DNA from: Kocuria sp.
Lineage (GTDB): Bacteria; Actinomycetota; Actinomycetes; Actinomycetales; Micrococcaceae
Assembly: GCF_030538595.1 (NCBI RefSeq)
Contig: NZ_JAUNTS010000001.1
Span: 317,112-381,111 of the forward strand
Length of the DNA: 64,000 bases
Direction: 5' to 3'
Part shown: one piece after another, positions 1 through 64,000 of the stretch
How the letters are laid out: the number at the start of each line of letters is the position of its first letter
How positions within the stretch are numbered: the first letter of the stretch is position 1
Translations under genes and position numbers: made by a program
The notes under the pieces: model-generated
What the model saw: the letters and a program-made list of their open reading frames with translations, nothing else
Database searches by the model: none
Told to the model about the DNA's origin: nothing

Positions 1-112
1 GCAGCCCCGCTCGGACGACTTCGCTCGCAGAGCGGTAACGGCCCGAGGAGATCTCCTGTGCGAGGAAACCGGTGAAGTGGTCATCCAGGCTGATCGAGGT
101 GTTCTGTGCCAT
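1..112 (-). CDS. ParD-like type II antitoxin, N-terminal part
   Basis: Minus-strand frame starting ATG at 112 and open to the window edge, so only 37 residues are visible. It begins MAQNTSISLDDHFTGFLAQ and continues with a SGRYRSASEVVRAGL stretch. This is the typical N-terminal ribbon-helix-helix layout of ParD/CC2985-type antitoxins: a short beta strand with ISL, then the conserved S-G-R-Y-x-S-A-S-E-V-V-R-x-G-L. In this family the protein binds its own promoter and neutralises a ParE-type toxin encoded just downstream. That partner would lie to the left of position 1 and is not seen. The family call is strong; an intact toxin-antitoxin pair is inference. Confidence 0.82.
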   Translation of the reverse strand, partial: MAQNTSISLDDHFTGFLAQEISSGRYRSASEVVRAGL

Positions 113-133
113 GGCGCAAGAATACCAAGGATT

Positions 134-1521
134 GGTACTCACGTGAAGGTCCCGCGTTGACTCATCCAAGATGCCCGCGTGGAGTGCTTCGTTGACTCAC
201 CTCAAAGTACCCGCGTGGGTCCAGGGTGAGTGGATGGAGTTGGAATTGGCTCAACGCAAGGCGATCTTGGCCTCGCAGGTGAAGAAGTGACCCAAGGCCA
301 CCAAACAAGAGAAAACCGAGATCCTGGACGCGATCTGCCAGGTCACCCGGTGGCATCGCGACCACGCCCGCAAAATGATCCGACAACGAGTGGCAGGCAT
401 CGAGTCTGGTCCTCGCCAGCCTCGGGAACCGGTAATCACCTACAACGAGGACGTGATCGCTGTACTAGTGCGATGTTGGGCACTGTTGGATGGCCCCACA
501 GGCAAACGCCTCCAACCAGCCCTACCGCAGCTGCTCGACTCACTGCGCGCGCATGACCGACTCGACGCTAGCGACGATGTAGTCGAGGCGTTGCTGCGGA
601 TGTCACCAGCCACCATCGACCGGCGCCTACAGCCCTACCGAGTAGGGCTGGTCTCATCCAAAGGAATATGTCACACCCGACCCGGGTCGATCCTCAAGGC
701 CAGCACCCCGATCAAGACCTGGGCCGAATGGGACCAGACCGAACCTGGCTTCGTGCAGATCGACCTGGTCGGGCACGAGGGCGGTGACAACAACGGGGTG
801 TTCCACTTCAGCCTAGATGTCACCGACATCGCCACCGGGTGGACCGAAGCGATCAGCATCCGCAGCAAAGGCGAACGCATCGTGCGCACCGGACTGGAAG
901 AACTACACCTGCGTTTCCCGTTTGCGATCCAAGGAATCCATTCCGATAACGGCAGCGAGTTCATCAACCACCACCTCCAGAAATGGTGCGCCCTGCACGA
1001 GATCACCTACACACGAGGCCGCCCAACCCGATCCAACGACCAAGCCCACATCGAGCAGAAGAACTGGGCCATGGTCCGCCGCTGTGTCGGCTACAACCGC
1101 TACGACACCGCCCGCGAACTGGAGTTACTCAACCAGCTCTGGCCCCTGGAATCGACCATGACGAACCTGTTCATCCCCCAACAAAAACTCGCCACCAAAA
1201 CACGCATCGGTGCGAAAGTCACCAAGACCTACGACACCGCCACCACCCCATACCAGCGGATCCTGCGCGATCACCCCGACATGCTGGACGCCTCTGACAG
1301 CAAAGCCCTGGCACAGCGACTTGCCCAGGCCGACCCCGTGGCTATTCGTGAACAGATCGCGCTGATCCAAGCCAATCTGCTGGAACTGGCCCGACGCCGA
1401 GGCAACGTTGAACGCAAAGCCAAACGCAACGCCGTTTACCTCTCAAGAACCAAGCTCACCAAACGGGCACCTTGACATGAGTCAACAGGAACGGACTGTT
1501 GGGTCCTGGCAACGAGTCGAC
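134..1521 (+). mobile_element. Insertion sequence with multiple terminal repeats
   Basis: The element is bounded by related inverted repeats with core GTTGACTCA. On the left there are three direct copies: a divergent one at about 134-155, then 156-182 and 190-217. On the right the complementary motif is at 1459-1486, with a weaker second copy at about 1500-1521. Copies 156-182 and 1459-1486 share the opening GTTGACTCAT and a GCCCG segment. The right inner repeat overlaps the stop codon of the transposase frame. Repeated subterminal transposase-binding sites would explain the arrangement. The exact ends and any target duplication could not be established. Confidence 0.6.
234..1475 (+). pseudogene. 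DDE integrase-type transposase interrupted by TGA
   Basis: The frame opens at ATG 234 (MELELAQRKAILASQVKK), hits TGA at 288-290, and continues in the same frame as PKATKQEKTEILDAICQVT to 1475. If that TGA were TGG (Trp), the product would be about 413 residues. Downstream of an internal ATG at 375 there are 366 intact residues with an rve-type catalytic core: FVQIDLVGHEGG (first Asp), GIHSDNGSEFIN (second Asp), and AHIEQKNW (Glu). This is the DDE signature of IS481/IS3-like integrase-core transposases. The lost N-terminal part would include the helical DNA-binding region, so the copy is probably inactive unless translation restarts at 375. Confidence 0.7.
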
Positions 1522-1553
1522 CTGACCCCGAATCGCCGCCCGAGAGTCACTAC

Positions 1554-2000
1554 TCAGTCGTCGTCCCAGTCATCGTCATCCCAGTCGTCATCGTCCCAAT
1601 CGTCGTCGTCCCAGTCGCCGCTGTATACGTAGTTGGGAGCAGGCTGAACGGGTACGGGCACCTGAGCGGGGGCGGCCGGAGCAGGCGCCGGTGCAGCGGG
1701 AGCTTGTGCAGGGACCGCGGGGGCTTCGGCGGCATCCGCTGAGGCGTCACCCTGGGAGGTTTCAGCGTTGCCTGCATCCGCAGAAGACTCGTCATCTTGG
1801 CCGGTCTGCCCCTCCCCCGGGGTGCTCACGGTGCCTGACGGGCTGGGTGAGGAGGACGACGCCGGACCACTTTCGACCACCACGCCGTCACGCAAAATCT
1901 GGGAATCTGATGGGGCAGCCGCTGCGATCCACAAGAAGATCGCCACCGCGCCCACCACCACCAAGCTGAGTGTGGACCATAAAACCTTCATGGCATCCAT
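1554..2000 (-). CDS. Small membrane-anchored protein with Asp/Trp repeat tail
   Basis: No family recognised. The 148-residue product starts at ATG 2000 (or ATG 1991; a TTG at 2024 is also possible). A hydrophobic segment VLWSTLSLVVVGAVAIFLW near the N-terminus looks like an uncleaved anchor. It is followed by a Ser/Pro/Ala-rich disordered stretch and a PAPAAPAQVPVPVQPAP spacer. The C-terminus consists of about four tandem DWDDD units encoded by 15-nt repeats at about 1555-1617. A TATCTA hexamer lies about 12 bases upstream of ATG 2000, compatible with a leaderless transcript. The acidic outward-facing tail suggests metal or cation binding at the surface, but this is speculation. It lies between the insertion sequence and the kinase gene. 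Confidence 0.55.
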   Translation of the reverse strand: MDAMKVLWSTLSLVVVGAVAIFLWIAAAAPSDSQILRDGVVVESGPASSSSPSPSGTVSTPGEGQTGQDDESSADAGNAETSQGDASADAAEAPAVPAQAPAAPAPAPAAPAQVPVPVQPAPNYVYSGDWDDDDWDDDDWDDDDWDDD

Positions 2001-2101
2001 GGTGGCGGACTTAGATAAGACCAAGATGAGAGATCACGGCACCCGGGCTGATGTCACCGAATTGTGACTCTGCTGAGATGACTCCCGGGCTCATTCAAGG
2101 A

Positions 2102-4603
2102 TCAGACTTCCGCCACCATCTCCCGCACCAGGTGTTCGGCCCAGGTGCGCGCCAATCCCACCCACTGTGGACGGAAGGCGTAGACACAAACCAGCCGGGC
2201 ACGGGTGGCTGCGCGATACGCCCGCAAATGCTCAGCAGAAATCTTGAGTTCCTGAGCCACCGTCCCCACAGCCTGGTGCCCCACCCGGTGCAGTGCCGGG
2301 CTCAACAAACCTTGGTCACGGTGAAGATCAAGGTGAACCCCCAGGTTGGCCAGGTCGAGCGCGGGGTCTCCCACGGCTGCGGTGTCAAAGTCCAGCAACC
2401 CGATTCTTGAGGTGGCGGCATCCACCAGGAGTTGTTTTTCGTGGAGGTCCCGGTGCACAACGCCCCGAGGAATGCCTGCAGCCATTGGTGCAGCACCGTG
2501 AGCCCGCCCCCGCTGTGCAAGATCACGCCATGCAAGATCACGAGGTGCCATTCCATGCTGTGCCGAGTCCAGGGGAGCCAAGTCCAGAAGCCTCTGGCTG
2601 ATCGTCTCCACGGTACGGGTCCAGGCTGCCACCGGAACACCCAAGCACCACGGGAAGGCTTCCAGACGCTGCACCCAACCCGTCAGCGTGTTCACCTCAT
2701 CGGCCGCGGTGTATTCAGGTAGCTGCCCGGGAGGCACCTCCGCACGTACCAACGCCGGCCAGCACTGCGCCCATGCGTGGAAACCTGTCGTGTAGACAGC
2801 CAGGTCCGTATCGGCTCCCACCCGGTGCAAACTGTGCCCCGGCAGCACGGAGAACTCCACACGATCCGCCGCAGCGGCAAGCACCCTGGGAACATCAAAT
2901 CCGGCGGCGGTGCCCAACTCGTGGAGCGTGTGGGACAGCCGCGCTGCGGGCTCGGCCTTCTCCCCCGCCAGAAGTTTGACGTAGCGGTCCTGCATGGCGA
3001 CCACAGCACGCCGCGCCCGCCGGTGGACCACCACCTGCCCTTGATCGGCAAGCTGACGGAGGCCGGGAAATTTGTGGTCCTCCCCGTAGGGATTGACCTT
3101 CCATCGTGGTAACCCCAGGACTGCGGGGTCCGGGGTACAAACTGCCGCGCGGACACGCCCCGCGGGGTCAATGAGCTCCGCAGTCAAGCCGCCATCGGCC
3201 TTGGGCCAGGCACGTTTGACGGTCATCCGCTCGCCAACTCCTTGGGTCACGGCTGCGGGCACAGTGACAGGTACCAGGGCCGCAGCGGAGTCCATGATCT
3301 GCCGCATCTGCGTAGCCCACGCCGGGTGACAGTTCCGAAAGGGCTCCATGACTCGCATGAGCAGGTGGAATGCAGCCCAAGCCCGGATCTGGTGATCCTC
3401 CGGAGCCTCCAAATGACTGGGCGCGGCTGCCTCCCGATACCCCTGCAGCACCGCGGTCATCACCGGATTCAGCTGCACGTGGCGCTGGTCGAACCTTGCC
3501 GTGTGCCCCTCACCTATGGCATGCGGCAGTACGACGGCGGAGACCGCGTTGCCCACATCATCCGCCGCAACACCAACCCGCAGACGGTCAAGGTCGGTGA
3601 TCAGCACCGACTGCTCGGGCCCAGAATCGTCCACCAACACTTGATCCGCGGAGAAGTCACCGTGCAGCAGCACAGCAGGGAGATCAGTCCGCAGCTCCTC
3701 CAGAACTCGGCCGGAAACTGCGGTGAACTTTTGGGCCACATCCGCATCCAGGTGGGCCAAGTCGTTGGCCATGGCAGTGAGCCTTGCCCGTGGGTCCTGG
3801 GGCGCGGGAAGTTGCTCCACAGCCAGCAGCCCCACGTCCGCCCCGTGCATTCCCGCTAGCCCTGCACCGGCCATGTGGGCTGCTTTGAGGGTGCGATCCT
3901 CGGACGGACGGGTGGAAAGGTCGCCGTCGCCGAACCAGGGGTAGCACTGCACCCGGTCATCGGCCGGCAGGTGGGGGCAGGTGACCGTGGTCTGCACTGG
4001 AATACCGCGTGCTGCCAAGAGCTGCGCCACAGTTGGCGTGGCACTGGGTACCCGGGCCGAGAGCTTGACCACGGTGGAAGGAGAGTTTTTTCCGCTGGCA
4101 TCCGCCAGGACCAACCGGCGCAGCGGATTGAACCGCAGCAGACCCCACGGACTGCCCGGGCTGCCCACCTCCAGGGCGGCTGAGCCAAGGGTCGTCCGCA
4201 GAATCTCCGCCAGTTTGGGATCTGCCGCCAGGCGACCCACCGCCAGAACGTGACCGGGGTGGCCTGGAACCTCCCGCACCGTGATGAGCTCCGCCCCTGC
4301 CAATCCGTACAGTTCGCGGGCCTTGGCCACCGCTTTGTGCAGCTTGGTCGCAGCCTCCGGCGCGTAGGTGGCCACCCATCGGGTAGAGGTCTCGGGGCTA
4401 CCGTCCGCGTGTGAGGTGATGTCGAGCCTGGCCACCGCCGTGAAACCAGGTTTGTAGCGCAGATAGGAAGTTTCCGCCGTCAGCTCAGCCCCGGCAAACA
4501 GCGGTACAAGTTTTTTCGGGTCAAGAATCCAGGCCACACCGGGCAGCCGGTCGGCCGAAATCGGCAGTGATGGCTGCCCGAGCTGCCCTCCATCACCAAC
4601 CAC
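2102..4603 (-). CDS. Tandem aminoglycoside-phosphotransferase-fold kinase
   Basis: An 833-residue protein with two APH-type kinase domains. The first carries the catalytic loop HGDFSADQ near residue 318 followed by DLDR. The second has a YVKLL putative ATP-binding lysine strand, the catalytic loop HRDLHEKQ near 718 and a DFDTAAVGDP metal-binding motif near 741. Such domains phosphorylate sugars or small hydroxyl compounds; the substrate is unknown here. GTG 4603 was chosen because GGGAGGG lies five bases upstream, giving an 11-base overlap with the ABC exporter gene, whose product ends at 4593. It is the last gene of the five-gene operon. Between the domains, a short 15-nt repeat (APRDL/AWRDL) lies at 2517-2546. 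Resistance function is not implied by the fold. Confidence 0.8.
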   Translation of the reverse strand: MVGDGGQLGQPSLPISADRLPGVAWILDPKKLVPLFAGAELTAETSYLRYKPGFTAVARLDITSHADGSPETSTRWVATYAPEAATKLHKAVAKARELYGLAGAELITVREVPGHPGHVLAVGRLAADPKLAEILRTTLGSAALEVGSPGSPWGLLRFNPLRRLVLADASGKNSPSTVVKLSARVPSATPTVAQLLAARGIPVQTTVTCPHLPADDRVQCYPWFGDGDLSTRPSEDRTLKAAHMAGAGLAGMHGADVGLLAVEQLPAPQDPRARLTAMANDLAHLDADVAQKFTAVSGRVLEELRTDLPAVLLHGDFSADQVLVDDSGPEQSVLITDLDRLRVGVAADDVGNAVSAVVLPHAIGEGHTARFDQRHVQLNPVMTAVLQGYREAAAPSHLEAPEDHQIRAWAAFHLLMRVMEPFRNCHPAWATQMRQIMDSAAALVPVTVPAAVTQGVGERMTVKRAWPKADGGLTAELIDPAGRVRAAVCTPDPAVLGLPRWKVNPYGEDHKFPGLRQLADQGQVVVHRRARRAVVAMQDRYVKLLAGEKAEPAARLSHTLHELGTAAGFDVPRVLAAAADRVEFSVLPGHSLHRVGADTDLAVYTTGFHAWAQCWPALVRAEVPPGQLPEYTAADEVNTLTGWVQRLEAFPWCLGVPVAAWTRTVETISQRLLDLAPLDSAQHGMAPRDLAWRDLAQRGRAHGAAPMAAGIPRGVVHRDLHEKQLLVDAATSRIGLLDFDTAAVGDPALDLANLGVHLDLHRDQGLLSPALHRVGHQAVGTVAQELKISAEHLRAYRAATRARLVCVYAFRPQWVGLARTWAEHLVREMVAEV

Positions 4604-6530
4604 GGTGACCCTCCCGGGAATCCGGCGCCGGCCCTGCAACCACGTCAGCACCCAGACCTGCGCGACTGTTCGATGTCTGGGCCTGAACCTCCGAGCCGTC
4701 ACGGGCCTGTTGTTGCGCCACCCAGGCCGCAAAAACGCCGTGGGGATCTGCCAGCAGTTCCTCCGGAGTTCCGTCCAACAGAATCCGGCCGTCCTGAACC
4801 CACAGCACGCGGTCTGAAGCCAAGGCCATGGCGGCATCATGCGTGACTGCCAGGGACGTGCGGCCTTGAATCAGCTCAGCAATGGCATCCACCACGGCCT
4901 GGGTGGATTGCGGGTCCAATCCGGTGGTGGCCTCATCCAGCACCACCACCGGGGCATCCCGCAGCAAGGCACGTGCAATGGCAATCCGCTGCCGCTGCCC
5001 GCCGGAAAGACTGGAGCCCCGCTCCGCCACCACGGTGTTGTAGCCATCTGGGAAACTCAGCACAAAATCGTGCGCCTGGGCGGCCTTGGCTGCTGCCTCC
5101 ACCTGGGCATCAGTTGCCTGCTCACGGCCCAGTCGGATGTTCTCCCGAATGGTGCCGTGGAACAGCACAGACTCCTGCAGCAGCAGGGCCACATTGGCCC
5201 GTACGGACTCCAGGGAGAGCAAACGTAAGTCTTGCCCGTCCACCGCCACGGAACCGTGGGCTGGGTCCAGCGAGCGCACCAGCAGTGCGGCCAACGTGGA
5301 TTTACCGGACCCGGAGGGGCCGATCACGCTCACATGTTGCCCGGGAGGAATTACGACGTCGATGTCGCGCAGAACCATTGCCCGGCCAGGGTCTTTGGGG
5401 TCACCGTAGGAGGCATCCACGCGGCGGAACGTGATCTCCCCGCGCACAGCGCCCAGGGGTGCGCTGTCCGCGCCGTCGCGGATGTCCGGCACGGTGTCCA
5501 TCAGGTCTGCAACGCGTTCCCCGGAGGCTGCAGCCCGGGCAATACGGCCCGTGTATTTGGCCATGTCCCGCAGAGGCTTCATGCACGTTTTCAAGTACGT
5601 GATGAACAGCACCAGGTCCCCCAGGGTCATCTCCTCCTGGAGCACCCGCCAGCCGCCGCCCACCAGCACGATCGCGGTGGCAACCCCCACGATCACATCC
5701 GTGGACCGCTCCAACCCTGCGGCCAAACGGCGGGACTGCACACCCTGGGTGAGTGCCAGTTGATTGGATTTCTCGAAGGAGCGCGCCATACGTTCCTCCA
5801 GACCGTAGGCCTGAACCACGCGGATGGCGCCCAGGGATTCGTGTGCGGTGTTGGCCAAGGCGCCCTCGCCCTTGCGGGTTTTGCGGGAAGCCGCAGTGAT
5901 TTTTCCGGAGGACCCACGGCTGATCAACCAGAACGCCAGGATGGCACCCACCACCACCAGTGCCAGCATCCAGTCCAGGATCAGCATCACAATGCACATG
6001 ACCACCAGAGTGATCACATTGGCCAGCAGAGGAAGGCCCGCCGTCACGGCAACCTCTTGCAGTTTGCCGATGTCCGACACAATGCGCTGCACCGTGTCCC
6101 CGGCACGCGATCCAGAATGAAAGCGGTCGGAGAGACTTTGCACGTGGCGGAACAGCTGACCACGCAACACCGTGGACACCCGCGAACCCACCAGTGCGAA
6201 TGCCACGGTGGCCAGATAGTTGGTGAGTGCACGGAAGCCCACAATGCACACCGTGGCCAATCCGGCCGCCAGCAGCAGCTGCCAGGAGGCTTCCGGAATC
6301 CAAGTGTCCACCGCGGTGGCATCTGCACCCAGGGAGCGGGATATGGAGTCAATGAGGATTTTCAGCGGCCACGGTTCCAACACCCGAAAAGCCACTTCCA
6401 GCAGCAGCGCAAGGACACCGCCGGCAATGAGCCAGCGGTGCTCGCCCAAGTGCGGGCGAATCAGGCCGAGAGTTCTACCCAGAGCCCGCTTTTCGATCCG
6501 GTTTGCGGTACCGCGCGACTTCCCGCTCAT
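4593..6530 (-). CDS. ABC exporter, fused permease and ATPase
   Basis: A 645-residue type I ABC exporter half-transporter. Residues of roughly 40-330 form the six-helix membrane domain. The nucleotide-binding domain has Walker [10 protein letters not shown] near 406, the signature LSGGQRQR near 510, Walker B VVVLDEATTGLD just after it, and the switch histidine in AVTHDAAM. ATG 6530 overlaps the preceding glycosyltransferase stop as ATGA, so the genes are translationally coupled. Family members usually dimerise and export lipids, glycolipids or peptides. Co-transcription with three glycosyltransferases and a kinase suggests export of a glycosylated product. The substrate cannot be read from sequence. 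Confidence 0.88.
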   Translation of the reverse strand: MSGKSRGTANRIEKRALGRTLGLIRPHLGEHRWLIAGGVLALLLEVAFRVLEPWPLKILIDSISRSLGADATAVDTWIPEASWQLLLAAGLATVCIVGFRALTNYLATVAFALVGSRVSTVLRGQLFRHVQSLSDRFHSGSRAGDTVQRIVSDIGKLQEVAVTAGLPLLANVITLVVMCIVMLILDWMLALVVVGAILAFWLISRGSSGKITAASRKTRKGEGALANTAHESLGAIRVVQAYGLEERMARSFEKSNQLALTQGVQSRRLAAGLERSTDVIVGVATAIVLVGGGWRVLQEEMTLGDLVLFITYLKTCMKPLRDMAKYTGRIARAAASGERVADLMDTVPDIRDGADSAPLGAVRGEITFRRVDASYGDPKDPGRAMVLRDIDVVIPPGQHVSVIGPSGSGKSTLAALLVRSLDPAHGSVAVDGQDLRLLSLESVRANVALLLQESVLFHGTIRENIRLGREQATDAQVEAAAKAAQAHDFVLSFPDGYNTVVAERGSSLSGGQRQRIAIARALLRDAPVVVLDEATTGLDPQSTQAVVDAIAELIQGRTSLAVTHDAAMALASDRVLWVQDGRILLDGTPEELLADPHGVFAAWVAQQQARDGSEVQAQTSNSRAGLGADVVAGPAPDSREGHRGW

Positions 6531-7846
6531 GGGCGCCCACCGGTCACAGCCAATTCCGTGTCCGCCAGGATGGCCGCCAGGACAGTTTCCCAAGAGCGTT
6601 CCCGCACGGCCATGTCCCGCGCCGCTCGCCCCATGGCACGACGACGCCCAGGGTCCCCCACCAACTCGTCCACCGCACGTGCCAGGTCGGCGGGGTCGGA
6701 GGGTGCCACCAAAAGGCCAGTGACGCCGTCGTCGATGATCGCGGGGACTTGCCCCACCCGCGATGCCACCACGGGGAGGGCGGCAGCGCAGTATTCGTAA
6801 ATCTTCAACGGTGAAAAGTACTGATCCATGCTCTGTTCGGTGCGCGGATACGGAGCAACAGCCACGGCGCAGTCCATCAGGTGGTCCGGGATTCGGTCCG
6901 GTGCCACAGCGCCGGTGAACTCCACCTCAATCCCCAGCTGCCGGGCTTGATCGGTCAGGGATTCCCGTTGAGGGCCATCACCCACCAAGCGCAGCCGCCA
7001 CGCACGGGTGGCAAGAGCACGCGCCTGAAGCAGATGCTCCACGCCGTGCCAGGGCTTCAACGTGCCCACGAACACCACCGTTGGGACCCGCTCTGCGGAG
7101 GGAGAGTCCGCATGCGAATCGGGGCTGGTCGTAAGCGGACCGGGGCCAGTCACCTGCAGACCAGTGCCCGTCACCTGCGGATCAGGACCGCCGATCCCCG
7201 AGTCCAGTGACGGCCCGATCCGCTGCACGTTGACCCCGTTCGGTGTCACCACCACCCGCTCGGCCAGCTGCGCAGAAACCAGCCCACTGCCTGGCCCGGC
7301 AGTCGTTCGCACCCACTGGGCTACGGGCTCCGACACACACGCAATGCGCGTGGCAGCTCCCACCTGCCGGTCAAGTGCGGCATAGGCAGATTGCTGATCC
7401 ACCAAATCCCGATGAGTCCGCTGCTCGTCAATCAACGGCGCGTTGACCTCCAAGAAACCTGGCACGGACAAGGTCTCGGTGACCTCAGCCAAGGCGGTTG
7501 AAAACAACGAATAGCGTTCGTACACGGCATCCACACCCGCAGCGATCACTTGGGCCGCAATGGCCTGGGCGGCATGCTGCTGGGCCACCTCCCTGGCGAT
7601 CACGCGGGCTGTGCGGTCATCCTCGGAAACCTGCGCAGCGACGGCGGGAACTGCGGGCACGGGTACATGGACAACCTCCAGATCGGTCAAATCTGCGGGC
7701 ACCTGGTCCCCAATACGCGTGGCGTAAACCGTGACCTCCCACCCCATGGCCCGCCAGCACCGAATGATCTCCTGAACATGAACGGAAGCCCCCTTGGACC
7801 CGAACACCGGGATCCCCGGATCCGCACTGATGTAGGCCAAGCGCAT
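6527..7846 (-). CDS. GT4-type glycosyltransferase
   Basis: A 439-residue GT-B glycosyltransferase. The N-terminus MRLAYISADPGIPVFGSKG followed by a SVHVQEI segment is a typical acceptor-domain start. The C-terminal Rossmann half contains VVFVGTLKPWHG, a GDGPQRE segment and PLKIYEYCAAALPVVAS, which carries the conserved donor-binding E-x7-E-like region. ATG 7846 shares one base with the upstream gene's stop (TGATG); GTG 7849 is an alternative. A loop between the two domains holds four 7-codon degenerate repeats (7106-7189, GPDPQVT / GTGLQVT type), which are not part of the family fold. Donor and acceptor are unknown. Confidence 0.85.
   Translation of the reverse strand: MRLAYISADPGIPVFGSKGASVHVQEIIRCWRAMGWEVTVYATRIGDQVPADLTDLEVVHVPVPAVPAVAAQVSEDDRTARVIAREVAQQHAAQAIAAQVIAAGVDAVYERYSLFSTALAEVTETLSVPGFLEVNAPLIDEQRTHRDLVDQQSAYAALDRQVGAATRIACVSEPVAQWVRTTAGPGSGLVSAQLAERVVVTPNGVNVQRIGPSLDSGIGGPDPQVTGTGLQVTGPGPLTTSPDSHADSPSAERVPTVVFVGTLKPWHGVEHLLQARALATRAWRLRLVGDGPQRESLTDQARQLGIEVEFTGAVAPDRIPDHLMDCAVAVAPYPRTEQSMDQYFSPLKIYEYCAAALPVVASRVGQVPAIIDDGVTGLLVAPSDPADLARAVDELVGDPGRRRAMGRAARDMAVRERSWETVLAAILADTELAVTGGRP
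7106..7189 (-). repeat. 21-nt in-frame repeat in second glycosyltransferase gene
   Basis: Four units of 21 nt at 7169-7189, 7148-7168, 7127-7147 and 7106-7126, read on the minus strand as GPDPQVT, GTGLQVT, GPGPLTT and SPDSHAD. The first two share CTGCAGGTGAC-like sequence. The array occupies the interdomain loop. Confidence 0.75.
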
Positions 7847-9339
7847 CACTGAACACCTGCTCTCTGGGTTGGGCCGGACATTGGGGCATCGCTGCTTGTG
7901 GATGACACGTCGGGTACGGGCGGCAACTGTGTTGGAACGGGTGGTAATAATGCCCGCAGAGCGGCCGCCTGATGCTGCGAGTCAAAATGTGTCTCCACCA
8001 CCTCTCGTGCAGCACGGGTCACGGTGGCTCGGTCCCACCGCGGGTCGGCAACGGTCGTCAAGGCTTGAGCCAGGGATTCGACGACGCCGGGCTCCAGCAG
8101 GATGCCCGTCTGCCCAGAACCGTCAGCGTCACCACCGCGGATCACTTCCGGAATCCCCGTCACCCGCGTGGCAATCACAGGAACGCCCATGGCCATGGCT
8201 TCCAGAAGCACCGTGGGCAAACCATCCGCGTTGCCATCCGCCCCCACCACACACGGAGCCACGAACACGTCTGCCTGCCGCAGCAGCTCGCCCACTTCAC
8301 GCTGTGTACGCGGGCCCTGGAACTCAATCCGATCTGCCAGTCCCACCTCAGACACAAGCTCCTTCAGCTGTTGATCGCGCTCCCCTCCGCCGGCGATGGT
8401 GACCCGCACCTCCAATCCTGCACGGTGTGCCACCGCCGCTGCGCGGATCAGGACGTCAAAGCCCTTCTTCTCCACCAGACGCCCCACCCCCACCACATGC
8501 AGCGGGCCGCTGGGGTTCGACGGCGCAGCGTACGGGAATCTGCTCAGTTCCAGTCCGTTGTAGACCAGATGCACCTTCTGCCCAGCGACTGACCGGAAGA
8601 TCTGAAAATTACTGCTGAGGAAACACCGGTTGTACCGGGAGATGGTGACCACGTGGTCAGCGTGGCGGAAAGTGCGCTCCAGCCGCGGGTGACTCACGGA
8701 TTCGTGGAACAAGTCCTTGGCATGTGTGGTCACGGAGTACGGCACACCGGTCAACCGGGAGGCAATTTCAGCCACCTTGACGGAAAGATTGGCAAAGTGA
8801 CAGTGCAGATGGGTGATGCCGCGGTACACCACCGAACACGCCAGCTCAATGCCCTGATGCACCTCAGAAGCCTCGGTCTCAGCCAAATCCGGCAACAACC
8901 GGGCCAAGCGCAGACCAAAGTCCGGAATGATCCGCTGGGCGCGGGCCATCACTTCCCATGCCTCGGAAGCCTTGAACGGTCGGGGGACATATGTCAGCGG
9001 GGCCTGAACCCGAGCCAGTTCCGGATGAAACCGCGGGTCAGTGGAATGCCGCAGGGCAAAGATCTCCACCTGCTCGCCCTGAGCTTCCCGTGCCAGGATC
9101 TCCGTGACAATGAAGGTCTCCGAAAATCGCGGGTAGACCTTGAGCACATAACCGATGCGGTGCTGACCTGCAAAGCTGTTGTGCTGAGCTTCCGAGCTGC
9201 TGGGCTGAACTTCTGGGCTGCTGAGCTGACCGTCCGGGTTCCCGGGCTGGCCACCAGAGTTCCCGGGCTGGCTATCTGGGCCACCGTGCTGATCTTCTGG
9301 GATGCCGGACCAGGAACCAGAGTTACCGTGCTGGGTCAT
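7846..9339 (-). CDS. GT4-type glycosyltransferase with repeat-rich N-terminus
   Basis: A 497-residue GT-B glycosyltransferase. The catalytic part begins at about residue 60 with IGYVLKVYPRFSETFIVTE, a start common to GT4 enzymes of exopolysaccharide type. It continues through HCHFANLSVKVAEIAS, VVGVGRLVEKKGFDVLI and the donor-site segment GLPTVLLEAMAMGVPVIAT. ATG 9339 overlaps the upstream stop codon as ATGA. Residues about 15-60 are 6.5 heptad units of a Q-x-G/S-x-P/S pattern (9160-9297), low-complexity sequence that the family does not need. It belongs to the five-gene glycosyl/export operon; the polymer or glycolipid made is unknown. Confidence 0.85.
   Translation of the reverse strand: MTQHGNSGSWSGIPEDQHGGPDSQPGNSGGQPGNPDGQLSSPEVQPSSSEAQHNSFAGQHRIGYVLKVYPRFSETFIVTEILAREAQGEQVEIFALRHSTDPRFHPELARVQAPLTYVPRPFKASEAWEVMARAQRIIPDFGLRLARLLPDLAETEASEVHQGIELACSVVYRGITHLHCHFANLSVKVAEIASRLTGVPYSVTTHAKDLFHESVSHPRLERTFRHADHVVTISRYNRCFLSSNFQIFRSVAGQKVHLVYNGLELSRFPYAAPSNPSGPLHVVGVGRLVEKKGFDVLIRAAAVAHRAGLEVRVTIAGGGERDQQLKELVSEVGLADRIEFQGPRTQREVGELLRQADVFVAPCVVGADGNADGLPTVLLEAMAMGVPVIATRVTGIPEVIRGGDADGSGQTGILLEPGVVESLAQALTTVADPRWDRATVTRAAREVVETHFDSQHQAAALRALLPPVPTQLPPVPDVSSTSSDAPMSGPTQRAGVQ
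9160..9297 (-). repeat. 21-nt in-frame repeat in glycosyltransferase gene
   Basis: About 6.5 units of 21 nt. The translated units are EDQHGGP, DSQPGNS, GGQPGNP, DGQLSSP, EVQPSSS, EAQHNSF and AGQH, with Gln fixed at the third position. CAGCCCGGGAAC is repeated exactly in two adjacent units. Confidence 0.85.
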
Positions 9340-10523
9340 TTCCGCTGTGCTCCTTCCAACCGGGGGCTGGGAGCCAGCGTGGCGGCTGCCAACTGAGCAA
9401 CGGTGTGCAGACCGCTGAGGTCCACCTGGTGGCGCAGCTTGACGGTTCCCACCACTGCCCGCAGCCACGCGGAGATGGCCTGCGGTGTGAGGTCTTGGAG
9501 ACGCAGAACGTCCACCGCCCCGGTGCGAGCCAGGGCCTCGGCCCGGATCAGCTGTTCCAGCCGGGGTGTTTCCCGCGGCACAATCAGGGCGGGAGTATTG
9601 GTGGTCAAGATTTCAGTCACGGAGTTGTAGCCACCCATGGAAATCACGGCATCGGCTGCCATCACCTCCACCAGTGCATCCGGTACGGAAGCCACCACGG
9701 TGGTCCGCTCCCCTGCCATGGATTGGATGCGTTGCACCTGGGCGGGCGCCATCTGCGGGCCGGCGATCACCAGGTGGCGGTATCCGTGCGGTACACGCGC
9801 CCGGACTGCCGCGCTGAGGAGGTCAACGCCGTCGGACCCACCGCCTGCCATGGACACAATGTAGGGGCGGCTCATGCCGGAGGTACGTTGACCCACGGGT
9901 CGCCCGGCGGCCAGGTACCCGGTGTGCTGAACCATGTCCGCCAGCTGCCCGGGAATCTCACCACTGATCAGAGGATCGTGGACGGTGCGGTCACCGTAGA
10001 CCCAGATGTGGTCGTACACCGAGCGGAAATGCCCGAGCGCGCCCACCTTCTCCCATTCGCGGGCCGCCACGGATGGGGTGTCCAGTACTTCCCGTAGACC
10101 CAGCACAATGGTGGTCTCCGGGAACTGGGCCCGCAGGCGGGTCAGCGGTGCCTCCAGTTCACGGTCAACACCCCACGCATGCCGGTCTATGACCACCAGA
10201 TGTGGTTTGAATTCCAGCAGGGCGGCCTCAATGAGACCCGAACGCAAAGCGGTCAGGTGCTCCATTCCCACTGCCAAACTGCGGGGGCCGTACCGGCCGC
10301 TGTCCTTGGTGACTCCGGGCAGCACCACCGCGTCAAAGCCCCGGGGCTTGTGGCGAATCGCAGCAGAATCGACGCCGGTCAGCAGCAATCCGGTCACCGG
10401 ACGCCCCACGAGCTGGGGCAGACTGTTCGCCAACGCGTGAGCCAGAGCCACGTTGCGACGGGTGTGACCCAACCCCTGGGAGTCATGCGAGTAAAAAACC
10501 ACCCGCACTTCTTGGCTGTCCAT
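9336..10523 (-). CDS. GT28/MurG-like glycosyltransferase
   Basis: A 395-residue protein, first gene of the operon. The N-terminus reads VRVVFYSHDSQGLGHTRRN, the G-x-GH loop typical of GT28/MurG-like transferases. The C-terminal half contains IVSMAGGGSDGVDLL and an AVISMGGYNSVTEIL donor-binding glycine motif. ATG 10523 (MDSQEVRV) is preceded by GAGGGG seven bases upstream and was preferred over a longer frame. The product may glycosylate a lipid or small acceptor that the later GT4 enzymes extend. A perfect 12-bp inverted repeat lies about 110 bp upstream and could be an operator. Confidence 0.8.
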   Translation of the reverse strand: MDSQEVRVVFYSHDSQGLGHTRRNVALAHALANSLPQLVGRPVTGLLLTGVDSAAIRHKPRGFDAVVLPGVTKDSGRYGPRSLAVGMEHLTALRSGLIEAALLEFKPHLVVIDRHAWGVDRELEAPLTRLRAQFPETTIVLGLREVLDTPSVAAREWEKVGALGHFRSVYDHIWVYGDRTVHDPLISGEIPGQLADMVQHTGYLAAGRPVGQRTSGMSRPYIVSMAGGGSDGVDLLSAAVRARVPHGYRHLVIAGPQMAPAQVQRIQSMAGERTTVVASVPDALVEVMAADAVISMGGYNSVTEILTTNTPALIVPRETPRLEQLIRAEALARTGAVDVLRLQDLTPQAISAWLRAVVGTVKLRHQVDLSGLHTVAQLAAATLAPSPRLEGAQRK

Positions 10524-10634
10524 ACCCGTCCCCTCGCTCCTCCGGCATGTGCCGCTGTGCTGTTCAGTCCAGTGGCACAGACTCATCAACGTCTGAAGCC
10601 TCCACTGTGCTCACAGGAGATGATGAGGATATGA

Positions 10635-10664
10635 GCACTTCATGAGGACGTTCTCATGAAGTGC
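10635..10664. promoter_or_regulatory. Perfect 12-bp inverted repeat upstream of glycosyl operon
   Basis: GCACTTCATGAG at 10635-10646 is repeated in inverted form at 10653-10664 with a 6-base spacer. It lies between the stop of the response regulator gene and the start of the glycosyltransferase operon. No T tract follows on either strand, which argues against a simple intrinsic terminator. An operator for a dimeric regulator or an mRNA stem is possible. Confidence 0.5.
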
Positions 10665-10741
10665 ATTGAGCGCTCGGACAGGTCCTAGCGCCCAGCCCTC
10701 AGCACAGGCTTGACCTCGTCTCCACTGGCCAGAAGAGTCAT

Positions 10742-11422
10742 TCAGATCTCCGCCAGGCGATAGCCCACCCCGCGAACGGTCACAAACCTCTGGGCGCCCA
10801 GCTTGTTGCGCAGATACCGGACGTAGACATCCACCACATTGGAGGAGCCGTCAAAGTCATAGCCCCAGACCTTGTTGAGCAACTGATCACGGGTCAACAC
10901 CTGCCCCGCGTTCTCCAAGAACACTGTGGCAATGCTGAACTCCCTGGCAGAAAGTTCAACGTGCTGGCTCTCCCCCGATTCGGAGGCCACCACGGCACAG
11001 CGTTTACCGAAATCCAGTGACAGCGTGCCGTAGCTGAGGTCATCTTCGGCCGCAGCCGGTGCCGTGTAGCGCAGCCGTGCCTTCACCCGGGCCAATAATT
11101 CCTGGAACCGGAACGGCTTGGCCAGATAGTCATCCGCCCCCTTGTCCAACCCCTGCACGGTGTCCTCCACGGTGTCCCGGGCGGTGCACATGATCACAGG
11201 CATGGTGGATCCTGTGCTGCGCAGCACGGAAAGCACCTTGAAACCATCCATGCCCGGCAGGCCCACGTCCAGGATCAGAAGGTCAAACTCGCCCGTGGCG
11301 GCGTAGTCCAGGGCTGATACTCCGTCCTCCACCACCGTGGTGGTGAATCCGGAGGCACGCAGACCTTTCTGGATGAAGCGCGAGATCCGTTCCTCGTCCT
11401 CGGCAATGAGGATATTGGCCAT
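10742..11422 (-). CDS. OmpR/PhoB-family response regulator
   Basis: A 226-residue regulator. The receiver domain starts ANILIAEDEERISRF with the acidic pair. The phosphorylatable Asp is in LLILDVGLPG near residue 51 and the conserved Lys is in LAKPF near 101. The C-terminal winged helix includes SAREFSIATVFLENAGQVLTR and ends with a VTVRGVGYRL hairpin. ATG 11422 was chosen for the AAAGGA upstream. It follows its kinase gene with an 80-base gap, kinase first, the reverse of the commoner order. It may control the adjacent glycosyl/export operon; that is inferred from position only. Confidence 0.9.
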   Translation of the reverse strand: MANILIAEDEERISRFIQKGLRASGFTTTVVEDGVSALDYAATGEFDLLILDVGLPGMDGFKVLSVLRSTGSTMPVIMCTARDTVEDTVQGLDKGADDYLAKPFRFQELLARVKARLRYTAPAAAEDDLSYGTLSLDFGKRCAVVASESGESQHVELSAREFSIATVFLENAGQVLTRDQLLNKVWGYDFDGSSNVVDVYVRYLRNKLGAQRFVTVRGVGYRLAEI

Positions 11423-11502
11423 CACAGGTCCTTTCCGTTGAATGTTCTCTGGGTTCATGGCTGCGGCGCCAGTGTCGGTGGGCCTGGGTCGGTGGGCCTA
11501 CA

Positions 11503-13053
11503 TCAGTGGGCTGTGGCCCGGTCCGATTCCGTAGGTGGCCGCTCCGGTAGCCACAAGGTGAACGTTGAGCCGCGGCCGGCTTCGGAGCGCAACCGCACAG
11601 CACCCCCGTGGCCCTCGGCAATTGCAGTCACAATGGCCAGTCCCAGCCCGGAGCCTTCCACGGTGCGCCCGGCTTCTGCCCGTCCAAAGCGTTCAAAAAT
11701 GCGCTTCTGGTCCGCCGGCGCAATACCGATTCCGGTGTCGCGCACCCACAGCTCCAGGAACCGGCGGGAGGCCGCCCCGGTGACCGCAACGACGTCGTCG
11801 GGAGCGGCCGCCCATGCAGCCCCCAGTGCAATCACGTCCCCGGGGTGGGAGAACTTGACGGCGTTGGCCGCCAACTGCAGCACGGCCTGGGTCAGGCGCT
11901 GGCGGTCCGCCACTGCCTGACCCGTTGCCGTTCCCTCCAACCGCCAGTCCCGGTCCCCCAACGCGGGTAGCCGCTCCATGGTGGTTTCCAAGAATTCGTG
12001 AACCTCCACGGACTGCACCCGAATGAAGTCCGAACGTTGAGACTTGGCCAACAGCAGCAGATCCTCCACAAGACGGTTCATGCGCTCGATCTCGTCCAGC
12101 AGCATGGACCGGGTCTCCTCCACATCCGCCGGGTCCTCGGCATCCATGAGTTCCAAGTTTCCGTGCAGGATGGTCAGTGGCGTGCGCAGTTCGTGGGCGG
12201 CGTCGTCAAGGAACTGACGCTGCTGGTCAAAGCCGCCTTCAATGCGGTCCAGCATGTAGTTGAAGTGTTGGGCCAACTGACCCACATCTGAATCGTCCTG
12301 GGCCACCGGCACGCGCTGTTGGAGATCGTCCACCGTGATGCCCTGCGCGGCCTCACGCAGGCGTGTGATGGGTGCGGTGACCCTGCCCACCAGGAAATAA
12401 GCGATCACACCGCCAATGACCAGCATTCCGGCGGAGATACCCATGTAACGCCACCAGGAATCAAAGATCAGTTCCCGTTGGGCACCCAGGTCCGTGCCGA
12501 TCACCAGGTACGCCGTGCGGTCATCGGTGGGCAGGGACACGTCAATGACCCCGAGCCGCAGGCGTTCACCATCCAGCTCATGATCGAAAATCACCGTCTG
12601 GCGTGCTTGGGCACGGTCTTGAACGGCGCCCACCCGTTCCGGGTGGTCCAGCCGGGAACGGGATTCCCCTAGATACTCATAGGCCGGTTGGCCGTCCAGG
12701 ATGACCATGAAGTTTTCATATTCACCCGGCACCGTGGTGGTCATGAACGTGTAGAGCAGCTGGTCCACGTCTGTGAACGGCTCACCTTCAACCGGTTCTG
12801 GACCATCTGGCACGCGGGTCTCACGGCCCAGTGGGCCGCGTTCTGCCAGGCGTTGCAGCTCGCTGACTTCCTGCTCAATGTCCCGCTCAATGCGATGTTC
12901 CAGATCCGCCAGCTGGAGGTAATGCGTGATTCCCCCCACCAGCGTCAAGGTGATGGCCATGCACGCAATGGTTGTGGCCAGCACACGGGAGCGGACGGAC
13001 TGTAGCTCCGCCCGCACCGTTGTCCATCGCCTCATCCAGGGTGGCGCAGCCAT
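11503..13053 (-). CDS. Membrane sensor histidine kinase
   Basis: A 516-residue kinase. A first membrane helix (residues about 23-45), an extracytoplasmic sensor of about 130 residues and a second helix (YMGISAGMLVIGGVIAYFLV) precede a HAMP linker. The phosphoacceptor box is DAAHELRTPLTILHGN near 284. The ATPase domain has the N box in LAANAVKFSH and the G boxes DTGIGIAP (about 439) and GSGLGLAIV. It would autophosphorylate and pass phosphate to the response regulator encoded just downstream. The start at ATG 13053 lacks a clear Shine-Dalgarno sequence; an in-frame ATG seven codons later is an alternative. The signal sensed is not apparent. Confidence 0.9.
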   Translation of the reverse strand: MAAPPWMRRWTTVRAELQSVRSRVLATTIACMAITLTLVGGITHYLQLADLEHRIERDIEQEVSELQRLAERGPLGRETRVPDGPEPVEGEPFTDVDQLLYTFMTTTVPGEYENFMVILDGQPAYEYLGESRSRLDHPERVGAVQDRAQARQTVIFDHELDGERLRLGVIDVSLPTDDRTAYLVIGTDLGAQRELIFDSWWRYMGISAGMLVIGGVIAYFLVGRVTAPITRLREAAQGITVDDLQQRVPVAQDDSDVGQLAQHFNYMLDRIEGGFDQQRQFLDDAAHELRTPLTILHGNLELMDAEDPADVEETRSMLLDEIERMNRLVEDLLLLAKSQRSDFIRVQSVEVHEFLETTMERLPALGDRDWRLEGTATGQAVADRQRLTQAVLQLAANAVKFSHPGDVIALGAAWAAAPDDVVAVTGAASRRFLELWVRDTGIGIAPADQKRIFERFGRAEAGRTVEGSGLGLAIVTAIAEGHGGAVRLRSEAGRGSTFTLWLPERPPTESDRATAH

Positions 13054-13170
13054 GACTGAAAGGTTACTGGGAACTCATGAGACACAGATGAGGCGCCAGC
13101 TCACTACCTGCCGTTGACGCTCACCGCCTGGCGTTGCCGCCGCCCACTTCTCATCCAGCTGCAGATTCAA

Positions 13171-13232
13171 CCCCTAGAACGTGGGAAGTCGGCGCAGTTG
13201 TGGGAAGTGGGCAGCCAGGTGGGAACTCACCG
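13171..13232. repeat. Dispersed palindromic repeat, copy A
   Basis: Intergenic DNA between the kinase start and the helicase stop contains GTGGGAAGTCGGCG at 13181-13194, then GTGGGAAGTGGGCAGCC and GGTGGGAACTC. Read on the opposite strand it matches parts of the repeats at 29015-29091 and 40891-40975, sharing the CGCCGACTTCCCA and CTGGCTGCC blocks. This copy is more degenerate than the other two. A short CCGGCA/TGCCGG stem at 13234-13252 may terminate the helicase transcript. Confidence 0.5.
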
Positions 13233-13262
13233 ACCGGCAACGGATGTGCCGGCCGGTAGCCC

Positions 13263-15155
13263 TCAGTAGCCCTTCTTGAACTTGGGCTTGCGCTTGTCCC
13301 GGCCTTCGCCAAAGCCATCGTTGCGCCGGAAGCCCTGCTTGCCCTTGGGACCGCGACCGCCTGAACGCGGGGGACGGTCACCGTAGCCACCACTGCGGGG
13401 ACGGCCGGCACCGCTGGAGCCACCGCCCTTGGGGCCGCGATCCTGGCGGATGTCCAGGCTTTGACCGTTGATCTTGATGTCGCCCAGACGTTGCAGATCG
13501 TCCCGGGAGAGGTCATCCGGCAAGCCGATCAGGGTGAACGACGGGCGGATTTCAATGGCCCCGATGTCGCTGCCGTTCAGGCCACCTTCGTTGGTCAATG
13601 CCCCCACAATGGAACCCGGCGCGGCACGGTGCTTGTGGCCCACTGCCATCCAGTACGTGGCCTTGCCTTCCTCGGAGCGCGGCGCGCGGTTGCGGCCCCC
13701 GCGGTCGCCGTCGCCGTCTTCACGACGCCGCTCGCGGTCCTTGCGCTTGGGCAGCTCCGGCAGCTCTTCGGCAAAGAACGGGCGGCCATCCTGAGCAATG
13801 ACGGCCAGCGCTGCGGCCACCTCCACCGGATCCACGTTCTTCTCGGCCACGTAGTCCTCGATCAGGCCGCGGAACAGCCCCAGATCCTCACCTTCAATGG
13901 CTTCCGTGATGCCCTGGGCAAAGGTCTGGCGGCGCGTGGCGTTGACGTCGTCGACCGTGGGCATGGGCATCTGCTCCACGGGCTGGCGGGTGGTGCGCTC
14001 GATGGCACGCAGCAGGTACTTCTCCCGCGGGGTCATGAACAGCACGGCATCCCCGTCACGTCCGGCGCGCCCGGTACGGCCGATCCGGTGGACGTAGGAC
14101 TCGGTGTCGTGGGGGATGTCGTAGTTGACCACCAGGGAGATGCGCTCCACGTCAAGGCCGCGGGCGGCAACGTCCGTGGCCACCAGAATGTCGATCTTGC
14201 CCTCGCGCAGCTGATCCACGGTCTTTTCGCGCAGCTGTTGCGGGATGTCGCCGTTGATGGCGGCAGCGGCGTGCCCGCGGGCGCGCAGCTTCTCCGCCAC
14301 TTCCTCTGTGGCGGCCTTGGTACGGACGAACACAATGATGCCGTCGTGCTCTTCAACTTCCAGCAGGCGGGTCATGGCCTCTAGCTTGTGGGGGCCCATG
14401 ACCTGGAGGTAGCGCTGGCGGATGTTCTTGGCGGTGGTGGTCTTGGCCTTGACCGTGACCTCTTCAGGATTGCGCAGGTATTGCTGGGCGATCTTGCGGA
14501 TGGCCGGCGGCATGGTGGCGGAGAACAGGGCCACCTGCTTCTCCACCGGGGTTTGCGACAGGATGGTTTCCACGTCCTCGGCAAAACCCATGCGCAGCAT
14601 TTCATCGGCTTCATCCAGCACCACGTACTGGAGGTCTTCAAGCTGCAAGGAACCGCGCTTGAGGTGGTCGATCACGCGGCCCGGGGTGCCCACCACAACC
14701 TGTGCACCACGGCGCAGGCCGCCCAGCTGCGGGCCGTAGGAGGAACCGCCGTAAACCGGCAGCACGGTGAAGTCCTCCAGGTTGACGGCATAGGAGCTGA
14801 AGGCCTCAGCCACCTGCAACGCCAGTTCACGGGTGGGGGCCAGCACCAAGACCTTGGTGGAGGTGCTGGTTCCGTTGAGGTCAGCCAATTCGGCCAAGCG
14901 GGACAGTGCGGGGACTGCAAAAGCTGCGGTCTTGCCGGTACCGGTCTGGGCCAGACCTACGACGTCGCGGCCCTGCAGCAACAACGGAATGGTGGCTTCC
15001 TGGATGGGCGACGGCTTTTCATATCCGATGGTTTCCAAGGCTGCCAGCACGCGGCCGTCAATGCCCAGATCGGCAAAGGTGGGACCAACCGGTTCCCCGG
15101 AGTTTTCTTCCGGCGCGGTCTGGTTCTGGTTTTCTTCTGCGGTGTTTTCAGTCAA
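13263..15155 (-). CDS. deaD: DEAD-box RNA helicase with DbpA-like domain and RGG tail
   Basis: A 630-residue ATP-dependent RNA helicase. The Q motif is at residues 25-52 (PTFADLGI to SPIQEA), motif I AQTGTGKT at 69-76, then a DEAD box near 178, a SAT motif near 210 and HRIGRTGRAGR near 357. A DbpA-type RNA-binding domain occupies about 503-575 (AAPGSIVGALTNEGGLNGSD). It is followed by a Gly/Arg/Lys-rich tail. This layout matches DeaD/CsdA helicases, which remodel ribosomal precursors and cold-stabilised mRNAs. The start is TTG 15155, with GGGAGC about ten bases upstream. A 350-base leader with stem loops precedes it, fitting the long regulated leaders known for cold-shock helicases. Confidence 0.92.
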   Translation of the reverse strand: MTENTAEENQNQTAPEENSGEPVGPTFADLGIDGRVLAALETIGYEKPSPIQEATIPLLLQGRDVVGLAQTGTGKTAAFAVPALSRLAELADLNGTSTSTKVLVLAPTRELALQVAEAFSSYAVNLEDFTVLPVYGGSSYGPQLGGLRRGAQVVVGTPGRVIDHLKRGSLQLEDLQYVVLDEADEMLRMGFAEDVETILSQTPVEKQVALFSATMPPAIRKIAQQYLRNPEEVTVKAKTTTAKNIRQRYLQVMGPHKLEAMTRLLEVEEHDGIIVFVRTKAATEEVAEKLRARGHAAAAINGDIPQQLREKTVDQLREGKIDILVATDVAARGLDVERISLVVNYDIPHDTESYVHRIGRTGRAGRDGDAVLFMTPREKYLLRAIERTTRQPVEQMPMPTVDDVNATRRQTFAQGITEAIEGEDLGLFRGLIEDYVAEKNVDPVEVAAALAVIAQDGRPFFAEELPELPKRKDRERRREDGDGDRGGRNRAPRSEEGKATYWMAVGHKHRAAPGSIVGALTNEGGLNGSDIGAIEIRPSFTLIGLPDDLSRDDLQRLGDIKINGQSLDIRQDRGPKGGGSSGAGRPRSGGYGDRPPRSGGRGPKGKQGFRRNDGFGEGRDKRKPKFKKGY

Positions 15156-15506
15156 AGCGGGGGCTCCCTACGGTTTCAGGGCACGCTCCACCGATCATGT
15201 GGGATCGGTGTGGTGCTCACGTGACTCCGGTGTTCCCCCAACATGAACCGCTTGTACAAGGGGTTCCAACGCCATGGGCCGCCGCTCACAATACCGATTG
15301 GGTGTGTGGGAGACGGCAGAACCAGGTGGAAAATCCACTAACCACCGATTCCTGCAATTGCGGATCGGTGCACAGTTAAACCAAGTAGATCCAGGGAATG
15401 GACCGGAATGAATACGTCAATCTTAACGTAGTGGACACCTGCCTGGGTACCCGGGGTGATGATCAACACCGCAGAGCTTGTCTGCCCCCGGTGCCAAGAT
15501 GGCTTC
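15156..15506. other. Divergent intergenic region with deaD leader
   Basis: A 351-base gap between divergent deaD and the alkA-like gene. It contains a short stem CACCGATC/GATCGGTG at 15189-15196 and 15203-15210 in the deaD leader, and a second related ACCGATT/GGATCGGT pair at about 15343-15369. No small gene was convincing. The region must hold promoters for both genes, but none could be assigned firmly. Confidence 0.45.
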
Positions 15507-16463
15507 ATGTCCGCCGCAGCCCCCGCACAGTGCCGTTGGAGCCCCAGCTCACCGGTGAATTTGCGCGCCACCATGCGCGGGCTCACCCGCGGCAGCTCGC
15601 ACCCCACCGCCCGCATCACTGCCGACGACGCCGTATGGGTCACCACCCGCTGTGACGGCCACCCCGTGACAGCCCGCTTCAGCCGTTGCGGATCGGGGCC
15701 CGCACTGTGGCAGGACATCCAGGTTCACGCCTGGGGCACCACGGCGGAGCTTTTTCTGGCGGAGGCACCGGCGTGGACGGGTGAACGGGACGACTGGCAG
15801 GGGTTCATGGAGTCACCGGCGTGGTCCACGCTGCCGGACGTTCTGCAACGAGCGCGCCGTGAGCATCCGGGGGTGCGGTTGATCTCCACCGGGCGTCTGG
15901 TGGACACCCTTGTGAACACGGTCTTGGAGCAGCGCGTAACGGGTGGGGAGGCAGTGCGCGCCCAACGCTGGTTGAGCCGGGCCCACGGTCAGCCTGCGCC
16001 GGGCCCTGCCCCGGATGGTATGCGGGTGTTCCCTGATGCCCCTGCAATTCGCCAGATCCCGTCCTGGGCATGGCATTCAGCAGGTGTGGACGCTGCCCGG
16101 GCCCAGACCGTGCAGGCTGTTGTTGTTCGCGCAGCCGCCATCCAGCGCTGGGACAGCGCCCCTTTGGGCCCGGCCCTTCACCGCGCGCTCGGTTCCATAC
16201 CCGGGATCGGCCCGTGGACCGTTGCGGAGACGCTGCAGCTGACTCACGGAGACCCTGATTCGGTGAGCGTTTTTGACTATCACGTGGCCCACCACGTCAC
16301 CGAGTTCTTTGACGGGCACCGTGGTGACGATGCCCGGATGTTGGAACTTCTGGAGCCCTGGCGTGGGCATCGCCAGCGCGTGGTGCGCCTGATCGGCGCC
16401 TCCGGGCACCGTGCGCAACCCAAGGGTCCGCGCCTGTCCCCCCAGGATTACCGGCGCATCTGA
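15507..16463 (+). CDS. AlkA-type DNA-3-methyladenine glycosylase
   Basis: A 318-residue HhH-GPD superfamily protein. The helix-hairpin-helix is SIPGIGPWTVAETLQLTHGD and the catalytic Asp follows in DSVSVFDYHVAHHV. An upstream helix, LVDTLVNTVLEQRVTGGEA, corresponds to the substrate-pocket element of AlkA. Such enzymes excise alkylated bases at the start of base excision repair. The start at ATG 15507 was taken over an in-frame ATG at 15456, which would add 17 residues; neither has a strong ribosome binding site. It is monocistronic, divergent from deaD. Confidence 0.82.
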   Translation: MSAAAPAQCRWSPSSPVNLRATMRGLTRGSSHPTARITADDAVWVTTRCDGHPVTARFSRCGSGPALWQDIQVHAWGTTAELFLAEAPAWTGERDDWQGFMESPAWSTLPDVLQRARREHPGVRLISTGRLVDTLVNTVLEQRVTGGEAVRAQRWLSRAHGQPAPGPAPDGMRVFPDAPAIRQIPSWAWHSAGVDAARAQTVQAVVVRAAAIQRWDSAPLGPALHRALGSIPGIGPWTVAETLQLTHGDPDSVSVFDYHVAHHVTEFFDGHRGDDARMLELLEPWRGHRQRVVRLIGASGHRAQPKGPRLSPQDYRRI

Positions 16464-16530
16464 ACTGTCCGGTGTGGACTCAGTGAGCCTAGCCTTTCCT
16501 AGCTGGAAAGCCCTTTGGGTTAGGCGTTAA

Positions 16531-17310
16531 ATGACTGCCATGAACGCGGCACACAAGAGCAACCCGGATACCAGCCCGGATATTTTCCGCACCCCTCAGC
16601 AGCGGGTCCACGTGGAACCCCAAAGCGGGAACTACAGCGAACGCCTGAACAAATTACGAGCTGCCGTGTTGGGCGCCAATGACGGCATTGTCTCCGTGGC
16701 CGCCACCGTGGTGGGTGTTGCCGGCGCATCAGCTGACCGCGGGGCACTGTTTTTGGTGGCTGCCGCAGCGTTGTCGGCCGGTGCACTGTCCATGGCGCTT
16801 GGCGAATACGTGTCAGTCTCCTCCCAGAAGGATTCACAAAAAGCTCTCATCGAGTTGGAGTCCCGGGAACTGGCCGAAATGCCACAGGAGGAACTGGCGG
16901 AATTGGAGCAGATTCTCCGCGACCGTGGGATGTCTGATGACGTGGCACGTGCCGCGGCAGCAGATCTGACCCAGCACAATGCCCTGAAAGCCCACCTGTC
17001 CTTTGAGCTTGGGATTGATGAGGACGACATCCCCTCTCCCATAGGAGCGGCCATTGCCTCCGCCTTGGCTTTCGTGACGGGGGCCATGCTGCCCATCCTG
17101 GCCATTCTGCTCCCGCCCGCCGGCGTGGCCATCCCCATCACATTTGCCGTGGTCCTCATTGCTCTTGCCATCACGGGATGGTTGGGCGCTGTGCTGGGCG
17201 GTTCCCCGCACAGGCTGAGGGCCGCCATGCGCTTGGTGGTGGGTGGCGCCTTGGCTTTGGCCGCCACCTTCGCCATCGGCTCGCTGCTGGGGACCGGAGC
17301 CATCGGCTGA
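16531..17310 (+). CDS. VIT1/CCC1-family metal transporter
   Basis: A 259-residue membrane protein. Residues about 40-100 contain LRAAVLGANDGIVSVAAT and a GALSMALGEYVSVSSQKDS segment, the hallmark first helices of the VIT1/CCC1 family. A soluble Glu-rich central stretch (ELAEMPQEELAELEQIL) follows, and three C-terminal helices. Members move Fe(II) or Mn(II) out of the cytosol. The central acidic region matches the metal-binding domain of plant VIT1. A GGGTTAGGC half-site just upstream recalls iron-regulator boxes but is too short to call. The gene converges on trxA across a strong stem loop. Confidence 0.85.
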   Translation: MTAMNAAHKSNPDTSPDIFRTPQQRVHVEPQSGNYSERLNKLRAAVLGANDGIVSVAATVVGVAGASADRGALFLVAAAALSAGALSMALGEYVSVSSQKDSQKALIELESRELAEMPQEELAELEQILRDRGMSDDVARAAAADLTQHNALKAHLSFELGIDEDDIPSPIGAAIASALAFVTGAMLPILAILLPPAGVAIPITFAVVLIALAITGWLGAVLGGSPHRLRAAMRLVVGGALALAATFAIGSLLGTGAIG

Positions 17311-17421
17311 CTCACCGCACGGTAGTCCCCGGTGGCTGAGCTTGTGAGCGGTTCCGGTGGGGCGGCGTCGTGGTTGCCACCGGAATCCAGCAGAAACAGG
17401 CTCATGGGCCAGAAACACAGA

Positions 17422-17455
17422 GAGGGTGGGCGAGTCCGCGGACTCGCCCACCCTC
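17422..17455. terminator. Bidirectional terminator between VIT gene and trxA
   Basis: A perfect 16-bp inverted repeat (arms 17422-17437 and 17440-17455, GAGGGTGGGCGAGTCC and its complement) with a two-base centre. It lies between convergent genes. The stem is very stable; T tracts are absent, as is usual in high-GC actinobacteria. Confidence 0.75.
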
Positions 17456-17508
17456 ATGTTCTGTGCAGCTGCGCTGCCTCGGCTTGCTCGTGCAGCCCTG
17501 CCCTGGTT

Positions 17509-17886
17509 TTACTGCTCGGTGTCACCGGCCTGCTGTTCGGCCACCTGCTTGCGAACTTCTTCCATGTCCAAGCCCTTCACGGCGTCGACCACCTGATCCA
17601 GTGCGGATTCCGGCAATGCGCCAGCCTGGGAAAACACCAAAATGCCCTCCCGGAAAGCCATGAGGGTGGGGATGGAGGAGATCTGTGCGGAAGCGGCCAG
17701 CGCCTGCTGGTCCTCCGTGTCCACCTTGCCGAACACGATTTCCGGGTTCTTCTCTGAAGCTGACTCGAACGTGGGGGCAAACTGCTTGCAGGGGCCGCAC
17801 CAGTCAGCCCACCAGTCCAGTAGAACAATGTCATTACCGCTGATGGTTTCCTGCAGGTTTTCCTGAGTGATTTCAACCGTAGCCAT
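17509..17886 (-). CDS. trxA: Thioredoxin
   Basis: A 125-residue thioredoxin. The active site WCGPCK sits near residue 30 after the beta strand IVLLDWWAD. The cis-proline lies in ISSIPTLMAF near residue 71. The C-terminus carries about 15 extra residues, EVRKQVAEQQAGDTEQ, beyond the fold. It reduces disulfides in cytosolic proteins using thioredoxin reductase, which is not encoded in this window. The ATG at 17886 gives the expected family N-terminus. It is monocistronic, located just downstream of tRNA-Tyr on the same strand. Confidence 0.93.
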   Translation of the reverse strand: MATVEITQENLQETISGNDIVLLDWWADWCGPCKQFAPTFESASEKNPEIVFGKVDTEDQQALAASAQISSIPTLMAFREGILVFSQAGALPESALDQVVDAVKGLDMEEVRKQVAEQQAGDTEQ

Positions 17887-17967
17887 GGTGTCCAGCCTAC
17901 GGACCCCAGGGAGAGGTGTCTTGTGCGTTCACCACCAGGGAAAGCCGGAAGCGCACGCCAGCAATGC

Positions 17968-18000
17968 AAAAGTCCCGGAACCAGGTGGTTCCGGGACTTT
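17968..18000 (-). terminator. Terminator of tRNA-Tyr
   Basis: AGTCCCGGAACCA (17971-17983) pairs perfectly with 17986-17998 around a two-base centre. Read on the minus strand it begins directly after the tRNA 3' end and is followed by TTTT, a classical intrinsic terminator. Confidence 0.8.
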
Positions 18001-18001
18001 G

Positions 18002-18083
18002 TGGCAGATGAGGGATTCGAACCCCCGTAGGCAGTGCCAGCTGATTTACAGTCAGCCCCCTTTGGCCGCTCGGGTAATCTGCC
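18002..18083 (-). tRNA. tRNA-Tyr (GTA)
   Basis: On the minus strand the gene begins GGCAGATTACCCGAG and ends with GGTTCGAATCC, then ATCTGCC and discriminator A. The acceptor arm pairs GGCAGAT with ATCTGCC. The anticodon loop is CTGTAAA, anticodon GTA (18047-18049). A long variable arm makes it a class II tRNA, as expected for bacterial tRNA-Tyr. The CCA end is not encoded. Confidence 0.95.
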
Positions 18084-18213
18084 GAGTTTGTCACGGGCCG
18101 TGTTGCCACTGACCCTGACGCGCCCCTGCAACAGGAGCGGTGCAACTCTACTGAACATGGGCGAAGGAGCCAAATCGCTGCCTCGGCCTTGAAGTGTTTG
18201 CTCTCCAGCGAGC

Positions 18214-18603
18214 TCAGACGGAAAAGGCGCGTGCCTGGATCTGGGCAAAGAACGCCAATGCCTGTTCCAGCGTGACTTCCCCTCGGCTCACGGCACGGTC
18301 CAGTTCCTCTGCCACGGCACCCAGCCGTTCAGTGACCGCAAGCTGCGAAGTGGTCACGCTTGGTTGATCCCAGAGCACACCTTGATCCGGGCTGACCGCA
18401 GGAATCTCTCCCGTGACGTCCACGGCCACCGCCGGGGCCGAGCCCATACCGGTGAGCAGGGCAGCCGCCAGCACGGTACCCACGGCTGCTTTGCCGGTCC
18501 GGGCTGCCTGGCGGTTCAACTGTGAGACCCCATTGGCTATCCGCGAGCGCCGCTGCGGATCCGACGGCGAGTTCAGCAAAAACTTCGACGACGTTGCACT
18601 CAT
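18214..18603 (-). CDS. Small exported or membrane-anchored protein, unknown
   Basis: No family recognised. The 129-residue product starts at ATG 18603 with a long Arg/Lys-containing N-region (residues 1-38). A hydrophobic stretch AAVGTVLAAALLTGMGSAPAVA resembles a signal peptide ending in AVA, and the remaining 65 residues are soluble. The mature part has a helical, acidic C-terminus (LGAVAEELDRAVSRGEVTL). The long N-region would be unusual for a Sec signal. Coding status rests on the coherent signal-like sequence and on the absence of a better frame. Confidence 0.5.
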   Translation of the reverse strand: MSATSSKFLLNSPSDPQRRSRIANGVSQLNRQAARTGKAAVGTVLAAALLTGMGSAPAVAVDVTGEIPAVSPDQGVLWDQPSVTTSQLAVTERLGAVAEELDRAVSRGEVTLEQALAFFAQIQARAFSV

Positions 18604-18734
18604 GAGTGCAGTGTGCCGGATCTACCTGCAGAAGTCCTCAGACGGACATCACAAATCCATCACACCTCTAGACTGGCCTGTGACTTCCACGGGGCACCGC
18701 TGCCCCACAACCCCGTCATGAAAGCGAGTTACCC

Positions 18735-19226
18735 ATGGCCAGCGACTCAACCTTCGATGTTGTCAGCAAGGTGGACAAGCAGGAGGTGTCCAACGCATTG
18801 AACCAGGCGCAGAAGGAGGTGGCGCAGCGTTACGACTTCCGGGGCGTTGGCGCGGACATCGACTTCTCCGGCGAAAAGATCCTCATCAAGGCCAACTCCC
18901 AGGAGCGCGCACAGGCGGTTTTGGACGTGTTCCAGTCCAAGTTGGTCAAGCGCGGCATCTCCCTGAAGTCCCTGGATGCCGGGGAACCGTACGCCTCCGG
19001 CAAGGAGTTCCGTATTGAGGCCACCATCAAGGAGGGCATTGCCCAGGACCAGGCCAAAAAGATCTCCAAGATCATCCGGGATGAGGCCCCCAAGTCCGTC
19101 AAAGCCACCATCCAGGGTGATGAACTGCGCGTCTCCTCCAAGTCCCGCGATGACCTCCAGGAGACCATCAACCTCTTGAAGTCAGCGGACGTTGAGGTGG
19201 ATCTGCAGTTTGTGAACTTCCGCTAG
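18735..19226 (+). CDS. yajQ: YajQ-family nucleotide-binding protein
   Basis: A 163-residue protein of exactly family length. It begins ASDSTFDVVSKVDKQEV and continues with ALNQAQKEVAQRYDFRG, the conserved YajQ start. It ends DLQETINLLKSADVEVDLQ and FVNFR. Family members bind cyclic di-GMP in some proteobacteria; nucleic-acid binding has also been reported. The role in actinobacteria is unclear. ATG 18735 has AAAGCGAG upstream. Monocistronic, convergent with htpX. Confidence 0.93.
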   Translation: MASDSTFDVVSKVDKQEVSNALNQAQKEVAQRYDFRGVGADIDFSGEKILIKANSQERAQAVLDVFQSKLVKRGISLKSLDAGEPYASGKEFRIEATIKEGIAQDQAKKISKIIRDEAPKSVKATIQGDELRVSSKSRDDLQETINLLKSADVEVDLQFVNFR

Positions 19227-19248
19227 AGCCCCTGCGGCAACCCCCTGA

Positions 19249-19303
19249 CCAACGACGACGCCGGTGCTCACCTTCCGAAGGTGAACACCGGCGTCGTCGT
19301 TGG
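19249..19303. terminator. Bidirectional terminator between yajQ and htpX
   Basis: An 18-bp perfect stem (19249-19266 with 19286-19303) with outer bases CCAACGACGACGCCGGTG, enclosing a second hairpin CACCTT/AAGGTG (19269-19274, 19278-19283). It separates convergent genes. The GACGACGCC outer arm recurs in the terminator at 51768-51821. Confidence 0.75.
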
Positions 19304-19364
19304 TCCACTCACGTGGTGGACCTGCTCCATGCGTTGTGTGGACTGTGGTCAAGCGGGTGAACGC

Positions 19365-20258
19365 TCAACGCTGTGTGTAGCCCCCGCGAGCCATGTTTTG
19401 CAGGCGAGCAATGCGATCCGCCGTGGGCGGGTGAGTGCGGAACAGATTGGCCATGCCGCGACCTGCAAATGGGTTGGCGATCATCATGGAAGAGGTGTTG
19501 ACCACCCTTTGATCGTTGGCGTTCAGCGGCCGGGCGTTGACACCATTCTCGATCTTGTTGAGGGCATTCGCCAGGGCGATGGGGTCACCGGTGAGCTTGG
19601 CACCGTCCTCATCGGCGTCGTACTCGCGGGTGCGGGAGATCGCCAGCTGGATCACGGTGGCAGCCACGGGCGCCAGGAACGCAATGGCCAGGCCACCCAG
19701 CACGTTTCCGCCGTTGTTGCTGTTTCCACCGCGGCCAAAGATCGCGGCGAATTGAAGCATCTGCGCCACGGAAGTGATCACACCCGCAATGGCTGCCGCA
19801 ACCGAAGAGGTCAGGATGTCTCGGTTGTAAACGTGCATGAGTTCGTGTCCCAGAACCCCGCGCAGCTCGCGCTGATCGAGCAACTGCATGATGCCCTCGG
19901 TACAGCACACCGCCGCATTCTGCGGGTTACGTCCGGTGGCAAAAGCATTGGGGCTCATGGTGGGTGAGATGTAAAGCCGCGGCATGGGCTGGCCCGCCTG
20001 GTCTGAAAGCTCACGAACAATCCGGTACAGCTCCGGCGCCTGCTGCTCCGTCACCGGAACGGCGCGCATGGACTTCAGCGCAATTTTGTCGCTGTTCCAG
20101 TAGCTGTAAGCGGTGGTGCCCAACCCGATCAGCGCAAAGAGGAAAATGAACATGGAGTTGTTGGCGGCCACGGCCACCCCGTAGCCGATGGCCAACAGCA
20201 GAAGCCACATGCCACCCAGAAGAGTTACGGTTTTCAACCCGTTGAAATGTCGGTGCAT
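19365..20258 (-). CDS. htpX: Zinc metalloprotease HtpX
   Basis: A 297-residue M48-family membrane protease. Two N-terminal helices ([20 protein letters not shown] and [19 protein letters not shown]) precede the metal site HELMH, with the third ligand Glu probably in [13 protein letters not shown]. It degrades misfolded membrane proteins in the cytoplasmic membrane. The start at ATG 20258 ([10 protein letters not shown]) matches the usual family start; an upstream in-frame GTG at 20300 with GAGGTAA before it would add 14 residues. Gly/Asn-rich sequence ([11 protein letters not shown]) lies in the loop between later helices. Confidence 0.92.
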
Positions 20259-20382
20259 GGTGTTCGTATCATTCCTTGATGTGTGATCCGTAATGTTCAC
20301 TTACCTCAACTGAAGTCCCCGCGGATGTGTTCCGGGCTGCGGCGTAGCAACAGCAGAGTCTGGGTGAACATGCACCATTCTC

Positions 20383-23163
20383 TCAGCTGAGCCGAACCCA
20401 GCCCTGCGGTGTCCAGAGCCACCAGCCGCCGGGGCCTTGGCCCTGGCCCGGAGTGGCATTCTCCCCCTGTCCCGGGTCCTGCGTGGTGGTATCCCTGGGG
20501 CCTACAGCATCCTCGTCCGTGTTGGTGCTGTCTGAATCATTCGTGGTGGCGTCTGCCGTGTCTGTACTGTCCGCGGTGTCTGTGCTGTCCGCTGGGGTGC
20601 TCTCAGGGGCCGTTGGATCAGCATCAGTGGAATCGGTGGCTGAATCGTCCACGGGCTGGACAGGCTCCGCCGGTTCGGCCGGCTCTACTGGGTCTACTGG
20701 TTGAGCTGCTTCGGTCGACTCGGGCGTGGAGTCATTACCCGTCTCGCCACTGTTGGAGGTGGGCTCCGGCTCGGATGCCGTGGGCTCCTGGTCCGGAGCG
20801 GGTTCCGGGGCAGTGCCCAGATCAGTGGTTGGTTCCGGATCAGCAGTTGGTTCCGGATCAGCCACGGGGGCAGGGTCGGCAGCTGGTTCCGGATCTGCGC
20901 TTGATTCCGGCTCAGTGGTCGGTTCCGATTCAGCGGGTGAGACGCGCTCGGGGCTTGAGGCGGCTCCGGCGTCGTCACCTGCCGTGGAGTCCTCAACGGC
21001 CGACGAATCCTCGACCGCAGGGGTGCCAGGCACCGCGGGGGCAAAGTTGGTCGCAGGGGAGGATTCGATCGGTGCCGATGTTTCAGGGGCACCGGGAGCC
21101 ACCGGGGTCGCAGGCGCACTGGGGACTGATGGCACGGGAGGATCAACGGTGGGATCAGCTGTGCCCGGTTGGGCGGGTGCTGTGGGAGTGGTTGTCTGCG
21201 GCGGCGCCACCGGGCTGGTAGGAGCTGCGGGCTCAGGAGCAGTCGGAGCCAGGGGCGTGGTCCATGTGGGAGCCGGCAGAGACCCTGAGTTCTGCTGCGG
21301 CACATTGGGAGCCCAGGGAGTTGGCCGAGTCCCGGACTGCGGGTAGCCAGATTCCGTGGCCGCACTGTAGCTGGTCCCGGCCTGGCCAAAGGACAACAGA
21401 CCGCTACCGCCTTGGCTCTCGGCGGACTGCTGCGCTCCAGAAGGTTGCTGCCCAGCGGAAGGCTGCCCGAATCCGGCGGAGGTATCGCCGCCACCGCCAT
21501 CCGATCCACCAGCCATGTCCGGTCCGGCAGCTACATCTGTGTCGCGGTTTTGGGCCCGGTCCAAGGCGGTGATGAATGACGGCTCGCTCGGGGCGTCGTC
21601 GTCGTTGACAGCACGCATCTGAGTGGCGCCGGGGACCTCCGGCTGCTCCGGGTCAGTTGCGGAGTCGGAATTGCCCGAGGGCACGGAGGTGGCTGCGGTG
21701 TCCCCGGAATCCTCCGGAGTCACGTTTCCGTTGGCCGGGAAGGGAAGGCCGCCCAACGTGGTGGAGTTGTTGGTGCCATCGTCCTGAACCAGTGTGCTGA
21801 CCCCAACGCCCACCAGGGCCACGGCTGCAGATGCGGCAACCGCGCCCACCGCGATTTTCAGTCCCAGTCCCGCACCTGCTCCGGCAACCACTCCCGTGAC
21901 CCCGGCGCCACCTGACCCGCTGTTGGCGGTGGAGGCAGACTCGCCCGCCGGCCCGGTGGCGCTTGCAGCGGAACCGGCACTCACGACGTCGTCGGGCGCC
22001 GTTGCATCCCCCGCTGCGGCTGTGGTGGCAGGGTCAGCATGAGATGCTGCGGCCCCGTTGGCTGCGGCACCCTCACTGGTTGCTGCGGCCCCGTCGGTTG
22101 CGGGAGAGCCCGCCGCATCTGCGGTCCCAGCCACTGTGGCCTGAGTTCCCGTGGTGACACCCGCCAGGCCGCCGGTACCGGAAACCATCAGCGCAGCCAG
22201 CACCTTGGACTCGGTTCCCCACAGCGGCAACGCGGCCAGGGCAGGCAGCAGCCAGGTGCGCATACCCACTCCAGTGTCTTGCAGCTGAAGGTACTCGGCC
22301 GTGCAGCGCGGGCAGGAATCCAGATGCTGCTGAACCTCGCGGCGAGCCCTTGAGCCCAAACTGCCTTGAACAAAGGCACCCAGCTCTCCGGCCACCTCCG
22401 GGCAGGAGGCTGTGGCGGCGTGTGAAACCTGCGCTTGGAGATAAGCGGCTTGCAACCCTTCCCGGGCGCGCTTGGCCAGGGCAGAAACGGCATTGGGGGT
22501 CATCCCCAACAGACCTGCCACGGCCCGCGGCTTCATCTCCTCCACTTCCGTGTGCCATAGCACCGCTTGCCAGCGCTCCGGGAGGGAGGCAAAGGCGTTG
22601 GCCACGGTGATGGAGTCGCACTGTTTGACCACGACGTCGTCAAAATCTTGCGGTCGGTCCAGGACCGTGTGCTCATCCACCGGCCGAATCTTGCCGGTGC
22701 TGACCGCATGATCCACCGCCAAGCGGCCGATGGTGGTGACCAAGTAACTGCGCATGAACTTCTGCGGCCCACCACCGCTACGAATCACCGCCAACACCTT
22801 GGCAAAAGCCTCGGACACAAGGTCCTCGGCGTCGTGAACATTGCGGGTGTGCATGCGCGCCACATTGAGCGCCGTGGAGCGGTGCCGTTCGTAGAGCACA
22901 CCGTAGGAGGATTCATCCCCTGCCCGGACAGCCTCCAGCAGTTGCTCATCGCCCACGACAGAGGGGGCGTCTTCTACGGAGCCGGCCTGCGACGTCGCCC
23001 CCTGGTTCACGTCCGAAGGCTGTGGCTCCGCTGCGGGAGCCTCGGCATGGGGAGCCTGCGCGTAGGAGGTTGCGGTATCCGCTTGGCCGGGGGTGGGCAC
23101 GGCCGGGGAGGCGCCCGTCTGGTCGATCTGGGGCGGGGACTGTGAATCGCGTGGGGCTCCGAT
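20383..23163 (-). CDS. ECF sigma factor fused to zinc finger, membrane helices and long extracytoplasmic tail
   Basis: A predicted 926-residue fusion. After a Pro/Ala/Gln-rich leader, sigma region 2 lies at about residues 85-155 ([20 protein letters not shown]) and region 4 at 193-246 ([19 protein letters not shown], then [20 protein letters not shown]). A zf-HC2-like zinc finger with H-x3-C-x2-C (HLDSCPRC) follows at about 254-287. Hydrophobic segments lie at about 303-330 and 426-459. The last 450 residues are Thr/Pro/Glu-rich with [10 protein letters not shown] repeats and a terminal [15 protein letters not shown]. The protein thus merges sigma and anti-sigma-like parts on one membrane chain. 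The start is set at ATC 23163, seven bases after AGGAGGAGG and downstream of a good promoter; no ATG or GTG fits. Confidence 0.75.
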
Positions 23164-23221
23164 GGCGCAGCCTCCTCCTAACAAGCATCCTGGGCGGGCA
23201 GGTATACCCGCGAGCCTCCCT

Positions 23222-23250
23222 AGTCTACGTGCCGTGCGGTAGCCATCCAA
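23222..23250 (-). promoter_or_regulatory. Sigma-A-type promoter of the ECF fusion gene
   Basis: On the minus strand TTGGAT (23250-23245) and TAGACT (23227-23222) are separated by exactly 17 bases. Transcription would begin about 23214, leaving a leader of about 50 bases that contains the AGGAGGAGG ribosome binding site. This places earlier in-frame TTG codons upstream of the transcript start. Confidence 0.55.
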
Positions 23251-23384
23251 GGCGCTTGACCTGGGTAAATAATCATCCAGCCTTTGCCCAGCCAAAGATC
23301 AGTGAACTTTCCTGTTGGACGTACCCGGCGATTCCGGCCCCTGGGTTACGGTGGCTGAAGGCACGTCAACATTCAGGAGGAATC

Positions 23385-24896
23385 ATGTCTGCCGATTCGC
23401 AGAGCACCAATCAGAACATTGTGGAGACTGGGCTGCGCGCCACGGGCAGTTTCACCACCGATCAGCTGGGCAAACCCGTCAGCTCGGATGCTCACTCCCT
23501 GACCAGCGGCGGCCCGGACGGCGTGATTGCCCTGCATGACACCTACGTGGTGGAAAAGCTGGCGGCCTTTGACCGCGAACGCATCCCCGAGCGCGTGGTG
23601 CATGCCAAGGGCGGTGGCGCATTCGGTGAACTGGAAATCACGGAGGACGTCTCCCAGTACACGCGAGCCGCAGTGTTCCAGCAGGGCACCAAAACTCCCA
23701 TGCTGGCGCGTTTCTCCACCGTGGCCGGCGAACAGGGCTCGCCGGACACCTGGCGTGACCCCCGTGGTTTTTCGCTGAAGTTCTACACCACCGAGGGCAA
23801 CCTGGACATCGTGGGCAACAACACGCCCGTTTTCTTTGTCCGGGACGGCATCAAGTTCCCGGACTTCATCCACTCCCAGAAGCGCCTTCCCGGCTCCGGT
23901 CTGCGGGACAACACCATGCAGTGGGATTTCTGGACCCAGTCCCCCGAATCTGCGCATCAGGTGACCTACTTGATGGGTGAGCGTGGCATTCCCACGTCCT
24001 GGCGTCACATGAACGGCTACGGTTCGCACACCTACCAGTGGGTCAACGACTCTGGCGAACGGTTCTGGGTCAAGTACCACTTCATCTCCGAGCAGGGTGT
24101 TGAAGGGCTTTCCGAGGAGGAAGCCGCCAAGATTGCCGGTGATGACGCCGATGCCCACCGCCGTGACCTCTACGACTCCATTGAGCGTGGCGAGTTCCCG
24201 TCCTGGTCCGTTGAGGTCCAGGTGATTCCGTATGAAGATGCCAAGACTTACCGCTACAACATCTTTGATGTGACCAAGACTGTGCCCAAGGGTGATTACC
24301 CGAGGATCAAGATTGGCCGCTTCACGCTGAACCAGAATCCGTTGAACTTCTTTGCCCAGATTGAGCAGGCGGCGTTCTCCCCGGGCAACACGGTTCCGGG
24401 GCACGAAATCTCCCCGGACAAGATGTTGATGACCCGCGTGTTCTCCTACCCGGACACCCACCGTCACCGCCTGGGAGCCAACTTTGCCGAATTGCCGGTG
24501 AACTACCCGCATTACGCCGAGCAGAACTCATATTCGCAGGACGGCCCCATGCGGCATTCCTTCAAGGCCCCCGATCAGCCTGTTTACGCACCCAACACCA
24601 AGGGTGGTCCGGTTGCCGGGCAGGGTGTGAAGCCCGCCGATGAAATGCGCTGGGAGACCGATGGAGAGATGGTCCGCGCCGCAGCCACGCTCCATGAGGC
24701 CGACGACGATTTTGGCCAGGCGGGAATCCTCTACTCGCAGGTTCTCAATGCCGATCAGCAAGCCGTACTGGTGGACAACATTGCCGGTCACGTGGGTGAG
24801 GTTCAGGATGCTGAAATCCTGGAACGCGCCCTGCAGTACTGGGAAAACGTGCACCCGGAGTTGGGCCAGCGAGTCCGCGCGGCACTGAACTCCTGA
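23385..24896 (+). CDS. katA: Haem catalase
   Basis: A 503-residue monofunctional small-subunit catalase. The distal His lies in [15 protein letters not shown] and the distal Asn in [17 protein letters not shown]. The proximal haem-binding Tyr is in [17 protein letters not shown]. It decomposes hydrogen peroxide in the cytosol. ATG 23385 is preceded by a near-perfect AGGAGG at a spacing of four bases (AGGAGGAATCATG), so a longer upstream frame was discarded. It is divergent from the ECF fusion gene, which raises the possibility of shared control. It ends next to a long inverted repeat. Confidence 0.95.
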
Positions 24897-24972
24897 CCCC
24901 CTCCGCCGAAATCATGGTTTGACCCAATTTTTGGGCCAGATTTTCCATCAATCCATGATTTCGGCGGAGGGG
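24897..24972. terminator. Long inverted repeat between convergent katA and SseB-like gene
   Basis: A perfect 20-bp inverted repeat, arms 24897-24916 and 24953-24972 (CCCCTCCGCCGAAATCATGG and complement). The 36-base loop contains a second small hairpin (GACCCA/TGGGCC). The left arm starts directly after the katA stop codon. The right arm overlaps the last codons of the minus-strand gene. It probably terminates both transcripts, but its AT content and size also resemble a small mobile repeat. Confidence 0.65.
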
Positions 24973-26381
24973 TGCTGGGTGGGAGAGGTGGACGGGGTTG
25001 CGATGGAGTCCAGGACACTGCGAATGTCCTCCATGCTGAACGTGGCCACCGGCGGACGGGCGTTGATGCACACCTGCTCGGCCCCGGTGCCCAACGCGTA
25101 ACGCAGGACATCCCTGCCCGCTGCCGAGCGAATCTCCAGCGTGGGGTCCAGCGCCGCCACCTCAGCCGCAGAGGTGAACAGCAAAAGAGTGTCCGCGTCC
25201 TGCCCCTCCTGCGGCTTGGCCCACACCGGCTCCACATCATCCGCCCCCTGGGCGCCTTCCACTGGCCGAACGCCCAGCAGAAGAACTCCGTTGGCCGCCA
25301 CAAGCCCGGAGAGCACCTGTGGGATGTTGTCCACCAGCAGACCGTTCTTGGCGACGTCGTTGCGCGGCGAGGAGAGCAACCACTCAATCTGGCGGCGCGG
25401 AATCCGGCAGGAGGCACCACCGGCGTCCAGAATCAAGTGGTCGTACTGGTCATCAGCACCCACCAGGTCCAGAACGGCTGCGGCGGGCTGGCGTAGCAAG
25501 ACCGGCTCCCCCTCCTGGCCCGACCGTTCAAACATGGCTCGGGCATCCACTGCTGCGGTGTAGGCCGCCAGGGTCCGCGTCCCATCCGGTTCGGCAAAAC
25601 TCTGCAATTGAATCTGGGATTCCGGGCTCAACTCGCCGCTGTCGGTGCGAATCAAGGTGGAGCCGGTGGCATCCACCAGCAAATCGCCGGCGGTTGCTTG
25701 GCGCATGACCTCGATCAGGGCCGTGTCTGAGGGGGCTGCGGCAAAGCCCGCAACGGCTTCACGCAACCGTGGGTTCACGGTGCCTTCCGGTGTGGATTCC
25801 GCCTCCGCCTCCGGGGCCAGAACCTGAATGCTCTGACCTGACTCCGCAGCCAGCTGGGCCAGCCAGCCAGGCACACGGGCCTGAGTCCGGGGAAAACTCT
25901 CCAGGTGCTCCAACCCGTCCTCCAGGGAGTAGGAGCCTTCCTCCCCCAGTGTGGGGGGACGCTCGTCGAAATTGTGCGCGGTGGCAAAGGAGTACTGCGG
26001 GGTTGGCCAGCCATCCGCCATCACGCTGACCACGGTGGAGAGCCAGGTACCCCGCCCCGGCCGGTAGGACAGGGACTGCAAGCGGTTGATCCGCCGCAGC
26101 ACTGGACTGCCCGGTTTGATGGGTCCCACTGTCCCCGGAAGAACTCGGCCGTCGCGGTGCTCGGTGATCCGCAACCAGATGCGGCCACCTTGCGGTTTGA
26201 GGTCAACCTCCATCCGCTCCCACCCCGGTTGGGCGTTGAGCACCCCCAGCACCCAATCCCCCACGGCTCGCAGCTCCTCCTGGAGAGCCTGCGCCACTTG
26301 CTGATCTGTCAGTTTGGCCGCCGCGTGGTGACCGGAGCGGTCCCGCGAGCGCCGGGTGGGTTGTTCTTGATCCTGCGTCAT
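24948..26381 (-). CDS. SseB-like domain protein, unknown function
   Basis: A 477-residue soluble protein. The N-terminal half (residues about 25-200) has no clear assignment; it includes LQEELRAVGDWVLGVLNAQ and a WLSTVVSVMADGWPTPQYS strand set. The middle, from LREAVAGFAAAPSDTALIE through LLVDATGSTLIRTDSG and ALAAYTAAVDARAMF-like sequence, resembles SseB N-terminal domains, found in enhanced-serine-sensitivity proteins of unknown role. The C-terminal 150 residues look like the second SseB-type domain. ATG 26381 is taken as start. It is divergent from the gene at 26487. Its last four codons are part of a 20-bp inverted repeat. Confidence 0.6.
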   Translation of the reverse strand: MTQDQEQPTRRSRDRSGHHAAAKLTDQQVAQALQEELRAVGDWVLGVLNAQPGWERMEVDLKPQGGRIWLRITEHRDGRVLPGTVGPIKPGSPVLRRINRLQSLSYRPGRGTWLSTVVSVMADGWPTPQYSFATAHNFDERPPTLGEEGSYSLEDGLEHLESFPRTQARVPGWLAQLAAESGQSIQVLAPEAEAESTPEGTVNPRLREAVAGFAAAPSDTALIEVMRQATAGDLLVDATGSTLIRTDSGELSPESQIQLQSFAEPDGTRTLAAYTAAVDARAMFERSGQEGEPVLLRQPAAAVLDLVGADDQYDHLILDAGGASCRIPRRQIEWLLSSPRNDVAKNGLLVDNIPQVLSGLVAANGVLLLGVRPVEGAQGADDVEPVWAKPQEGQDADTLLLFTSAAEVAALDPTLEIRSAAGRDVLRYALGTGAEQVCINARPPVATFSMEDIRSVLDSIATPSTSPTQHPSAEIMD

Positions 26382-26486
26382 GAGCCCACCCTATCCGGGG
26401 GTTCTCAGTGATGATCCGCTCACATCCGCCCTTCATGTGGGGTTGCTGATGTCCTCCGCACAGCCACCGTTGCTAGCCTGGGGAGC

Positions 26487-28037
26487 ATGACGACTTCACT
26501 GCAGGAATTGATCGACGACTCGATCTTTATTTCGACCGAGCATCAGGCCCGGTTGGCTGAATTGAGCCAGGGTGTGGAGTGGGACGTGGACTTCTCCGTT
26601 CCCTCCTTCACTCTCCAGTCCGATCCCCCCGTGGTGCTGACCCCTCACCTGCTGGGCACGGATTCCGCAGACCGCGGTTCCTGGGTGTGGTCTTGGCAGG
26701 AATTGGGGCATTTCCCGTCCGAGGTGGTGGCCGCCGCCGTGCAGACCCGTGAGTCCGCTGCGCGCTCGGATGTTGCCGAACTCATCACGGATGAGGTGCC
26801 CACGCAGGACGGTTTTGCCCGCCAGGTCACGTTGGCGGCCAAGGCCCTGACAGGGCTGTGGGCCCATTACCCCGCACGCGTTGGCAAGAATGTGACGGCA
26901 TGGCTGCTGTTGGACGGTCCGGAATTGGAACTGGAACCGATCAGCCTGGAAACCATGATGCGCGTGATCGCGGAGGGTCTGCAGACCGGCACCGCCGTGG
27001 ATCACAACCGCGCGCTGGACTCCTACGCCAAGCTGCGCGGCGCCCACATTGAGTGGGACACGGATGCCATGTGCGTGATCACCACCCGCGACGGTGCCCA
27101 GCGCTTCTGGCTTGAAGAGCACCAGATCTCCGGTGTGGAACCAGCAGAGGCCACGGTCAGCGACGACGAACTCACCCGCCTGGAGCAGGACGCCCGCACC
27201 CGCCGTGAGGCTCTGGCTGCGGACCGCGCGGACGCACGCCGCATTGCCGATGAACAGGCCGCCCGGGACACTGCGGCCCGTCAGGAGCAGGAAGCGTCAC
27301 GCAGGCAAGCAACTGCCGCTGCCGCCCCGGTTTCCACACACGACGACGCCGCCGCCCAGCCGAGCTCCGACGCTACGGATTTGAGCACCGATGCTTCCGA
27401 GCAAGCTGCAGAGGCCAGCGAGTCGGCCACCGAGCAGCCCTTGCCCGCCGAGCTGGCTCAGGAAGAGATGGACGCCCCCGTCCCCGGCGCCGCCACGGAA
27501 CACGAGCAGGACTTGCCGTACGACCAGGAGCCGCGCCGCGACGTCGCTCCCGGGGAAGTCACCACCACCACGGTGCCGTCCCTGGCCGAGGACCGCGATG
27601 CTCAGGTCGATCAGCCTGCGGATCAGCCGGCAGCTCACCAGTCCGAGCAGGCCGCTGAGCCCGCCGCGTCCAGCGAGTCGGTTGCTGAGTCCGCTACGGA
27701 CGAGGACTTTGCCGCAGATCTGGAAGCTGCCGTGGAAGGTGACGAGCAGGCCCAAACCGAGCAGACAGAGACCGAGCAGGCCGAAGACCGCGCACCAGAT
27801 GTGGACGGCGCGGACCTCGACGAGCAGCGCCCCGCCGTGGTTCAGCCCCGTGTGGAGGAGCCCGCAACGGCTCGTCCCATCGAGGAGGACGCTGTGGCCC
27901 CGGTGGAAACTGGTCAGCCCGCAGACGCCACGGAGGCCGCCGCTGCGGATACGTCCGCGGATCAGCCCGAACGCGACGAGCAGCAGGACGACCAGCCGCG
28001 CAAGAAGGGCTTCTTCAGCCGCTTCTTCGGACTCTGA
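26487..28037 (+). CDS. DUF6882-like protein with long acidic C-terminal region
   Basis: A 516-residue protein. Residues 1-215 are folded and contain SWVWSWQELGHFPSEVV and an LDGPELELEPISLETMM segment, resembling the DUF6882 family of actinobacteria and other bacteria. From residue about 225 a charged helical stretch (TRREALAADRADARRIADE) leads into 270 residues of Asp/Glu/Gln/Ala-rich disordered sequence. The extreme C-terminus, RKKGFFSRFFGL, is basic-amphipathic and could attach to membrane or a partner. Function unknown. The start ATG 26487 has GGGGAGC just upstream. The next gene starts 11 bases after its stop, so the two are probably co-transcribed. Confidence 0.65.
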   Translation: MTTSLQELIDDSIFISTEHQARLAELSQGVEWDVDFSVPSFTLQSDPPVVLTPHLLGTDSADRGSWVWSWQELGHFPSEVVAAAVQTRESAARSDVAELITDEVPTQDGFARQVTLAAKALTGLWAHYPARVGKNVTAWLLLDGPELELEPISLETMMRVIAEGLQTGTAVDHNRALDSYAKLRGAHIEWDTDAMCVITTRDGAQRFWLEEHQISGVEPAEATVSDDELTRLEQDARTRREALAADRADARRIADEQAARDTAARQEQEASRRQATAAAAPVSTHDDAAAQPSSDATDLSTDASEQAAEASESATEQPLPAELAQEEMDAPVPGAATEHEQDLPYDQEPRRDVAPGEVTTTTVPSLAEDRDAQVDQPADQPAAHQSEQAAEPAASSESVAESATDEDFAADLEAAVEGDEQAQTEQTETEQAEDRAPDVDGADLDEQRPAVVQPRVEEPATARPIEEDAVAPVETGQPADATEAAAADTSADQPERDEQQDDQPRKKGFFSRFFGL

Positions 28038-28048
28038 TTGGCCTGTGA

Positions 28049-28993
28049 TTGGTCAGTGACCGTGTGAATCCTTCCGGGGATCACCGCCCGGCCTCGGAGG
28101 GGCGGCGCGGGCTGATCTACGGAGCGAGCGCCTACGGACTGTGGGGGTTGTTGCCCCTGTATTTCGTGGCGCTCGCGCCGTCTGGGGCATGGGAAATCGT
28201 GTCCATGCGCGTGCTGTTTGCCCTGGCCCTGTGCCTGGTGTTGCTGGGCGCCTTTGGGCAGTTCGGCCGCTTCCTGGCGGTATTCGCCCGGCCGCGAACG
28301 TTGGGGCTGTTCGCCCTCTCGGGTGCTCTGATCGGTTGCAACTGGCTGCTCTACACCATTGCCACCACCACGGGACACACGCTGGAGGCCTCCCTGGGGT
28401 ACTTCATCAACCCGCTGGTGGCCATCACCTTGGGGGTGGTGGTGCTCCGGGAACGTCTGCGCCGGCTGCAATGGGTGGCTGTGGGTCTGGGCGCAATAGC
28501 AGTGGGCGTGATGTCCGTGTTCTACGGCCAGGTGCCGTGGCTGTCCCTGGGCCTGGCCTTCACTTTTGGGCTCTACGGGCTGACCAAGTCCATGCTGGGG
28601 GGCAGCTGGCCGGCACTGGTGGCCCTGACCGTGGAAACCCTGGCGATCATGCCCATCGCCGTGGTGATCGTGGCTCAACAGGCCGCCCGTGGGGATCTGA
28701 CCTTGTTCGGTTACGGCTGGCTGCACACCACTTTGTTGGCCGCCACGGGTGTGGTCACCGTGGTTCCACTACTACTCTTTGGGCTGGCCGCTGCGCGGTT
28801 ACCGCTGAGCACCGTGGGAATGCTGCAATACATTGCCCCCATCATGCAGTTCTTGATTGCGGTGTTCATCCTGCATGAAGCCATGCCCCTGGAGCGCTGG
28901 ATGGGGTTCGGCTTCGTGTGGATAGCGGTGGCCGTTCTGATGGTGGATGCAACACGGTTACGACGACGCCGTCGTCACCCACCCCGGCGCTGA
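28049..28993 (+). CDS. rarD: RarD-type EamA permease
   Basis: A 314-residue drug/metabolite transporter superfamily protein with ten predicted helices. RarD hallmarks are GASAYGLWGLLPLYF at the first helix, a NWLLYTIATTTGHTLEASL segment and YFINPLVAITLGVVVL. The second EamA half includes a LPLSTVGMLQYIAPIMQF helix. Substrate is unknown. The start is TTG 28049 or GTG 28064; neither has a clear ribosome binding site, so the N-terminus is uncertain by five residues. It follows the DUF6882-like gene closely and converges on metS. Confidence 0.85.
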   Translation: MVSDRVNPSGDHRPASEGRRGLIYGASAYGLWGLLPLYFVALAPSGAWEIVSMRVLFALALCLVLLGAFGQFGRFLAVFARPRTLGLFALSGALIGCNWLLYTIATTTGHTLEASLGYFINPLVAITLGVVVLRERLRRLQWVAVGLGAIAVGVMSVFYGQVPWLSLGLAFTFGLYGLTKSMLGGSWPALVALTVETLAIMPIAVVIVAQQAARGDLTLFGYGWLHTTLLAATGVVTVVPLLLFGLAAARLPLSTVGMLQYIAPIMQFLIAVFILHEAMPLERWMGFGFVWIAVAVLMVDATRLRRRRRHPPRR

Positions 28994-29014
28994 CCCCATC
29001 GCCCCTAGGCCCCA

Positions 29015-29091
29015 GACGCCGACTTCCCATCTGGCTGCCAGATCACCGCCCACAACGTGGGGGCTCGGCGTTCAGATGGGAAGTCGGCGTC
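29015..29091. terminator. Palindromic repeat copy B, probable bidirectional terminator
   Basis: A perfect 19-bp inverted repeat (29015-29033 with 29073-29091; arm GACGCCGACTTCCCATCTG). The 39-base loop holds the 28-base block 29034-29061 that is identical to 40900-40927. It lies between convergent rarD and metS and would stop both transcripts. Because of the shared block it belongs to a dispersed repeat family as well as acting as a stem loop. Confidence 0.7.
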
Positions 29092-29126
29092 AGCGCGGTG
29101 GCGCTTCGGCGGGTGGAGGTCGGGCG

Positions 29127-29240
29127 TTATTCGTCCCCGCCTTGGTCCGGATTGCGTCGCAGGTTCACGATGGATGCGGCCAAGCCGCCCCACACGGTCA
29201 CGCCCGCCACGATCAACATGATGATGGCTGAAGTGCTCAT
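29127..29240 (-). CDS. metS: MetS-like small subunit of sodium-dependent transporter
   Basis: A 37-residue single-helix protein starting MSTSAIIMLIVAGVTVWGG and continuing LAASIVNLRRNPDQGGDE. It overlaps the stop codon of the upstream NSS transporter gene as ATGA, and AGGGAAGGAGGG lies about nine bases before the ATG. In Corynebacterium glutamicum, MetS is a small membrane peptide required with MetP for sodium-coupled methionine and alanine uptake. Length, helix position, charged C-terminus and gene order all match that model. Genes this short are often missed in annotation. Confidence 0.88.
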   Translation of the reverse strand: MSTSAIIMLIVAGVTVWGGLAASIVNLRRNPDQGGDE

Positions 29241-30985
29241 CGGTTGCCCTCCTTCCCTGCGGTTGTCTCAGCTTCCGTGGCCACGTGCCTGCCTGTGGAT
29301 GGTGCGGATTCTGCCTCTGCTGACCACGGTTCAGGGGTGGCAGCAGCGTCCCGGTCATCCCAGGGTGAGCCATCGCGCACGGAGGTGCTGGTGATGGTGG
29401 CCAGAGACCCCGTGGTCATGTACTTCCGGTCCACTCCGGGATCCAACACCGGCAGCGCCGGAGAAGGCTGTGCACCACGGGAGCGCTGGGACCACGGGAC
29501 CTTGGCGATGATCACGGAGATCACCACCAGGGAGATGGCCATACCCCAACCGAAGGTGGCCACGTACCAGCCGGGGAAGTCCCCGTAGCCCTCAGACAGC
29601 ACGGTGGTCAGCTGACCGATGAGCGAGTAGCCCAGAACCACGGTGACCACACCACCCAGCAGGATCATCCAGGTACGGCCCACCTTGAAGGCAGACACCG
29701 CGTTGAGGTGATCGCGCAAACCGGGCAGGGCGGAAAGCCCAGCAGTCAACAGAATCACGCAGACCAGGGCGGCAGCCATGATGCCAAAGTTGTTGACAAA
29801 GGCATCTGTCACGTCCAACAAGTTCAACCCCGTGGTGGTGGGGAACAACAGCAGGGAGGCAGCGGCCAGCGGGATGATGACGGCCAGGGTACCGGCCACG
29901 CGGTTGAGGCCCAGCTTGTCCTGAATCCCGGCGATGATCACCTCCACAATGGAGATCAGGGAGGTGAAGCCCGCAAAGGTCAGGGCACCGAAGAACAGTA
30001 CCCCCAGCAGAGCGCCCAGCGGTGCTTGGGAGATGATCGTGGGGAAGGCGATGAACGCCAACCCGATGCCGCCGGAAACCACCTCTGAAACACCCACGCC
30101 GGAGGCCGCAGCCATGAAGCCCAGTGCCGCAAAAACACCGATGCCGGCCAAAATCTCAAAGCTGGAGTTGGCGAATCCGACCACCAGTGCGGTGCTGGTC
30201 AGATCAGACTTCCGCTTGAGGTAGGAGGCGTAGGTGACCATGATGCCGAAGCCCACGGACAGGGAGAAGAAAATCTGGCCGTAGGCAGCCATCCACACAG
30301 CGCTATTGCCCAACGCCGACCAGTCCGGGGTGAACAGCGCATCCAGGCCGGCCGCTGCCCCGTCCAAGGTGAGGGCCATGATCACCATGACGGCAAACAT
30401 GATGACCAGTAACGGCATGAAGATCACGTTGAAGCGGCCAATGCCGCGTTGAACGCCCAGCGCCATGACAATCAGCAGAACAATCCAGACCAGGGCAAGA
30501 CCCAGCAAGACCTGCGGGACAAAATCAAAGCCGAGTCCAACGTCCTCAGCCACCTGGAGGTACTGGCCCATGAAGAAGCCTTCGGGGTCATCCCCCCAGG
30601 CCTGCGTCACGGAGAAGATGGTGTAGGAGCCGGCCCAGGCAATGATCACGGCATAGTACGCGGCGATCACAAAGCAGATGCACAGTTGCCACCATCCCAA
30701 GAACTCAGCTTTGGGGTGCAGGCGGCGGTAGGACAGGGGCGCGGAGGCACGGTATCGGTGACCCACCGCGTAGTCCAGCATGAGCAGCGGCAAACCTGCG
30801 CTCAGAAGAGCAATCAGGTACGGCACCATGAAGGCGCCGCCGCCGTTTTCATACGCAACGTAGGGGAACCGCCAGATGTTTCCCAAGCCGATGGCTGAAC
30901 CCATGGCGGCAAGGATGAAGACGGTGCGATTGGAGAAGACCTCGCGCTGCCGCGCAGCGGGGGGTGCAGTTTTGTTAGAGGACAC
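29237..30985 (-). CDS. metP: Sodium-dependent amino acid transporter, MetP-like
   Basis: A 582-residue neurotransmitter:sodium symporter family protein. The sodium and substrate site of helix 1 is clear: AAMGSAIGLGNIWRFPYVAY, followed by ENGGGAFMVPYL. Eleven or twelve helices follow, ending at about residue 510. The hydrophilic C-terminus is about 75 residues. GTG 30985 is preceded by GAGGTGG. Pairing with the small metS gene points to methionine/alanine import, though the exact substrate is inferred. A separate promoter probably lies in the 120 bases upstream. Confidence 0.87.
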   Translation of the reverse strand: MSSNKTAPPAARQREVFSNRTVFILAAMGSAIGLGNIWRFPYVAYENGGGAFMVPYLIALLSAGLPLLMLDYAVGHRYRASAPLSYRRLHPKAEFLGWWQLCICFVIAAYYAVIIAWAGSYTIFSVTQAWGDDPEGFFMGQYLQVAEDVGLGFDFVPQVLLGLALVWIVLLIVMALGVQRGIGRFNVIFMPLLVIMFAVMVIMALTLDGAAAGLDALFTPDWSALGNSAVWMAAYGQIFFSLSVGFGIMVTYASYLKRKSDLTSTALVVGFANSSFEILAGIGVFAALGFMAAASGVGVSEVVSGGIGLAFIAFPTIISQAPLGALLGVLFFGALTFAGFTSLISIVEVIIAGIQDKLGLNRVAGTLAVIIPLAAASLLLFPTTTGLNLLDVTDAFVNNFGIMAAALVCVILLTAGLSALPGLRDHLNAVSAFKVGRTWMILLGGVVTVVLGYSLIGQLTTVLSEGYGDFPGWYVATFGWGMAISLVVISVIIAKVPWSQRSRGAQPSPALPVLDPGVDRKYMTTGSLATITSTSVRDGSPWDDRDAAATPEPWSAEAESAPSTGRHVATEAETTAGKEGNR

Positions 30986-31108
30986 TGGTCCACCTCGTGG
31001 TGCTCAGGTGCCGTGAGTCGCATGGGGCGCTCCGGCGCAGTTTGGAACCTGCCGTGATTCTGGTGAGGGTGGCCGAATCAGCGGCTTGAGCGTTAGGTTA
31101 CCCCCGAG

Positions 31109-32209
31109 TCACGCGCGGCGATGAACCATACCGCGGGCAAAGCTGTGCAGAGCGGCCTTTGCGGTAGATTCCGGAAGCGGTTCCAGAGCCGCTTCGGCTT
31201 GGGCCACCCACTGTTCGGCAACCTCCCAGGACGCCTGGATGGCTGCATGTTCGGACAGCGCAGCAACAGCGGCCTCCAAAGCGCTGTCCGAGCTGAGATC
31301 GCCGTCCACCAGGGACAAAACCTCCCTGGCTGAGTCGTCCCCCTGATCGGCCATGCGACGCAGCATCAGCACCGGCAGGGTGGGAATGCCCTCCCGCAGA
31401 TCCGTGCCGCGGGCCTTGCCGGAGGTGGCCGATGGTGAGGTAATGTCAATGACGTCATCTGCCAGTTGAAAAGCCACGCCAAGCTTTTCACCGTAGGTCT
31501 CCATGATTCGCTCCGCCTCGGCGGAACCACCGGCCAGCACGGCGCCGAAAACACCGCAGGCCGCAATCAAGGAGCCCGTTTTACCGGCCAGCACCTGCAG
31601 GTAGTGCTCCAGGGCATCTGCCCATTCAGGCGGGCCCGAAGTCTCCTGTAACTGCCCGATCACCAACCGCTCGAAAGCCAATGCCTGGATCTGATAGGCC
31701 CGCCCGGAGATGGTGGCCACCAAGGAGGAAGCCCGGGCAAAGATCAGGTCACCGGTCAGGATCGCCACGTTGTTGCCCCACACCGTGTGGGCGGTGTCCA
31801 CACCGCGGCGTACGGGCGCCGAATCCATGACGTCGTCGTGATACAGGGAAGCCAAGTGGGTCAGCTCCACCACGACGGCGGCGTTGATGACGTCGTCGTT
31901 GATGCCTCCACCAATTTCCCCGGCCAAAAGGGTCAGCAACGGACGAATGCGCTTCCCACCTGCATTGAGCAGGTGGGATGCGGTCACGTGAATCAGGGGA
32001 TCCGAACTTTCGACGTGCTGAGCCAGCCGGGACTCTATCTGGCCCAGAGCTGCCAGCACGCGGGCCGCGAACTCGGGGTCCTGGGTGAGTACCTCCATAC
32101 CCGCGGGAAGATCTGACTCAAAGGCCTCCGGCACAGCGGCAGCACCGAACTCACCCGTGGGGGTGTGCGCGTGGCCGGGCCGCGGTGTTGAGGTGGAGGA
32201 GTCAGTCAC
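31109..32209 (-). CDS. Polyprenyl diphosphate synthase
   Basis: A 366-residue trans-prenyltransferase. The first Asp-rich motif is in SLYHDDVMDSAPVRRG and the second in AFQLADDVIDITSPS. The spacing of the two motifs and the KRIRPLL lysine-arginine segment are typical. It elongates allylic diphosphates with isopentenyl diphosphate; next to menG and a reductase gene, it most likely makes the menaquinone side chain. The start ATG/GTG at 32209 gives an N-terminal 40-residue extension, so a later start is possible. It is the last gene of a three-gene operon, 11 bases after the reductase gene. Confidence 0.9.
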   Translation of the reverse strand: MTDSSTSTPRPGHAHTPTGEFGAAAVPEAFESDLPAGMEVLTQDPEFAARVLAALGQIESRLAQHVESSDPLIHVTASHLLNAGGKRIRPLLTLLAGEIGGGINDDVINAAVVVELTHLASLYHDDVMDSAPVRRGVDTAHTVWGNNVAILTGDLIFARASSLVATISGRAYQIQALAFERLVIGQLQETSGPPEWADALEHYLQVLAGKTGSLIAACGVFGAVLAGGSAEAERIMETYGEKLGVAFQLADDVIDITSPSATSGKARGTDLREGIPTLPVLMLRRMADQGDDSAREVLSLVDGDLSSDSALEAAVAALSEHAAIQASWEVAEQWVAQAEAALEPLPESTAKAALHSFARGMVHRRA

Positions 32210-32220
32210 GGGGTATCACT

Positions 32221-33498
32221 CTACTGGTTTCTGGTGGACGGGGTGAGGGCATCCAGAACGGCCACGGTGCGGTCCTGCCACGTGCGGGCCGGGTGATCCG
32301 TGAGCTCGGTCATGGTCTGCACCACAAACCGCATGAGCGGCGGGACGGACATGCCTGTGGCCAGCGCAGCCTTCATGATCCGCGGGTGCCCGATGGCCTC
32401 TGCCAGCAGACGCCCCTGCGTGAAATGCGCGCCCCATTCCCGGCGAAGCCGGTGGGGGTACCCCGCCAGAACTGCATCCCTCTGAGCGGGCCCGTTGGCA
32501 CGTTGGGATTGCAGAATGTGCTCGGCTGCGTAGCGGGCAGACTCCATGGCATTGGAGATTCCCTCCCCGTTGAAGGCAGAAACCAACCCGGCCGAATCTC
32601 CCAGCAGCAACATTCCCGGGATCCAGTGTGGGGTGCGGTTGAAAGCCATGGGCAAGGCTGCGGAGAGCACCCTTCCCTGCCGGTGCTCCGGGTCGAACTG
32701 CCATTCGGGAGGCATGGATGCGGTCCAGTCCGTGAGGACCTGCCGGTAGTCGATCTTGCCGAACGCCGGAGAAGTGTCCAGGATGCCCAACCCCACGTTG
32801 GCGGTGCCGTCTCCGGCGCCGAACACCCACCCGTAGCCGGGCAGCAGTCCACCCTGGGGATCGGTGCCGTCCGTGAGTTCCAGCCACCCTTCCATCCAGT
32901 CCAGATCGGCCCTCGGAGATCGGTAGTAGGCACGTACGGCCACCCCCATGGGGCGGTCCTCGCGCCGGTGCAACCCGGCGGAAACAGCGGTTCGGGAGGA
33001 GACGCCGTCGCAGGCCAGAATCACATCCGCGCGGTGGTCCTCCGTGTCCCCGGTGCGGCGTCCACGTTCATCCAGGACATTGGCGCGCAGACCGATCACG
33101 CGGTCATCGTCCTGGCGCAGCACGTGCGTGACCGAGCGGCGTTCAATGATCTGGGCGCCCGCCCCGCGAGCGTGCTCCGCCAAGTGCTGGTCAAAGCCCG
33201 CGCGCGAACGCACCAACCCGTAATTCGGGAAGTCCGTCAGCTGCGGCCACGGCAACTCGATAGAGCGACCCCGAGCACGAATCCGCAAACCCTGATTGCG
33301 TTTATACCCCAACTCGGGACCGTGCGGCAGACCCATCAACTGCATTTCCCGCACCGCACGCGGTGTCAGACCATCCCCGCAAACCTTCTCCCGGGGGTAG
33401 GAGGTTTTTTCCAGGACAGTGACCTCAACACCCTGGGAGGCCAGCCAGTAGGCCGCGGTGGCGCCTGCCGGGCCACCGCCTGAAATCAGAACCTTCAC
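32221..33498 (-). CDS. Geranylgeranyl reductase-family flavoprotein
   Basis: A 425-residue FAD-dependent oxidoreductase. The dinucleotide-binding start is [20 protein letters not shown] second FAD contact is [13 protein letters not shown], and [19 protein letters not shown] is the conserved third motif. This family saturates isoprenoid double bonds. Between menG and the polyprenyl synthase gene, the natural role is partial reduction of the menaquinone side chain, as shown for MenJ in mycobacteria; orthology with MenJ is inferred. ATG 33498 overlaps the menG stop as ATGA. Confidence 0.87.
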
Positions 33499-34226
33499 GC
33501 CAGTTTGATCTCCGGTGCACCGTAAGACGGAGCCTGGCCCTTGACGGCATGGTGGATTGCCACAATGCCCCCGGAGAGGTTGCGATAACGCACCTGCTCC
33601 CAGCCAGCGGCCGTGATGTCCTTGGCCAGACCGTCCTGATCCGGCCAGGCCGCTATGGATTCAGCCAGATATTCATAGGCCTCCGGATTGGAGGAAACCT
33701 TCTTGGCCACCCCCGGCAGTGCCTTGACCAGATATTCGCTGTAGACCTTGCGGAAAGCCTTGTTGGTGGGGGTGGAGAACTCCGCAATCACCAACCTCCC
33801 ACCCGGCTTGGTCACCCGGTACATCTCATGCAGCGCCCGGTGATAACCCTCCACATTGCGCAACCCGTAGGAGATGGTCACGGCGTCAAAGGCATCATCG
33901 GCAAACGGCAGCATGGTGGCATCCGCTTGGACGAACTCAATGTCCGGGCGGCGCGTACGCCCCACCTGCAGCATGCCCAGGGACAGGTCCGCAGCAACCA
34001 CCTGCACACCGGCATCCGCAAACGGCTCCGAGGATTTCCCCGTTCCCGCCGCCAAATCCAGGACAAACTCGCCGGGAACCGCACCCACGGCCTCCGTCAC
34101 GGCTTTCCGCCAACCCCGGGTCTGCCCCAACGAAAGAATGTCATTGGTGATGTCATAACGCGGGGCCACCTGGTCAAACATTGCGGTGACAGCGTCCTTG
34201 CGCTTGTTCAGGTCTGCACGATTCAC
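33495..34226 (-). CDS. menG: Demethylmenaquinone methyltransferase
   Basis: A 243-residue SAM-dependent methyltransferase of the UbiE/MenG family. It contains [19 protein letters not shown], followed by QTRGWR, then the SAM motif [13 protein letters not shown] and [19 protein letters not shown]. It carries out the last step of menaquinone synthesis, C-methylation of the naphthoquinone ring. GTG 34226 ([11 protein letters not shown]) fits the family length; a longer frame into the menF promoter region was rejected. First gene of the menG-reductase-prenyl synthase operon. Confidence 0.93.
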
Positions 34227-34401
34227 CCTGACAGTTTCGCATCTCCCGGCACCGGCACTAAACCCACCGCCCTGCGGTGGCCAGTAGCCCCGTCCGGCAG
34301 GTAGTCGGTAGCCCCCGTCCGGCAAGTGTCCAGCAGGCCACCCCGGCAGGCAGTCGGTGACTGGTGCCCGGGAGGCACGCCCTGGATCTACACTGACCGG
34401 G

Positions 34402-35829
34402 ATGCCCGCCTCCACTCACGCTCTCTCCAGTTCCCTGACCGTGCCGTTACAGGATTTGGCCGCCCTGCCAAACTCCCCGGTCCCGGCCGACTTTGCGGCC
34501 GCCCCGGATCTGCGCCGCATCCTGGACGGGCAACGCACCAGCTGCTGGACCATCGGCGGGCTGGGTCTGGTGGGGTTTGGGCGCGCCGCACACGTGCTGG
34601 TCACCGGTGAGGACCGCTTCACCGCAGCTCGCGCGTGGTGGGACACTCTGACTTCCGGGCTGAAGATCACCGACCCCGTGCACCGTTCGGCCACGGGACC
34701 GGTGGCCTTTGGCGCCTTCACTTTTGCCCGGTCCTCCCCCACATCGTCCGGCTTGGTGCTCCCGGAACTGGTGGTGGGTCACGACGACGACGGCGCCTGG
34801 GTCACCTTGGTCTCCACCGCCCCCACGCTCACCGTGGCTGATGTGGCCGCAGCCTGGTCCCGGTGGATACCCACCGTGCGGCCCATCGGTGAGCCGACTC
34901 GTGCGCACCTCACATCCTCGGATGCAGTCCCCTCAGCTTCAGATGTTGCACCGGTGGCGCAGGAGAACCCGGCCGCAGACCGTGCCTGGTGTGCGGCCGT
35001 GGCGGATGGCGTGGGGCTGATTGCAGACGGCCAGTTGGACAAGCTGGTGCTGGCCCGCCGCGTGGAAGTCCGCGCGCAGACAGAGCATCTTGATCTCCCC
35101 GGTGCGCTGCGAGCTCTTGCCGCTGACTACAACACCTGCTGGACCTACTGCGTGTGCGTGGAAGAGCACCGGGACCCCACCGTCAACAGGCTGTTCGGGG
35201 CCACCCCCGAGCGCCTGGTGCGTGTTCTCAACGGGCGCCTGCACGCCCGGGTACTGGCCGGAACTCTGGACCGCCGGTCAGTTCCTGCTGGGATGGACGA
35301 GTCCCGGTGGGCTCGGGAAAACCTCTTGGAGGACGCCAAACAACGCGCCGAACACGATTTTGCGATCACCTCGTTACTGGATTCGGTGTCCGCCTACACG
35401 GATGACGTGGTCTCCTCCCCTGGGCCCTTTGTGTTGGAGCTACCCAATGTTTGGCACTTGGCCTCCGATGTCACCGCTGAGCTGCGCCCCGGGCCGGATG
35501 GCAGTGTGCCTTCGGCCTTGGAACTTGTGGAAGCGGTGCACCCCACGGCGGCAGTCTGCGGGACACCCACCCAGCCTGCCGCCGAGGCCATCACTCGTTT
35601 GGAGGGTCTGGACCGTGGGCTCTACGCCGGCCCGGTCGGCTGGTTGGATGCACGCCACAACGGCGACTTTGGGATCGCCCTGCGCGGCGGTGTCCAAAGA
35701 GATGCCCGCACGGCACACGTCTACGCAGGCTGCGGCGTCGTCGAGGCTTCCGTGCCGGAGGATGAACTGGCCGAAACTCAGGCCAAGTTACGCCCGGTAC
35801 TAGGCGCTTTGGGGGTCATACCCCGATGA
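34402..35829 (+). CDS. menF: Isochorismate synthase
   Basis: A 475-residue chorismate-binding enzyme. The C-terminal catalytic domain contains [31 protein letters not shown], a [14 protein letters not shown] segment and [19 protein letters not shown], all chorismate-family active-site blocks. It converts chorismate to isochorismate, the entry into menaquinone synthesis (or siderophores). The menaquinone role is preferred because menG is divergent next door. ATG 34402 was chosen; an in-frame GTG at 34357 would add 15 unconserved residues. Degenerate direct repeats (GTCCGGCA, GGCAGGNAGTCGGT) lie in the 175-base gap before it. Confidence 0.88.
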
Positions 35830-36028
35830 GAGCCCGCGGGCACCGGAGTGCGTAACCTCCAGGCCACAGCGGTACGGCTACCATGAAGCGGTCACCGCCC
35901 CGGTTCCCGGGCCTGTGCAGGCCCACGGATGACCGTGGCGGCGGCGCCGTCAGGTCAGCGCCACCGGGTGCTCACCAGCGCGAGTCCGTCCCCTTGCCCA
36001 CACCACATGACGCACCGAGGTAACACCC

Positions 36029-36808
36029 ATGAAAACCCGCAACCTCTCCACCCTCCTGGCTGCCGGCGGAGCCACCGCTCTGGTTCTCACCGGCTGCACC
36101 TCCACAACGGGTGAGAACCAGTCCGCCTCCGGCGTCCCGCTGATTGAAGACGGCAAGCTGACCGTGTGCAGCAACACCCCGTACACCCCGTTCGAGTTCG
36201 AACGCGACGGCGAGGTGGTGGGCTTTGACATGGACCTGGCCGATGAAATCGCTGCCGACCTTGATCTGGAGAAGAACGTCATCCAGACCGGCTTTGAAGG
36301 CATCGAGTCCGGGGCGGATCTGTCCACCAACAAGTGCGACATCGCCATTTCCGGCATCACCATCACCGAGGCCCGCCAGTCCGTGATGGCCTTCTCCGAG
36401 CCGTACTTCGACGACGAACTGGGCCTGCTGGTCACCGCAGGCTCCGACATTCAGAGCTTTGACGACATCGGCGATGCCCGCGTGGCCGTTCAGCAGGCCA
36501 CCACGGGCCAAACGTACGCCGAGGACAACGGCCTGAACTTTGAGCAGCAGGAAGACACCGCGCTGATGCTGCAGTCCCTGGAGACCGGTGGCGTGGAGGC
36601 CGTGATCGGCAACGTCTCCGTTCTGGGCAATCGCGCCGCGGAGAATCCGGATCTGGAACTGGTGGACCAGGAATCCAATGGCGAGCAGCTGGGCGTGGCC
36701 GTGAATTCGGACAACACGGAGATGGTGGACTCCGTGAACTCAACCATTCAGCGCATCAACGACGACGGCACCATGGACACCATGCGTGAAGAGTGGATGG
36801 GTCTGTGA
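36029..36808 (+). CDS. Amino-acid ABC transporter binding lipoprotein 1
   Basis: A 259-residue family 3 solute-binding protein. The N-terminus MKTRNLSTLLAAGGATALVL ends in lipobox LTGC, so the mature protein would be a lipoprotein on the outer face of the membrane. The ligand domain has LTVCSNTPYTPFEFE, VGFDMDLADEIAADL and CDIAISGITITEARQSVMAF. GAGGTAA precedes ATG 36029. It is followed, with a GTGA overlap, by a paralogous binding protein and then by permease and ATPase genes. Polar or acidic amino acids are likely ligands. Confidence 0.9.
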   Translation: MKTRNLSTLLAAGGATALVLTGCTSTTGENQSASGVPLIEDGKLTVCSNTPYTPFEFERDGEVVGFDMDLADEIAADLDLEKNVIQTGFEGIESGADLSTNKCDIAISGITITEARQSVMAFSEPYFDDELGLLVTAGSDIQSFDDIGDARVAVQQATTGQTYAEDNGLNFEQQEDTALMLQSLETGGVEAVIGNVSVLGNRAAENPDLELVDQESNGEQLGVAVNSDNTEMVDSVNSTIQRINDDGTMDTMREEWMGL

Positions 36809-37602
36809 AAACTTCCACCGCTCGTGTACTGGTGGGCCTCAGCACCGTGAGCCTGCTGGCCCTGACCGCATGCACGTCCACCACGGGGGCGGATACAGGC
36901 TCCACCGATGGCACTTTGGAAACCATCTCCGATGGCCAGCTGACGGTGTGCTCGGAATCCAACTACCCGCCCTTCGAGATGGAAGAAGGCGGGGAAATGG
37001 TGGGCCTGGACATGGATCTGGCGGCGGAGATCGCCAAGGACAACAACCTTGAAGTCCACAACGTGACCCTGCCCTTTGAAACCATGGTTTCTGGGGCTGC
37101 CCTGGACACCCGCCAGTGCGACATTGTCACCTCCGCGTTGACCATGACGGATGAGCGCCGTTCGGTCATGGATTTCTCCGAGCCGTACTTTGACAACCAA
37201 CTGGGCTTGGTGGTCAAGGACGGTTCCCAGATCACCTCCGTACAGGACGCCGTGGACTCCAAGGCCCGCGTTGGAGTGATGCAGCAAACCACCGGGGACG
37301 TCAAGGCCAAGGAACTGGGGCTGAACGCCGTGCAGTTCGAGGACGTCCTCATGTTCCAGGACCTGCAGTCCGGTGGCGTGGATGCTGTGCTTGATGACTT
37401 GGTGCCCATTGCCCAGCATTCGGAGGACTACCCGGACTTTGTGGTGGTTGAAGAAGTTGAGGCGGATGACCAGTTCGGGGTAGCTGTCCGTAAGGGAGAC
37501 ACCGCCATGCTGGCGGCGGTCAACTCCACCTTGGAGCGCATCAAGGGTGACGGCACCTTGGAGGAAATCACCCAGAAATGGGTTCCGATCACCGAGCAGT
37601 GA
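36805..37602 (+). CDS. Amino-acid ABC transporter binding lipoprotein 2
   Basis: A 265-residue paralogue of the preceding protein with the same plan: signal sequence with lipobox LTAC, then LTVCSESNYPPFEME, VGLDMDLAAEIAKDN and CDIVTSALTMTDERRSVMDF. GTG 36805 overlaps the previous stop (GTGA), so it is translationally coupled. Both proteins keep the family ligand-binding architecture but differ in many loop residues. They may present two ligands, or two affinities, to one permease. Alternatively they bind one another; this cannot be judged here. Confidence 0.9.
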   Translation: MKTSTARVLVGLSTVSLLALTACTSTTGADTGSTDGTLETISDGQLTVCSESNYPPFEMEEGGEMVGLDMDLAAEIAKDNNLEVHNVTLPFETMVSGAALDTRQCDIVTSALTMTDERRSVMDFSEPYFDNQLGLVVKDGSQITSVQDAVDSKARVGVMQQTTGDVKAKELGLNAVQFEDVLMFQDLQSGGVDAVLDDLVPIAQHSEDYPDFVVVEEVEADDQFGVAVRKGDTAMLAAVNSTLERIKGDGTLEEITQKWVPITEQ

Positions 37603-37639
37603 TCGCGGTTCACACATCAAGAGAAGGAATGAGCCCCAC

Positions 37640-38437
37640 ATGGCTATGACCGCCCGCCAGAGGGCCAAGATCTCCCGGGGAGTCCAGTACGGGCTGCTGG
37701 TGGTGATCGTGGTGGCCCTGATTCTGATTGCAGACTGGAACACTCTGATCTCCCGAGCCCTGAACCCATCGGTGATGGCTCAGCAGTTCCCGCAGATCAT
37801 CACGGTGGCCTTGAAGAACACGCTAATCTACACGGCACTGGGCTTTGTGGCGGGTATGTCCGGGGGCATTCTGTTGGCGCTGATGCGGCTGTCCTCCGTG
37901 GCCCCGTACCGCTGGATTGCCACGCTCTACATTGAGCTCTTCCGTGGTGTCCCAGCGCTGTTGGTGTTCTTGGCCTTGGGGTTCGGCGTGCCGCTGGCTT
38001 TCCAGGTCCGATTCAACAATCTGGTCACCGTGATGCTGGCTCTGGGCCTGGTCTCAGCCGCCTACATTGCGGAGTCCTTGCGTGCTGGCCTGCAGGCAGT
38101 GCCCAAAGGCCAGTACGAGGCCGCTCGGTCCTTGGGCATGACCCATTCGCGGGCCATGATCACCATCATCATTCCGCAAGCGCTGCGCATTGTGCTGCCG
38201 CCGTTGACCAATGAGGTCATCCTGCTGGCCAAGGACTCCTCCCTGGTCTATCTGCTGGGCATGACGGTGGCGCAGTACGAACTCACCAAGTTCGGCCGTG
38301 AGGCCATCTCCGGCACCGGCGCGGGTCTGACTCCCCTAGTCCTGGCCGGTGTGTGTTACCTGATCATCACCGTTCCCCTGGGCCTGCTGGCCCGGTACTT
38401 CGAGACGCGCGCTGACGCCCGTTCGGCCCGTAAGTAG
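37640..38437 (+). CDS. Amino-acid ABC transporter permease
   Basis: A 265-residue inner-membrane permease of the HisMQ type. Helices include YGLLVVIVVALILIADW and TVALKNTLIYTALGFVAG. The ATPase-contact EAA loop is EAARSLGMTHSRAMITIIIP. GAAGGA lies upstream of ATG 37640. Only one permease gene is present, so the channel is probably a homodimer. It sits between the two binding-protein genes and the ATPase gene, in one operon of four genes from 36029 to 39244. Confidence 0.92.
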   Translation: MAMTARQRAKISRGVQYGLLVVIVVALILIADWNTLISRALNPSVMAQQFPQIITVALKNTLIYTALGFVAGMSGGILLALMRLSSVAPYRWIATLYIELFRGVPALLVFLALGFGVPLAFQVRFNNLVTVMLALGLVSAAYIAESLRAGLQAVPKGQYEAARSLGMTHSRAMITIIIPQALRIVLPPLTNEVILLAKDSSLVYLLGMTVAQYELTKFGREAISGTGAGLTPLVLAGVCYLIITVPLGLLARYFETRADARSARK

Positions 38438-38449
38438 GAGTTGTTCACA

Positions 38450-39244
38450 GTGAAGAAGTCAACTGCCACGGAAACGGCAGCCCACCCGGCGTCGGTCACC
38501 ATTGACGGCCTGCACAAGTCCTACGGGTCCCTGGATGTGCTCAAAGGCATCTCCCTGGACGTCCAGCCCGGTGAGGTGGTGTGCCTGATCGGGCCCTCCG
38601 GCTCGGGCAAGTCCACTCTGCTGCGCTGCGTCAACCTCTTGGAGTCCCCGCAGCGTGGCCGCATCCATATCGGGGATGTGGAGGTGACCGATCCCGACGT
38701 TGACATCGACGCCGTTCGACGCCGCGTTGGCATGGTCTTTCAGCAGTTCAATCTGTTTCCCAACATGTCCGTGCTGAAGAATCTGACGGTGGCTCAGCGC
38801 AAGGTGCTGGGCCGTTCGGAGTCAGCCGCGCGGGAGACAGCGCTGCACAATCTGGAACGCGTGGGTCTGGCTGACAAGGCAGACAGCGCCCCCGCCCAGC
38901 TCTCCGGTGGCCAGCAGCAGCGCGTGGCCATTGCCCGGGCCCTGTCCATGGACCCGGAGCTGATGCTCTTTGACGAACCCACCTCCGCCCTGGACCCGGA
39001 AACCGTGGGTGATGTGCTGGCCATCATGCGGGACCTGGCCAAGGAGGGCATGACCATGCTGGTGGTCACTCACGAGATGGCTTTCGCCCGCGACGTTGCA
39101 GACCGCGTGGTGTTCATGGACGGCGGTGTGGTGGTGGAGGAAGGCCAAGCCCGTGACGTGATCGGTGCTCCCCAGCACCAGCGGACCCAGACTTTCCTGT
39201 CCCGGGTGCTCAACCCCACGCAGGTGCACGCTCCGGAGTCCTGA
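38450..39244 (+). CDS. Amino-acid ABC transporter ATPase
   Basis: A 264-residue GlnQ-type ATPase. Walker A is GPSGSGKST, followed by the Q loop in [16 protein letters not shown], signature [15 protein letters not shown], Walker [14 protein letters not shown] and switch His in VVTHEMAFA. It powers the permease encoded just upstream. GTG 38450 is placed nine bases after AGGAG; a TTG at 38441 is closer to the preceding stop but lies too near the Shine-Dalgarno. The last gene of the operon, it is followed by an inverted repeat. Confidence 0.93.
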
Positions 39245-39269
39245 GATAGCACACGCTACACATAGCAGT

Positions 39270-39309
39270 AGGGCCCTATTGATACTTTTTAGGTAATCAA
39301 TAGGGCCCT
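39270..39309 (+). terminator. Inverted repeat after the amino-acid ABC operon
   Basis: AGGGCCCTATTGAT (39270-39283) is inverted at 39296-39309 around a T-rich 12-base loop. It lies 25 bases after the ATPase stop and about 95 bases before the MFS gene start. Termination of the ABC operon is most likely; an operator for the MFS gene is the alternative. Confidence 0.55.
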
Positions 39310-39403
39310 GGTGGTTTCCAGGGTTTTCCCCCAATATGAGCCGCATCACATCCCTGTCACGATCTTGGTCAACCCTCCGGTTGATCGAAAGGATCCGACT
39401 CTG

Positions 39404-40789
39404 ATGTCCACCGCCAATACCCTCGTGACCGCTGACAAGCGGTTGGAGATGAAAACTGCCATCTGGGTGGCAGCCATTGCCTGCACGGCATTGATCTTCG
39501 ACGGCTACGACCTCGTGGTCTACGGAACTGTCATGCCCACCCTGATGAACGACCCCAGCCACATCGGCGTTCTGGATGCTTCAACGGCCGGCACCGTGGG
39601 CTCACTGGCCCTGATCGGTGTGCTCCTGGGCTCCTTTGCATCCGGGTTCATCGGCGACATCCTGGGCCGCAAAAAGATGATGATGTTCGGCATCGCATGG
39701 TTCTCCATCGGAATGGCGATCACCGCGGCCACCGGCACTGTGTTCACTTTCGGACTGATGCGCTTCATCACCGGTTTGGGATTGGGTCTGGTGATCGCCA
39801 CGGCCGGGCCGACCATCGCGGAGTTCGCACCCAAGGACAAGCGCGGCGTCTTCAACGCGATTGTGTACTCGGGTGTCCCCGCAGGCGGCATGTTCGCTTC
39901 CCTGTGCGGCATTCTCTTGGCCGAACACATCGGGTGGCGCGGCCTGTTCCTGATCGGGGCCACTCCCATCCTGTTCCTGGTCCCTCTGGCTGCCATGAAG
40001 CTACCCGAATCCCCACGGTGGCTGCTCTCCCGCGGACAGGAGGCCCGCGCGATTGAGTTGGCCCGCCAAACCGGCGTTCCCTTGGAAGAGGAACTGGCCG
40101 TGCGCCGCGCCACCACCGTGCCCAAGCGCACCGGTTACGCCGCGCTGTTCACCCGCGAATTCGGTGTGGCAACCCTCTTGATGGCCTCCATGTCCTTTGC
40201 CGGGTTGTTCCTGACCTACGGCATGAACACCTGGCTGCCGCGCATCATGGAGTCCTACGGCTACGCCGAGCAGAAACTCTGGTTCCCCTTTGTGCTCAAC
40301 GGTGCCGCCGTGATCGGTGGTCTGATCGCCGCACGGGCCTCCGACCGCCTGGGCAAACCACAGAACATCATTGCCAGCACCTTCTTGTTGGCAGCGATCG
40401 CCCTGGTATTGATGACCTTCCAGTTCCCACTGGCGCTGCTCTTCACCTTCATTGGCGTGGCAGGAATTGGCATCCTGGGCACCCAGGTGTTGATCTACGG
40501 CTTCCAGTCCAACTACTTCACCTCCGACTCCCGCGCCGCAGGTGTGGCAGCCTGTGCCACCATCGGCCGTGCCGGTGGCGTGTTCGGGCCGTTGATCGGT
40601 GGCTGGTTGGTGGCCGCGGGCCTGGGTGCAACCCAGCAGTTCCACGCGTTCGCCGCCGTGGCCCTGGTGGGAGCCATCGTCACCTTCATTGTGCCCCGCA
40701 AGCACAACACGTATCTGATCGAACGGGAGGCCGTGCAACGCGCCACGACTCAGCAGACCACGGAGCGCGACCGCGAACCCGTGGTCTGA
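39404..40789 (+). CDS. MFS transporter, aromatic acid:proton symporter type
   Basis: A 461-residue twelve-helix permease. LIFDGYDLVVYGTVMPTLM in helix 1 carries the D-G-x-D motif typical of the aromatic acid:proton symporter family (BenK/PcaK type). The loop after helix 2 has GDILGRKKMM and the equivalent in the second half is ASDRLGKPQ. ATG 39404 follows GAAAGGA. No aromatic catabolism gene is nearby, so the substrate assignment rests only on the family motif. Monocistronic, converging on menD over a repeat copy. Confidence 0.85.
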   Translation: MSTANTLVTADKRLEMKTAIWVAAIACTALIFDGYDLVVYGTVMPTLMNDPSHIGVLDASTAGTVGSLALIGVLLGSFASGFIGDILGRKKMMMFGIAWFSIGMAITAATGTVFTFGLMRFITGLGLGLVIATAGPTIAEFAPKDKRGVFNAIVYSGVPAGGMFASLCGILLAEHIGWRGLFLIGATPILFLVPLAAMKLPESPRWLLSRGQEARAIELARQTGVPLEEELAVRRATTVPKRTGYAALFTREFGVATLLMASMSFAGLFLTYGMNTWLPRIMESYGYAEQKLWFPFVLNGAAVIGGLIAARASDRLGKPQNIIASTFLLAAIALVLMTFQFPLALLFTFIGVAGIGILGTQVLIYGFQSNYFTSDSRAAGVAACATIGRAGGVFGPLIGGWLVAAGLGATQQFHAFAAVALVGAIVTFIVPRKHNTYLIEREAVQRATTQQTTERDREPVV

Positions 40790-40890
40790 CCCGCAGGTCG
40801 GGTCCTAGCGCTCAACCGAGTCACCACGCAGCCGGGGGTTGGTTCGTCGATACTGACGCACCAGCCCCCGGCTCGTCCTCTTCATCCACA

Positions 40891-40975
40891 TCCCATCGCG
40901 CTGCCAGATCACCGCCCACAACGTGGGAACTCGGCGAGTTCGTGGGAGGTCAACCGCTGAGTGGGAGCTCGGCAG
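40891..40975. repeat. Dispersed palindromic repeat, copy C
   Basis: Shares an exact 28-base block (40900-40927) with 29034-29061. It continues with GTGGGAACTCGGCG, a sequence close to copy A (GTGGGAAGTCGGCG at 13181). The stem symmetry of copy B is lost here. Its right part overlaps the last codons of menD (stop at 40950-40952), so the repeat has contributed or been absorbed into the MenD C-terminus. Confidence 0.55.
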
Positions 40976-42878
40976 CCGCCGCGGCAACGGCAGCCTTGAT
41001 CCTGGCACTCATGGACCGTAGACCCTCCCGGCTGGCCGGAACGACGACGACCGACACCCCGGCACGCGGCTGCGCCAGAGCACGGTGTAGATCTTGCACC
41101 GTGGTGACCGTCTCCACGGCCACGCCGTAACCGGCACACAGAGCAGGAATGTCCACGGCGGGTTCTGTGCCGAAAAAGCGTTCCACGGTCTCAGCCCATT
41201 GAGGCTGTTCGCCCAGCGCACCGTGTTCCAGAGTGTTGAAAATCCCACCTCCACGGTCGTCAAGCACCACAATCTGCAGATCAGGCTGGGTTTCGTGCAC
41301 CAGACGGATCAGAGACCCGGCGTCGTGCAGGAACGTCACGTCCCCCATCAGGGCTCGCACGCGACGCCCAGTGGCCAGAGCAGCGCCGGCTGCGGTGGCC
41401 ACCGTTCCGTCAATGCCGGCAAGTCCCCGATTGGCCATCACGGTCACGCCGCGGTTCGGCTCGGTCCCCCCTGCGGGAGTCTGATCCGCCGCCTCCATAA
41501 AGCTCTGACCCGTCTGCCCCAGATAGCTCGGACCCGTCTGCCCCGCAGAGTTCTGAGCCGCCTCCCCTACAGCGGCCCATGGATCAGCACACAGGTCCAG
41601 ATCCCGAATGGGGTTGGAGGAACCTGCCACCAGCGGTGCGCCATCCCTGAGACAGGCTGCCCACACTTCACGGGCCACCACGGGACCGGGAAGTACGCCG
41701 GTCGTTGCGCTCACCACCCCATCCGGCATCGCCTGCGGTTGGGGCTGCTCAGGCAGGGCAAGTTCGTGATTGACGGCGCGTTGCGCAGCCGCGCCCAGAC
41801 GTTGCCACGCCCCCAGCCAACCCTGCGGTGGGCGGCCAACAAAAGCGGTGACTTCGGTGAGTGTGCGCAACACGGTTTCACGGCGTCGGCCGGGGTCGTA
41901 CCACGCCACCTCACGCGGCTGCCAGGCCGCCGTCTGCACGTGGCACCGTGCCAGTAGGGCACCCACCGGACGGGACAGTGTGGGGCGACCGATCAACAGC
42001 ACGCGTTCGATCTGGCTCCCCAACTCGGTGTCCAGCAGCAGCCGGTACGGGCCCACCGCGTTAGGTCCGTACCGAGCATTCGAGGATGGCTCGGCCAGCA
42101 GCGGAAGACCCAGGGACTCCGCCAGTAGCCTGGCCCCGTCTCCGGCACCGTCCCCGGCCAGGATCACGGTGGACCGCGGGGGGTGCTCACTGCCCTCCCG
42201 GCGCAGAAGTGCTTGCGACAGGTGGGCTGGCACAACGCTCACCGCAGAACAGGGTTTCAGCTCCGCCGGTTGCCACCTCTGCGGTGGGGACTCGATATGA
42301 GTGGCTGCCACATGGTCCAACGCCGGTTGTAGGGGTTCACGCAGCGCCACATTGACGTGAACGGGACCGGGCACGTGGGCGTCGTCGTCGTGAAGGGCAG
42401 CGAGCACAGGTTCCAAGGCCGACTGCACCCGGGCGGTGATCTGTTGTGCCTCCGCCCCCTGATCCACCACCAGATCCACGCTGTCCCGAACGTGGTCGCC
42501 AAAGATCCCCGGCTGCCGGGTGGTCTGATTGGCACCGGTCCCCCGCAATTCCGGGGGACGATCCGCGGTCAGCAGGACCAGGGGGACCTGCGCGTGATCA
42601 GCTTCCATGGCAGCGGGCATCAGATTGCCCACAGCGGTCCCGGACGTGGTCACCACCACCGCGGGACCGCCGGTGACCTTGGCCGCACCGAGGGCGTGGA
42701 AAGCAGCCGAACGTTCATCCAAACGGACATGAGTGCGCAGGTCAGCGCCATCGCGTTCGGCGGCGGCATACACGAATGGCGCCGAACGCGAGCCAGGGCA
42801 GAAGAAAAATTCACGTGCACCGGCAGCAACCAATTGGTCCAGGACGGCGGCGGCGGTCAGCAGGGATTCGGCGGTCAC
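40950..42878 (-). CDS. menD: SEPHCHC synthase MenD
   Basis: A 642-residue thiamin-diphosphate enzyme joining isochorismate and 2-oxoglutarate. The start has REFFFCPGSRSAPFVYAA, and TTSGTAVGNLMPAAMEADH with PLVLLTADRPPELR identifies MenD. The cofactor-binding end has GDVTFLHDAGSL. Between residues about 440 and 475 an insert of four 8-codon units (AGQTGPSY, LGQTGQSF type, 41477-41572) interrupts the conserved sequence. The protein is longer than the usual 550-580 residues, partly because of this insert and acidic/Ala loops. Its C-terminus overlaps a dispersed repeat. ATG 42878 is the start; monocistronic. Confidence 0.92.
   Translation of the reverse strand: MTAESLLTAAAVLDQLVAAGAREFFFCPGSRSAPFVYAAAERDGADLRTHVRLDERSAAFHALGAAKVTGGPAVVVTTSGTAVGNLMPAAMEADHAQVPLVLLTADRPPELRGTGANQTTRQPGIFGDHVRDSVDLVVDQGAEAQQITARVQSALEPVLAALHDDDAHVPGPVHVNVALREPLQPALDHVAATHIESPPQRWQPAELKPCSAVSVVPAHLSQALLRREGSEHPPRSTVILAGDGAGDGARLLAESLGLPLLAEPSSNARYGPNAVGPYRLLLDTELGSQIERVLLIGRPTLSRPVGALLARCHVQTAAWQPREVAWYDPGRRRETVLRTLTEVTAFVGRPPQGWLGAWQRLGAAAQRAVNHELALPEQPQPQAMPDGVVSATTGVLPGPVVAREVWAACLRDGAPLVAGSSNPIRDLDLCADPWAAVGEAAQNSAGQTGPSYLGQTGQSFMEAADQTPAGGTEPNRGVTVMANRGLAGIDGTVATAAGAALATGRRVRALMGDVTFLHDAGSLIRLVHETQPDLQIVVLDDRGGGIFNTLEHGALGEQPQWAETVERFFGTEPAVDIPALCAGYGVAVETVTTVQDLHRALAQPRAGVSVVVVPASREGLRSMSARIKAAVAAAAAELPLSG
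41477..41572 (-). repeat. 24-nt in-frame repeat in menD
   Basis: Four units of 24 nt. The two central copies, AGCTCTGACCCGTCTGCCCC at 41501-41520 and AGCTCGGACCCGTCTGCCCC at 41525-41544, differ at one base. Outer units are more diverged. Period is eight codons. Confidence 0.8.
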
Positions 42879-42949
42879 CGTCTCACCCTACTGACCGCTG
42901 CCGTGCCCGGCTGAGTACCGGGCCACTCGCGGTGGGTCACACCCTCAGA

Positions 42950-45178
42950 TCAGCCATCCGTGTAGGAGCGCGGGGCGTTACGCGCTTTGTTGCGCAGCTC
43001 CTGAGTGGAGCGCCCCCGATACCCCTGGCGCTGGGGACCGCGCCCATTGCCGGGCCCACGGCCCTTACCATGGCCACGGCCTTTACCTCGTCCCTTGCCC
43101 TTCCCGGGGTGCTGCTCCTCCTCCACGAACGGAGGCTCCCCTGCGGCCGTGGAAAAGACCTGGACGACGGCGGGGCGGGCAATCGCAAACTGGCCTTCAC
43201 CTTCCCGCGTGGGCAACACGTAGTCCGGGAAGTAGGAACGCGGCACCTCAAAAGTGCCGTCCTCCCCGGGGTGCTGAACAGCCACGTACACCATGTTTTC
43301 GCGGTCGTGGATCACCGGACCGCAGGTCTCCGCATCCTGTGGCACGGAGAGGAACTGTTGGGTACGCCCCCGCAGCTCACCCGTGAGATCCACGCGGAAC
43401 AAGCCGTCGTTGTACCCGATGGTTCCGGGTGCGCCGTCGGTGGAGATCCACAGGTGCCCCTGAGAATCAAAAGCCACGTTGTCCGGGCAGGAGATCGGTG
43501 ACACTTGATCCGTGGGAAATCCGGAGAAATAGGCGGAACCGTCCTTGGCCGGGTCACCGCAGACCAGCAAGATGTCCCAGTGGAAGGTGGTGCCTGCCGA
43601 GTTGGCGGTGTCCTCCGTGATTTCAATGACGTGACCGTCACGGTTGTTGTTGCGCGGATTGGCTTCATCCGCACCGGCACGCCCGGACTCACCACGACGC
43701 GTGTTGTTGGTACAGGCCATGTAGACCTTGCCGGTGTGGGGGTTGGGCTCCACGTCCTCTGGTCGGTCCATTTTGGTGGCACCGGCCTTGTCAGCGGCCA
43801 GACGGGTGAAGATCAGCACCTCGTCCACGTCCATGCCCTCAATCTTGGACTCACCGCCCACCACCAGCGGCAGCCATTCACCCGCTCCGTCAAAAGCACC
43901 GTCCGCCGGGAGACGGCCGGAACCATCAATCTCATCTTCCGAGTTGCCGGTGAACTTGGCCACGTAAAGATCGCCGAAGGAGAGCAGAGTCATGTTGTGG
44001 GTGCGGTCACCTTCCACATACTTCTTCTCCGAGACGAACTTGTAGAGGTAGTCAAAGCGCTCGTCGTCCCCGGAGTAGGCCACCACGGTGCCATCGGCTG
44101 CCACGTACACGTTGGCGCCTTCGTGCTTGAACCGGCCCATGGAGGTGTGCTTGACCGGGGTGGAGCTGGGATCGGATGGGTCGATTTCCACGATGTAGCC
44201 AAACCGATTGGGCTCATTTTCATAACCCGCATTGTTGCCGTCCCAGCGGGGATCCACCAGGTCCCAGCGCCGCCTGGGAGGCTCGGCCGGGATGCCGTAG
44301 CGCCGATTCTCAGCGGTGTCCGGACCGGAGAGGACGTTTTGAATGTTCTCCTCCCCGGACAGGATGGTGCCCCAGGGAGTCACACCGCCGGCGCAGTTGT
44401 TCTGGGTGCCCAGAACGGTGGTGCCCTCCGGATCGGCCACGGTCTTGAGCAGATCGGAACCAGCCGCCGGCCCGTCCACGCGGAACGGAGTTTCTGCGGT
44501 GATACGCCGGTTGCGGGCTCCCCCGCGCACGTAGGTCCAGGGTTTGCCGGGGCCTTCACGCACCATCTCCACCACGGCCATGCCGTGCGCTGCAATACCC
44601 ACGCTGGCTGTGCGCTGCAGGTCTTCGCTCTGATCGGACGGAAACATGGTGTTTTCATTGGTGTATTCGTGATTGCACACCAGCACACCGGTGGTGCCAT
44701 TGGCATCCGGCATGATGTCCAGGTAGTCGTTGTTGAACCCGAACTGCATGGCTTGGGCTTCGGCAGTTTGGTTACGGGGATCAAACTCCGGGGAATCTTC
44801 AAACAGGGGGTCTCCCCAGCGAATGATCGGGGACCAGTTGTAATTCGTGGGCACGTTGAGGTCATCCACGGTGGCCGCAACGGGGGCGATCGGTTCAAAG
44901 TCCAGTGACCCGTTGTTGGCGCCCCAGTAGGCAAAGGTTGCTTGCGCTTCGGTGCGGGTACCAGTCACGGCCACCCCAACGGTCACTGCGCCGGCAGCAC
45001 CAAATCCCAGCGCCGCCCGCCGAGAGAGCGCAGTGGAGGCCACTTCATGAAACGTGGAGTTGTCGGAGGTGTTGCACACCGGTTTGGCGCACTGGGAACC
45101 GCACTTCAATGCGCAGGTCAGTGGACTGCGTTTGCCATTGGTGTGTCCCAGCATGGGCAGAAGGAGTCGAGCCATCAT
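42950..45178 (-). CDS. PhoX-family secreted phosphatase
   Basis: A 742-residue protein of the PhoX (DUF839) family. The twin-arginine signal is STALSRRAALGFGAAGAV at about residues 48-66, after a Cys-containing N-region. The catalytic domain includes GVLVCNHEYTNENTMFP, GTILSGEENIQNVL and ISTDGAPGTIGYNDGLF. Members are calcium- and iron-dependent alkaline phosphatases exported folded by Tat. A Lys/Gly-rich segment (KGKGRGKGRGHGKGRGPG) lies near the C-terminus. GAGAGGTA precedes ATG 45178. The AT-rich 180 bases upstream may hold a phosphate-regulated promoter; no PHO box was certain. Confidence 0.87.
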   Translation of the reverse strand: MMARLLLPMLGHTNGKRSPLTCALKCGSQCAKPVCNTSDNSTFHEVASTALSRRAALGFGAAGAVTVGVAVTGTRTEAQATFAYWGANNGSLDFEPIAPVAATVDDLNVPTNYNWSPIIRWGDPLFEDSPEFDPRNQTAEAQAMQFGFNNDYLDIMPDANGTTGVLVCNHEYTNENTMFPSDQSEDLQRTASVGIAAHGMAVVEMVREGPGKPWTYVRGGARNRRITAETPFRVDGPAAGSDLLKTVADPEGTTVLGTQNNCAGGVTPWGTILSGEENIQNVLSGPDTAENRRYGIPAEPPRRRWDLVDPRWDGNNAGYENEPNRFGYIVEIDPSDPSSTPVKHTSMGRFKHEGANVYVAADGTVVAYSGDDERFDYLYKFVSEKKYVEGDRTHNMTLLSFGDLYVAKFTGNSEDEIDGSGRLPADGAFDGAGEWLPLVVGGESKIEGMDVDEVLIFTRLAADKAGATKMDRPEDVEPNPHTGKVYMACTNNTRRGESGRAGADEANPRNNNRDGHVIEITEDTANSAGTTFHWDILLVCGDPAKDGSAYFSGFPTDQVSPISCPDNVAFDSQGHLWISTDGAPGTIGYNDGLFRVDLTGELRGRTQQFLSVPQDAETCGPVIHDRENMVYVAVQHPGEDGTFEVPRSYFPDYVLPTREGEGQFAIARPAVVQVFSTAAGEPPFVEEEQHPGKGKGRGKGRGHGKGRGPGNGRGPQRQGYRGRSTQELRNKARNAPRSYTDG

Positions 45179-45358
45179 TACCTCTCCGCGCAGGCCAGCT
45201 GCGCTTTTTCAACGACGGCGACCATCTGACACCCGGGAGGTAATGAAATAGGGCTACTTGACCCAACAGCACGTGAAGTGCAAACGACTAAACGCCCATG
45301 TCAGAACGCATTAATATGAATTAATTTCTAGCGCATGAACCAATATGGGCGGTATGAA

Positions 45359-46402
45359 TCAATCCCGAGCGGGCGAATCTTGTGACATCAGCAGCTGGTG
45401 CACCCGGCGTATTCGCTGCAGCCACCATTGGCGCCGCGCTCCTTCCAGCAGCACTTTTTCAAGGCAGGCGGGATCAACCGTCGCCGACCCCACGGGTAGT
45501 GCCCCTGCCTGTGGCTTCAAGGGGGGATGCGCCACGTCACGCTGCAGCAGCGTTCCGGTGCCCAATCCGCAGGCGTAGGGCAGCTGCGGGAGACTTGCGG
45601 CCAGAGCCACCCCGGCGCTGAGCCCAACAGAGGTGTCTATGGCGGAGCTGACCACCGCGGGCAGTCCCGCCGCGCGCACAATCTCCAAGGCCCGACTGAC
45701 CCCACCCAGTGGTGCCACCTTGACCACAATCACATCTGCCGCCCCGGAACGGGCCACTTCCAAGGGGTCATCCGCTTTGCGGACGGACTCATCCGCTGCA
45801 ATGGGCAAAGTCACCCCGCGGGCTGCCAGCCCTTCCTTCACAGCGTAGAGACCGTCAATGCCCGCTGCGGGCTGCTCCGCATATTCCAGGCCGTACTCGC
45901 AAAGCACCGCAAGCGCCTCCACAGCCTGAGCCGCACTCCACCCCTGGTTGGCATCCACCCGCACTGCGGCGTGCGGGGCATGGGCGCGTACGGCAGCCAC
46001 TCGGGCAACGTCTTCAGCCAGGCTTTGCCCGGACTCGGCCACTTTGACCTTGACGGCTGTGATGCCATCGCCGTATCCGTCCAGCAGGTGCGGCACGCGA
46101 TCCGCAGAAATGGCGGGGACGGTGGCATTGACGGGAACCCGGTCACGTACCGGAGCGGGGAACCCCAGCCAGGCGGCTTCAAGACAGGAACGCCACCACG
46201 CGCAGGCTTCGGCGTCGTCGTACTCCAGGAAGGGGGCAAACTCCCCCCACCCCTGCGGGCCGCGGACCAAGACTGCCTCCCGCGAACTGACCCCGCGAAA
46301 GCGCACGGTCAACGGAATCCGCACGACGACGGCGCCGCTCAAGATCTCTTCCAGCTCCAGCGTGTGGGGGCTCAGGCGGGGTGGTGTGGTGCTCTGCGGC
46401 AT
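45359..46402 (-). CDS. menC: o-Succinylbenzoate synthase
   Basis: A 347-residue enolase-superfamily enzyme that dehydrates SHCHC to o-succinylbenzoate. The general base lysine pair is in ITAVKVKVAES. Metal ligands are in VRVDANQGWS, GLEYAEQPA and PIAADESVRK, and the second lysine is in VIVKVAPLGG. ATG 46402 is preferred over a GTG three codons upstream. Transcribed alone on the minus strand between phoX and the PAP2 gene. Conserved residues all look intact. Confidence 0.93.
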   Translation of the reverse strand: MPQSTTPPRLSPHTLELEEILSGAVVVRIPLTVRFRGVSSREAVLVRGPQGWGEFAPFLEYDDAEACAWWRSCLEAAWLGFPAPVRDRVPVNATVPAISADRVPHLLDGYGDGITAVKVKVAESGQSLAEDVARVAAVRAHAPHAAVRVDANQGWSAAQAVEALAVLCEYGLEYAEQPAAGIDGLYAVKEGLAARGVTLPIAADESVRKADDPLEVARSGAADVIVVKVAPLGGVSRALEIVRAAGLPAVVSSAIDTSVGLSAGVALAASLPQLPYACGLGTGTLLQRDVAHPPLKPQAGALPVGSATVDPACLEKVLLEGARRQWWLQRIRRVHQLLMSQDSPARD

Positions 46403-46620
46403 GACCACCACCCTATGCGCGGCTCAGCGCACGTTTGCCGGGTGCTCAGGCAATCCCCAGACTTTGCGGTTTACGGCCTGAGAATGTCAGCGGACTCGAA
46501 GGCTGGGCTGGCACACTGAGCGTCAAATATCTGCGTGGCGGAACGATCCACCCGCTGCGCAGCAAGTTTTTGCTGGCCGGCCCCCGTGTCGGCCGCGGCT
46601 GAGCCGTACGCCAAACCCAT

Positions 46621-46678
46621 GTGGCCAGATCTGAACCTATGTGGCCACAGCTGAACCCATGTGCCCAGACCTCAACTA
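46621..46678. repeat. 20-bp tandem repeat, three copies
   Basis: Three direct units of period 20: GTGGCCAGATCTGAACCTAT (46621-46640), GTGGCCACAGCTGAACCCAT (46641-46660) and a GTGCCCAGACCTCAACTA unit (46661-46678). The unit before 46621 (ending AAACCCAT) is related at its 3' end. It lies between divergent menC and the PAP2 gene. The period is not a multiple of three, so it is probably not coding. Confidence 0.7.
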
Positions 46679-46961
46679 GGACCCAGTTACCAACATCCCC
46701 GCCGAGAACGACCCCGAGACCCCTCAGCGTTCCCGGGCCCGCGGCGGTGCGGAAGAAACCCCTACTGAGGCGATCACCACGCAGAAGAGCCAATCATCAC
46801 AGGCTGGCAAGTCATCTTCTCAGTCTGGCCATCCTTCACTTCTGGGCCTATCATCACAGGCTGGCCACTCATCTTCTGGCCGCGCCTGGCAGGGGGATCG
46901 GTCCGGTTCGGAAGCGGGGGGCGGTGACACCCAACAGATCAGCGCTTCCTCGGACCCCACG

Positions 46962-48170
46962 ATGACTCGTCCCATGCCCTCGGTGAGTGGCTCGGGCGCC
47001 GGCCAGCGGTATGAATTGTCTGCCGATCCCGCAACGGCCCCCATCCAAACCACCTACCTTGACCGCAGCGCAGACGCCGGCGCACCACCGTGGCAGGAGC
47101 CAGCGCCCACCCAACCGGCAGCAAGCGTTCCCCCCGCGGCCTACACCCGGCAGCAGCAACCGAGTCAGCAAGCGCAGTACGGCGGCTCCGCTGCCAGCCA
47201 GGGGCAGGGGAACTACGGGCAATACGGCCAACCCGCCCCGGCGGGACAGGCCGCGCCTTCCGGTTACCAGGCCGGACCTCATGCCACCCAGCAACCTCAT
47301 CCACCGGCCGCCTACGGTGCCACCGCACACCCCTCTGCGGCTCACACCCCGGCGCGGGATCTGAGCTTCGGCATTGTGATGGGGCTTTTGCTGCGCGCTG
47401 TGATTCTCCTGGCTGCTGCCGGGGCTCTGGCGTACTACGCCCTGCGGACCATCGGCGGACAGTGGTCTGATGAACTCGCCCTGCAAGAAGGTCAGAGGCT
47501 ACTGACCCAATTGCCCTCCGCCGTGCTCCCGTGGGTTGATCTGGTTCCCGTGGCGGTCTGCGTGTTGTGGGGCGTGGTGGCGCTGCTGTTTGCCGTGGGT
47601 TCCAATCGCTGGGTACCGCTGCTGGTCGGTATGCTCAGCGGCTTGGGTGCGGTGGTCTCCGTCCAACTGCTCAAACGCGAGTTCTTGGTGAAAGCTCCAT
47701 TCGGCATTCAGGAAACCACCATGAACTCGCTGCCATCGGGTCACACGGCGGCTGCCGCCACGGCGGCCATGATTGCGGTGATGGTTGCACCAGCCCGTTG
47801 GCGCGGCAGCATTGCCTTCTTCGGAGCGCTCACCACCGCGCTGGCCGGGTTCTCCACGGTGCTCAATGGATGGCACCGTCCCATGGACACCATGGTCTCC
47901 GTGCTGGTGGTTGCCTTCTGGGGTGTGGTGGGTGCTCTGCTGCTGCGCTGTTTGATTCGTCCGGAGCGTTTCAGCGCCAATCTGTCCATCACCACGTTGG
48001 TTTTTGCCATCTTGCTGATCCTCGCCGCTGCGGGGGGCCTGGCAGCCCTGCAGACCACCACCATCTCAGGTTTGCCCCTGGCCACAGGTGCCGCGGGCAT
48101 TCTGGGCTTCAGCTTGTTGGCTGCCCATCAGACGGTGCGGGCGCTTCGTCCGCGACGTCGAGCTCCATGA
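46962..48170 (+). CDS. PAP2-family membrane phosphatase
   Basis: A 402-residue protein. The N-terminal 130 residues are Gln/Pro/Ala-rich and disordered, with QQPSQQAQYGGSAASQGQGN. Six helices follow, with PAP2 motifs: KREFLVKAPFG, a SLPSGHTAAAATAAMIA segment (catalytic His) and NGWHRPMDTMVSVLV. The enzyme dephosphorylates lipid or polyprenyl phosphates at the outer membrane face. The conventional start is ATG 46962. However, the frame is open back to a TAG at about 46677 and encodes an in-frame 57-bp repeat (46793-46877), so the true protein may be longer and start at a non-standard codon. It overlaps the convergent MBL gene by 62 bases. Confidence 0.75.
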   Translation: MTRPMPSVSGSGAGQRYELSADPATAPIQTTYLDRSADAGAPPWQEPAPTQPAASVPPAAYTRQQQPSQQAQYGGSAASQGQGNYGQYGQPAPAGQAAPSGYQAGPHATQQPHPPAAYGATAHPSAAHTPARDLSFGIVMGLLLRAVILLAAAGALAYYALRTIGGQWSDELALQEGQRLLTQLPSAVLPWVDLVPVAVCVLWGVVALLFAVGSNRWVPLLVGMLSGLGAVVSVQLLKREFLVKAPFGIQETTMNSLPSGHTAAAATAAMIAVMVAPARWRGSIAFFGALTTALAGFSTVLNGWHRPMDTMVSVLVVAFWGVVGALLLRCLIRPERFSANLSITTLVFAILLILAAAGGLAALQTTTISGLPLATGAAGILGFSLLAAHQTVRALRPRRRAP

Positions 48171-48987
48171 GTCGATCCAACAGAATCCTGGAGGCCCCCG
48201 CCCCGTAGGGCAACCGGAACATGCTGGCGGTCACGGGCCCCAGCCGGTGCTGGGCGGTTTGCTGCGCGTTGGTTTCCATGATGCGTTCAATGGCGGTTGC
48301 CATGGTGGCGGCCATTCCGCGCACATCCGCGTGGTCCACGGGCAGCCCGTGACCCGGCACCACCACTCGGTACCGCTCCAGGTCTGCCAACTGCTCCAAG
48401 GCGCTGACCCAGTCCTGGGGGAAGGAGTCCTCAAAGGACGGGTCCGCCCCCTGCTCCACCACGTCACCGGCAAAAACGACGTCGTCAATGCCCACCAGGA
48501 CATCGTTGTCCGTGTGCCCTCGGCCCAGGGAGAACACCAGAGCTTGGCGCTCACCCAGGTCAATGCGCGTCAGGGCGGGTCTGCGGCCAGTGCCCGGCAG
48601 ATGTCTGCTGGGAACCACGATCCGGGTGTCCAGGCCGGACCCCTCCCCCATTTCCGGTTCCAGAACGCCCACGAATGATCTCTGGTAGTCGCCGTATTTT
48701 TCCATGGCATGTGCGGCGGCCCTGTGGGACCAGAAGTCTGTGGCCCCGGCGCGCTGAAACACTGCGTTGCCCATGTAATGGTCAAAGTGGGCGTGGGTGT
48801 TGAGCACCACCAGCGGCAGCTGGGTGACCTTGCGGACGGCTTCCAGAATGGCGCGGCCCTGGCGGGGTCCCGCACCGGTGTCTATCACCAAGGCACGGTT
48901 GGCACCCACGATGAGCCCGGAGTTCAGCCTCCAGTTCTCCGTGGTGATGACGTGGACGTCAGTTCCGACCTCGTTGATGGTGATCAC
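48109..48987 (-). CDS. MBL-fold metallo-hydrolase
   Basis: A 292-residue metallo-beta-lactamase-fold protein. The metal site is NTHAHFDHYMGN, with further ligands in GHTDNDVLV, VFAGDVVEQG and VVVPGHGLPVDH. GTG 48987 gives MITINEVGTDVHVITTEN, a normal family start. A longer frame into gluQ was rejected. Its 3' end overlaps the PAP2 gene on the other strand for 62 bases. The substrate is unknown; such proteins hydrolyse thioesters, lactones or phosphodiesters. It is divergent from gluQ. Confidence 0.83.
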   Translation of the reverse strand: MITINEVGTDVHVITTENWRLNSGLIVGANRALVIDTGAGPRQGRAILEAVRKVTQLPLVVLNTHAHFDHYMGNAVFQRAGATDFWSHRAAAHAMEKYGDYQRSFVGVLEPEMGEGSGLDTRIVVPSRHLPGTGRRPALTRIDLGERQALVFSLGRGHTDNDVLVGIDDVVFAGDVVEQGADPSFEDSFPQDWVSALEQLADLERYRVVVPGHGLPVDHADVRGMAATMATAIERIMETNAQQTAQHRLGPVTASMFRLPYGAGASRILLDRLMELDVADEAPAPSDGQPTS

Positions 48988-49106
48988 TGTGTCAGCGTAA
49001 GGCCAGGCACCGGCTCCCTGCGAGTTTGCGCGGCCACATCCGCTGGAACCTGACGTAACCTGGCCCGCATGACTGCGATTCCCCGGCCGCACCCCGACCA
49101 CCGCGT

Positions 49107-50006
49107 ATGACCACTGGCCGCTACGCTCCGTCCCCATCGGGTGATCTTCACATCGGCAATCTGCGAACGGCCGTCTTGGCGTGGGTTTTCGCCCGTGGCG
49201 ACCGCGGTCGGTTTGTCTTGCGGTTTGAAGACCTGGACCGGGTCAAGGACGGTGCCCAGCAGCGGCAACTTGCGGATCTGGCGGAAATCGGCCTGGAGTG
49301 GGATCAGCCGGTGCTGGTGCAGTCAGATCGGGTGGCAGCTCACCGTGCCGCAGTGGCGGAGCTGACCGCACGGGGGCTGACCTACGAATGCTTCTGCACC
49401 CGGCGTGAGATTCAAGCCGAAATCGCCGCGGCTGGTGGGGCCCCGCATGGAGCGCCCGGGGCCTACCCCGGCACATGCCGTCACTTGACCCGGGAACAGC
49501 GTGCACAACGACGTCGTCAACGTCCTCCCGCCATTCGCCTCCGCGCGCAGGTGGATCAGGCCACGGTCACTGACCGTTTGGCAGGTGAGGTCACGGATGC
49601 GGTGGATGATCTGGTTCTGCTCCGTCAAGACGGTCAACCGGCTTACAACCTTGCCGTTGTCCTGGATGACTTTTTCCAGGGGGTGGATCAGGTGGTGCGC
49701 GCAGATGATCTGTTGTCCTCCGCTCCACGTCAGGCGTATCTGGCGCAGCTGTTGGGGCTGCCCGCCGTGGAGTACGTCCATGTGCCTCTGGTGCTGAACA
49801 CCTCCGGCCAGCGTTTGGCAAAGCGTGACGGAGCTGTAACCCTTGATGACTTGCGTTCGGCGGGATACACCACTGCCGATGTCATGGGATGGATCGGTGA
49901 GTCCCTGGGACTTCCGCAGCCGGTACGTTCAGCGGATGATGTCCTGACACAACGCAATGACTTACGCCTGAGAGACGGCCCCTGGGTTTTCACCGCTCCG
50001 GCCTAG
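49107..50006 (+). CDS. gluQ: Glutamyl-Q tRNA(Asp) synthetase
   Basis: A 299-residue truncated glutamyl-tRNA synthetase homologue lacking the anticodon-binding domain. The nucleotide site is RYAPSPSGDLHIGNLR, the HIGH-type motif. A zinc site with CFC at about residue 96 and a later GTC is present. The second signature loop is RLAKRDGAVTL in place of KMSK. It charges glutamate onto queuosine at the wobble position of tRNA-Asp. ATG 49107 lies 120 bases from the divergent MBL gene. No queuosine gene is visible here. Confidence 0.9.
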   Translation: MTTGRYAPSPSGDLHIGNLRTAVLAWVFARGDRGRFVLRFEDLDRVKDGAQQRQLADLAEIGLEWDQPVLVQSDRVAAHRAAVAELTARGLTYECFCTRREIQAEIAAAGGAPHGAPGAYPGTCRHLTREQRAQRRRQRPPAIRLRAQVDQATVTDRLAGEVTDAVDDLVLLRQDGQPAYNLAVVLDDFFQGVDQVVRADDLLSSAPRQAYLAQLLGLPAVEYVHVPLVLNTSGQRLAKRDGAVTLDDLRSAGYTTADVMGWIGESLGLPQPVRSADDVLTQRNDLRLRDGPWVFTAPA

Positions 50007-50052
50007 AGCTGGGGAACCGGGGACTGACCACGGCGTGTAGGACCAAGATCCA

Positions 50053-50079
50053 AGGCACCCCAAGGCTCATGGGGTGCCT
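50053..50079 (+). terminator. Hairpin between gluQ and putP
   Basis: AGGCACCCCA (50053-50062) pairs with TGGGGTGCCT (50070-50079) across a 7-base loop. It lies between the gluQ stop and the putP ribosome binding site. Either gluQ terminator or a structured putP leader; no T tract follows. Confidence 0.5.
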
Positions 50080-50097
50080 GCCTGAGAAAGGAATCAA

Positions 50098-51729
50098 ATG
50101 GTTGACTTCGGCTCAGGGTTCTGGTGGATGATGTCCGCCATTGCCCTGTACTTCGTGGCCATGCTGGCCGTGGGCGTGTGGGCCTCCACCCGCACCCGCG
50201 ACAAGGACGATTACATGATCGGTGGGCGTAACCTCCCGCCCACCGTTGCGGCTCTTTCCGCCGGTGCCTCCGACATGTCCGGGTGGCTGCTCATGGGTTT
50301 GCCCGGCGCCCTGTACATGGGCGGTTTGGTGCAGGCCTGGATTGCCATTGGCTTGACCATTGGCGCATGGGTGAACTGGAAGGTGGTTGCCCCGCGCCTT
50401 CGCATGTTCACGGAGAAGTACGACAACGCCATCACCCTGCCCTCCTTCCTGGGCAATCGTCTGGTGCGCGGTGGGCGCATGCTGCGCATTGTGGCTGGCC
50501 TTGTGATCCTGGTGTTCTTCACCTTCTACATCTCCTCCGGCATGGTGGCCGGCGGCAACTTCACCATCTCCGCCTTTGGTGGGGCCCTCTCCGAGAGCTT
50601 CGGCTGGGAGCTTGAGCAGACCTACCTGGTGGGCATGCTGATCATTGCCGGTGTGACCATTGCTTACACCTTGATCGGTGGATTCTTGGGCGCCAGCTAC
50701 ACGGATTTCTTCCAGGGCACTCTGATGTTCCTTGCCCTGCTGTTGGTGCCGATCGTGGTGCTGTTCATGGTGGGTGACCCCGCACGTATTGTGCAGCGCG
50801 TGGATGAGGTGCATCCGGGTGCGTGGAACCTGTTTGACTTTGGCGCCGCCGGTGGCGTGATTGGCGTGATTTCCCTGGCGGCCTGGGGGCTGGGGTACTT
50901 TGGCCAGCCGCACATTCTGGTGCGTTTCATGGCTCTGCGCAGCCATGAGGATGCCGTGGCGGGGCGTCGCATTGGGGTGGCCTGGATGGCACTGTGTGTT
51001 CTGGGAGCCATTTTCACCGCGCTGTTCGCCATCCCGCTGGTGCAGCGGGGCCGGATCTCCTTGACCAACACGGAAACAGCCGAAACCGTGTTCTTGGATG
51101 CCGCGATTGGCTTGTTCCCGGCGTTCCTGGCCGGTTTGGTCTTGGCTGCCGTGCTGGCTGCCATCATGTCCACCGTGTCCTCCCAGCTGGTGGTCACCAC
51201 CTCCGCCATGGTGGAGGATCTTGCGCTGATGTTCCGCAGCAAGCCCTTGGCACCCAAAACCGCGCTGTGGATCAGCCGCGCCGGGGTGTTGGTTGTGGCG
51301 CTGGTGGCGGCCTACATGGCCTTGGATCCGGCGCAGTCGATCTTGGATCTTGTGGGCTTTGCCTGGGCGGGCTTTGGTGCGGCCTTCGGCCCGATCGTGC
51401 TGCTGTCCCTGTACTGGCGCAAGCTCACGGGAATCGGCGCCACTGCAGCCATGGCCACCGGAGCCGTGGTGGTCGGCGTCTGGCCCAACTCCCCGTGGGC
51501 AGACGTGTACGAAATCATCCCGGGCTTTGTTGCCGCGACCATCGTGGCCGTGGTGGTCTCCCTGATCACCTACAAGGAAGACCCTGTAGGAGAGCAGCGC
51601 TTCACGGAGGCCGTGGCGCTCTCCCACCGCGGTCTGCCGCCGCAGGAAGAGTCAGATCAGGCGGAACCCATTGACGGTCAAACCGCTACCGCTGCCGGCA
51701 ACAAAGCCCCCTGGGATTCCAGCCGGTGA
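50098..51729 (+). CDS. putP: Sodium/proline symporter PutP
   Basis: A 543-residue sodium:solute symporter with about 13 helices. It contains DYMIGGRNLPPTVAALSAG, ASDMSGWLLMGLPGALYMG, and GYFGQPHILVRFMA as well as AAIMSTVSSQLVVTTSAM, the sodium-site helices of the PutP family. It imports proline by sodium symport. AAAGGA precedes ATG 50098. About 45 hydrophilic residues form the C-terminus. It ends at a large palindromic terminator. No proline catabolic gene is adjacent. Confidence 0.92.
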   Translation: MVDFGSGFWWMMSAIALYFVAMLAVGVWASTRTRDKDDYMIGGRNLPPTVAALSAGASDMSGWLLMGLPGALYMGGLVQAWIAIGLTIGAWVNWKVVAPRLRMFTEKYDNAITLPSFLGNRLVRGGRMLRIVAGLVILVFFTFYISSGMVAGGNFTISAFGGALSESFGWELEQTYLVGMLIIAGVTIAYTLIGGFLGASYTDFFQGTLMFLALLLVPIVVLFMVGDPARIVQRVDEVHPGAWNLFDFGAAGGVIGVISLAAWGLGYFGQPHILVRFMALRSHEDAVAGRRIGVAWMALCVLGAIFTALFAIPLVQRGRISLTNTETAETVFLDAAIGLFPAFLAGLVLAAVLAAIMSTVSSQLVVTTSAMVEDLALMFRSKPLAPKTALWISRAGVLVVALVAAYMALDPAQSILDLVGFAWAGFGAAFGPIVLLSLYWRKLTGIGATAAMATGAVVVGVWPNSPWADVYEIIPGFVAATIVAVVVSLITYKEDPVGEQRFTEAVALSHRGLPPQEESDQAEPIDGQTATAAGNKAPWDSSR

Positions 51730-51767
51730 CCGATTGCAGGTGATGAAGCCATAACCTTCAACACCTC

Positions 51768-51821
51768 TACGACGACGCCTGTGGCCCGGACCAATTGGTC
51801 CGGGCCACAGGCGTCGTCGTA
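51768..51821. terminator. 54-bp perfect palindrome between putP and ldh
   Basis: Positions 51768-51794 and 51795-51821 are exact complements, 27 bases per arm without a spacer (centre GGACCAATTGGTCC). It lies between convergent putP and ldh and will form a very strong bidirectional terminator. The outer TACGACGACGCC is shared with the yajQ/htpX terminator. Confidence 0.85.
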
Positions 51822-51832
51822 CTTCAGGAGAC

Positions 51833-52840
51833 TCAGAAGCCCAGGGAGGTCAATGACTTCTTGAGCGCTTCCGCGGAATTGTGCAGCTGCTGGATTTCAG
51901 CATCTGACATGGGTACGGGCAGCTGCTGCAGCACGCCCGAGCGGCCCACCACGGAGGGAACGGAGAGGGCAACGCCGGTGATGCCCTGGTAGTCATCCAG
52001 GATGGTGGAGACCGGCATGACCGCGTGCTGATCGGAGAGGATGGCCTGGCAGATGGCACCGCCTGCCATGCCGATCGCGTAGTTGGTGGCGCCCTTGCCT
52101 GCGATCACGGTGTAGGCGGCGTGCATGACCTCATCCGCGATCTTCTCCCGGACGTCCTCCGGGAAGGCCAGCTGGCCGGAATCGTTCTTCCAGTCCACCA
52201 GGGGAACGGTGCCGATGTTGGCAATCGACCACAGCGGGAACTCGGTGTCTCCGTGTTCACCCACGATCATGGCGTGTACGGACGTGGGCGAAATGCCGGC
52301 TTCCTCTGCCAGGCGCAAGCGCAGGCGGGAGGTGTCCAGCACGGTGCCGGAGGACATGACCCGTTCCTTGGGCAGCCCGGAGAGTTCGCGGAACACGCTG
52401 GTCAACACGTCACAGGGGTTGGTCACCAGAACGTAAACAGCATCCGGTGCCACTTCCAGCAGCTTGGGGGTCAGCGAGCGCAGGATGTTCACGTTGGCCT
52501 CGGCCAGCTCCAGGCGCGGCTGTCCCGGCTTCTGCTTGGCGCCCGCGGTGATCACCACGATGTCAGCACCGGTCAACACGGAGACGTCATCCGAACCGGT
52601 GACCACGGTGGACGGGGAGAACATGGCGCCGTGGGACAGGTCGGCTGCCTCCGCGCGAACCTTGTCCCCGGCGACGTCGAAAATGGCGATTTCGCGGGCG
52701 ATCCCACGGATCTGGCAGAAGTAGGCAAGTGATGATCCCACTGCCCCGGCACCCACAATGCCGATCTTGGAACGGCGATCGGACTGGGTTCCGGTGGACC
52801 AACTGGACGGTGCGGTTGCGGCGGCGGTCGGCTCGGACAT
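51833..52840 (-). CDS. ldh: L-lactate dehydrogenase
   Basis: A 335-residue NAD-dependent dehydrogenase. The Rossmann start is SKIGIVGAGAVGSSLAYF, and the discriminating Asp is in EIAIFDV. The substrate Arg sits in AGAKQKPGQPRLELAEAN, and the catalytic His is in MIVGEHGDTEFPLWS. ATG 52840 follows AAGGGA. The enzyme interconverts pyruvate and lactate, fitting the facultative or microaerobic metabolism of several Micrococcaceae. About 20 extra residues precede the fold. Monocistronic. Confidence 0.94.
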   Translation of the reverse strand: MSEPTAAATAPSSWSTGTQSDRRSKIGIVGAGAVGSSLAYFCQIRGIAREIAIFDVAGDKVRAEAADLSHGAMFSPSTVVTGSDDVSVLTGADIVVITAGAKQKPGQPRLELAEANVNILRSLTPKLLEVAPDAVYVLVTNPCDVLTSVFRELSGLPKERVMSSGTVLDTSRLRLRLAEEAGISPTSVHAMIVGEHGDTEFPLWSIANIGTVPLVDWKNDSGQLAFPEDVREKIADEVMHAAYTVIAGKGATNYAIGMAGGAICQAILSDQHAVMPVSTILDDYQGITGVALSVPSVVGRSGVLQQLPVPMSDAEIQQLHNSAEALKKSLTSLGF

Positions 52841-52935
52841 CGGGGTCCCTTCGGATCGGGTCTGTTGCGCCGGTTTGGATCTCACCGACGGTGCGGGGCC
52901 TCTGTGCCCCACGACCACCAGTTTCCAACAACATC

Positions 52936-52967
52936 GCAACGGGCGGCAAGCAATTGCCGCCCGTTGC
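52936..52967 (-). terminator. Terminator after the CitE-like gene
   Basis: GCAACGGGCGGCAA (52936-52949) and its complement (52954-52967) form a 14-bp stem with a GCAA loop. It lies 50 bases beyond the CitE-like stop and about 95 bases upstream of ldh, on whose leader it might also act. Confidence 0.65.
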
Positions 52968-53016
52968 CGATATTTTCCACGTTCTTACCGTGGGTTTATG
53001 TGGGATTGGTTGCGGT

Positions 53017-53976
53017 TCAGCAGTGGTAGGTGTCTGTGGGTGCCTCAAAGTGAACGTCGTAGCCCTGCGGCACCGTCAACCCGAAGGCAGCCGCCAGCCC
53101 CAAGACCTTGTTGGCGCGGGCCAATCGCGGCAAATCCGAGCCGTTGCGAATCTGCCCACCGGCGGCCTCGAACTCCGTCAAGAACTCACTGGCCCAGGTC
53201 ATCTCTTGCAGCGACGGGGACAGGCCCTCATTGACCGTGGCAGTTTGCTCGGGCATCAAACACAGTTTGCCGGTCATTCCGAACTCCGCTGTCACTGCGG
53301 CGGCTTCTGCCAGCTTGGCCCCCAGCGCACCCACGGAGGGCCCGTCAATGGGTCCGGGCAGATTGGCGGCGCGGGAGGCGATGGTGAACTGCGAGCGCGT
53401 GTAGGCCAGGGTCAGCGGATTGTCACCAAAACCAGTGTCCCGGCGGAAGTCCCCCAACCCGAATCCGAGCCGGTAGGTGGAACGGGCACCTGCGATGGCA
53501 GGTAGCGCCTGCACTCCGCGGGCGGTTTCCACCAGGGCAACAATCTTCACGTCCTGCAGAGCTTCAGCGGTGCGGGTCACGTGCTCGGGGCTCTCCACCA
53601 TGGCCAGCATGACGCCGTCGAGCCCCGGAACTCCGGACAGGGCGGCCAAATCTTCAGCCCACCAGGGAGTACCGAAACCGTTGATGCGCACCCAGCCACG
53701 GCGGCGATGCCCGCTGTCATCCAGGCTGGAGAGCCAGTCGATCACGGCCTGGCGTGCGGTGGCTTTGTCCGCCGGGGCCACGGAGTCTTCAATGTCATAA
53801 ACCACCACGTCCGCAGCGCTGTCTGCGGCTGGAGCGAATCGGTCGGGCTGAGCGCCGTTGACCAGCAGCCAGGAGCGGGCAAGTTCGGGGCCCACCTGCT
53901 GGTGGGCCGTGGCAGTGGCTTGGCCGCTGGTCTTGCGCGAAGTTTCGGGAGTGGATTCGGTGATCGTGGTTGTCAT
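53017..53976 (-). CDS. HpcH/HpaI-CitE-family lyase
   Basis: A 319-residue member of the citrate lyase beta subunit/malyl-CoA lyase group. The phosphate-binding Arg start is ARSWLLVNGAQPDRFA, and ADVVVYDIEDSVAPADK carries the Mg-binding acidic residues. Further on are WVRINGFGTPWWAEDL and a IVALVETARGVQALPAI segment with the catalytic Glu. These enzymes cleave or make C-C bonds of CoA esters such as citramalyl-CoA or malyl-CoA. No citE partner genes are adjacent, so a stand-alone lyase is likely. The N-terminal 30 residues are a Thr/Ser-rich extension. Confidence 0.82.
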   Translation of the reverse strand: MTTTITESTPETSRKTSGQATATAHQQVGPELARSWLLVNGAQPDRFAPAADSAADVVVYDIEDSVAPADKATARQAVIDWLSSLDDSGHRRRGWVRINGFGTPWWAEDLAALSGVPGLDGVMLAMVESPEHVTRTAEALQDVKIVALVETARGVQALPAIAGARSTYRLGFGLGDFRRDTGFGDNPLTLAYTRSQFTIASRAANLPGPIDGPSVGALGAKLAEAAAVTAEFGMTGKLCLMPEQTATVNEGLSPSLQEMTWASEFLTEFEAAGGQIRNGSDLPRLARANKVLGLAAAFGLTVPQGYDVHFEAPTDTYHC

Positions 53977-54517
53977 GACGAGTGTCCTTCACAGTGAGGG
54001 GCTTGAGTCTGGAAGCCCAAGGTGTGCCCCACCGAGTTGTTCTCAGCATTTCCGTGTCATGCCAAAAACAGCTCAGCGAGGAGAAAAGTAACCGCCCCTG
54101 CCAGCCGGCCCACACGGTGAATCAACAACGTGCCGCCGAGCAGGTCACCGCAACTGATGGATTGCAGCGGTTACCAGAAAGATCCGTTGCACGACCACCA
54201 CCGCGAGTGTGCGGGAGGGTGCACTGCGCAGACCTGATTGATGGGGTCTGCACCGGGGAACTTCTGAAACGATGAACCAGACCCTACCGGATAGTAGTGA
54301 TTCAGGCCACATGGCAGCACAGCGCGCTGGCGTGGCACTCTCGGGGCCGTACGGGATCGTCTTACTACTGCCCTCACGGCAGTACCTGCCCAGTCCCGTA
54401 GGCCTGATCTGCCCAGTCTCGCAGGGCTTTATCTGCTCTTTAGTTTGACCTCATGGCCCGGTCCCGCACGGGAAACTGCCCGGTGGGTCTTTCACTGATC
54501 CGAGTGATCAGGAACAA
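53977..54517. other. 541-bp intergenic region with degenerate repeats
   Basis: Lies upstream of the CitE-like gene and downstream of hrpB (both minus strand). No credible gene was seen. Between about 54350 and 54440, related segments recur: CTGCCCAGTCCCGTAGG, then CTGCCCAGTCTCGCAGGG and CTGCTCTTTAG. This looks like another short degenerate tandem array. A CTGATC/GATCAG pair near 54494-54511 could help end hrpB transcription. Confidence 0.4.
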
Positions 54518-57265
54518 TCACCGCCGCTTGGTCCGCGCGGTGGCCGGAGCGCTCCACGGGTCTTCCGGCCAGGGGTGTTTGGGGTAACGGCCGCGCATTT
54601 CTGCCCGCACCTGGGCGTAGGGGCCGGACCAGAAAGACCTGAGATCTGAGGTGATGGCAAGCTCGCGCCCGGCGGGTGAGAGCAGATGGAACACCACCGG
54701 AACGGTCCCCTCCAGAACGAGGGGAGATTGTGCCAGCCCAAAGCACTCTTGGAGTTTCACCCGGACCACGGGCTGGTCCCCTTCCCAGTCAATGCGGGGT
54801 CGTGATCCGGATGGCACGGGCAGTGCCGTGGGAGCCAGCTCCTCCAGGCGGGCAGCTTCCGGCCACGGGAGGAGGCGTTGCAAGGCGGTTTTGAGATCCA
54901 GATCCTTGGGGCGGACCCCTTGGGCCAAGCGGGCGATCTCCGGAGACAGCCAGGTCTCCAGGTTGGCCAGGAGTGCGTCGTCGTCCATGTCTGGCCAGGG
55001 AGCGCCCACGTGGCGATGTACGGCGGCAAGGCGGGCACGCAGTTGCTTGGCCTCCGTGGAGAAGTGGAGCAGGCTCAGCCCTTGGCGCAGCAGCGTTTCC
55101 CGAAAGGCCTCCTGCGCTTGTGCGGGCGTCGGTTGCACGGGAGTGGAAGCCAGGATGATGGCGCCCAGGCGATGCACCTGCCGCGCAGTGATGGTTCCGT
55201 GCGCAAAGTTGGTCTCCACCCGATTGGTGACCAGATCACTCGCCAGGTGGGTGGCGATGGTTTCCGCGGTGGGCTGGTCCAATGCCACAGCGCTGCGGAT
55301 CACGGCCCCGGTCCCCTGCGCGTTACGGCCCTGAGCACGGGCAACATCTGCCACGGCCAGCCACTCGTGATGTTGCAATGCGGAGCCGGACGGTAGCCCG
55401 GCTCGGGTGCCACCGGCAAATAGATAGGTGTTGCCGTCCTGGCGGGCAATCCATTCTGGACGGGCCAGGGCCACCACCGCGCCAACGTGGTACTCGGGGC
55501 GAACCGTGAGTGTGCCGACTACTTCAGCCAGGCCAGCCGTGGTGTTGAGCTCAGCTGTGGTGCTGAGTTCAGCCGTCGGGCCGGTTGGGGTGGTCACCAC
55601 ATTGGCCAGCCTGCGCACCTCAGCGCGCCACGCGGGTGCGGAACGGACCGCCCGCAGCACGGCCGTGAGGTCACCACCCGGGGCGTGCTGGTCGCTGGAG
55701 AGTGTGGCCACCACCTCGGCCGCCGTTCGGGGGTCCACCAGATGGGCTCCCACCAGCAGTGCTCGGGCCAGACGAGGATCGGCTGGGACATCCGCAAGGC
55801 GTCGGCCAAGGGCGGTGGCGCGGTCGGCGTCGTCGGTGGCTCCCAAAGTCCGCAAAGTGGCCTGGGCTTGCGCCATGGAACGTTCCGGGGGCGCGGTGGG
55901 CAAGCTCAGCCCGCTGCCACCGGGAGCGCCCCACACCGCCAAGGCAAGGGCGGCCGCCGTGAGGTCAGCGGTGGCGATTTCGGGGGTGACGTGGGCGGGC
56001 ATGGCTGCCCACGTACGCTCGTCGTAACAGCGCACGGCACGCCCCGGCCCCAGGCGGGCGGCACGGCCGGCGCGCTGATCGGCCGACGCCCGGGAGGCGG
56101 CCACTGTGACCAATCCGGTCATCCCGCGTACCGTGTCCCGGCGCGGCTCACGAGCCAAACCGGAGTCGATCACCAGGCGTACGCCCGGCACGGTCAGTGA
56201 GGATTCCGCCAGGGAGGTGGTGACGACGACGCGCGCCGGCTCCCCCGGGAGTCGCCCGGAAACGGCGCGATCCTGTTCCCTGGGATGAATGCGGCCGTGT
56301 AATTCCAAAACCTCCACAGCCGGAAGCGCACCGGAGGCGCCCTGGGCATGTGGCTCTCCACCGATGTCCGCGCCGTGGAGGTGACGCAGGTGCTCGGCAA
56401 CGCGCGCCACCTCCCAGGCGCCGGGAACAAAAACCAGGGCGTCCGTGGTGGGGTCTGCCGCCAGCGCCCGTGCATGCTCCCGAGCAGCCACATCCGCAAT
56501 GTGCCGCAGGAAAGTGCGGGTCACACCACTATCATCCAGACGTGGTTGCTCGGCAGGTTTCCATTCGATGTCCAAGGGATGCACCACGGCGGGGCTGTCC
56601 ACAATCGGGGCCGGTGCACCAGCATCAGTAGGGAGTAGGCCGGCGAAAAGTGGAGCATCCACCGTGGCGGACATGGCCATCACGGGCAGATCCTCCCGCA
56701 GCTGCCGCACTTCGGCCAGCATGCCTGTCAAGAGATCGGTGTCCAGGCCACGCTCGTGAACTTCGTCCAGTACAACGGCCCCGACCCCGCGCAGTTCCGG
56801 GTCTTTGAGCAATCGACGCAGCAGGATTCCCGGGGTCACAAACTCCACCGAGGCATCCGGCCCCAGTGTGCGCTGGCCACGCACGCTGAACCCGGCCACC
56901 TCCCCCACCCGGGTGTTGGTGAGCCGGGCCAGCCGGGAGGCTGCTGCGCGCGCCGCCACACGCCGCGGCTGAGTCACGACGACGCGGCCCGCCCCCACCT
57001 CACGGTCGCCCCGTTTGGGGGAGGTGGGTGTGCTGTCCGCGTGAGGAGGTGTTGTTGGGTTGTTGGTGTGGGCGGGTGTTGAGACGGTTGCCGCCAGGAG
57101 ATTGGCCACCAAAGGAGGAATGAAGGTGGTTTTGCCGGACCCGGGCGGTGCTTGAATCACCGCTGATCCCTGATTCAAGGCATCCGCAACTTGCGTGGCC
57201 AAGTCCGCGATGGGTAAGCCTGCACCAATGCTGTTCAGGTCAAAGGGAAGTGCTGGCATACCCAT
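54518..57265 (-). CDS. hrpB: HrpB-type ATP-dependent helicase
   Basis: A 915-residue DEAH-family helicase of the HrpB type. Walker A is IQAPPGSGKTTFIPP, followed by motif II DEVHERGLDTDLL, motif III MSATVDAP and motif VI DQRAGRAARLGPG. HA2-like and HrpB C-terminal domains follow, ending WSAPATARTKRR. The biochemical role of HrpB is poorly known; related enzymes act on RNA. ATG 57265 or 57259 gives the usual start. Two disordered inserts are notable: Thr/Pro-rich sequence after motif I and an 18-nt repeat (ELSTTA, ELNTTA at 55537-55572). Confidence 0.9.
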   Translation of the reverse strand: MGMPALPFDLNSIGAGLPIADLATQVADALNQGSAVIQAPPGSGKTTFIPPLVANLLAATVSTPAHTNNPTTPPHADSTPTSPKRGDREVGAGRVVVTQPRRVAARAAASRLARLTNTRVGEVAGFSVRGQRTLGPDASVEFVTPGILLRRLLKDPELRGVGAVVLDEVHERGLDTDLLTGMLAEVRQLREDLPVMAMSATVDAPLFAGLLPTDAGAPAPIVDSPAVVHPLDIEWKPAEQPRLDDSGVTRTFLRHIADVAAREHARALAADPTTDALVFVPGAWEVARVAEHLRHLHGADIGGEPHAQGASGALPAVEVLELHGRIHPREQDRAVSGRLPGEPARVVVTTSLAESSLTVPGVRLVIDSGLAREPRRDTVRGMTGLVTVAASRASADQRAGRAARLGPGRAVRCYDERTWAAMPAHVTPEIATADLTAAALALAVWGAPGGSGLSLPTAPPERSMAQAQATLRTLGATDDADRATALGRRLADVPADPRLARALLVGAHLVDPRTAAEVVATLSSDQHAPGGDLTAVLRAVRSAPAWRAEVRRLANVVTTPTGPTAELSTTAELNTTAGLAEVVGTLTVRPEYHVGAVVALARPEWIARQDGNTYLFAGGTRAGLPSGSALQHHEWLAVADVARAQGRNAQGTGAVIRSAVALDQPTAETIATHLASDLVTNRVETNFAHGTITARQVHRLGAIILASTPVQPTPAQAQEAFRETLLRQGLSLLHFSTEAKQLRARLAAVHRHVGAPWPDMDDDALLANLETWLSPEIARLAQGVRPKDLDLKTALQRLLPWPEAARLEELAPTALPVPSGSRPRIDWEGDQPVVRVKLQECFGLAQSPLVLEGTVPVVFHLLSPAGRELAITSDLRSFWSGPYAQVRAEMRGRYPKHPWPEDPWSAPATARTKRR

Positions 57266-57723
57266 AGTCTGGCAGGCCGGGGTTCTCCGCATATGAGCTC
57301 GGGCTCTTTGTATAGAGGCTTGGGCTCTTTGCATTGGGGACCGGGCTTCACTGCATTAAGGGCCGGGGGCTGTCTGCAAAGAGCCTGGGGTCGGCGTCGG
57401 GGCTGTGGCGCTGCTGGAGGTCCGCTGTCAAGGACACACTGGTTGAGTGTGGTTGCGGAACTCTGGTGGGGGCGCAGTGGCGGAGGGGCCCACTGTCGAG
57501 CTCGCAGATTGTGGGCAGTGCCAGTGGGGGAATCAAAACAGTAATCGGTGGCTGCGGCCCAGGCTGGGCACGGTCGAGGTCGCATGTGCCAGTGCCAGTG
57601 CCAGTTTAAGCAGCGCGTGCTGGCTGCATCGCTTGATCACGTTTTGGTGACTTTGATGGTGAATGTGACGTTTGGTTGTCATTTAACCCTTGTGTTGTCT
57701 GACCCCCTTGGAAGACTTGATTC
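57266..57723. other. 458-bp divergent intergenic region with simple repeats
   Basis: Separates divergent hrpB and the HNH gene. GGGCTCTTTG recurs at about 57301 and 57325, and the hexamer GCCAGT is tandemly repeated three times at about 57588-57605. The last 100 bases before the HNH gene are noticeably AT-richer and likely contain its promoter. No gene was supported on either strand. Confidence 0.45.
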
Positions 57724-60180
57724 ATGGCACCGAACAAAGGCCACCAGGAGGACGACTCCACAGGCCAGCTCCCACTTCCACCGCTGACACCGGCGCAGCC
57801 GGACGCAGCGGCCAGGGGCGTGGTCGGAGAGCACAACCGTGCAGAGACGAACAACACCAACGCCGTTCTTGATACCGGCCGTGCAGGTCTGGATGCCAGT
57901 TGTGCGGGACCTGCTAGTGGCTGTGCGGATCTTGATGGCCGTTGCACAGATCATGACGGCTGCTCCTCGGGCTCTGACAGCAGTTGCGGACGTCTAGATA
58001 GCAGCCGCGTAGGAGGCGCTGCACCTGCCCAACCGTGCAGCGCATCAAATCTCCCCGCACCAAGCACCGCCCCGGGTTTCGCCCCCGGCGGCATGGCAGA
58101 CACTCTAGGGACCACACATCAGCGCGCGCCCCATGCCCCATCAGGCACTCCTTCAGATACTCCCGAACTAGCTTCTGTTCTGGAATCACCGGAGACCACA
58201 GCATTTCGGCGCCGCCATTTTTCAGCAGCGGATGTTGAGCCGGAAGACCTGAGAGAACAGGCGGCCTCCCTGGTCACCGGGATGCAGATGGACGTCTCCG
58301 CAGAGGCTGCTGCTCGGGGACGAATCCTGCGTCAAGCGGCCGACCTACATCTGATCACGCTGCGGGCAACTTTCCGTGAGGCTCAGGAGCAGCGGGAAGT
58401 TCTTCAACGGCGCCCCGGTGGCACATCTCCCCGAGATGTGGACTCGGCAACGCTCACAGAAATCCAACGTTGGGCTCAGGAGGACGCCCGCAGCATGGTG
58501 GTCGGTGAACTTGAATTGGCTCTCAAACTCCCCCGCGGGTCCGCTATGGAACTCTTGCGGCAAGCCCTGGTCCTGACCCAGCACCTGCCCCATGTCTTGG
58601 AACAGTTGGAGGCAGGTCAGTTGCTGTGGGATCAGGTGAAGGTGATCCTCAATCAGTGGTCGTCACTGACTGAAACCCACTTTCCGGACTGCACCCATCA
58701 TCTGTCTGCTCTGAACACGTCGCAGACGCTGGCGGGCACTGAAGTTGGTGATCTGTGCGACGTCGCCCCAGACGCCGATCCACCGGAGACCCCCGGAACG
58801 GCTCCAGTGGATGAGTCTGCTGAGGCAGATGCCAACAACACCGGGCACCACCTCACTGGTGCAACGTCATCCGCATCAGCACTTGAGCCGCCACCGGCGC
58901 CTCTGGGCCGATTCCAAGCGGCTGGGGAACGTCTGGTGGTGGACATGATGGAGCGTGCCCAGCAGTGCGGGGCAGCCAAACTGAATGCTTACGGGCATCG
59001 TCGTCGTCATGCCATGGGTGCACCGGCTCAGGCACGGGCGCACCAGAATGCCAAGCGGCACCGGGGCGTCTGGGTGGAACCGGAGGACGATGGTATGGCC
59101 CACCTGCATGCCATCTTGGATGCAGCCACAGCCCTTGCCGCCTGTGACCGCATTGATCGGTTGGCCCAGAACCTCAACGATTCCCCCGGTAGCGCGACTG
59201 CCACCTCTGATGACCACCAGGCCAATGCACCTAAAGGCGCATATGAAGAAGACACCCGCAGTGGTGAGCCAGTGCGTCGTGGGATCGGGGAACGCCGGGC
59301 AGATGTCTTGGCCGACCTCCTGTTGGAGGCCGAACCGTCGCAGAAATCAGAACTGCCGCGTGGCATTCGGGGTCAGGTTTCCGTGATTGTTCCGGTGGAG
59401 CACTTGGTGGCAGCTGATCCCACGCTCGTCAAAGACAACAAAGGGTCGGCTCCCGGACCGGCTCGGCGGGTTCCCGCCACGGATGCGGACACTGCCGCGC
59501 GGTCTGAAGGTAAATCGTGGCAAGCCGAATCGCCCGAGTTGATTGGATACGGGCCTATTTCACCGCTGACGGCTGTGGAGTTGGCCTCCGGAAGTGCATC
59601 CTGGAAGCGGTTGTTGCTGGACCCCGGCACCGGGGAGATCACCCAGTTCGGGAGACAGTCCTACAAAGTTCCCGCTGGTCTACGACGTCAACTGCAGATA
59701 CGGGATGCCACCTGTCGTTTCCCGGGTTGCCGCCGCGCGGCTGAGCGGTGCGATGTTGACCATGCTCTCGCCTGGGAGGACGGTGGCACCACGGACGCTG
59801 AGAACCTGGCACATCTGTGCCGTGCGCACCATCTGCTCAAACACCAAAACGGTCCATTCGGCTCGTGGCACGTCACGCCACAGCACGTTTTGCCCCAGGA
59901 ATCATGGGGAACGTCTGCGCCAGATAACCACAGTTCGCCCACGAACAATGTCGGGTCAGCCATGCCCAGCCCTGGCAATGACGGCAGCCCTGCCAACGGT
60001 GCCAACGGTGCCAACGGCATTATGTTCACATCGCCGTTGGGTACAACACGGCACAGCAGCGTGGAACATTCGCTGTTCGCCACCAGCGACTCGGCAACCA
60101 GCGGCATCGACAACGCCAGTGGGAACTCAGAAGCCGCTACAACACACGATGTCTTTCCCGAGGACCCACCCCCGTTTTAG
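57724..60180 (+). CDS. DUF222/HNH endonuclease domain protein
   Basis: An 818-residue protein of the actinobacterial 13E12/DUF222-HNH type. Helical DUF222 sequence covers about residues 180-470 (ARGRILRQAADLHLITLRA). The HNH nuclease is near 665-710: CRFPGCRRAAERCDVDHALA, then GGTTDAENLAHLCRAHH, with the zinc-binding Cys pairs and catalytic His. These are multicopy genes in many actinobacteria with unknown biological role. Residues 48-96 are seven 7-codon degenerate repeats with recurring L-D and Cys (57865-58011). The C-terminus is Ser/Asn-rich with GANGAN repeats. GGAAGA precedes ATG 57724. Confidence 0.87.
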   Translation: MAPNKGHQEDDSTGQLPLPPLTPAQPDAAARGVVGEHNRAETNNTNAVLDTGRAGLDASCAGPASGCADLDGRCTDHDGCSSGSDSSCGRLDSSRVGGAAPAQPCSASNLPAPSTAPGFAPGGMADTLGTTHQRAPHAPSGTPSDTPELASVLESPETTAFRRRHFSAADVEPEDLREQAASLVTGMQMDVSAEAAARGRILRQAADLHLITLRATFREAQEQREVLQRRPGGTSPRDVDSATLTEIQRWAQEDARSMVVGELELALKLPRGSAMELLRQALVLTQHLPHVLEQLEAGQLLWDQVKVILNQWSSLTETHFPDCTHHLSALNTSQTLAGTEVGDLCDVAPDADPPETPGTAPVDESAEADANNTGHHLTGATSSASALEPPPAPLGRFQAAGERLVVDMMERAQQCGAAKLNAYGHRRRHAMGAPAQARAHQNAKRHRGVWVEPEDDGMAHLHAILDAATALAACDRIDRLAQNLNDSPGSATATSDDHQANAPKGAYEEDTRSGEPVRRGIGERRADVLADLLLEAEPSQKSELPRGIRGQVSVIVPVEHLVAADPTLVKDNKGSAPGPARRVPATDADTAARSEGKSWQAESPELIGYGPISPLTAVELASGSASWKRLLLDPGTGEITQFGRQSYKVPAGLRRQLQIRDATCRFPGCRRAAERCDVDHALAWEDGGTTDAENLAHLCRAHHLLKHQNGPFGSWHVTPQHVLPQESWGTSAPDNHSSPTNNVGSAMPSPGNDGSPANGANGANGIMFTSPLGTTRHSSVEHSLFATSDSATSGIDNASGNSEAATTHDVFPEDPPPF
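57865..58011 (+). repeat. 21-nt in-frame repeat in HNH gene
   Basis: Seven units of exactly 21 nt, in frame, translating as VLDTGRA, GLDASCA, GPASGCA, DLDGRCT, DHDGCSS, GSDSSCG and RLDSSRV. Nucleotide identity between units is partial (GGCTGTGCGGAT, GGCCGTTGCACA), so the array is old or diversifying. Confidence 0.8.
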
Positions 60181-60863
60181 GGATTTGCCCCCTACCGGGG
60201 CAGGGCTTCTGCCCACGCCTATTGGGACATGACCCCGCCCATGACGTGCACGAGTTTTGGCCAGAACTGCTCCAGTACCTCGGCCGACTCGTGATTGGCT
60301 TCGCCCGATTCAGGATTCGCACAGCATTGAGCCCAAAACGCAGGCAGTTGGCGGAACCGCCACCATCACCCGGTGTGGGAACGCTCCGGCAGAACGGGCG
60401 TGGGATCGGCTGCCCAGAACCACATGGCATCACCCGAGACAGCATCAAACTCACGGACCCGTTGCGGGTCAGCCTCACAGATCCCTTATGGGCCAACTCA
60501 ACAGAACCACATGGCATGACCCCCGAGACAGCATCACGACCACAGACCCACTGCGAATCAGCCCAACAAAACCAAGTGGCGTAACGCCAGGACGTTTCAT
60601 CAAATTCACGACCCCGCTGTGGGTCAGCCTCACAGAACCACGTGGCATGACCCCCGAGACGGGATCACCCGGGACAGCATTACCCCACGCCCTCCCCGCG
60701 AGCCAGCTCAACAGAACCCCCGGTACGCCCCCTGGGGAATAACACCCGACAGAACCAGGGTGGGATGACCTCTACAGATCAGACTCGCATGATCCCGGGA
60801 AACGTGCCCGGAGAACGTCACTCCGCAGAACCCGTAATGATCCGGCCACGTAGGATCGTGCTC
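60181..60863. other. Intergenic region before menB
   Basis: A 683-base stretch between the HNH gene and menB. The first 200 bases show no gene or structure that I could support. The rest is the degenerate repeat array described separately. Minus-strand frames through the array read as repetitive peptides (such as VMPRGSVRL) without start signals or domains and are treated as non-coding. The menB promoter must lie near the 3' end; TAGGAT at 60851 is a possible ribosome binding site or -10 element. Confidence 0.5.
60389..60835 (+). repeat. Degenerate tandem array, CAGAACCACATGGCATGACC core
   Basis: The core CAGAACC-(A/G)-x-x-TGG-x-x-TGA-CC recurs with starts near 60389, 60415, 60502, 60567, 60633, 60712, 60750 and 60826. 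The copies at 60502 and 60633 match over CCACATGGCATGACCCCC with one change, and most are followed by CGAGACAGCATCA and later by GGGTCAGCCTCA or similar. Spacing varies from 26 to 87 bases. The variable spacing, gradual divergence and lack of unique spacers rule out a CRISPR array. Confidence 0.7.
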
Positions 60864-61862
60864 GTGACTGATGCAGCCCAAAACTCCTCGCAGCCCACCG
60901 GTGTTTCCGCTGGAACCACTCTCCCCCACCAGGTCTCTCAGACCTTCGATCCCACCCAGTGGCATGAGGTGGACGGCTTTCAGAACCTTGCAGACATCAC
61001 CTATCACCGCGCCGTCGAACGCGATGACGCAGGCAGGATCACCAAGGACTTGCCCTGGGTACGCATCGCCTTCGACCGCCCGGAAGTCCGCAACGCCTTC
61101 CGCCCCGGCACGGTGGATGAGCTCTACCGCACCCTGGATCACGCTCGAATGTCCTCAGACGTGGGCGCCGTTCTGTTGACCGGCAACGGGCCATCCGAGA
61201 AGGACGGTGGCTGGGCCTTCTGCTCGGGCGGCGACCAGCGCATTCGCGGCCGCGACGGCTACCACTACGCCGATGGCGAGACCGCCGAGTCCATTGACCC
61301 CGCCCGGGCCGGTCGCCTCCACATCCTGGAGGTCCAGCGCCTGATCCGCACCATGCCCAAACCCGTGATCGCCATGGTCAACGGCTGGGCGGCCGGTGGC
61401 GGGCACTCGCTGCACGTGGTCTGCGACCTCACCATTGCCTCCCGCGAACACGGCAAGTTCAAGCAGACAGACGCCACCGTCGGTTCTTTCGACGCCGGAT
61501 ACGGCTCAGCACTCCTGGCCCGTCAAGTGGGACAAAAGTTCGCCCGCGAAATCTTCTTCCTGGCCCGCGAGTACAGCGCCGAGGACATGCTCCGCATGGG
61601 CGCCGTCAACGAGGTGGCCGATCACGCCAACCTGGAAAACCTGGGGATCGAATGGGCCAAGATGATCTGCCGTCAATCCCCCCAAGCCATCCGCATGCTC
61701 AAATACGCTTTCAACCTTCCCGACGACGGCATGGTCGGCCAACAAGTCTTTGCCGGCGAGGCCACCCGCATGGGCTACATGACCGATGAAGCCGTGGAAG
61801 GCCGCGATGCCTTCCTGGGTAAACGCGACCCTGACTGGTCCAACTTCCCCTACTACTTCTGA
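60864..61862 (+). CDS. menB: 1,4-Dihydroxy-2-naphthoyl-CoA synthase
   Basis: A 332-residue crotonase-family enzyme. The oxyanion-hole segment is WAFCSGGDQRIRGRDGY, followed by VNGWAAGGGHSLHVVCDLT and the MenB hallmark VGSFDAGYGSALLARQVG. The C-terminus has RDAFLGKRDPDWSNFPYYF. It closes the second ring of the naphthoate nucleus from o-succinylbenzoyl-CoA. GTG 60864 fits the expected length; an in-frame ATG at 60765 inside the repeat array was rejected. First gene of a probable menB-menE-menA operon. Confidence 0.93.
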   Translation: MTDAAQNSSQPTGVSAGTTLPHQVSQTFDPTQWHEVDGFQNLADITYHRAVERDDAGRITKDLPWVRIAFDRPEVRNAFRPGTVDELYRTLDHARMSSDVGAVLLTGNGPSEKDGGWAFCSGGDQRIRGRDGYHYADGETAESIDPARAGRLHILEVQRLIRTMPKPVIAMVNGWAAGGGHSLHVVCDLTIASREHGKFKQTDATVGSFDAGYGSALLARQVGQKFAREIFFLAREYSAEDMLRMGAVNEVADHANLENLGIEWAKMICRQSPQAIRMLKYAFNLPDDGMVGQQVFAGEATRMGYMTDEAVEGRDAFLGKRDPDWSNFPYYF

Positions 61863-61938
61863 GCCAGCGCCAGTTCGCAGTGAGCGCCACCAATTTCGAG
61901 CCCACCACAACCAGCCCACACACACCCGAGCAGCATCC

Positions 61939-63336
61939 GTGAACCTCGACACCCCCCACACCTCCGCTCTCCCGCGGGACACAGTCATTTTGGACGGCCC
62001 CGAGTCAGTCACCCGCGCCGGTGGTGTGACCGGTCTACTCTCGGCCTTCCAGGAGGTCTTGCAGAGGGAGGGGCCGGCGGTCGTCGTCGCAACTTCAGGT
62101 AGCACCGGGCGACCCAAACGGACCGTGCTGAGCACCCACGCCCTGAAATCCTCTGCACAAGCCACCGCCGAGCACCTGGCCGCCATGCTCCGGCACACCC
62201 ACCATCAGCCGGACCATCAGCTGAGCAGTCAGCCCAGTCACAATCCCGACCAGCGTCACAGCCAAGTCCCAGAACTCAGCCACGGCCAGCAGCTCAGTCA
62301 GGCCCAGCCCCCCAGTCCCGACCAGCAGCTCGGCCACGGCCAGTGGCTGCTGTGCCTCCCCCCGTTTTATGTGGCCGGCGTACAGGTGCTGATCCGCTCG
62401 GTCATCGCCCGCACCACCCCCGTGGTTCTGCCGGACGGCCCCTTCACCGCGCAGAACTTTGTGACGGCAGCCGCCCGCATGACCCACCCCCAACGGTTCG
62501 TCTCCCTGGTCCCCACCCAACTCCAACGCCTGGTGGACGCCGCCCCAAACCCCACAGTCCGCCATACACTGCGCTCGTTCACCGCGATCCTGCTGGGCGG
62601 ATCAGCCGCCACACCCCACCTCCTGGAGGCTGCACACGCCCTGGGTGCCAACGTGATCACCACGTACGGCATGTCGGAAACGGCCGGCGGCTGCGTTTAC
62701 GACGACCTCCCTCTCCCCGGCGTGTCCATTCACCTGGAACACACCGCCGACGACGACGCCACCTCCCCCGGGCGGATCTGGCTGGGTGGCCCCATGGTCA
62801 CGGATGGCTACCTGGACGACCCCGCTCAGACGCACCGTTATGTCTTCGATCGTCTGCCGGATGGCGTCACCTCACCTTCCATGACCCCAACTGCACCACT
62901 CGACCCCGCGACCCGTTGGTACCGCACCGATGATCTGGGCGTCCTCACCACATCCCCCAGAGAATCATCCCCACGCCTGCGGGTGATCGGTCGCGCAGAT
63001 GACGTGATGGTGACCGGTGGGGTCAAGGTTTCCGCCGGTGTTCTCCGCAATCTCATGGTGGCTCACCCGGGGGTGCGCGACGTCGTCGTCGTTCCGGTGG
63101 CAGACCCCCAGTGGGGGCAGAGGATCGTGGCTGCACTGGTGCCCGCTAAAGGCACGAGCACAGGCACAGGCAGCGCAAGCCTCCAGGAGGAACTGCGCCG
63201 ACTGGAATCAACCATCCGCCAAGAACTCGGTCCGGCCGCCGTCCCCAAACAATGGCTGTGGGTCCCAGAAATCCCCCTCCTACCCACCGGCAAACCGGAC
63301 CGGGCAGCGGTGATGGAGCTGTTCGTGAAAGAATGA
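61939..63336 (+). CDS. menE: o-Succinylbenzoate-CoA ligase
   Basis: A 465-residue acyl-adenylate-forming ligase. The ATP-binding P-loop is VVATSGSTGRPKRTVLS, the adenine motif TYGMSETAGGCVYDD and the hinge region YRTDDLGV. The catalytic Lys is near the end in LLPTGKPDRAAVM. A 48-residue Gln/His/Ser/Pro-rich insert (62201-62343) separates the P-loop region from WLLCLPPFYVAGVQ and is absent from the family core. GTG 61939 was chosen, 76 bases after menB. It supplies OSB-CoA to MenB. Confidence 0.91.
   Translation: MNLDTPHTSALPRDTVILDGPESVTRAGGVTGLLSAFQEVLQREGPAVVVATSGSTGRPKRTVLSTHALKSSAQATAEHLAAMLRHTHHQPDHQLSSQPSHNPDQRHSQVPELSHGQQLSQAQPPSPDQQLGHGQWLLCLPPFYVAGVQVLIRSVIARTTPVVLPDGPFTAQNFVTAAARMTHPQRFVSLVPTQLQRLVDAAPNPTVRHTLRSFTAILLGGSAATPHLLEAAHALGANVITTYGMSETAGGCVYDDLPLPGVSIHLEHTADDDATSPGRIWLGGPMVTDGYLDDPAQTHRYVFDRLPDGVTSPSMTPTAPLDPATRWYRTDDLGVLTTSPRESSPRLRVIGRADDVMVTGGVKVSAGVLRNLMVAHPGVRDVVVVPVADPQWGQRIVAALVPAKGTSTGTGSASLQEELRRLESTIRQELGPAAVPKQWLWVPEIPLLPTGKPDRAAVMELFVKE
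62201..62343 (+). repeat. In-frame low-complexity repeat in menE
   Basis: CCCGACCAGC recurs at 62245 and 62317 (72 nt apart), and GCCACGGCCAG recurs at about 62279 and 62333. The encoded pattern is D-x-Q-L-S/G with intervening PS and HG steps. Distances are multiples of three, keeping the frame. Confidence 0.7.
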
Positions 63337-63442
63337 CCCGGTCCCTGCGGCGCAGATCAGCACTGCGGCGCGCCGGGGCTGCGGACCCGCCGGTCACACG
63401 GCGCGCACCCCGGTCTGCACCCTCACATCAGGAAGGTTGTCC

Positions 63443-64000
63443 GTGGCAACTGCCGCCCAGTGGATCGAAGGCGCACGGCTGCGCACACTACCCATGGCAC
63501 TGGCGCCGATCATCGCCGGAACTGCGGCCGCTCAATCCATGTGGAGCGCCAACCTCAGCCTGGCCTTTCTGGCCTTCCTGGTGGCGCTGTTCCTGCAAGT
63601 GGGCGTGAACTATGCCAATGACTACTCGGATGGCATCAAAGGCACCGACGACAACCGCGTAGGCCCCCTACGTCTGGTCGGCTCAAAAGCCGCCACCCCC
63701 AAGCAGGTGCTCTACGCAGCACTGGGCTGCTTCCTCGCCGCGGCCGTGGCCGGGCTGGTCTTGATCGTGCTCTCACGGCAGTGGTGGTTCATTGTCATCG
63801 GCATCTCGGCAGTGTTCGCGGCCTGGGGCTACACCGGCGGCAAGCGCCCGTACGGTTACCGCGGATGGGGAGACATTGCCGTTTTTGTCTATTTCGGCTT
63901 GGTGGCCGTACTGGGAACCACCATCACCCAGGCGGGCAAGCTCAACCTGGATGCCTGGATTGCCGCCATCGCCACCGGCCTCTTTGCCTGTGCGCTGCTC
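63443..64000 (+). CDS. menA: DHNA polyprenyltransferase, 5' part
   Basis: The first 186 residues of MenA, open at the window edge. It begins at GTG 63443 with AGGAAGG six bases before it. ARLRTLPMALAPIIAGTA leads to the first Asp-rich motif NYANDYSDGIKGTDDNR, the prenyl-diphosphate site of UbiA-family enzymes. RVGPLRLVGSKAATPKQVL is also characteristic of MenA. Helices are visible to the edge. It attaches the polyprenyl chain to 1,4-dihydroxy-2-naphthoate at the membrane. It is third in the menB-menE-menA series, 106 bases after menE. Confidence 0.92.
   Translation, partial: MATAAQWIEGARLRTLPMALAPIIAGTAAAQSMWSANLSLAFLAFLVALFLQVGVNYANDYSDGIKGTDDNRVGPLRLVGSKAATPKQVLYAALGCFLAAAVAGLVLIVLSRQWWFIVIGISAVFAAWGYTGGKRPYGYRGWGDIAVFVYFGLVAVLGTTITQAGKLNLDAWIAAIATGLFACALL

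Follow-up and report, generated by a model that had tools for sequence, protein, structure and literature searches.

Several conserved enzymes encoded in a 64,000-nucleotide stretch of the Kocuria sp. genome (C12:317112-381111, hereafter the window; the genome comprises 3.14 Mb in 27 contigs) contain degenerate tandem arrays that keep the reading frame. We consider it likely, with a probability of roughly 75%, that these inserts arose by repeated local tandem duplication of each gene's own sequence, were filtered by the reading frame, and persist in the enzymes as neutral filler. This reading is built on a frame filter, a preference for certain periods, the absence of the inserted segments from relatives, the lack of a common repeat unit, and native flanks in register with the units at three of four loci.

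Tandem Repeats Finder returned 21 rows for the window, and a frame-aware self-match scan of the window genes, called with our own codon-likelihood ORF caller, returned 23 rows with a period divisible by three (3n) and none with any other period at a score of at least 16. Together, both approaches recovered degenerate arrays at about the places named in the original prediction, with periods of 15, 18, 21, and 24 nt, and the units follow each other head to tail at 3n periods within reading frames. Chance, or codon-bias self-similarity of a GC-rich genome, could in principle produce such arrays, as high-GC relatives are rich in low-complexity arrays, some of which survive shuffling. However, 30 codon shuffles of the window genes gave only 0.43 3n rows and 0.03 rows with other periods at the same score threshold, which confirms the predicted 3n excess and rules out chance as the origin of the window arrays; the empty insert sites of relatives point the same way, and we assign this explanation a very small probability. 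Species-specific core inserts of at least 10 residues with repeats (score of at least 14) were found in 4 of 40 aligned genes of the window versus 3 of 264 in eight relatives (Fisher P 0.007), a comparison that is biased, as the repeats were the reason for choosing the window, and that leaves out three inserts of relative G003 (one frameshifted-looking ORF; two scored 14 and 15).

One clean case is menE (61786-63336, plus strand), in which the self-match scan and the alignment of relatives revealed an insert at 62182..62331 and an 18-nt array at 62259-62348. The insert comprises 50 residues (133-182) and ends at the native GHGQWLLCLP. The search covered 26 other genomes, one of which (G006) was left unaligned; all 25 aligned congeners have zero residues at this site, their ATxxx motif being directly followed by GxGQWLL. 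In the AlphaFold model, the insert follows a helix (117-139) and shows mean pLDDT values of 41-55 in blocks 141-180, while the core is mostly confident and residues 1-49 also remain below 50. The second clean case, the glycosyltransferase gene GT4a (7846-9468, minus strand), has units at 9148..9336 and a 21-nt array at 9160-9301 in the self-match scan. According to the codon listing, nine 21-nt units follow immediately after the ATG at 9339, which is preceded by the Shine-Dalgarno-like sequence GGAAGGAG. The encoded protein thus begins with MTQH, continues with the in-register units, and proceeds to GQHRIGYVLKV, so that the first unit (TQH...) carries the native TQH and the native N-terminus forms the last unit (GQHRIGY). 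Starts without an array are found in K. subflava (MTQHRIGY, in the protein start MTQHRIGYVLKV) and in G004 (MSQHKIGYVLK), and 11 aligned orthologues have other sequence before the domain as judged by eye. In both genes, a new protein segment seems to have been built from the gene's own codons in one species, the relatives' site being empty.

In menD (40950-42878, minus strand), an insert of 32 residues (444-475; 41454..41549) with a 24-nt array at 41480-41572 is missing in all 28 aligned homologues, which stem from 27 of the 38 other genomes searched (the fragments L024 and L032 and the paralogue L002 were left out). In the structure 5erx, which we take to be a MenD of the M. tuberculosis type, just three residues lie between the two matched stretches that flank the insert site. 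The closest relative by MenD, Kocuria subflava YIM 13062, and G024 possess unrelated repeats of their own in a different MenD loop (DSDMQDSDMQ and TDTGRADTGRAD). Furthermore, K. subflava has a strong 19-nt array right after its menD (C101:32819-32895); at the matching place of the window, neither Tandem Repeats Finder nor the array scan listed an array near the menD end. A second glycosyltransferase gene, GT4b (6527-7849, minus strand), has a 21-nt array at 7109-7185, and its insert of about 29 residues (7112..7198) is missing in five of six aligned relatives, with a short related piece (LEAQVTDPA) in the sixth, G024. The tandem kinase gene (2102-4840, minus strand; 15-nt array at 2511-2587) has an insert of 22 residues (761-782; 2495..2560), and each aligned relative with coverage of this site either lacks it or has a much shorter one. 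The arrays had been predicted to occupy places where the respective families normally have no sequence, and this applies to menE, menD, the tandem kinase, GT4a, and GT4b. It does not apply to hrpB (54518-57334, minus strand), where an 18-nt array at 55534-55581 sits in a loop that varies in length in all aligned species.

As the inserts are limited to one species among the aligned genomes, insert-bearing alleles could have been acquired from another lineage by horizontal transfer. However, the genes lie within a block common to the relatives, and the best-scoring relative for menD, menE, and GT4a is K. subflava, so that we hold transfer to be hardly probable. Concerning copy number, menE and menD each have one full-length match in the Kocuria sp. 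genome among the matches listed.

Two further genes require separate treatment. The gene at 57724-60180 (plus strand) contains a 21-nt array at 57862-57981 by the self-match scan; its designation as HNH-type was made by the earlier reader, and it has no NCBIfam match. An orthologue was found in the syntenic stretch of only one of eight relatives (K. subflava, 50% identity), where it carries other arrays. The gene has a low GC3 of 0.62 and repeats near both ends. The second is the PAP2 frame, a family name also given by the earlier reader, with an array at 46789-46877 (best period 57 in the array scan). This array was predicted to be a coding SQAGKSS repeat, which we could not confirm, as it lies upstream of the first usable start codon at 46962, before which the frame contains no other ATG, GTG, or TTG. 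In relatives, the corresponding segment follows a GTG start (VT[YF]IPAE), which is present in five of five relatives and reads GTT in the window. Judging by this codon, the start of the relatives has apparently been lost from the PAP2-family gene of the window. An intergenic array with a period of 20 nt (46614..46676) is located just 5' of the lost start codon.

The origin of the units was addressed by comparing them with the native flanks at four loci. One flank was in register with the array in menE (GGCCACGGCCAG versus an inner unit, 11/12; 0.0008 of random codon blocks as good), GT4a (10/12; 0.002, unrounded 0.0022), and menD (left flank, 9/12; 0.003, unrounded 0.0032), while the opposite flank of each had no match, and neither flank of the tandem kinase matched its units significantly; these fractions, from eight flanks and one shorter repeat test, are uncorrected, and borders were set after viewing the sequences. 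A blind, register-free search for units in the flanks of relatives gave no significant result, as random segments were as good at fractions of 0.059-0.49 for menE, 0.59-0.95 for GT4a, and 0.47-0.98 for menD, with the K. subflava menD site picked wrongly. All-versus-all comparison of 126 arrays from 1.06 Mb gave 10 unordered pairs below an E-value of 1e-3 and 41 below 0.05, compared with about 9.5 and 33 in the reversed control, so that neither a common ancestor of the units nor a dispersed minisatellite family could be substantiated. The lowest E-value of the reversed control was 5e-10, and an isolated low value therefore means little for sequences of such biased composition. Because native flanks are in register and no common unit emerged, we read the arrays of GT4a, menE, and menD as local tandem duplications.

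The contrary view is that the arrays belong to a dispersed family of minisatellites or selfish elements that inserts in frame, comparable to the Rickettsia palindromic elements, which insert in frame within genes. Several enzyme arrays do share peptides rich in Q, G, S, P, and H. Within the array set, the menE array matches an array on the opposite strand of L103 (75% over 63 nt, E 2.6e-6), GT4a matches menE at E 0.003, and a clear relationship exists between two intergenic arrays of L260 (E 2e-17); genome-wide, GT4a and menE cross-match at E 5.7-6.3. However, array pairs are about as frequent as in the reversed control, native flanks are in register with the units, and genome-wide searches with the GT4a and menE arrays found no close second copy, the best other matches reaching E 0.0018 and 0.07, respectively. 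Among the arrays of 1.06 Mb, no related copies at many loci were found, be it of a dispersed or of an in-frame selfish family. We therefore regard a dispersed family as very improbable. The Rickettsia elements likewise add DNA in frame inside genes, but they constitute a dispersed related family, whereas the Kocuria arrays each seem to come from their own locus. As a separate observation, a short intergenic sequence recurs in the Kocuria sp. genome (L260:8884-8950 and 4633-4702 on C18, with matches on C15, C3, C23, C22, C25, and C27). Its 14 match rows (E < 0.05) are spread over seven contigs and include some adjacent opposite copies, so that it may represent a dispersed intergenic element; when three mismatches were allowed, a 25-base part of this sequence still had no counterpart in the window.

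Comparison of periods inside and outside genes over 1.063 Mb of the genome, with all genes again called by our own ORF caller, revealed a strong frame filter. In total, 69 of 77 coding arrays have 3n periods versus 20 of 45 intergenic arrays (Fisher P 1.2e-7; four further arrays lie on borders), where a different codon model divides the same genome into 73 coding and 49 intergenic arrays. The ratio of coding to intergenic array density is 0.52 for 3n periods (95% interval 0.31-0.90) and 0.05 for other periods (0.02-0.11). These numbers support a single repeat-generating process whose products are mainly tolerated in genes when they keep the frame, and the quantitative core of the original prediction thus holds. 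The tolerance of genes towards tandem insertions can be read directly from the data, namely about half of the intergenic density in frame and about a twentieth otherwise. Intergenic periods (score of at least 13) were distributed over 8-16 nt (20 arrays), 17-24 nt (34), 25-34 nt (2), 35-42 nt (10), and 43-60 nt (5), with fewer than one array per bin in shuffles, a mode at 19-20 nt, and none at 25-28 nt. The commonest coding periods were 18 nt (19 arrays) and 21 nt (15 arrays). Since simulated detection improves with period, the intergenic drop above 24 nt is real rather than an effect of detection, and short periods are under-counted; the lower edge of the peak near 20 nt may be a detection limit.

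The window also contains low-complexity tails and linkers, which we treat as a separate class. These are a tail with WDDDD (15 nt) and PAPA (21 nt) repeats at 1558..1748 (gene 1554-2024, minus strand), repeat linkers at 20551..22103 in a sigma-70/ECF-containing protein (20383-23295, minus strand), and a GKGRG C-terminal tail with an 18-nt period at 43034..43105 (gene 42950-45178, minus strand). The protein encoded at 20383-23295 has 970 residues, an ECF sigma-70 domain, and long, acidic, proline-rich repeat linkers that differ among six aligned relatives. Mismatches between units fell on the three codon positions 38, 67, and 55 times in seven enzyme-type arrays (third position 55/160, P 0.80 versus one third) and 33, 38, and 90 times in five tail or linker arrays (90/161, P 4e-9). 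The two patterns differ (Fisher P 1.3e-4), with the assignment to either type made by us after viewing the sequences, and the WDDDD, PAPA, GKGRG, and acidic linker repeats accordingly do not form one class with the enzyme-type arrays. Across all coding arrays pooled, mismatch was highest at the third position (0.25, 0.27, and 0.41). From their mismatch patterns, the enzyme-type arrays look like neutral filler and the tails and linkers like selected low-complexity protein.

This distinction bears on the idea that the inserts are selected as useful disordered loops, linkers, or interaction segments. The third-position excess in tails and linkers would fit selection, as would the frame being kept in genes with one full-length copy among the matches listed. 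However, the enzyme-type arrays lack this excess, the segments are absent from aligned relatives, and the coding 3n density is about half of the intergenic density and not higher. Selection for function is thus an unlikely explanation of the enzyme inserts.

Regarding the genomic context, the rest of the sampled genome beyond the window has 5.9 coding 3n arrays per 100 kb, which is lower than in 12 of 13 other sampled genomes. Values per 100 kb were 1.0 in G004, 11.5 in K. subflava, 10.6 in G001, 20.7 in G024, and 25.8 to 72.7 (G021) in the other nine, with densities of genomes above 70% GC inflated by low complexity; a masked N run in L097, counted as an array in one early scan, was excluded from later cross-genome counts. 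A genome-wide elevation in Kocuria sp. is therefore ruled out. G004, a 2.3-Mb congener with about 58% GC, had one coding and no intergenic array in 116 kb (L061-L064, L227, and L228). Within Kocuria sp., the window is a local cluster, with 11 array clusters, whereas the 45 clusters of the other 999 kb would predict 2.9 (P 2.1e-4, or about 0.010 after correction for 49 windows, counted with all 52 other stretches). The syntenic stretch of K. subflava contains ten 3n arrays in 67 kb versus none in 60 kb elsewhere, and several of them fall in the same genes (hrpB and the orthologue of 57724-60180), which may point to repeat-prone genes rather than a regional hotspot as the source of this richness. 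The process had been called active, and near-identical units are a feature of active VNTR or contingency loci; among arrays with periods of at least 12 nt, units were at least 95% identical in none of 64 coding arrays and in 2 of 39 intergenic ones, each species being represented by one genome, which gives no sign of current activity.

With local duplication as the preferred reading, the following sequence of events may be envisaged. At a terminus or within a surface loop, replication slippage or template switching would copy about 15-24 nt of the gene itself, and repeated rounds would build an array; point mutations would then make its units diverge and its deletion difficult. Between genes, this process would be free to use any period (mode 19-20 nt), while selection in genes would purge frame-breaking arrays and leave mainly 18 and 21 nt, along with 15 and 24 nt. 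The new enzyme segment would be neutral and probably disordered filler, and the insert-bearing enzymes would presumably retain their function. A more tentative possibility, which we rate as rather doubtful, is a sequence-blind duplication tuned to a length of about 20 bp, equal to two helix turns, and to a lesser extent near 40, that acts genome-wide and is turned into 18- and 21-nt codon blocks by the frame. If so, new loops of conserved enzymes would be added in steps of six or seven residues from the gene's first or neighbouring codons. Should the 20-bp step be the footprint of a DNA-bound protein (polymerase, recombinase, or nucleoid protein), the distribution of sizes could contribute to its identification.

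The original prediction knew of no named system of this type, but related repeats are in print. In Legionella pneumophila, all unit lengths of intragenic tandem repeats are divisible by three, which was taken as reading-frame selection, and the table rows give unit identities of 72.9-88.9% (PMC2639597). The Kocuria arrays share the 3n unit lengths within genes; unlike in that study, which deals with strain variation, they include inserts in central enzymes of one species only, and coding and intergenic densities are compared. In a partial literature collection, we found no paper that joins in-frame tandem repeats and Kocuria. Regarding mismatch repair, actinobacterial NucS leaves indels uncorrected (PMC8228993), which fits slippage; as this blindness is phylum-wide and concerns short indels, it explains nothing specific to the Kocuria arrays. 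Subirana and Messeguer described prokaryotic satellites, many of which, especially those with long repeats, are coding with periods that are multiples of three (PMC6749651). In two species, the same survey found noncoding satellites that form families and have been transposed, which we did not see among the Kocuria arrays. These authors also defined a class of bacterial repeats of 20-21 nt, equivalent to two helix turns, with constant size and variable sequence, also in Actinobacteria (PMC8161180). Kocuria matches this class in constant unit size and variable sequence (intergenic mode 19-20 nt), although periods of 8-16 nt account for 20 of 71 intergenic arrays. According to PMC8161180, those repeats are mostly noncoding and form species-specific families with short conserved motifs, whereas the Kocuria arrays have no common unit by overall similarity and the same size class also occurs in genes, as 18 and 21 nt. 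The arrays are real and of a known kind, of which they are clean examples, and we see in them no new mobile family and in the genome nothing exceptional. Their common size preference of about 20 nt, intergenic and coding alike, joins the noncoding 20-21-nt repeats and the coding 3n repeats, which are separate classes in PMC8161180.
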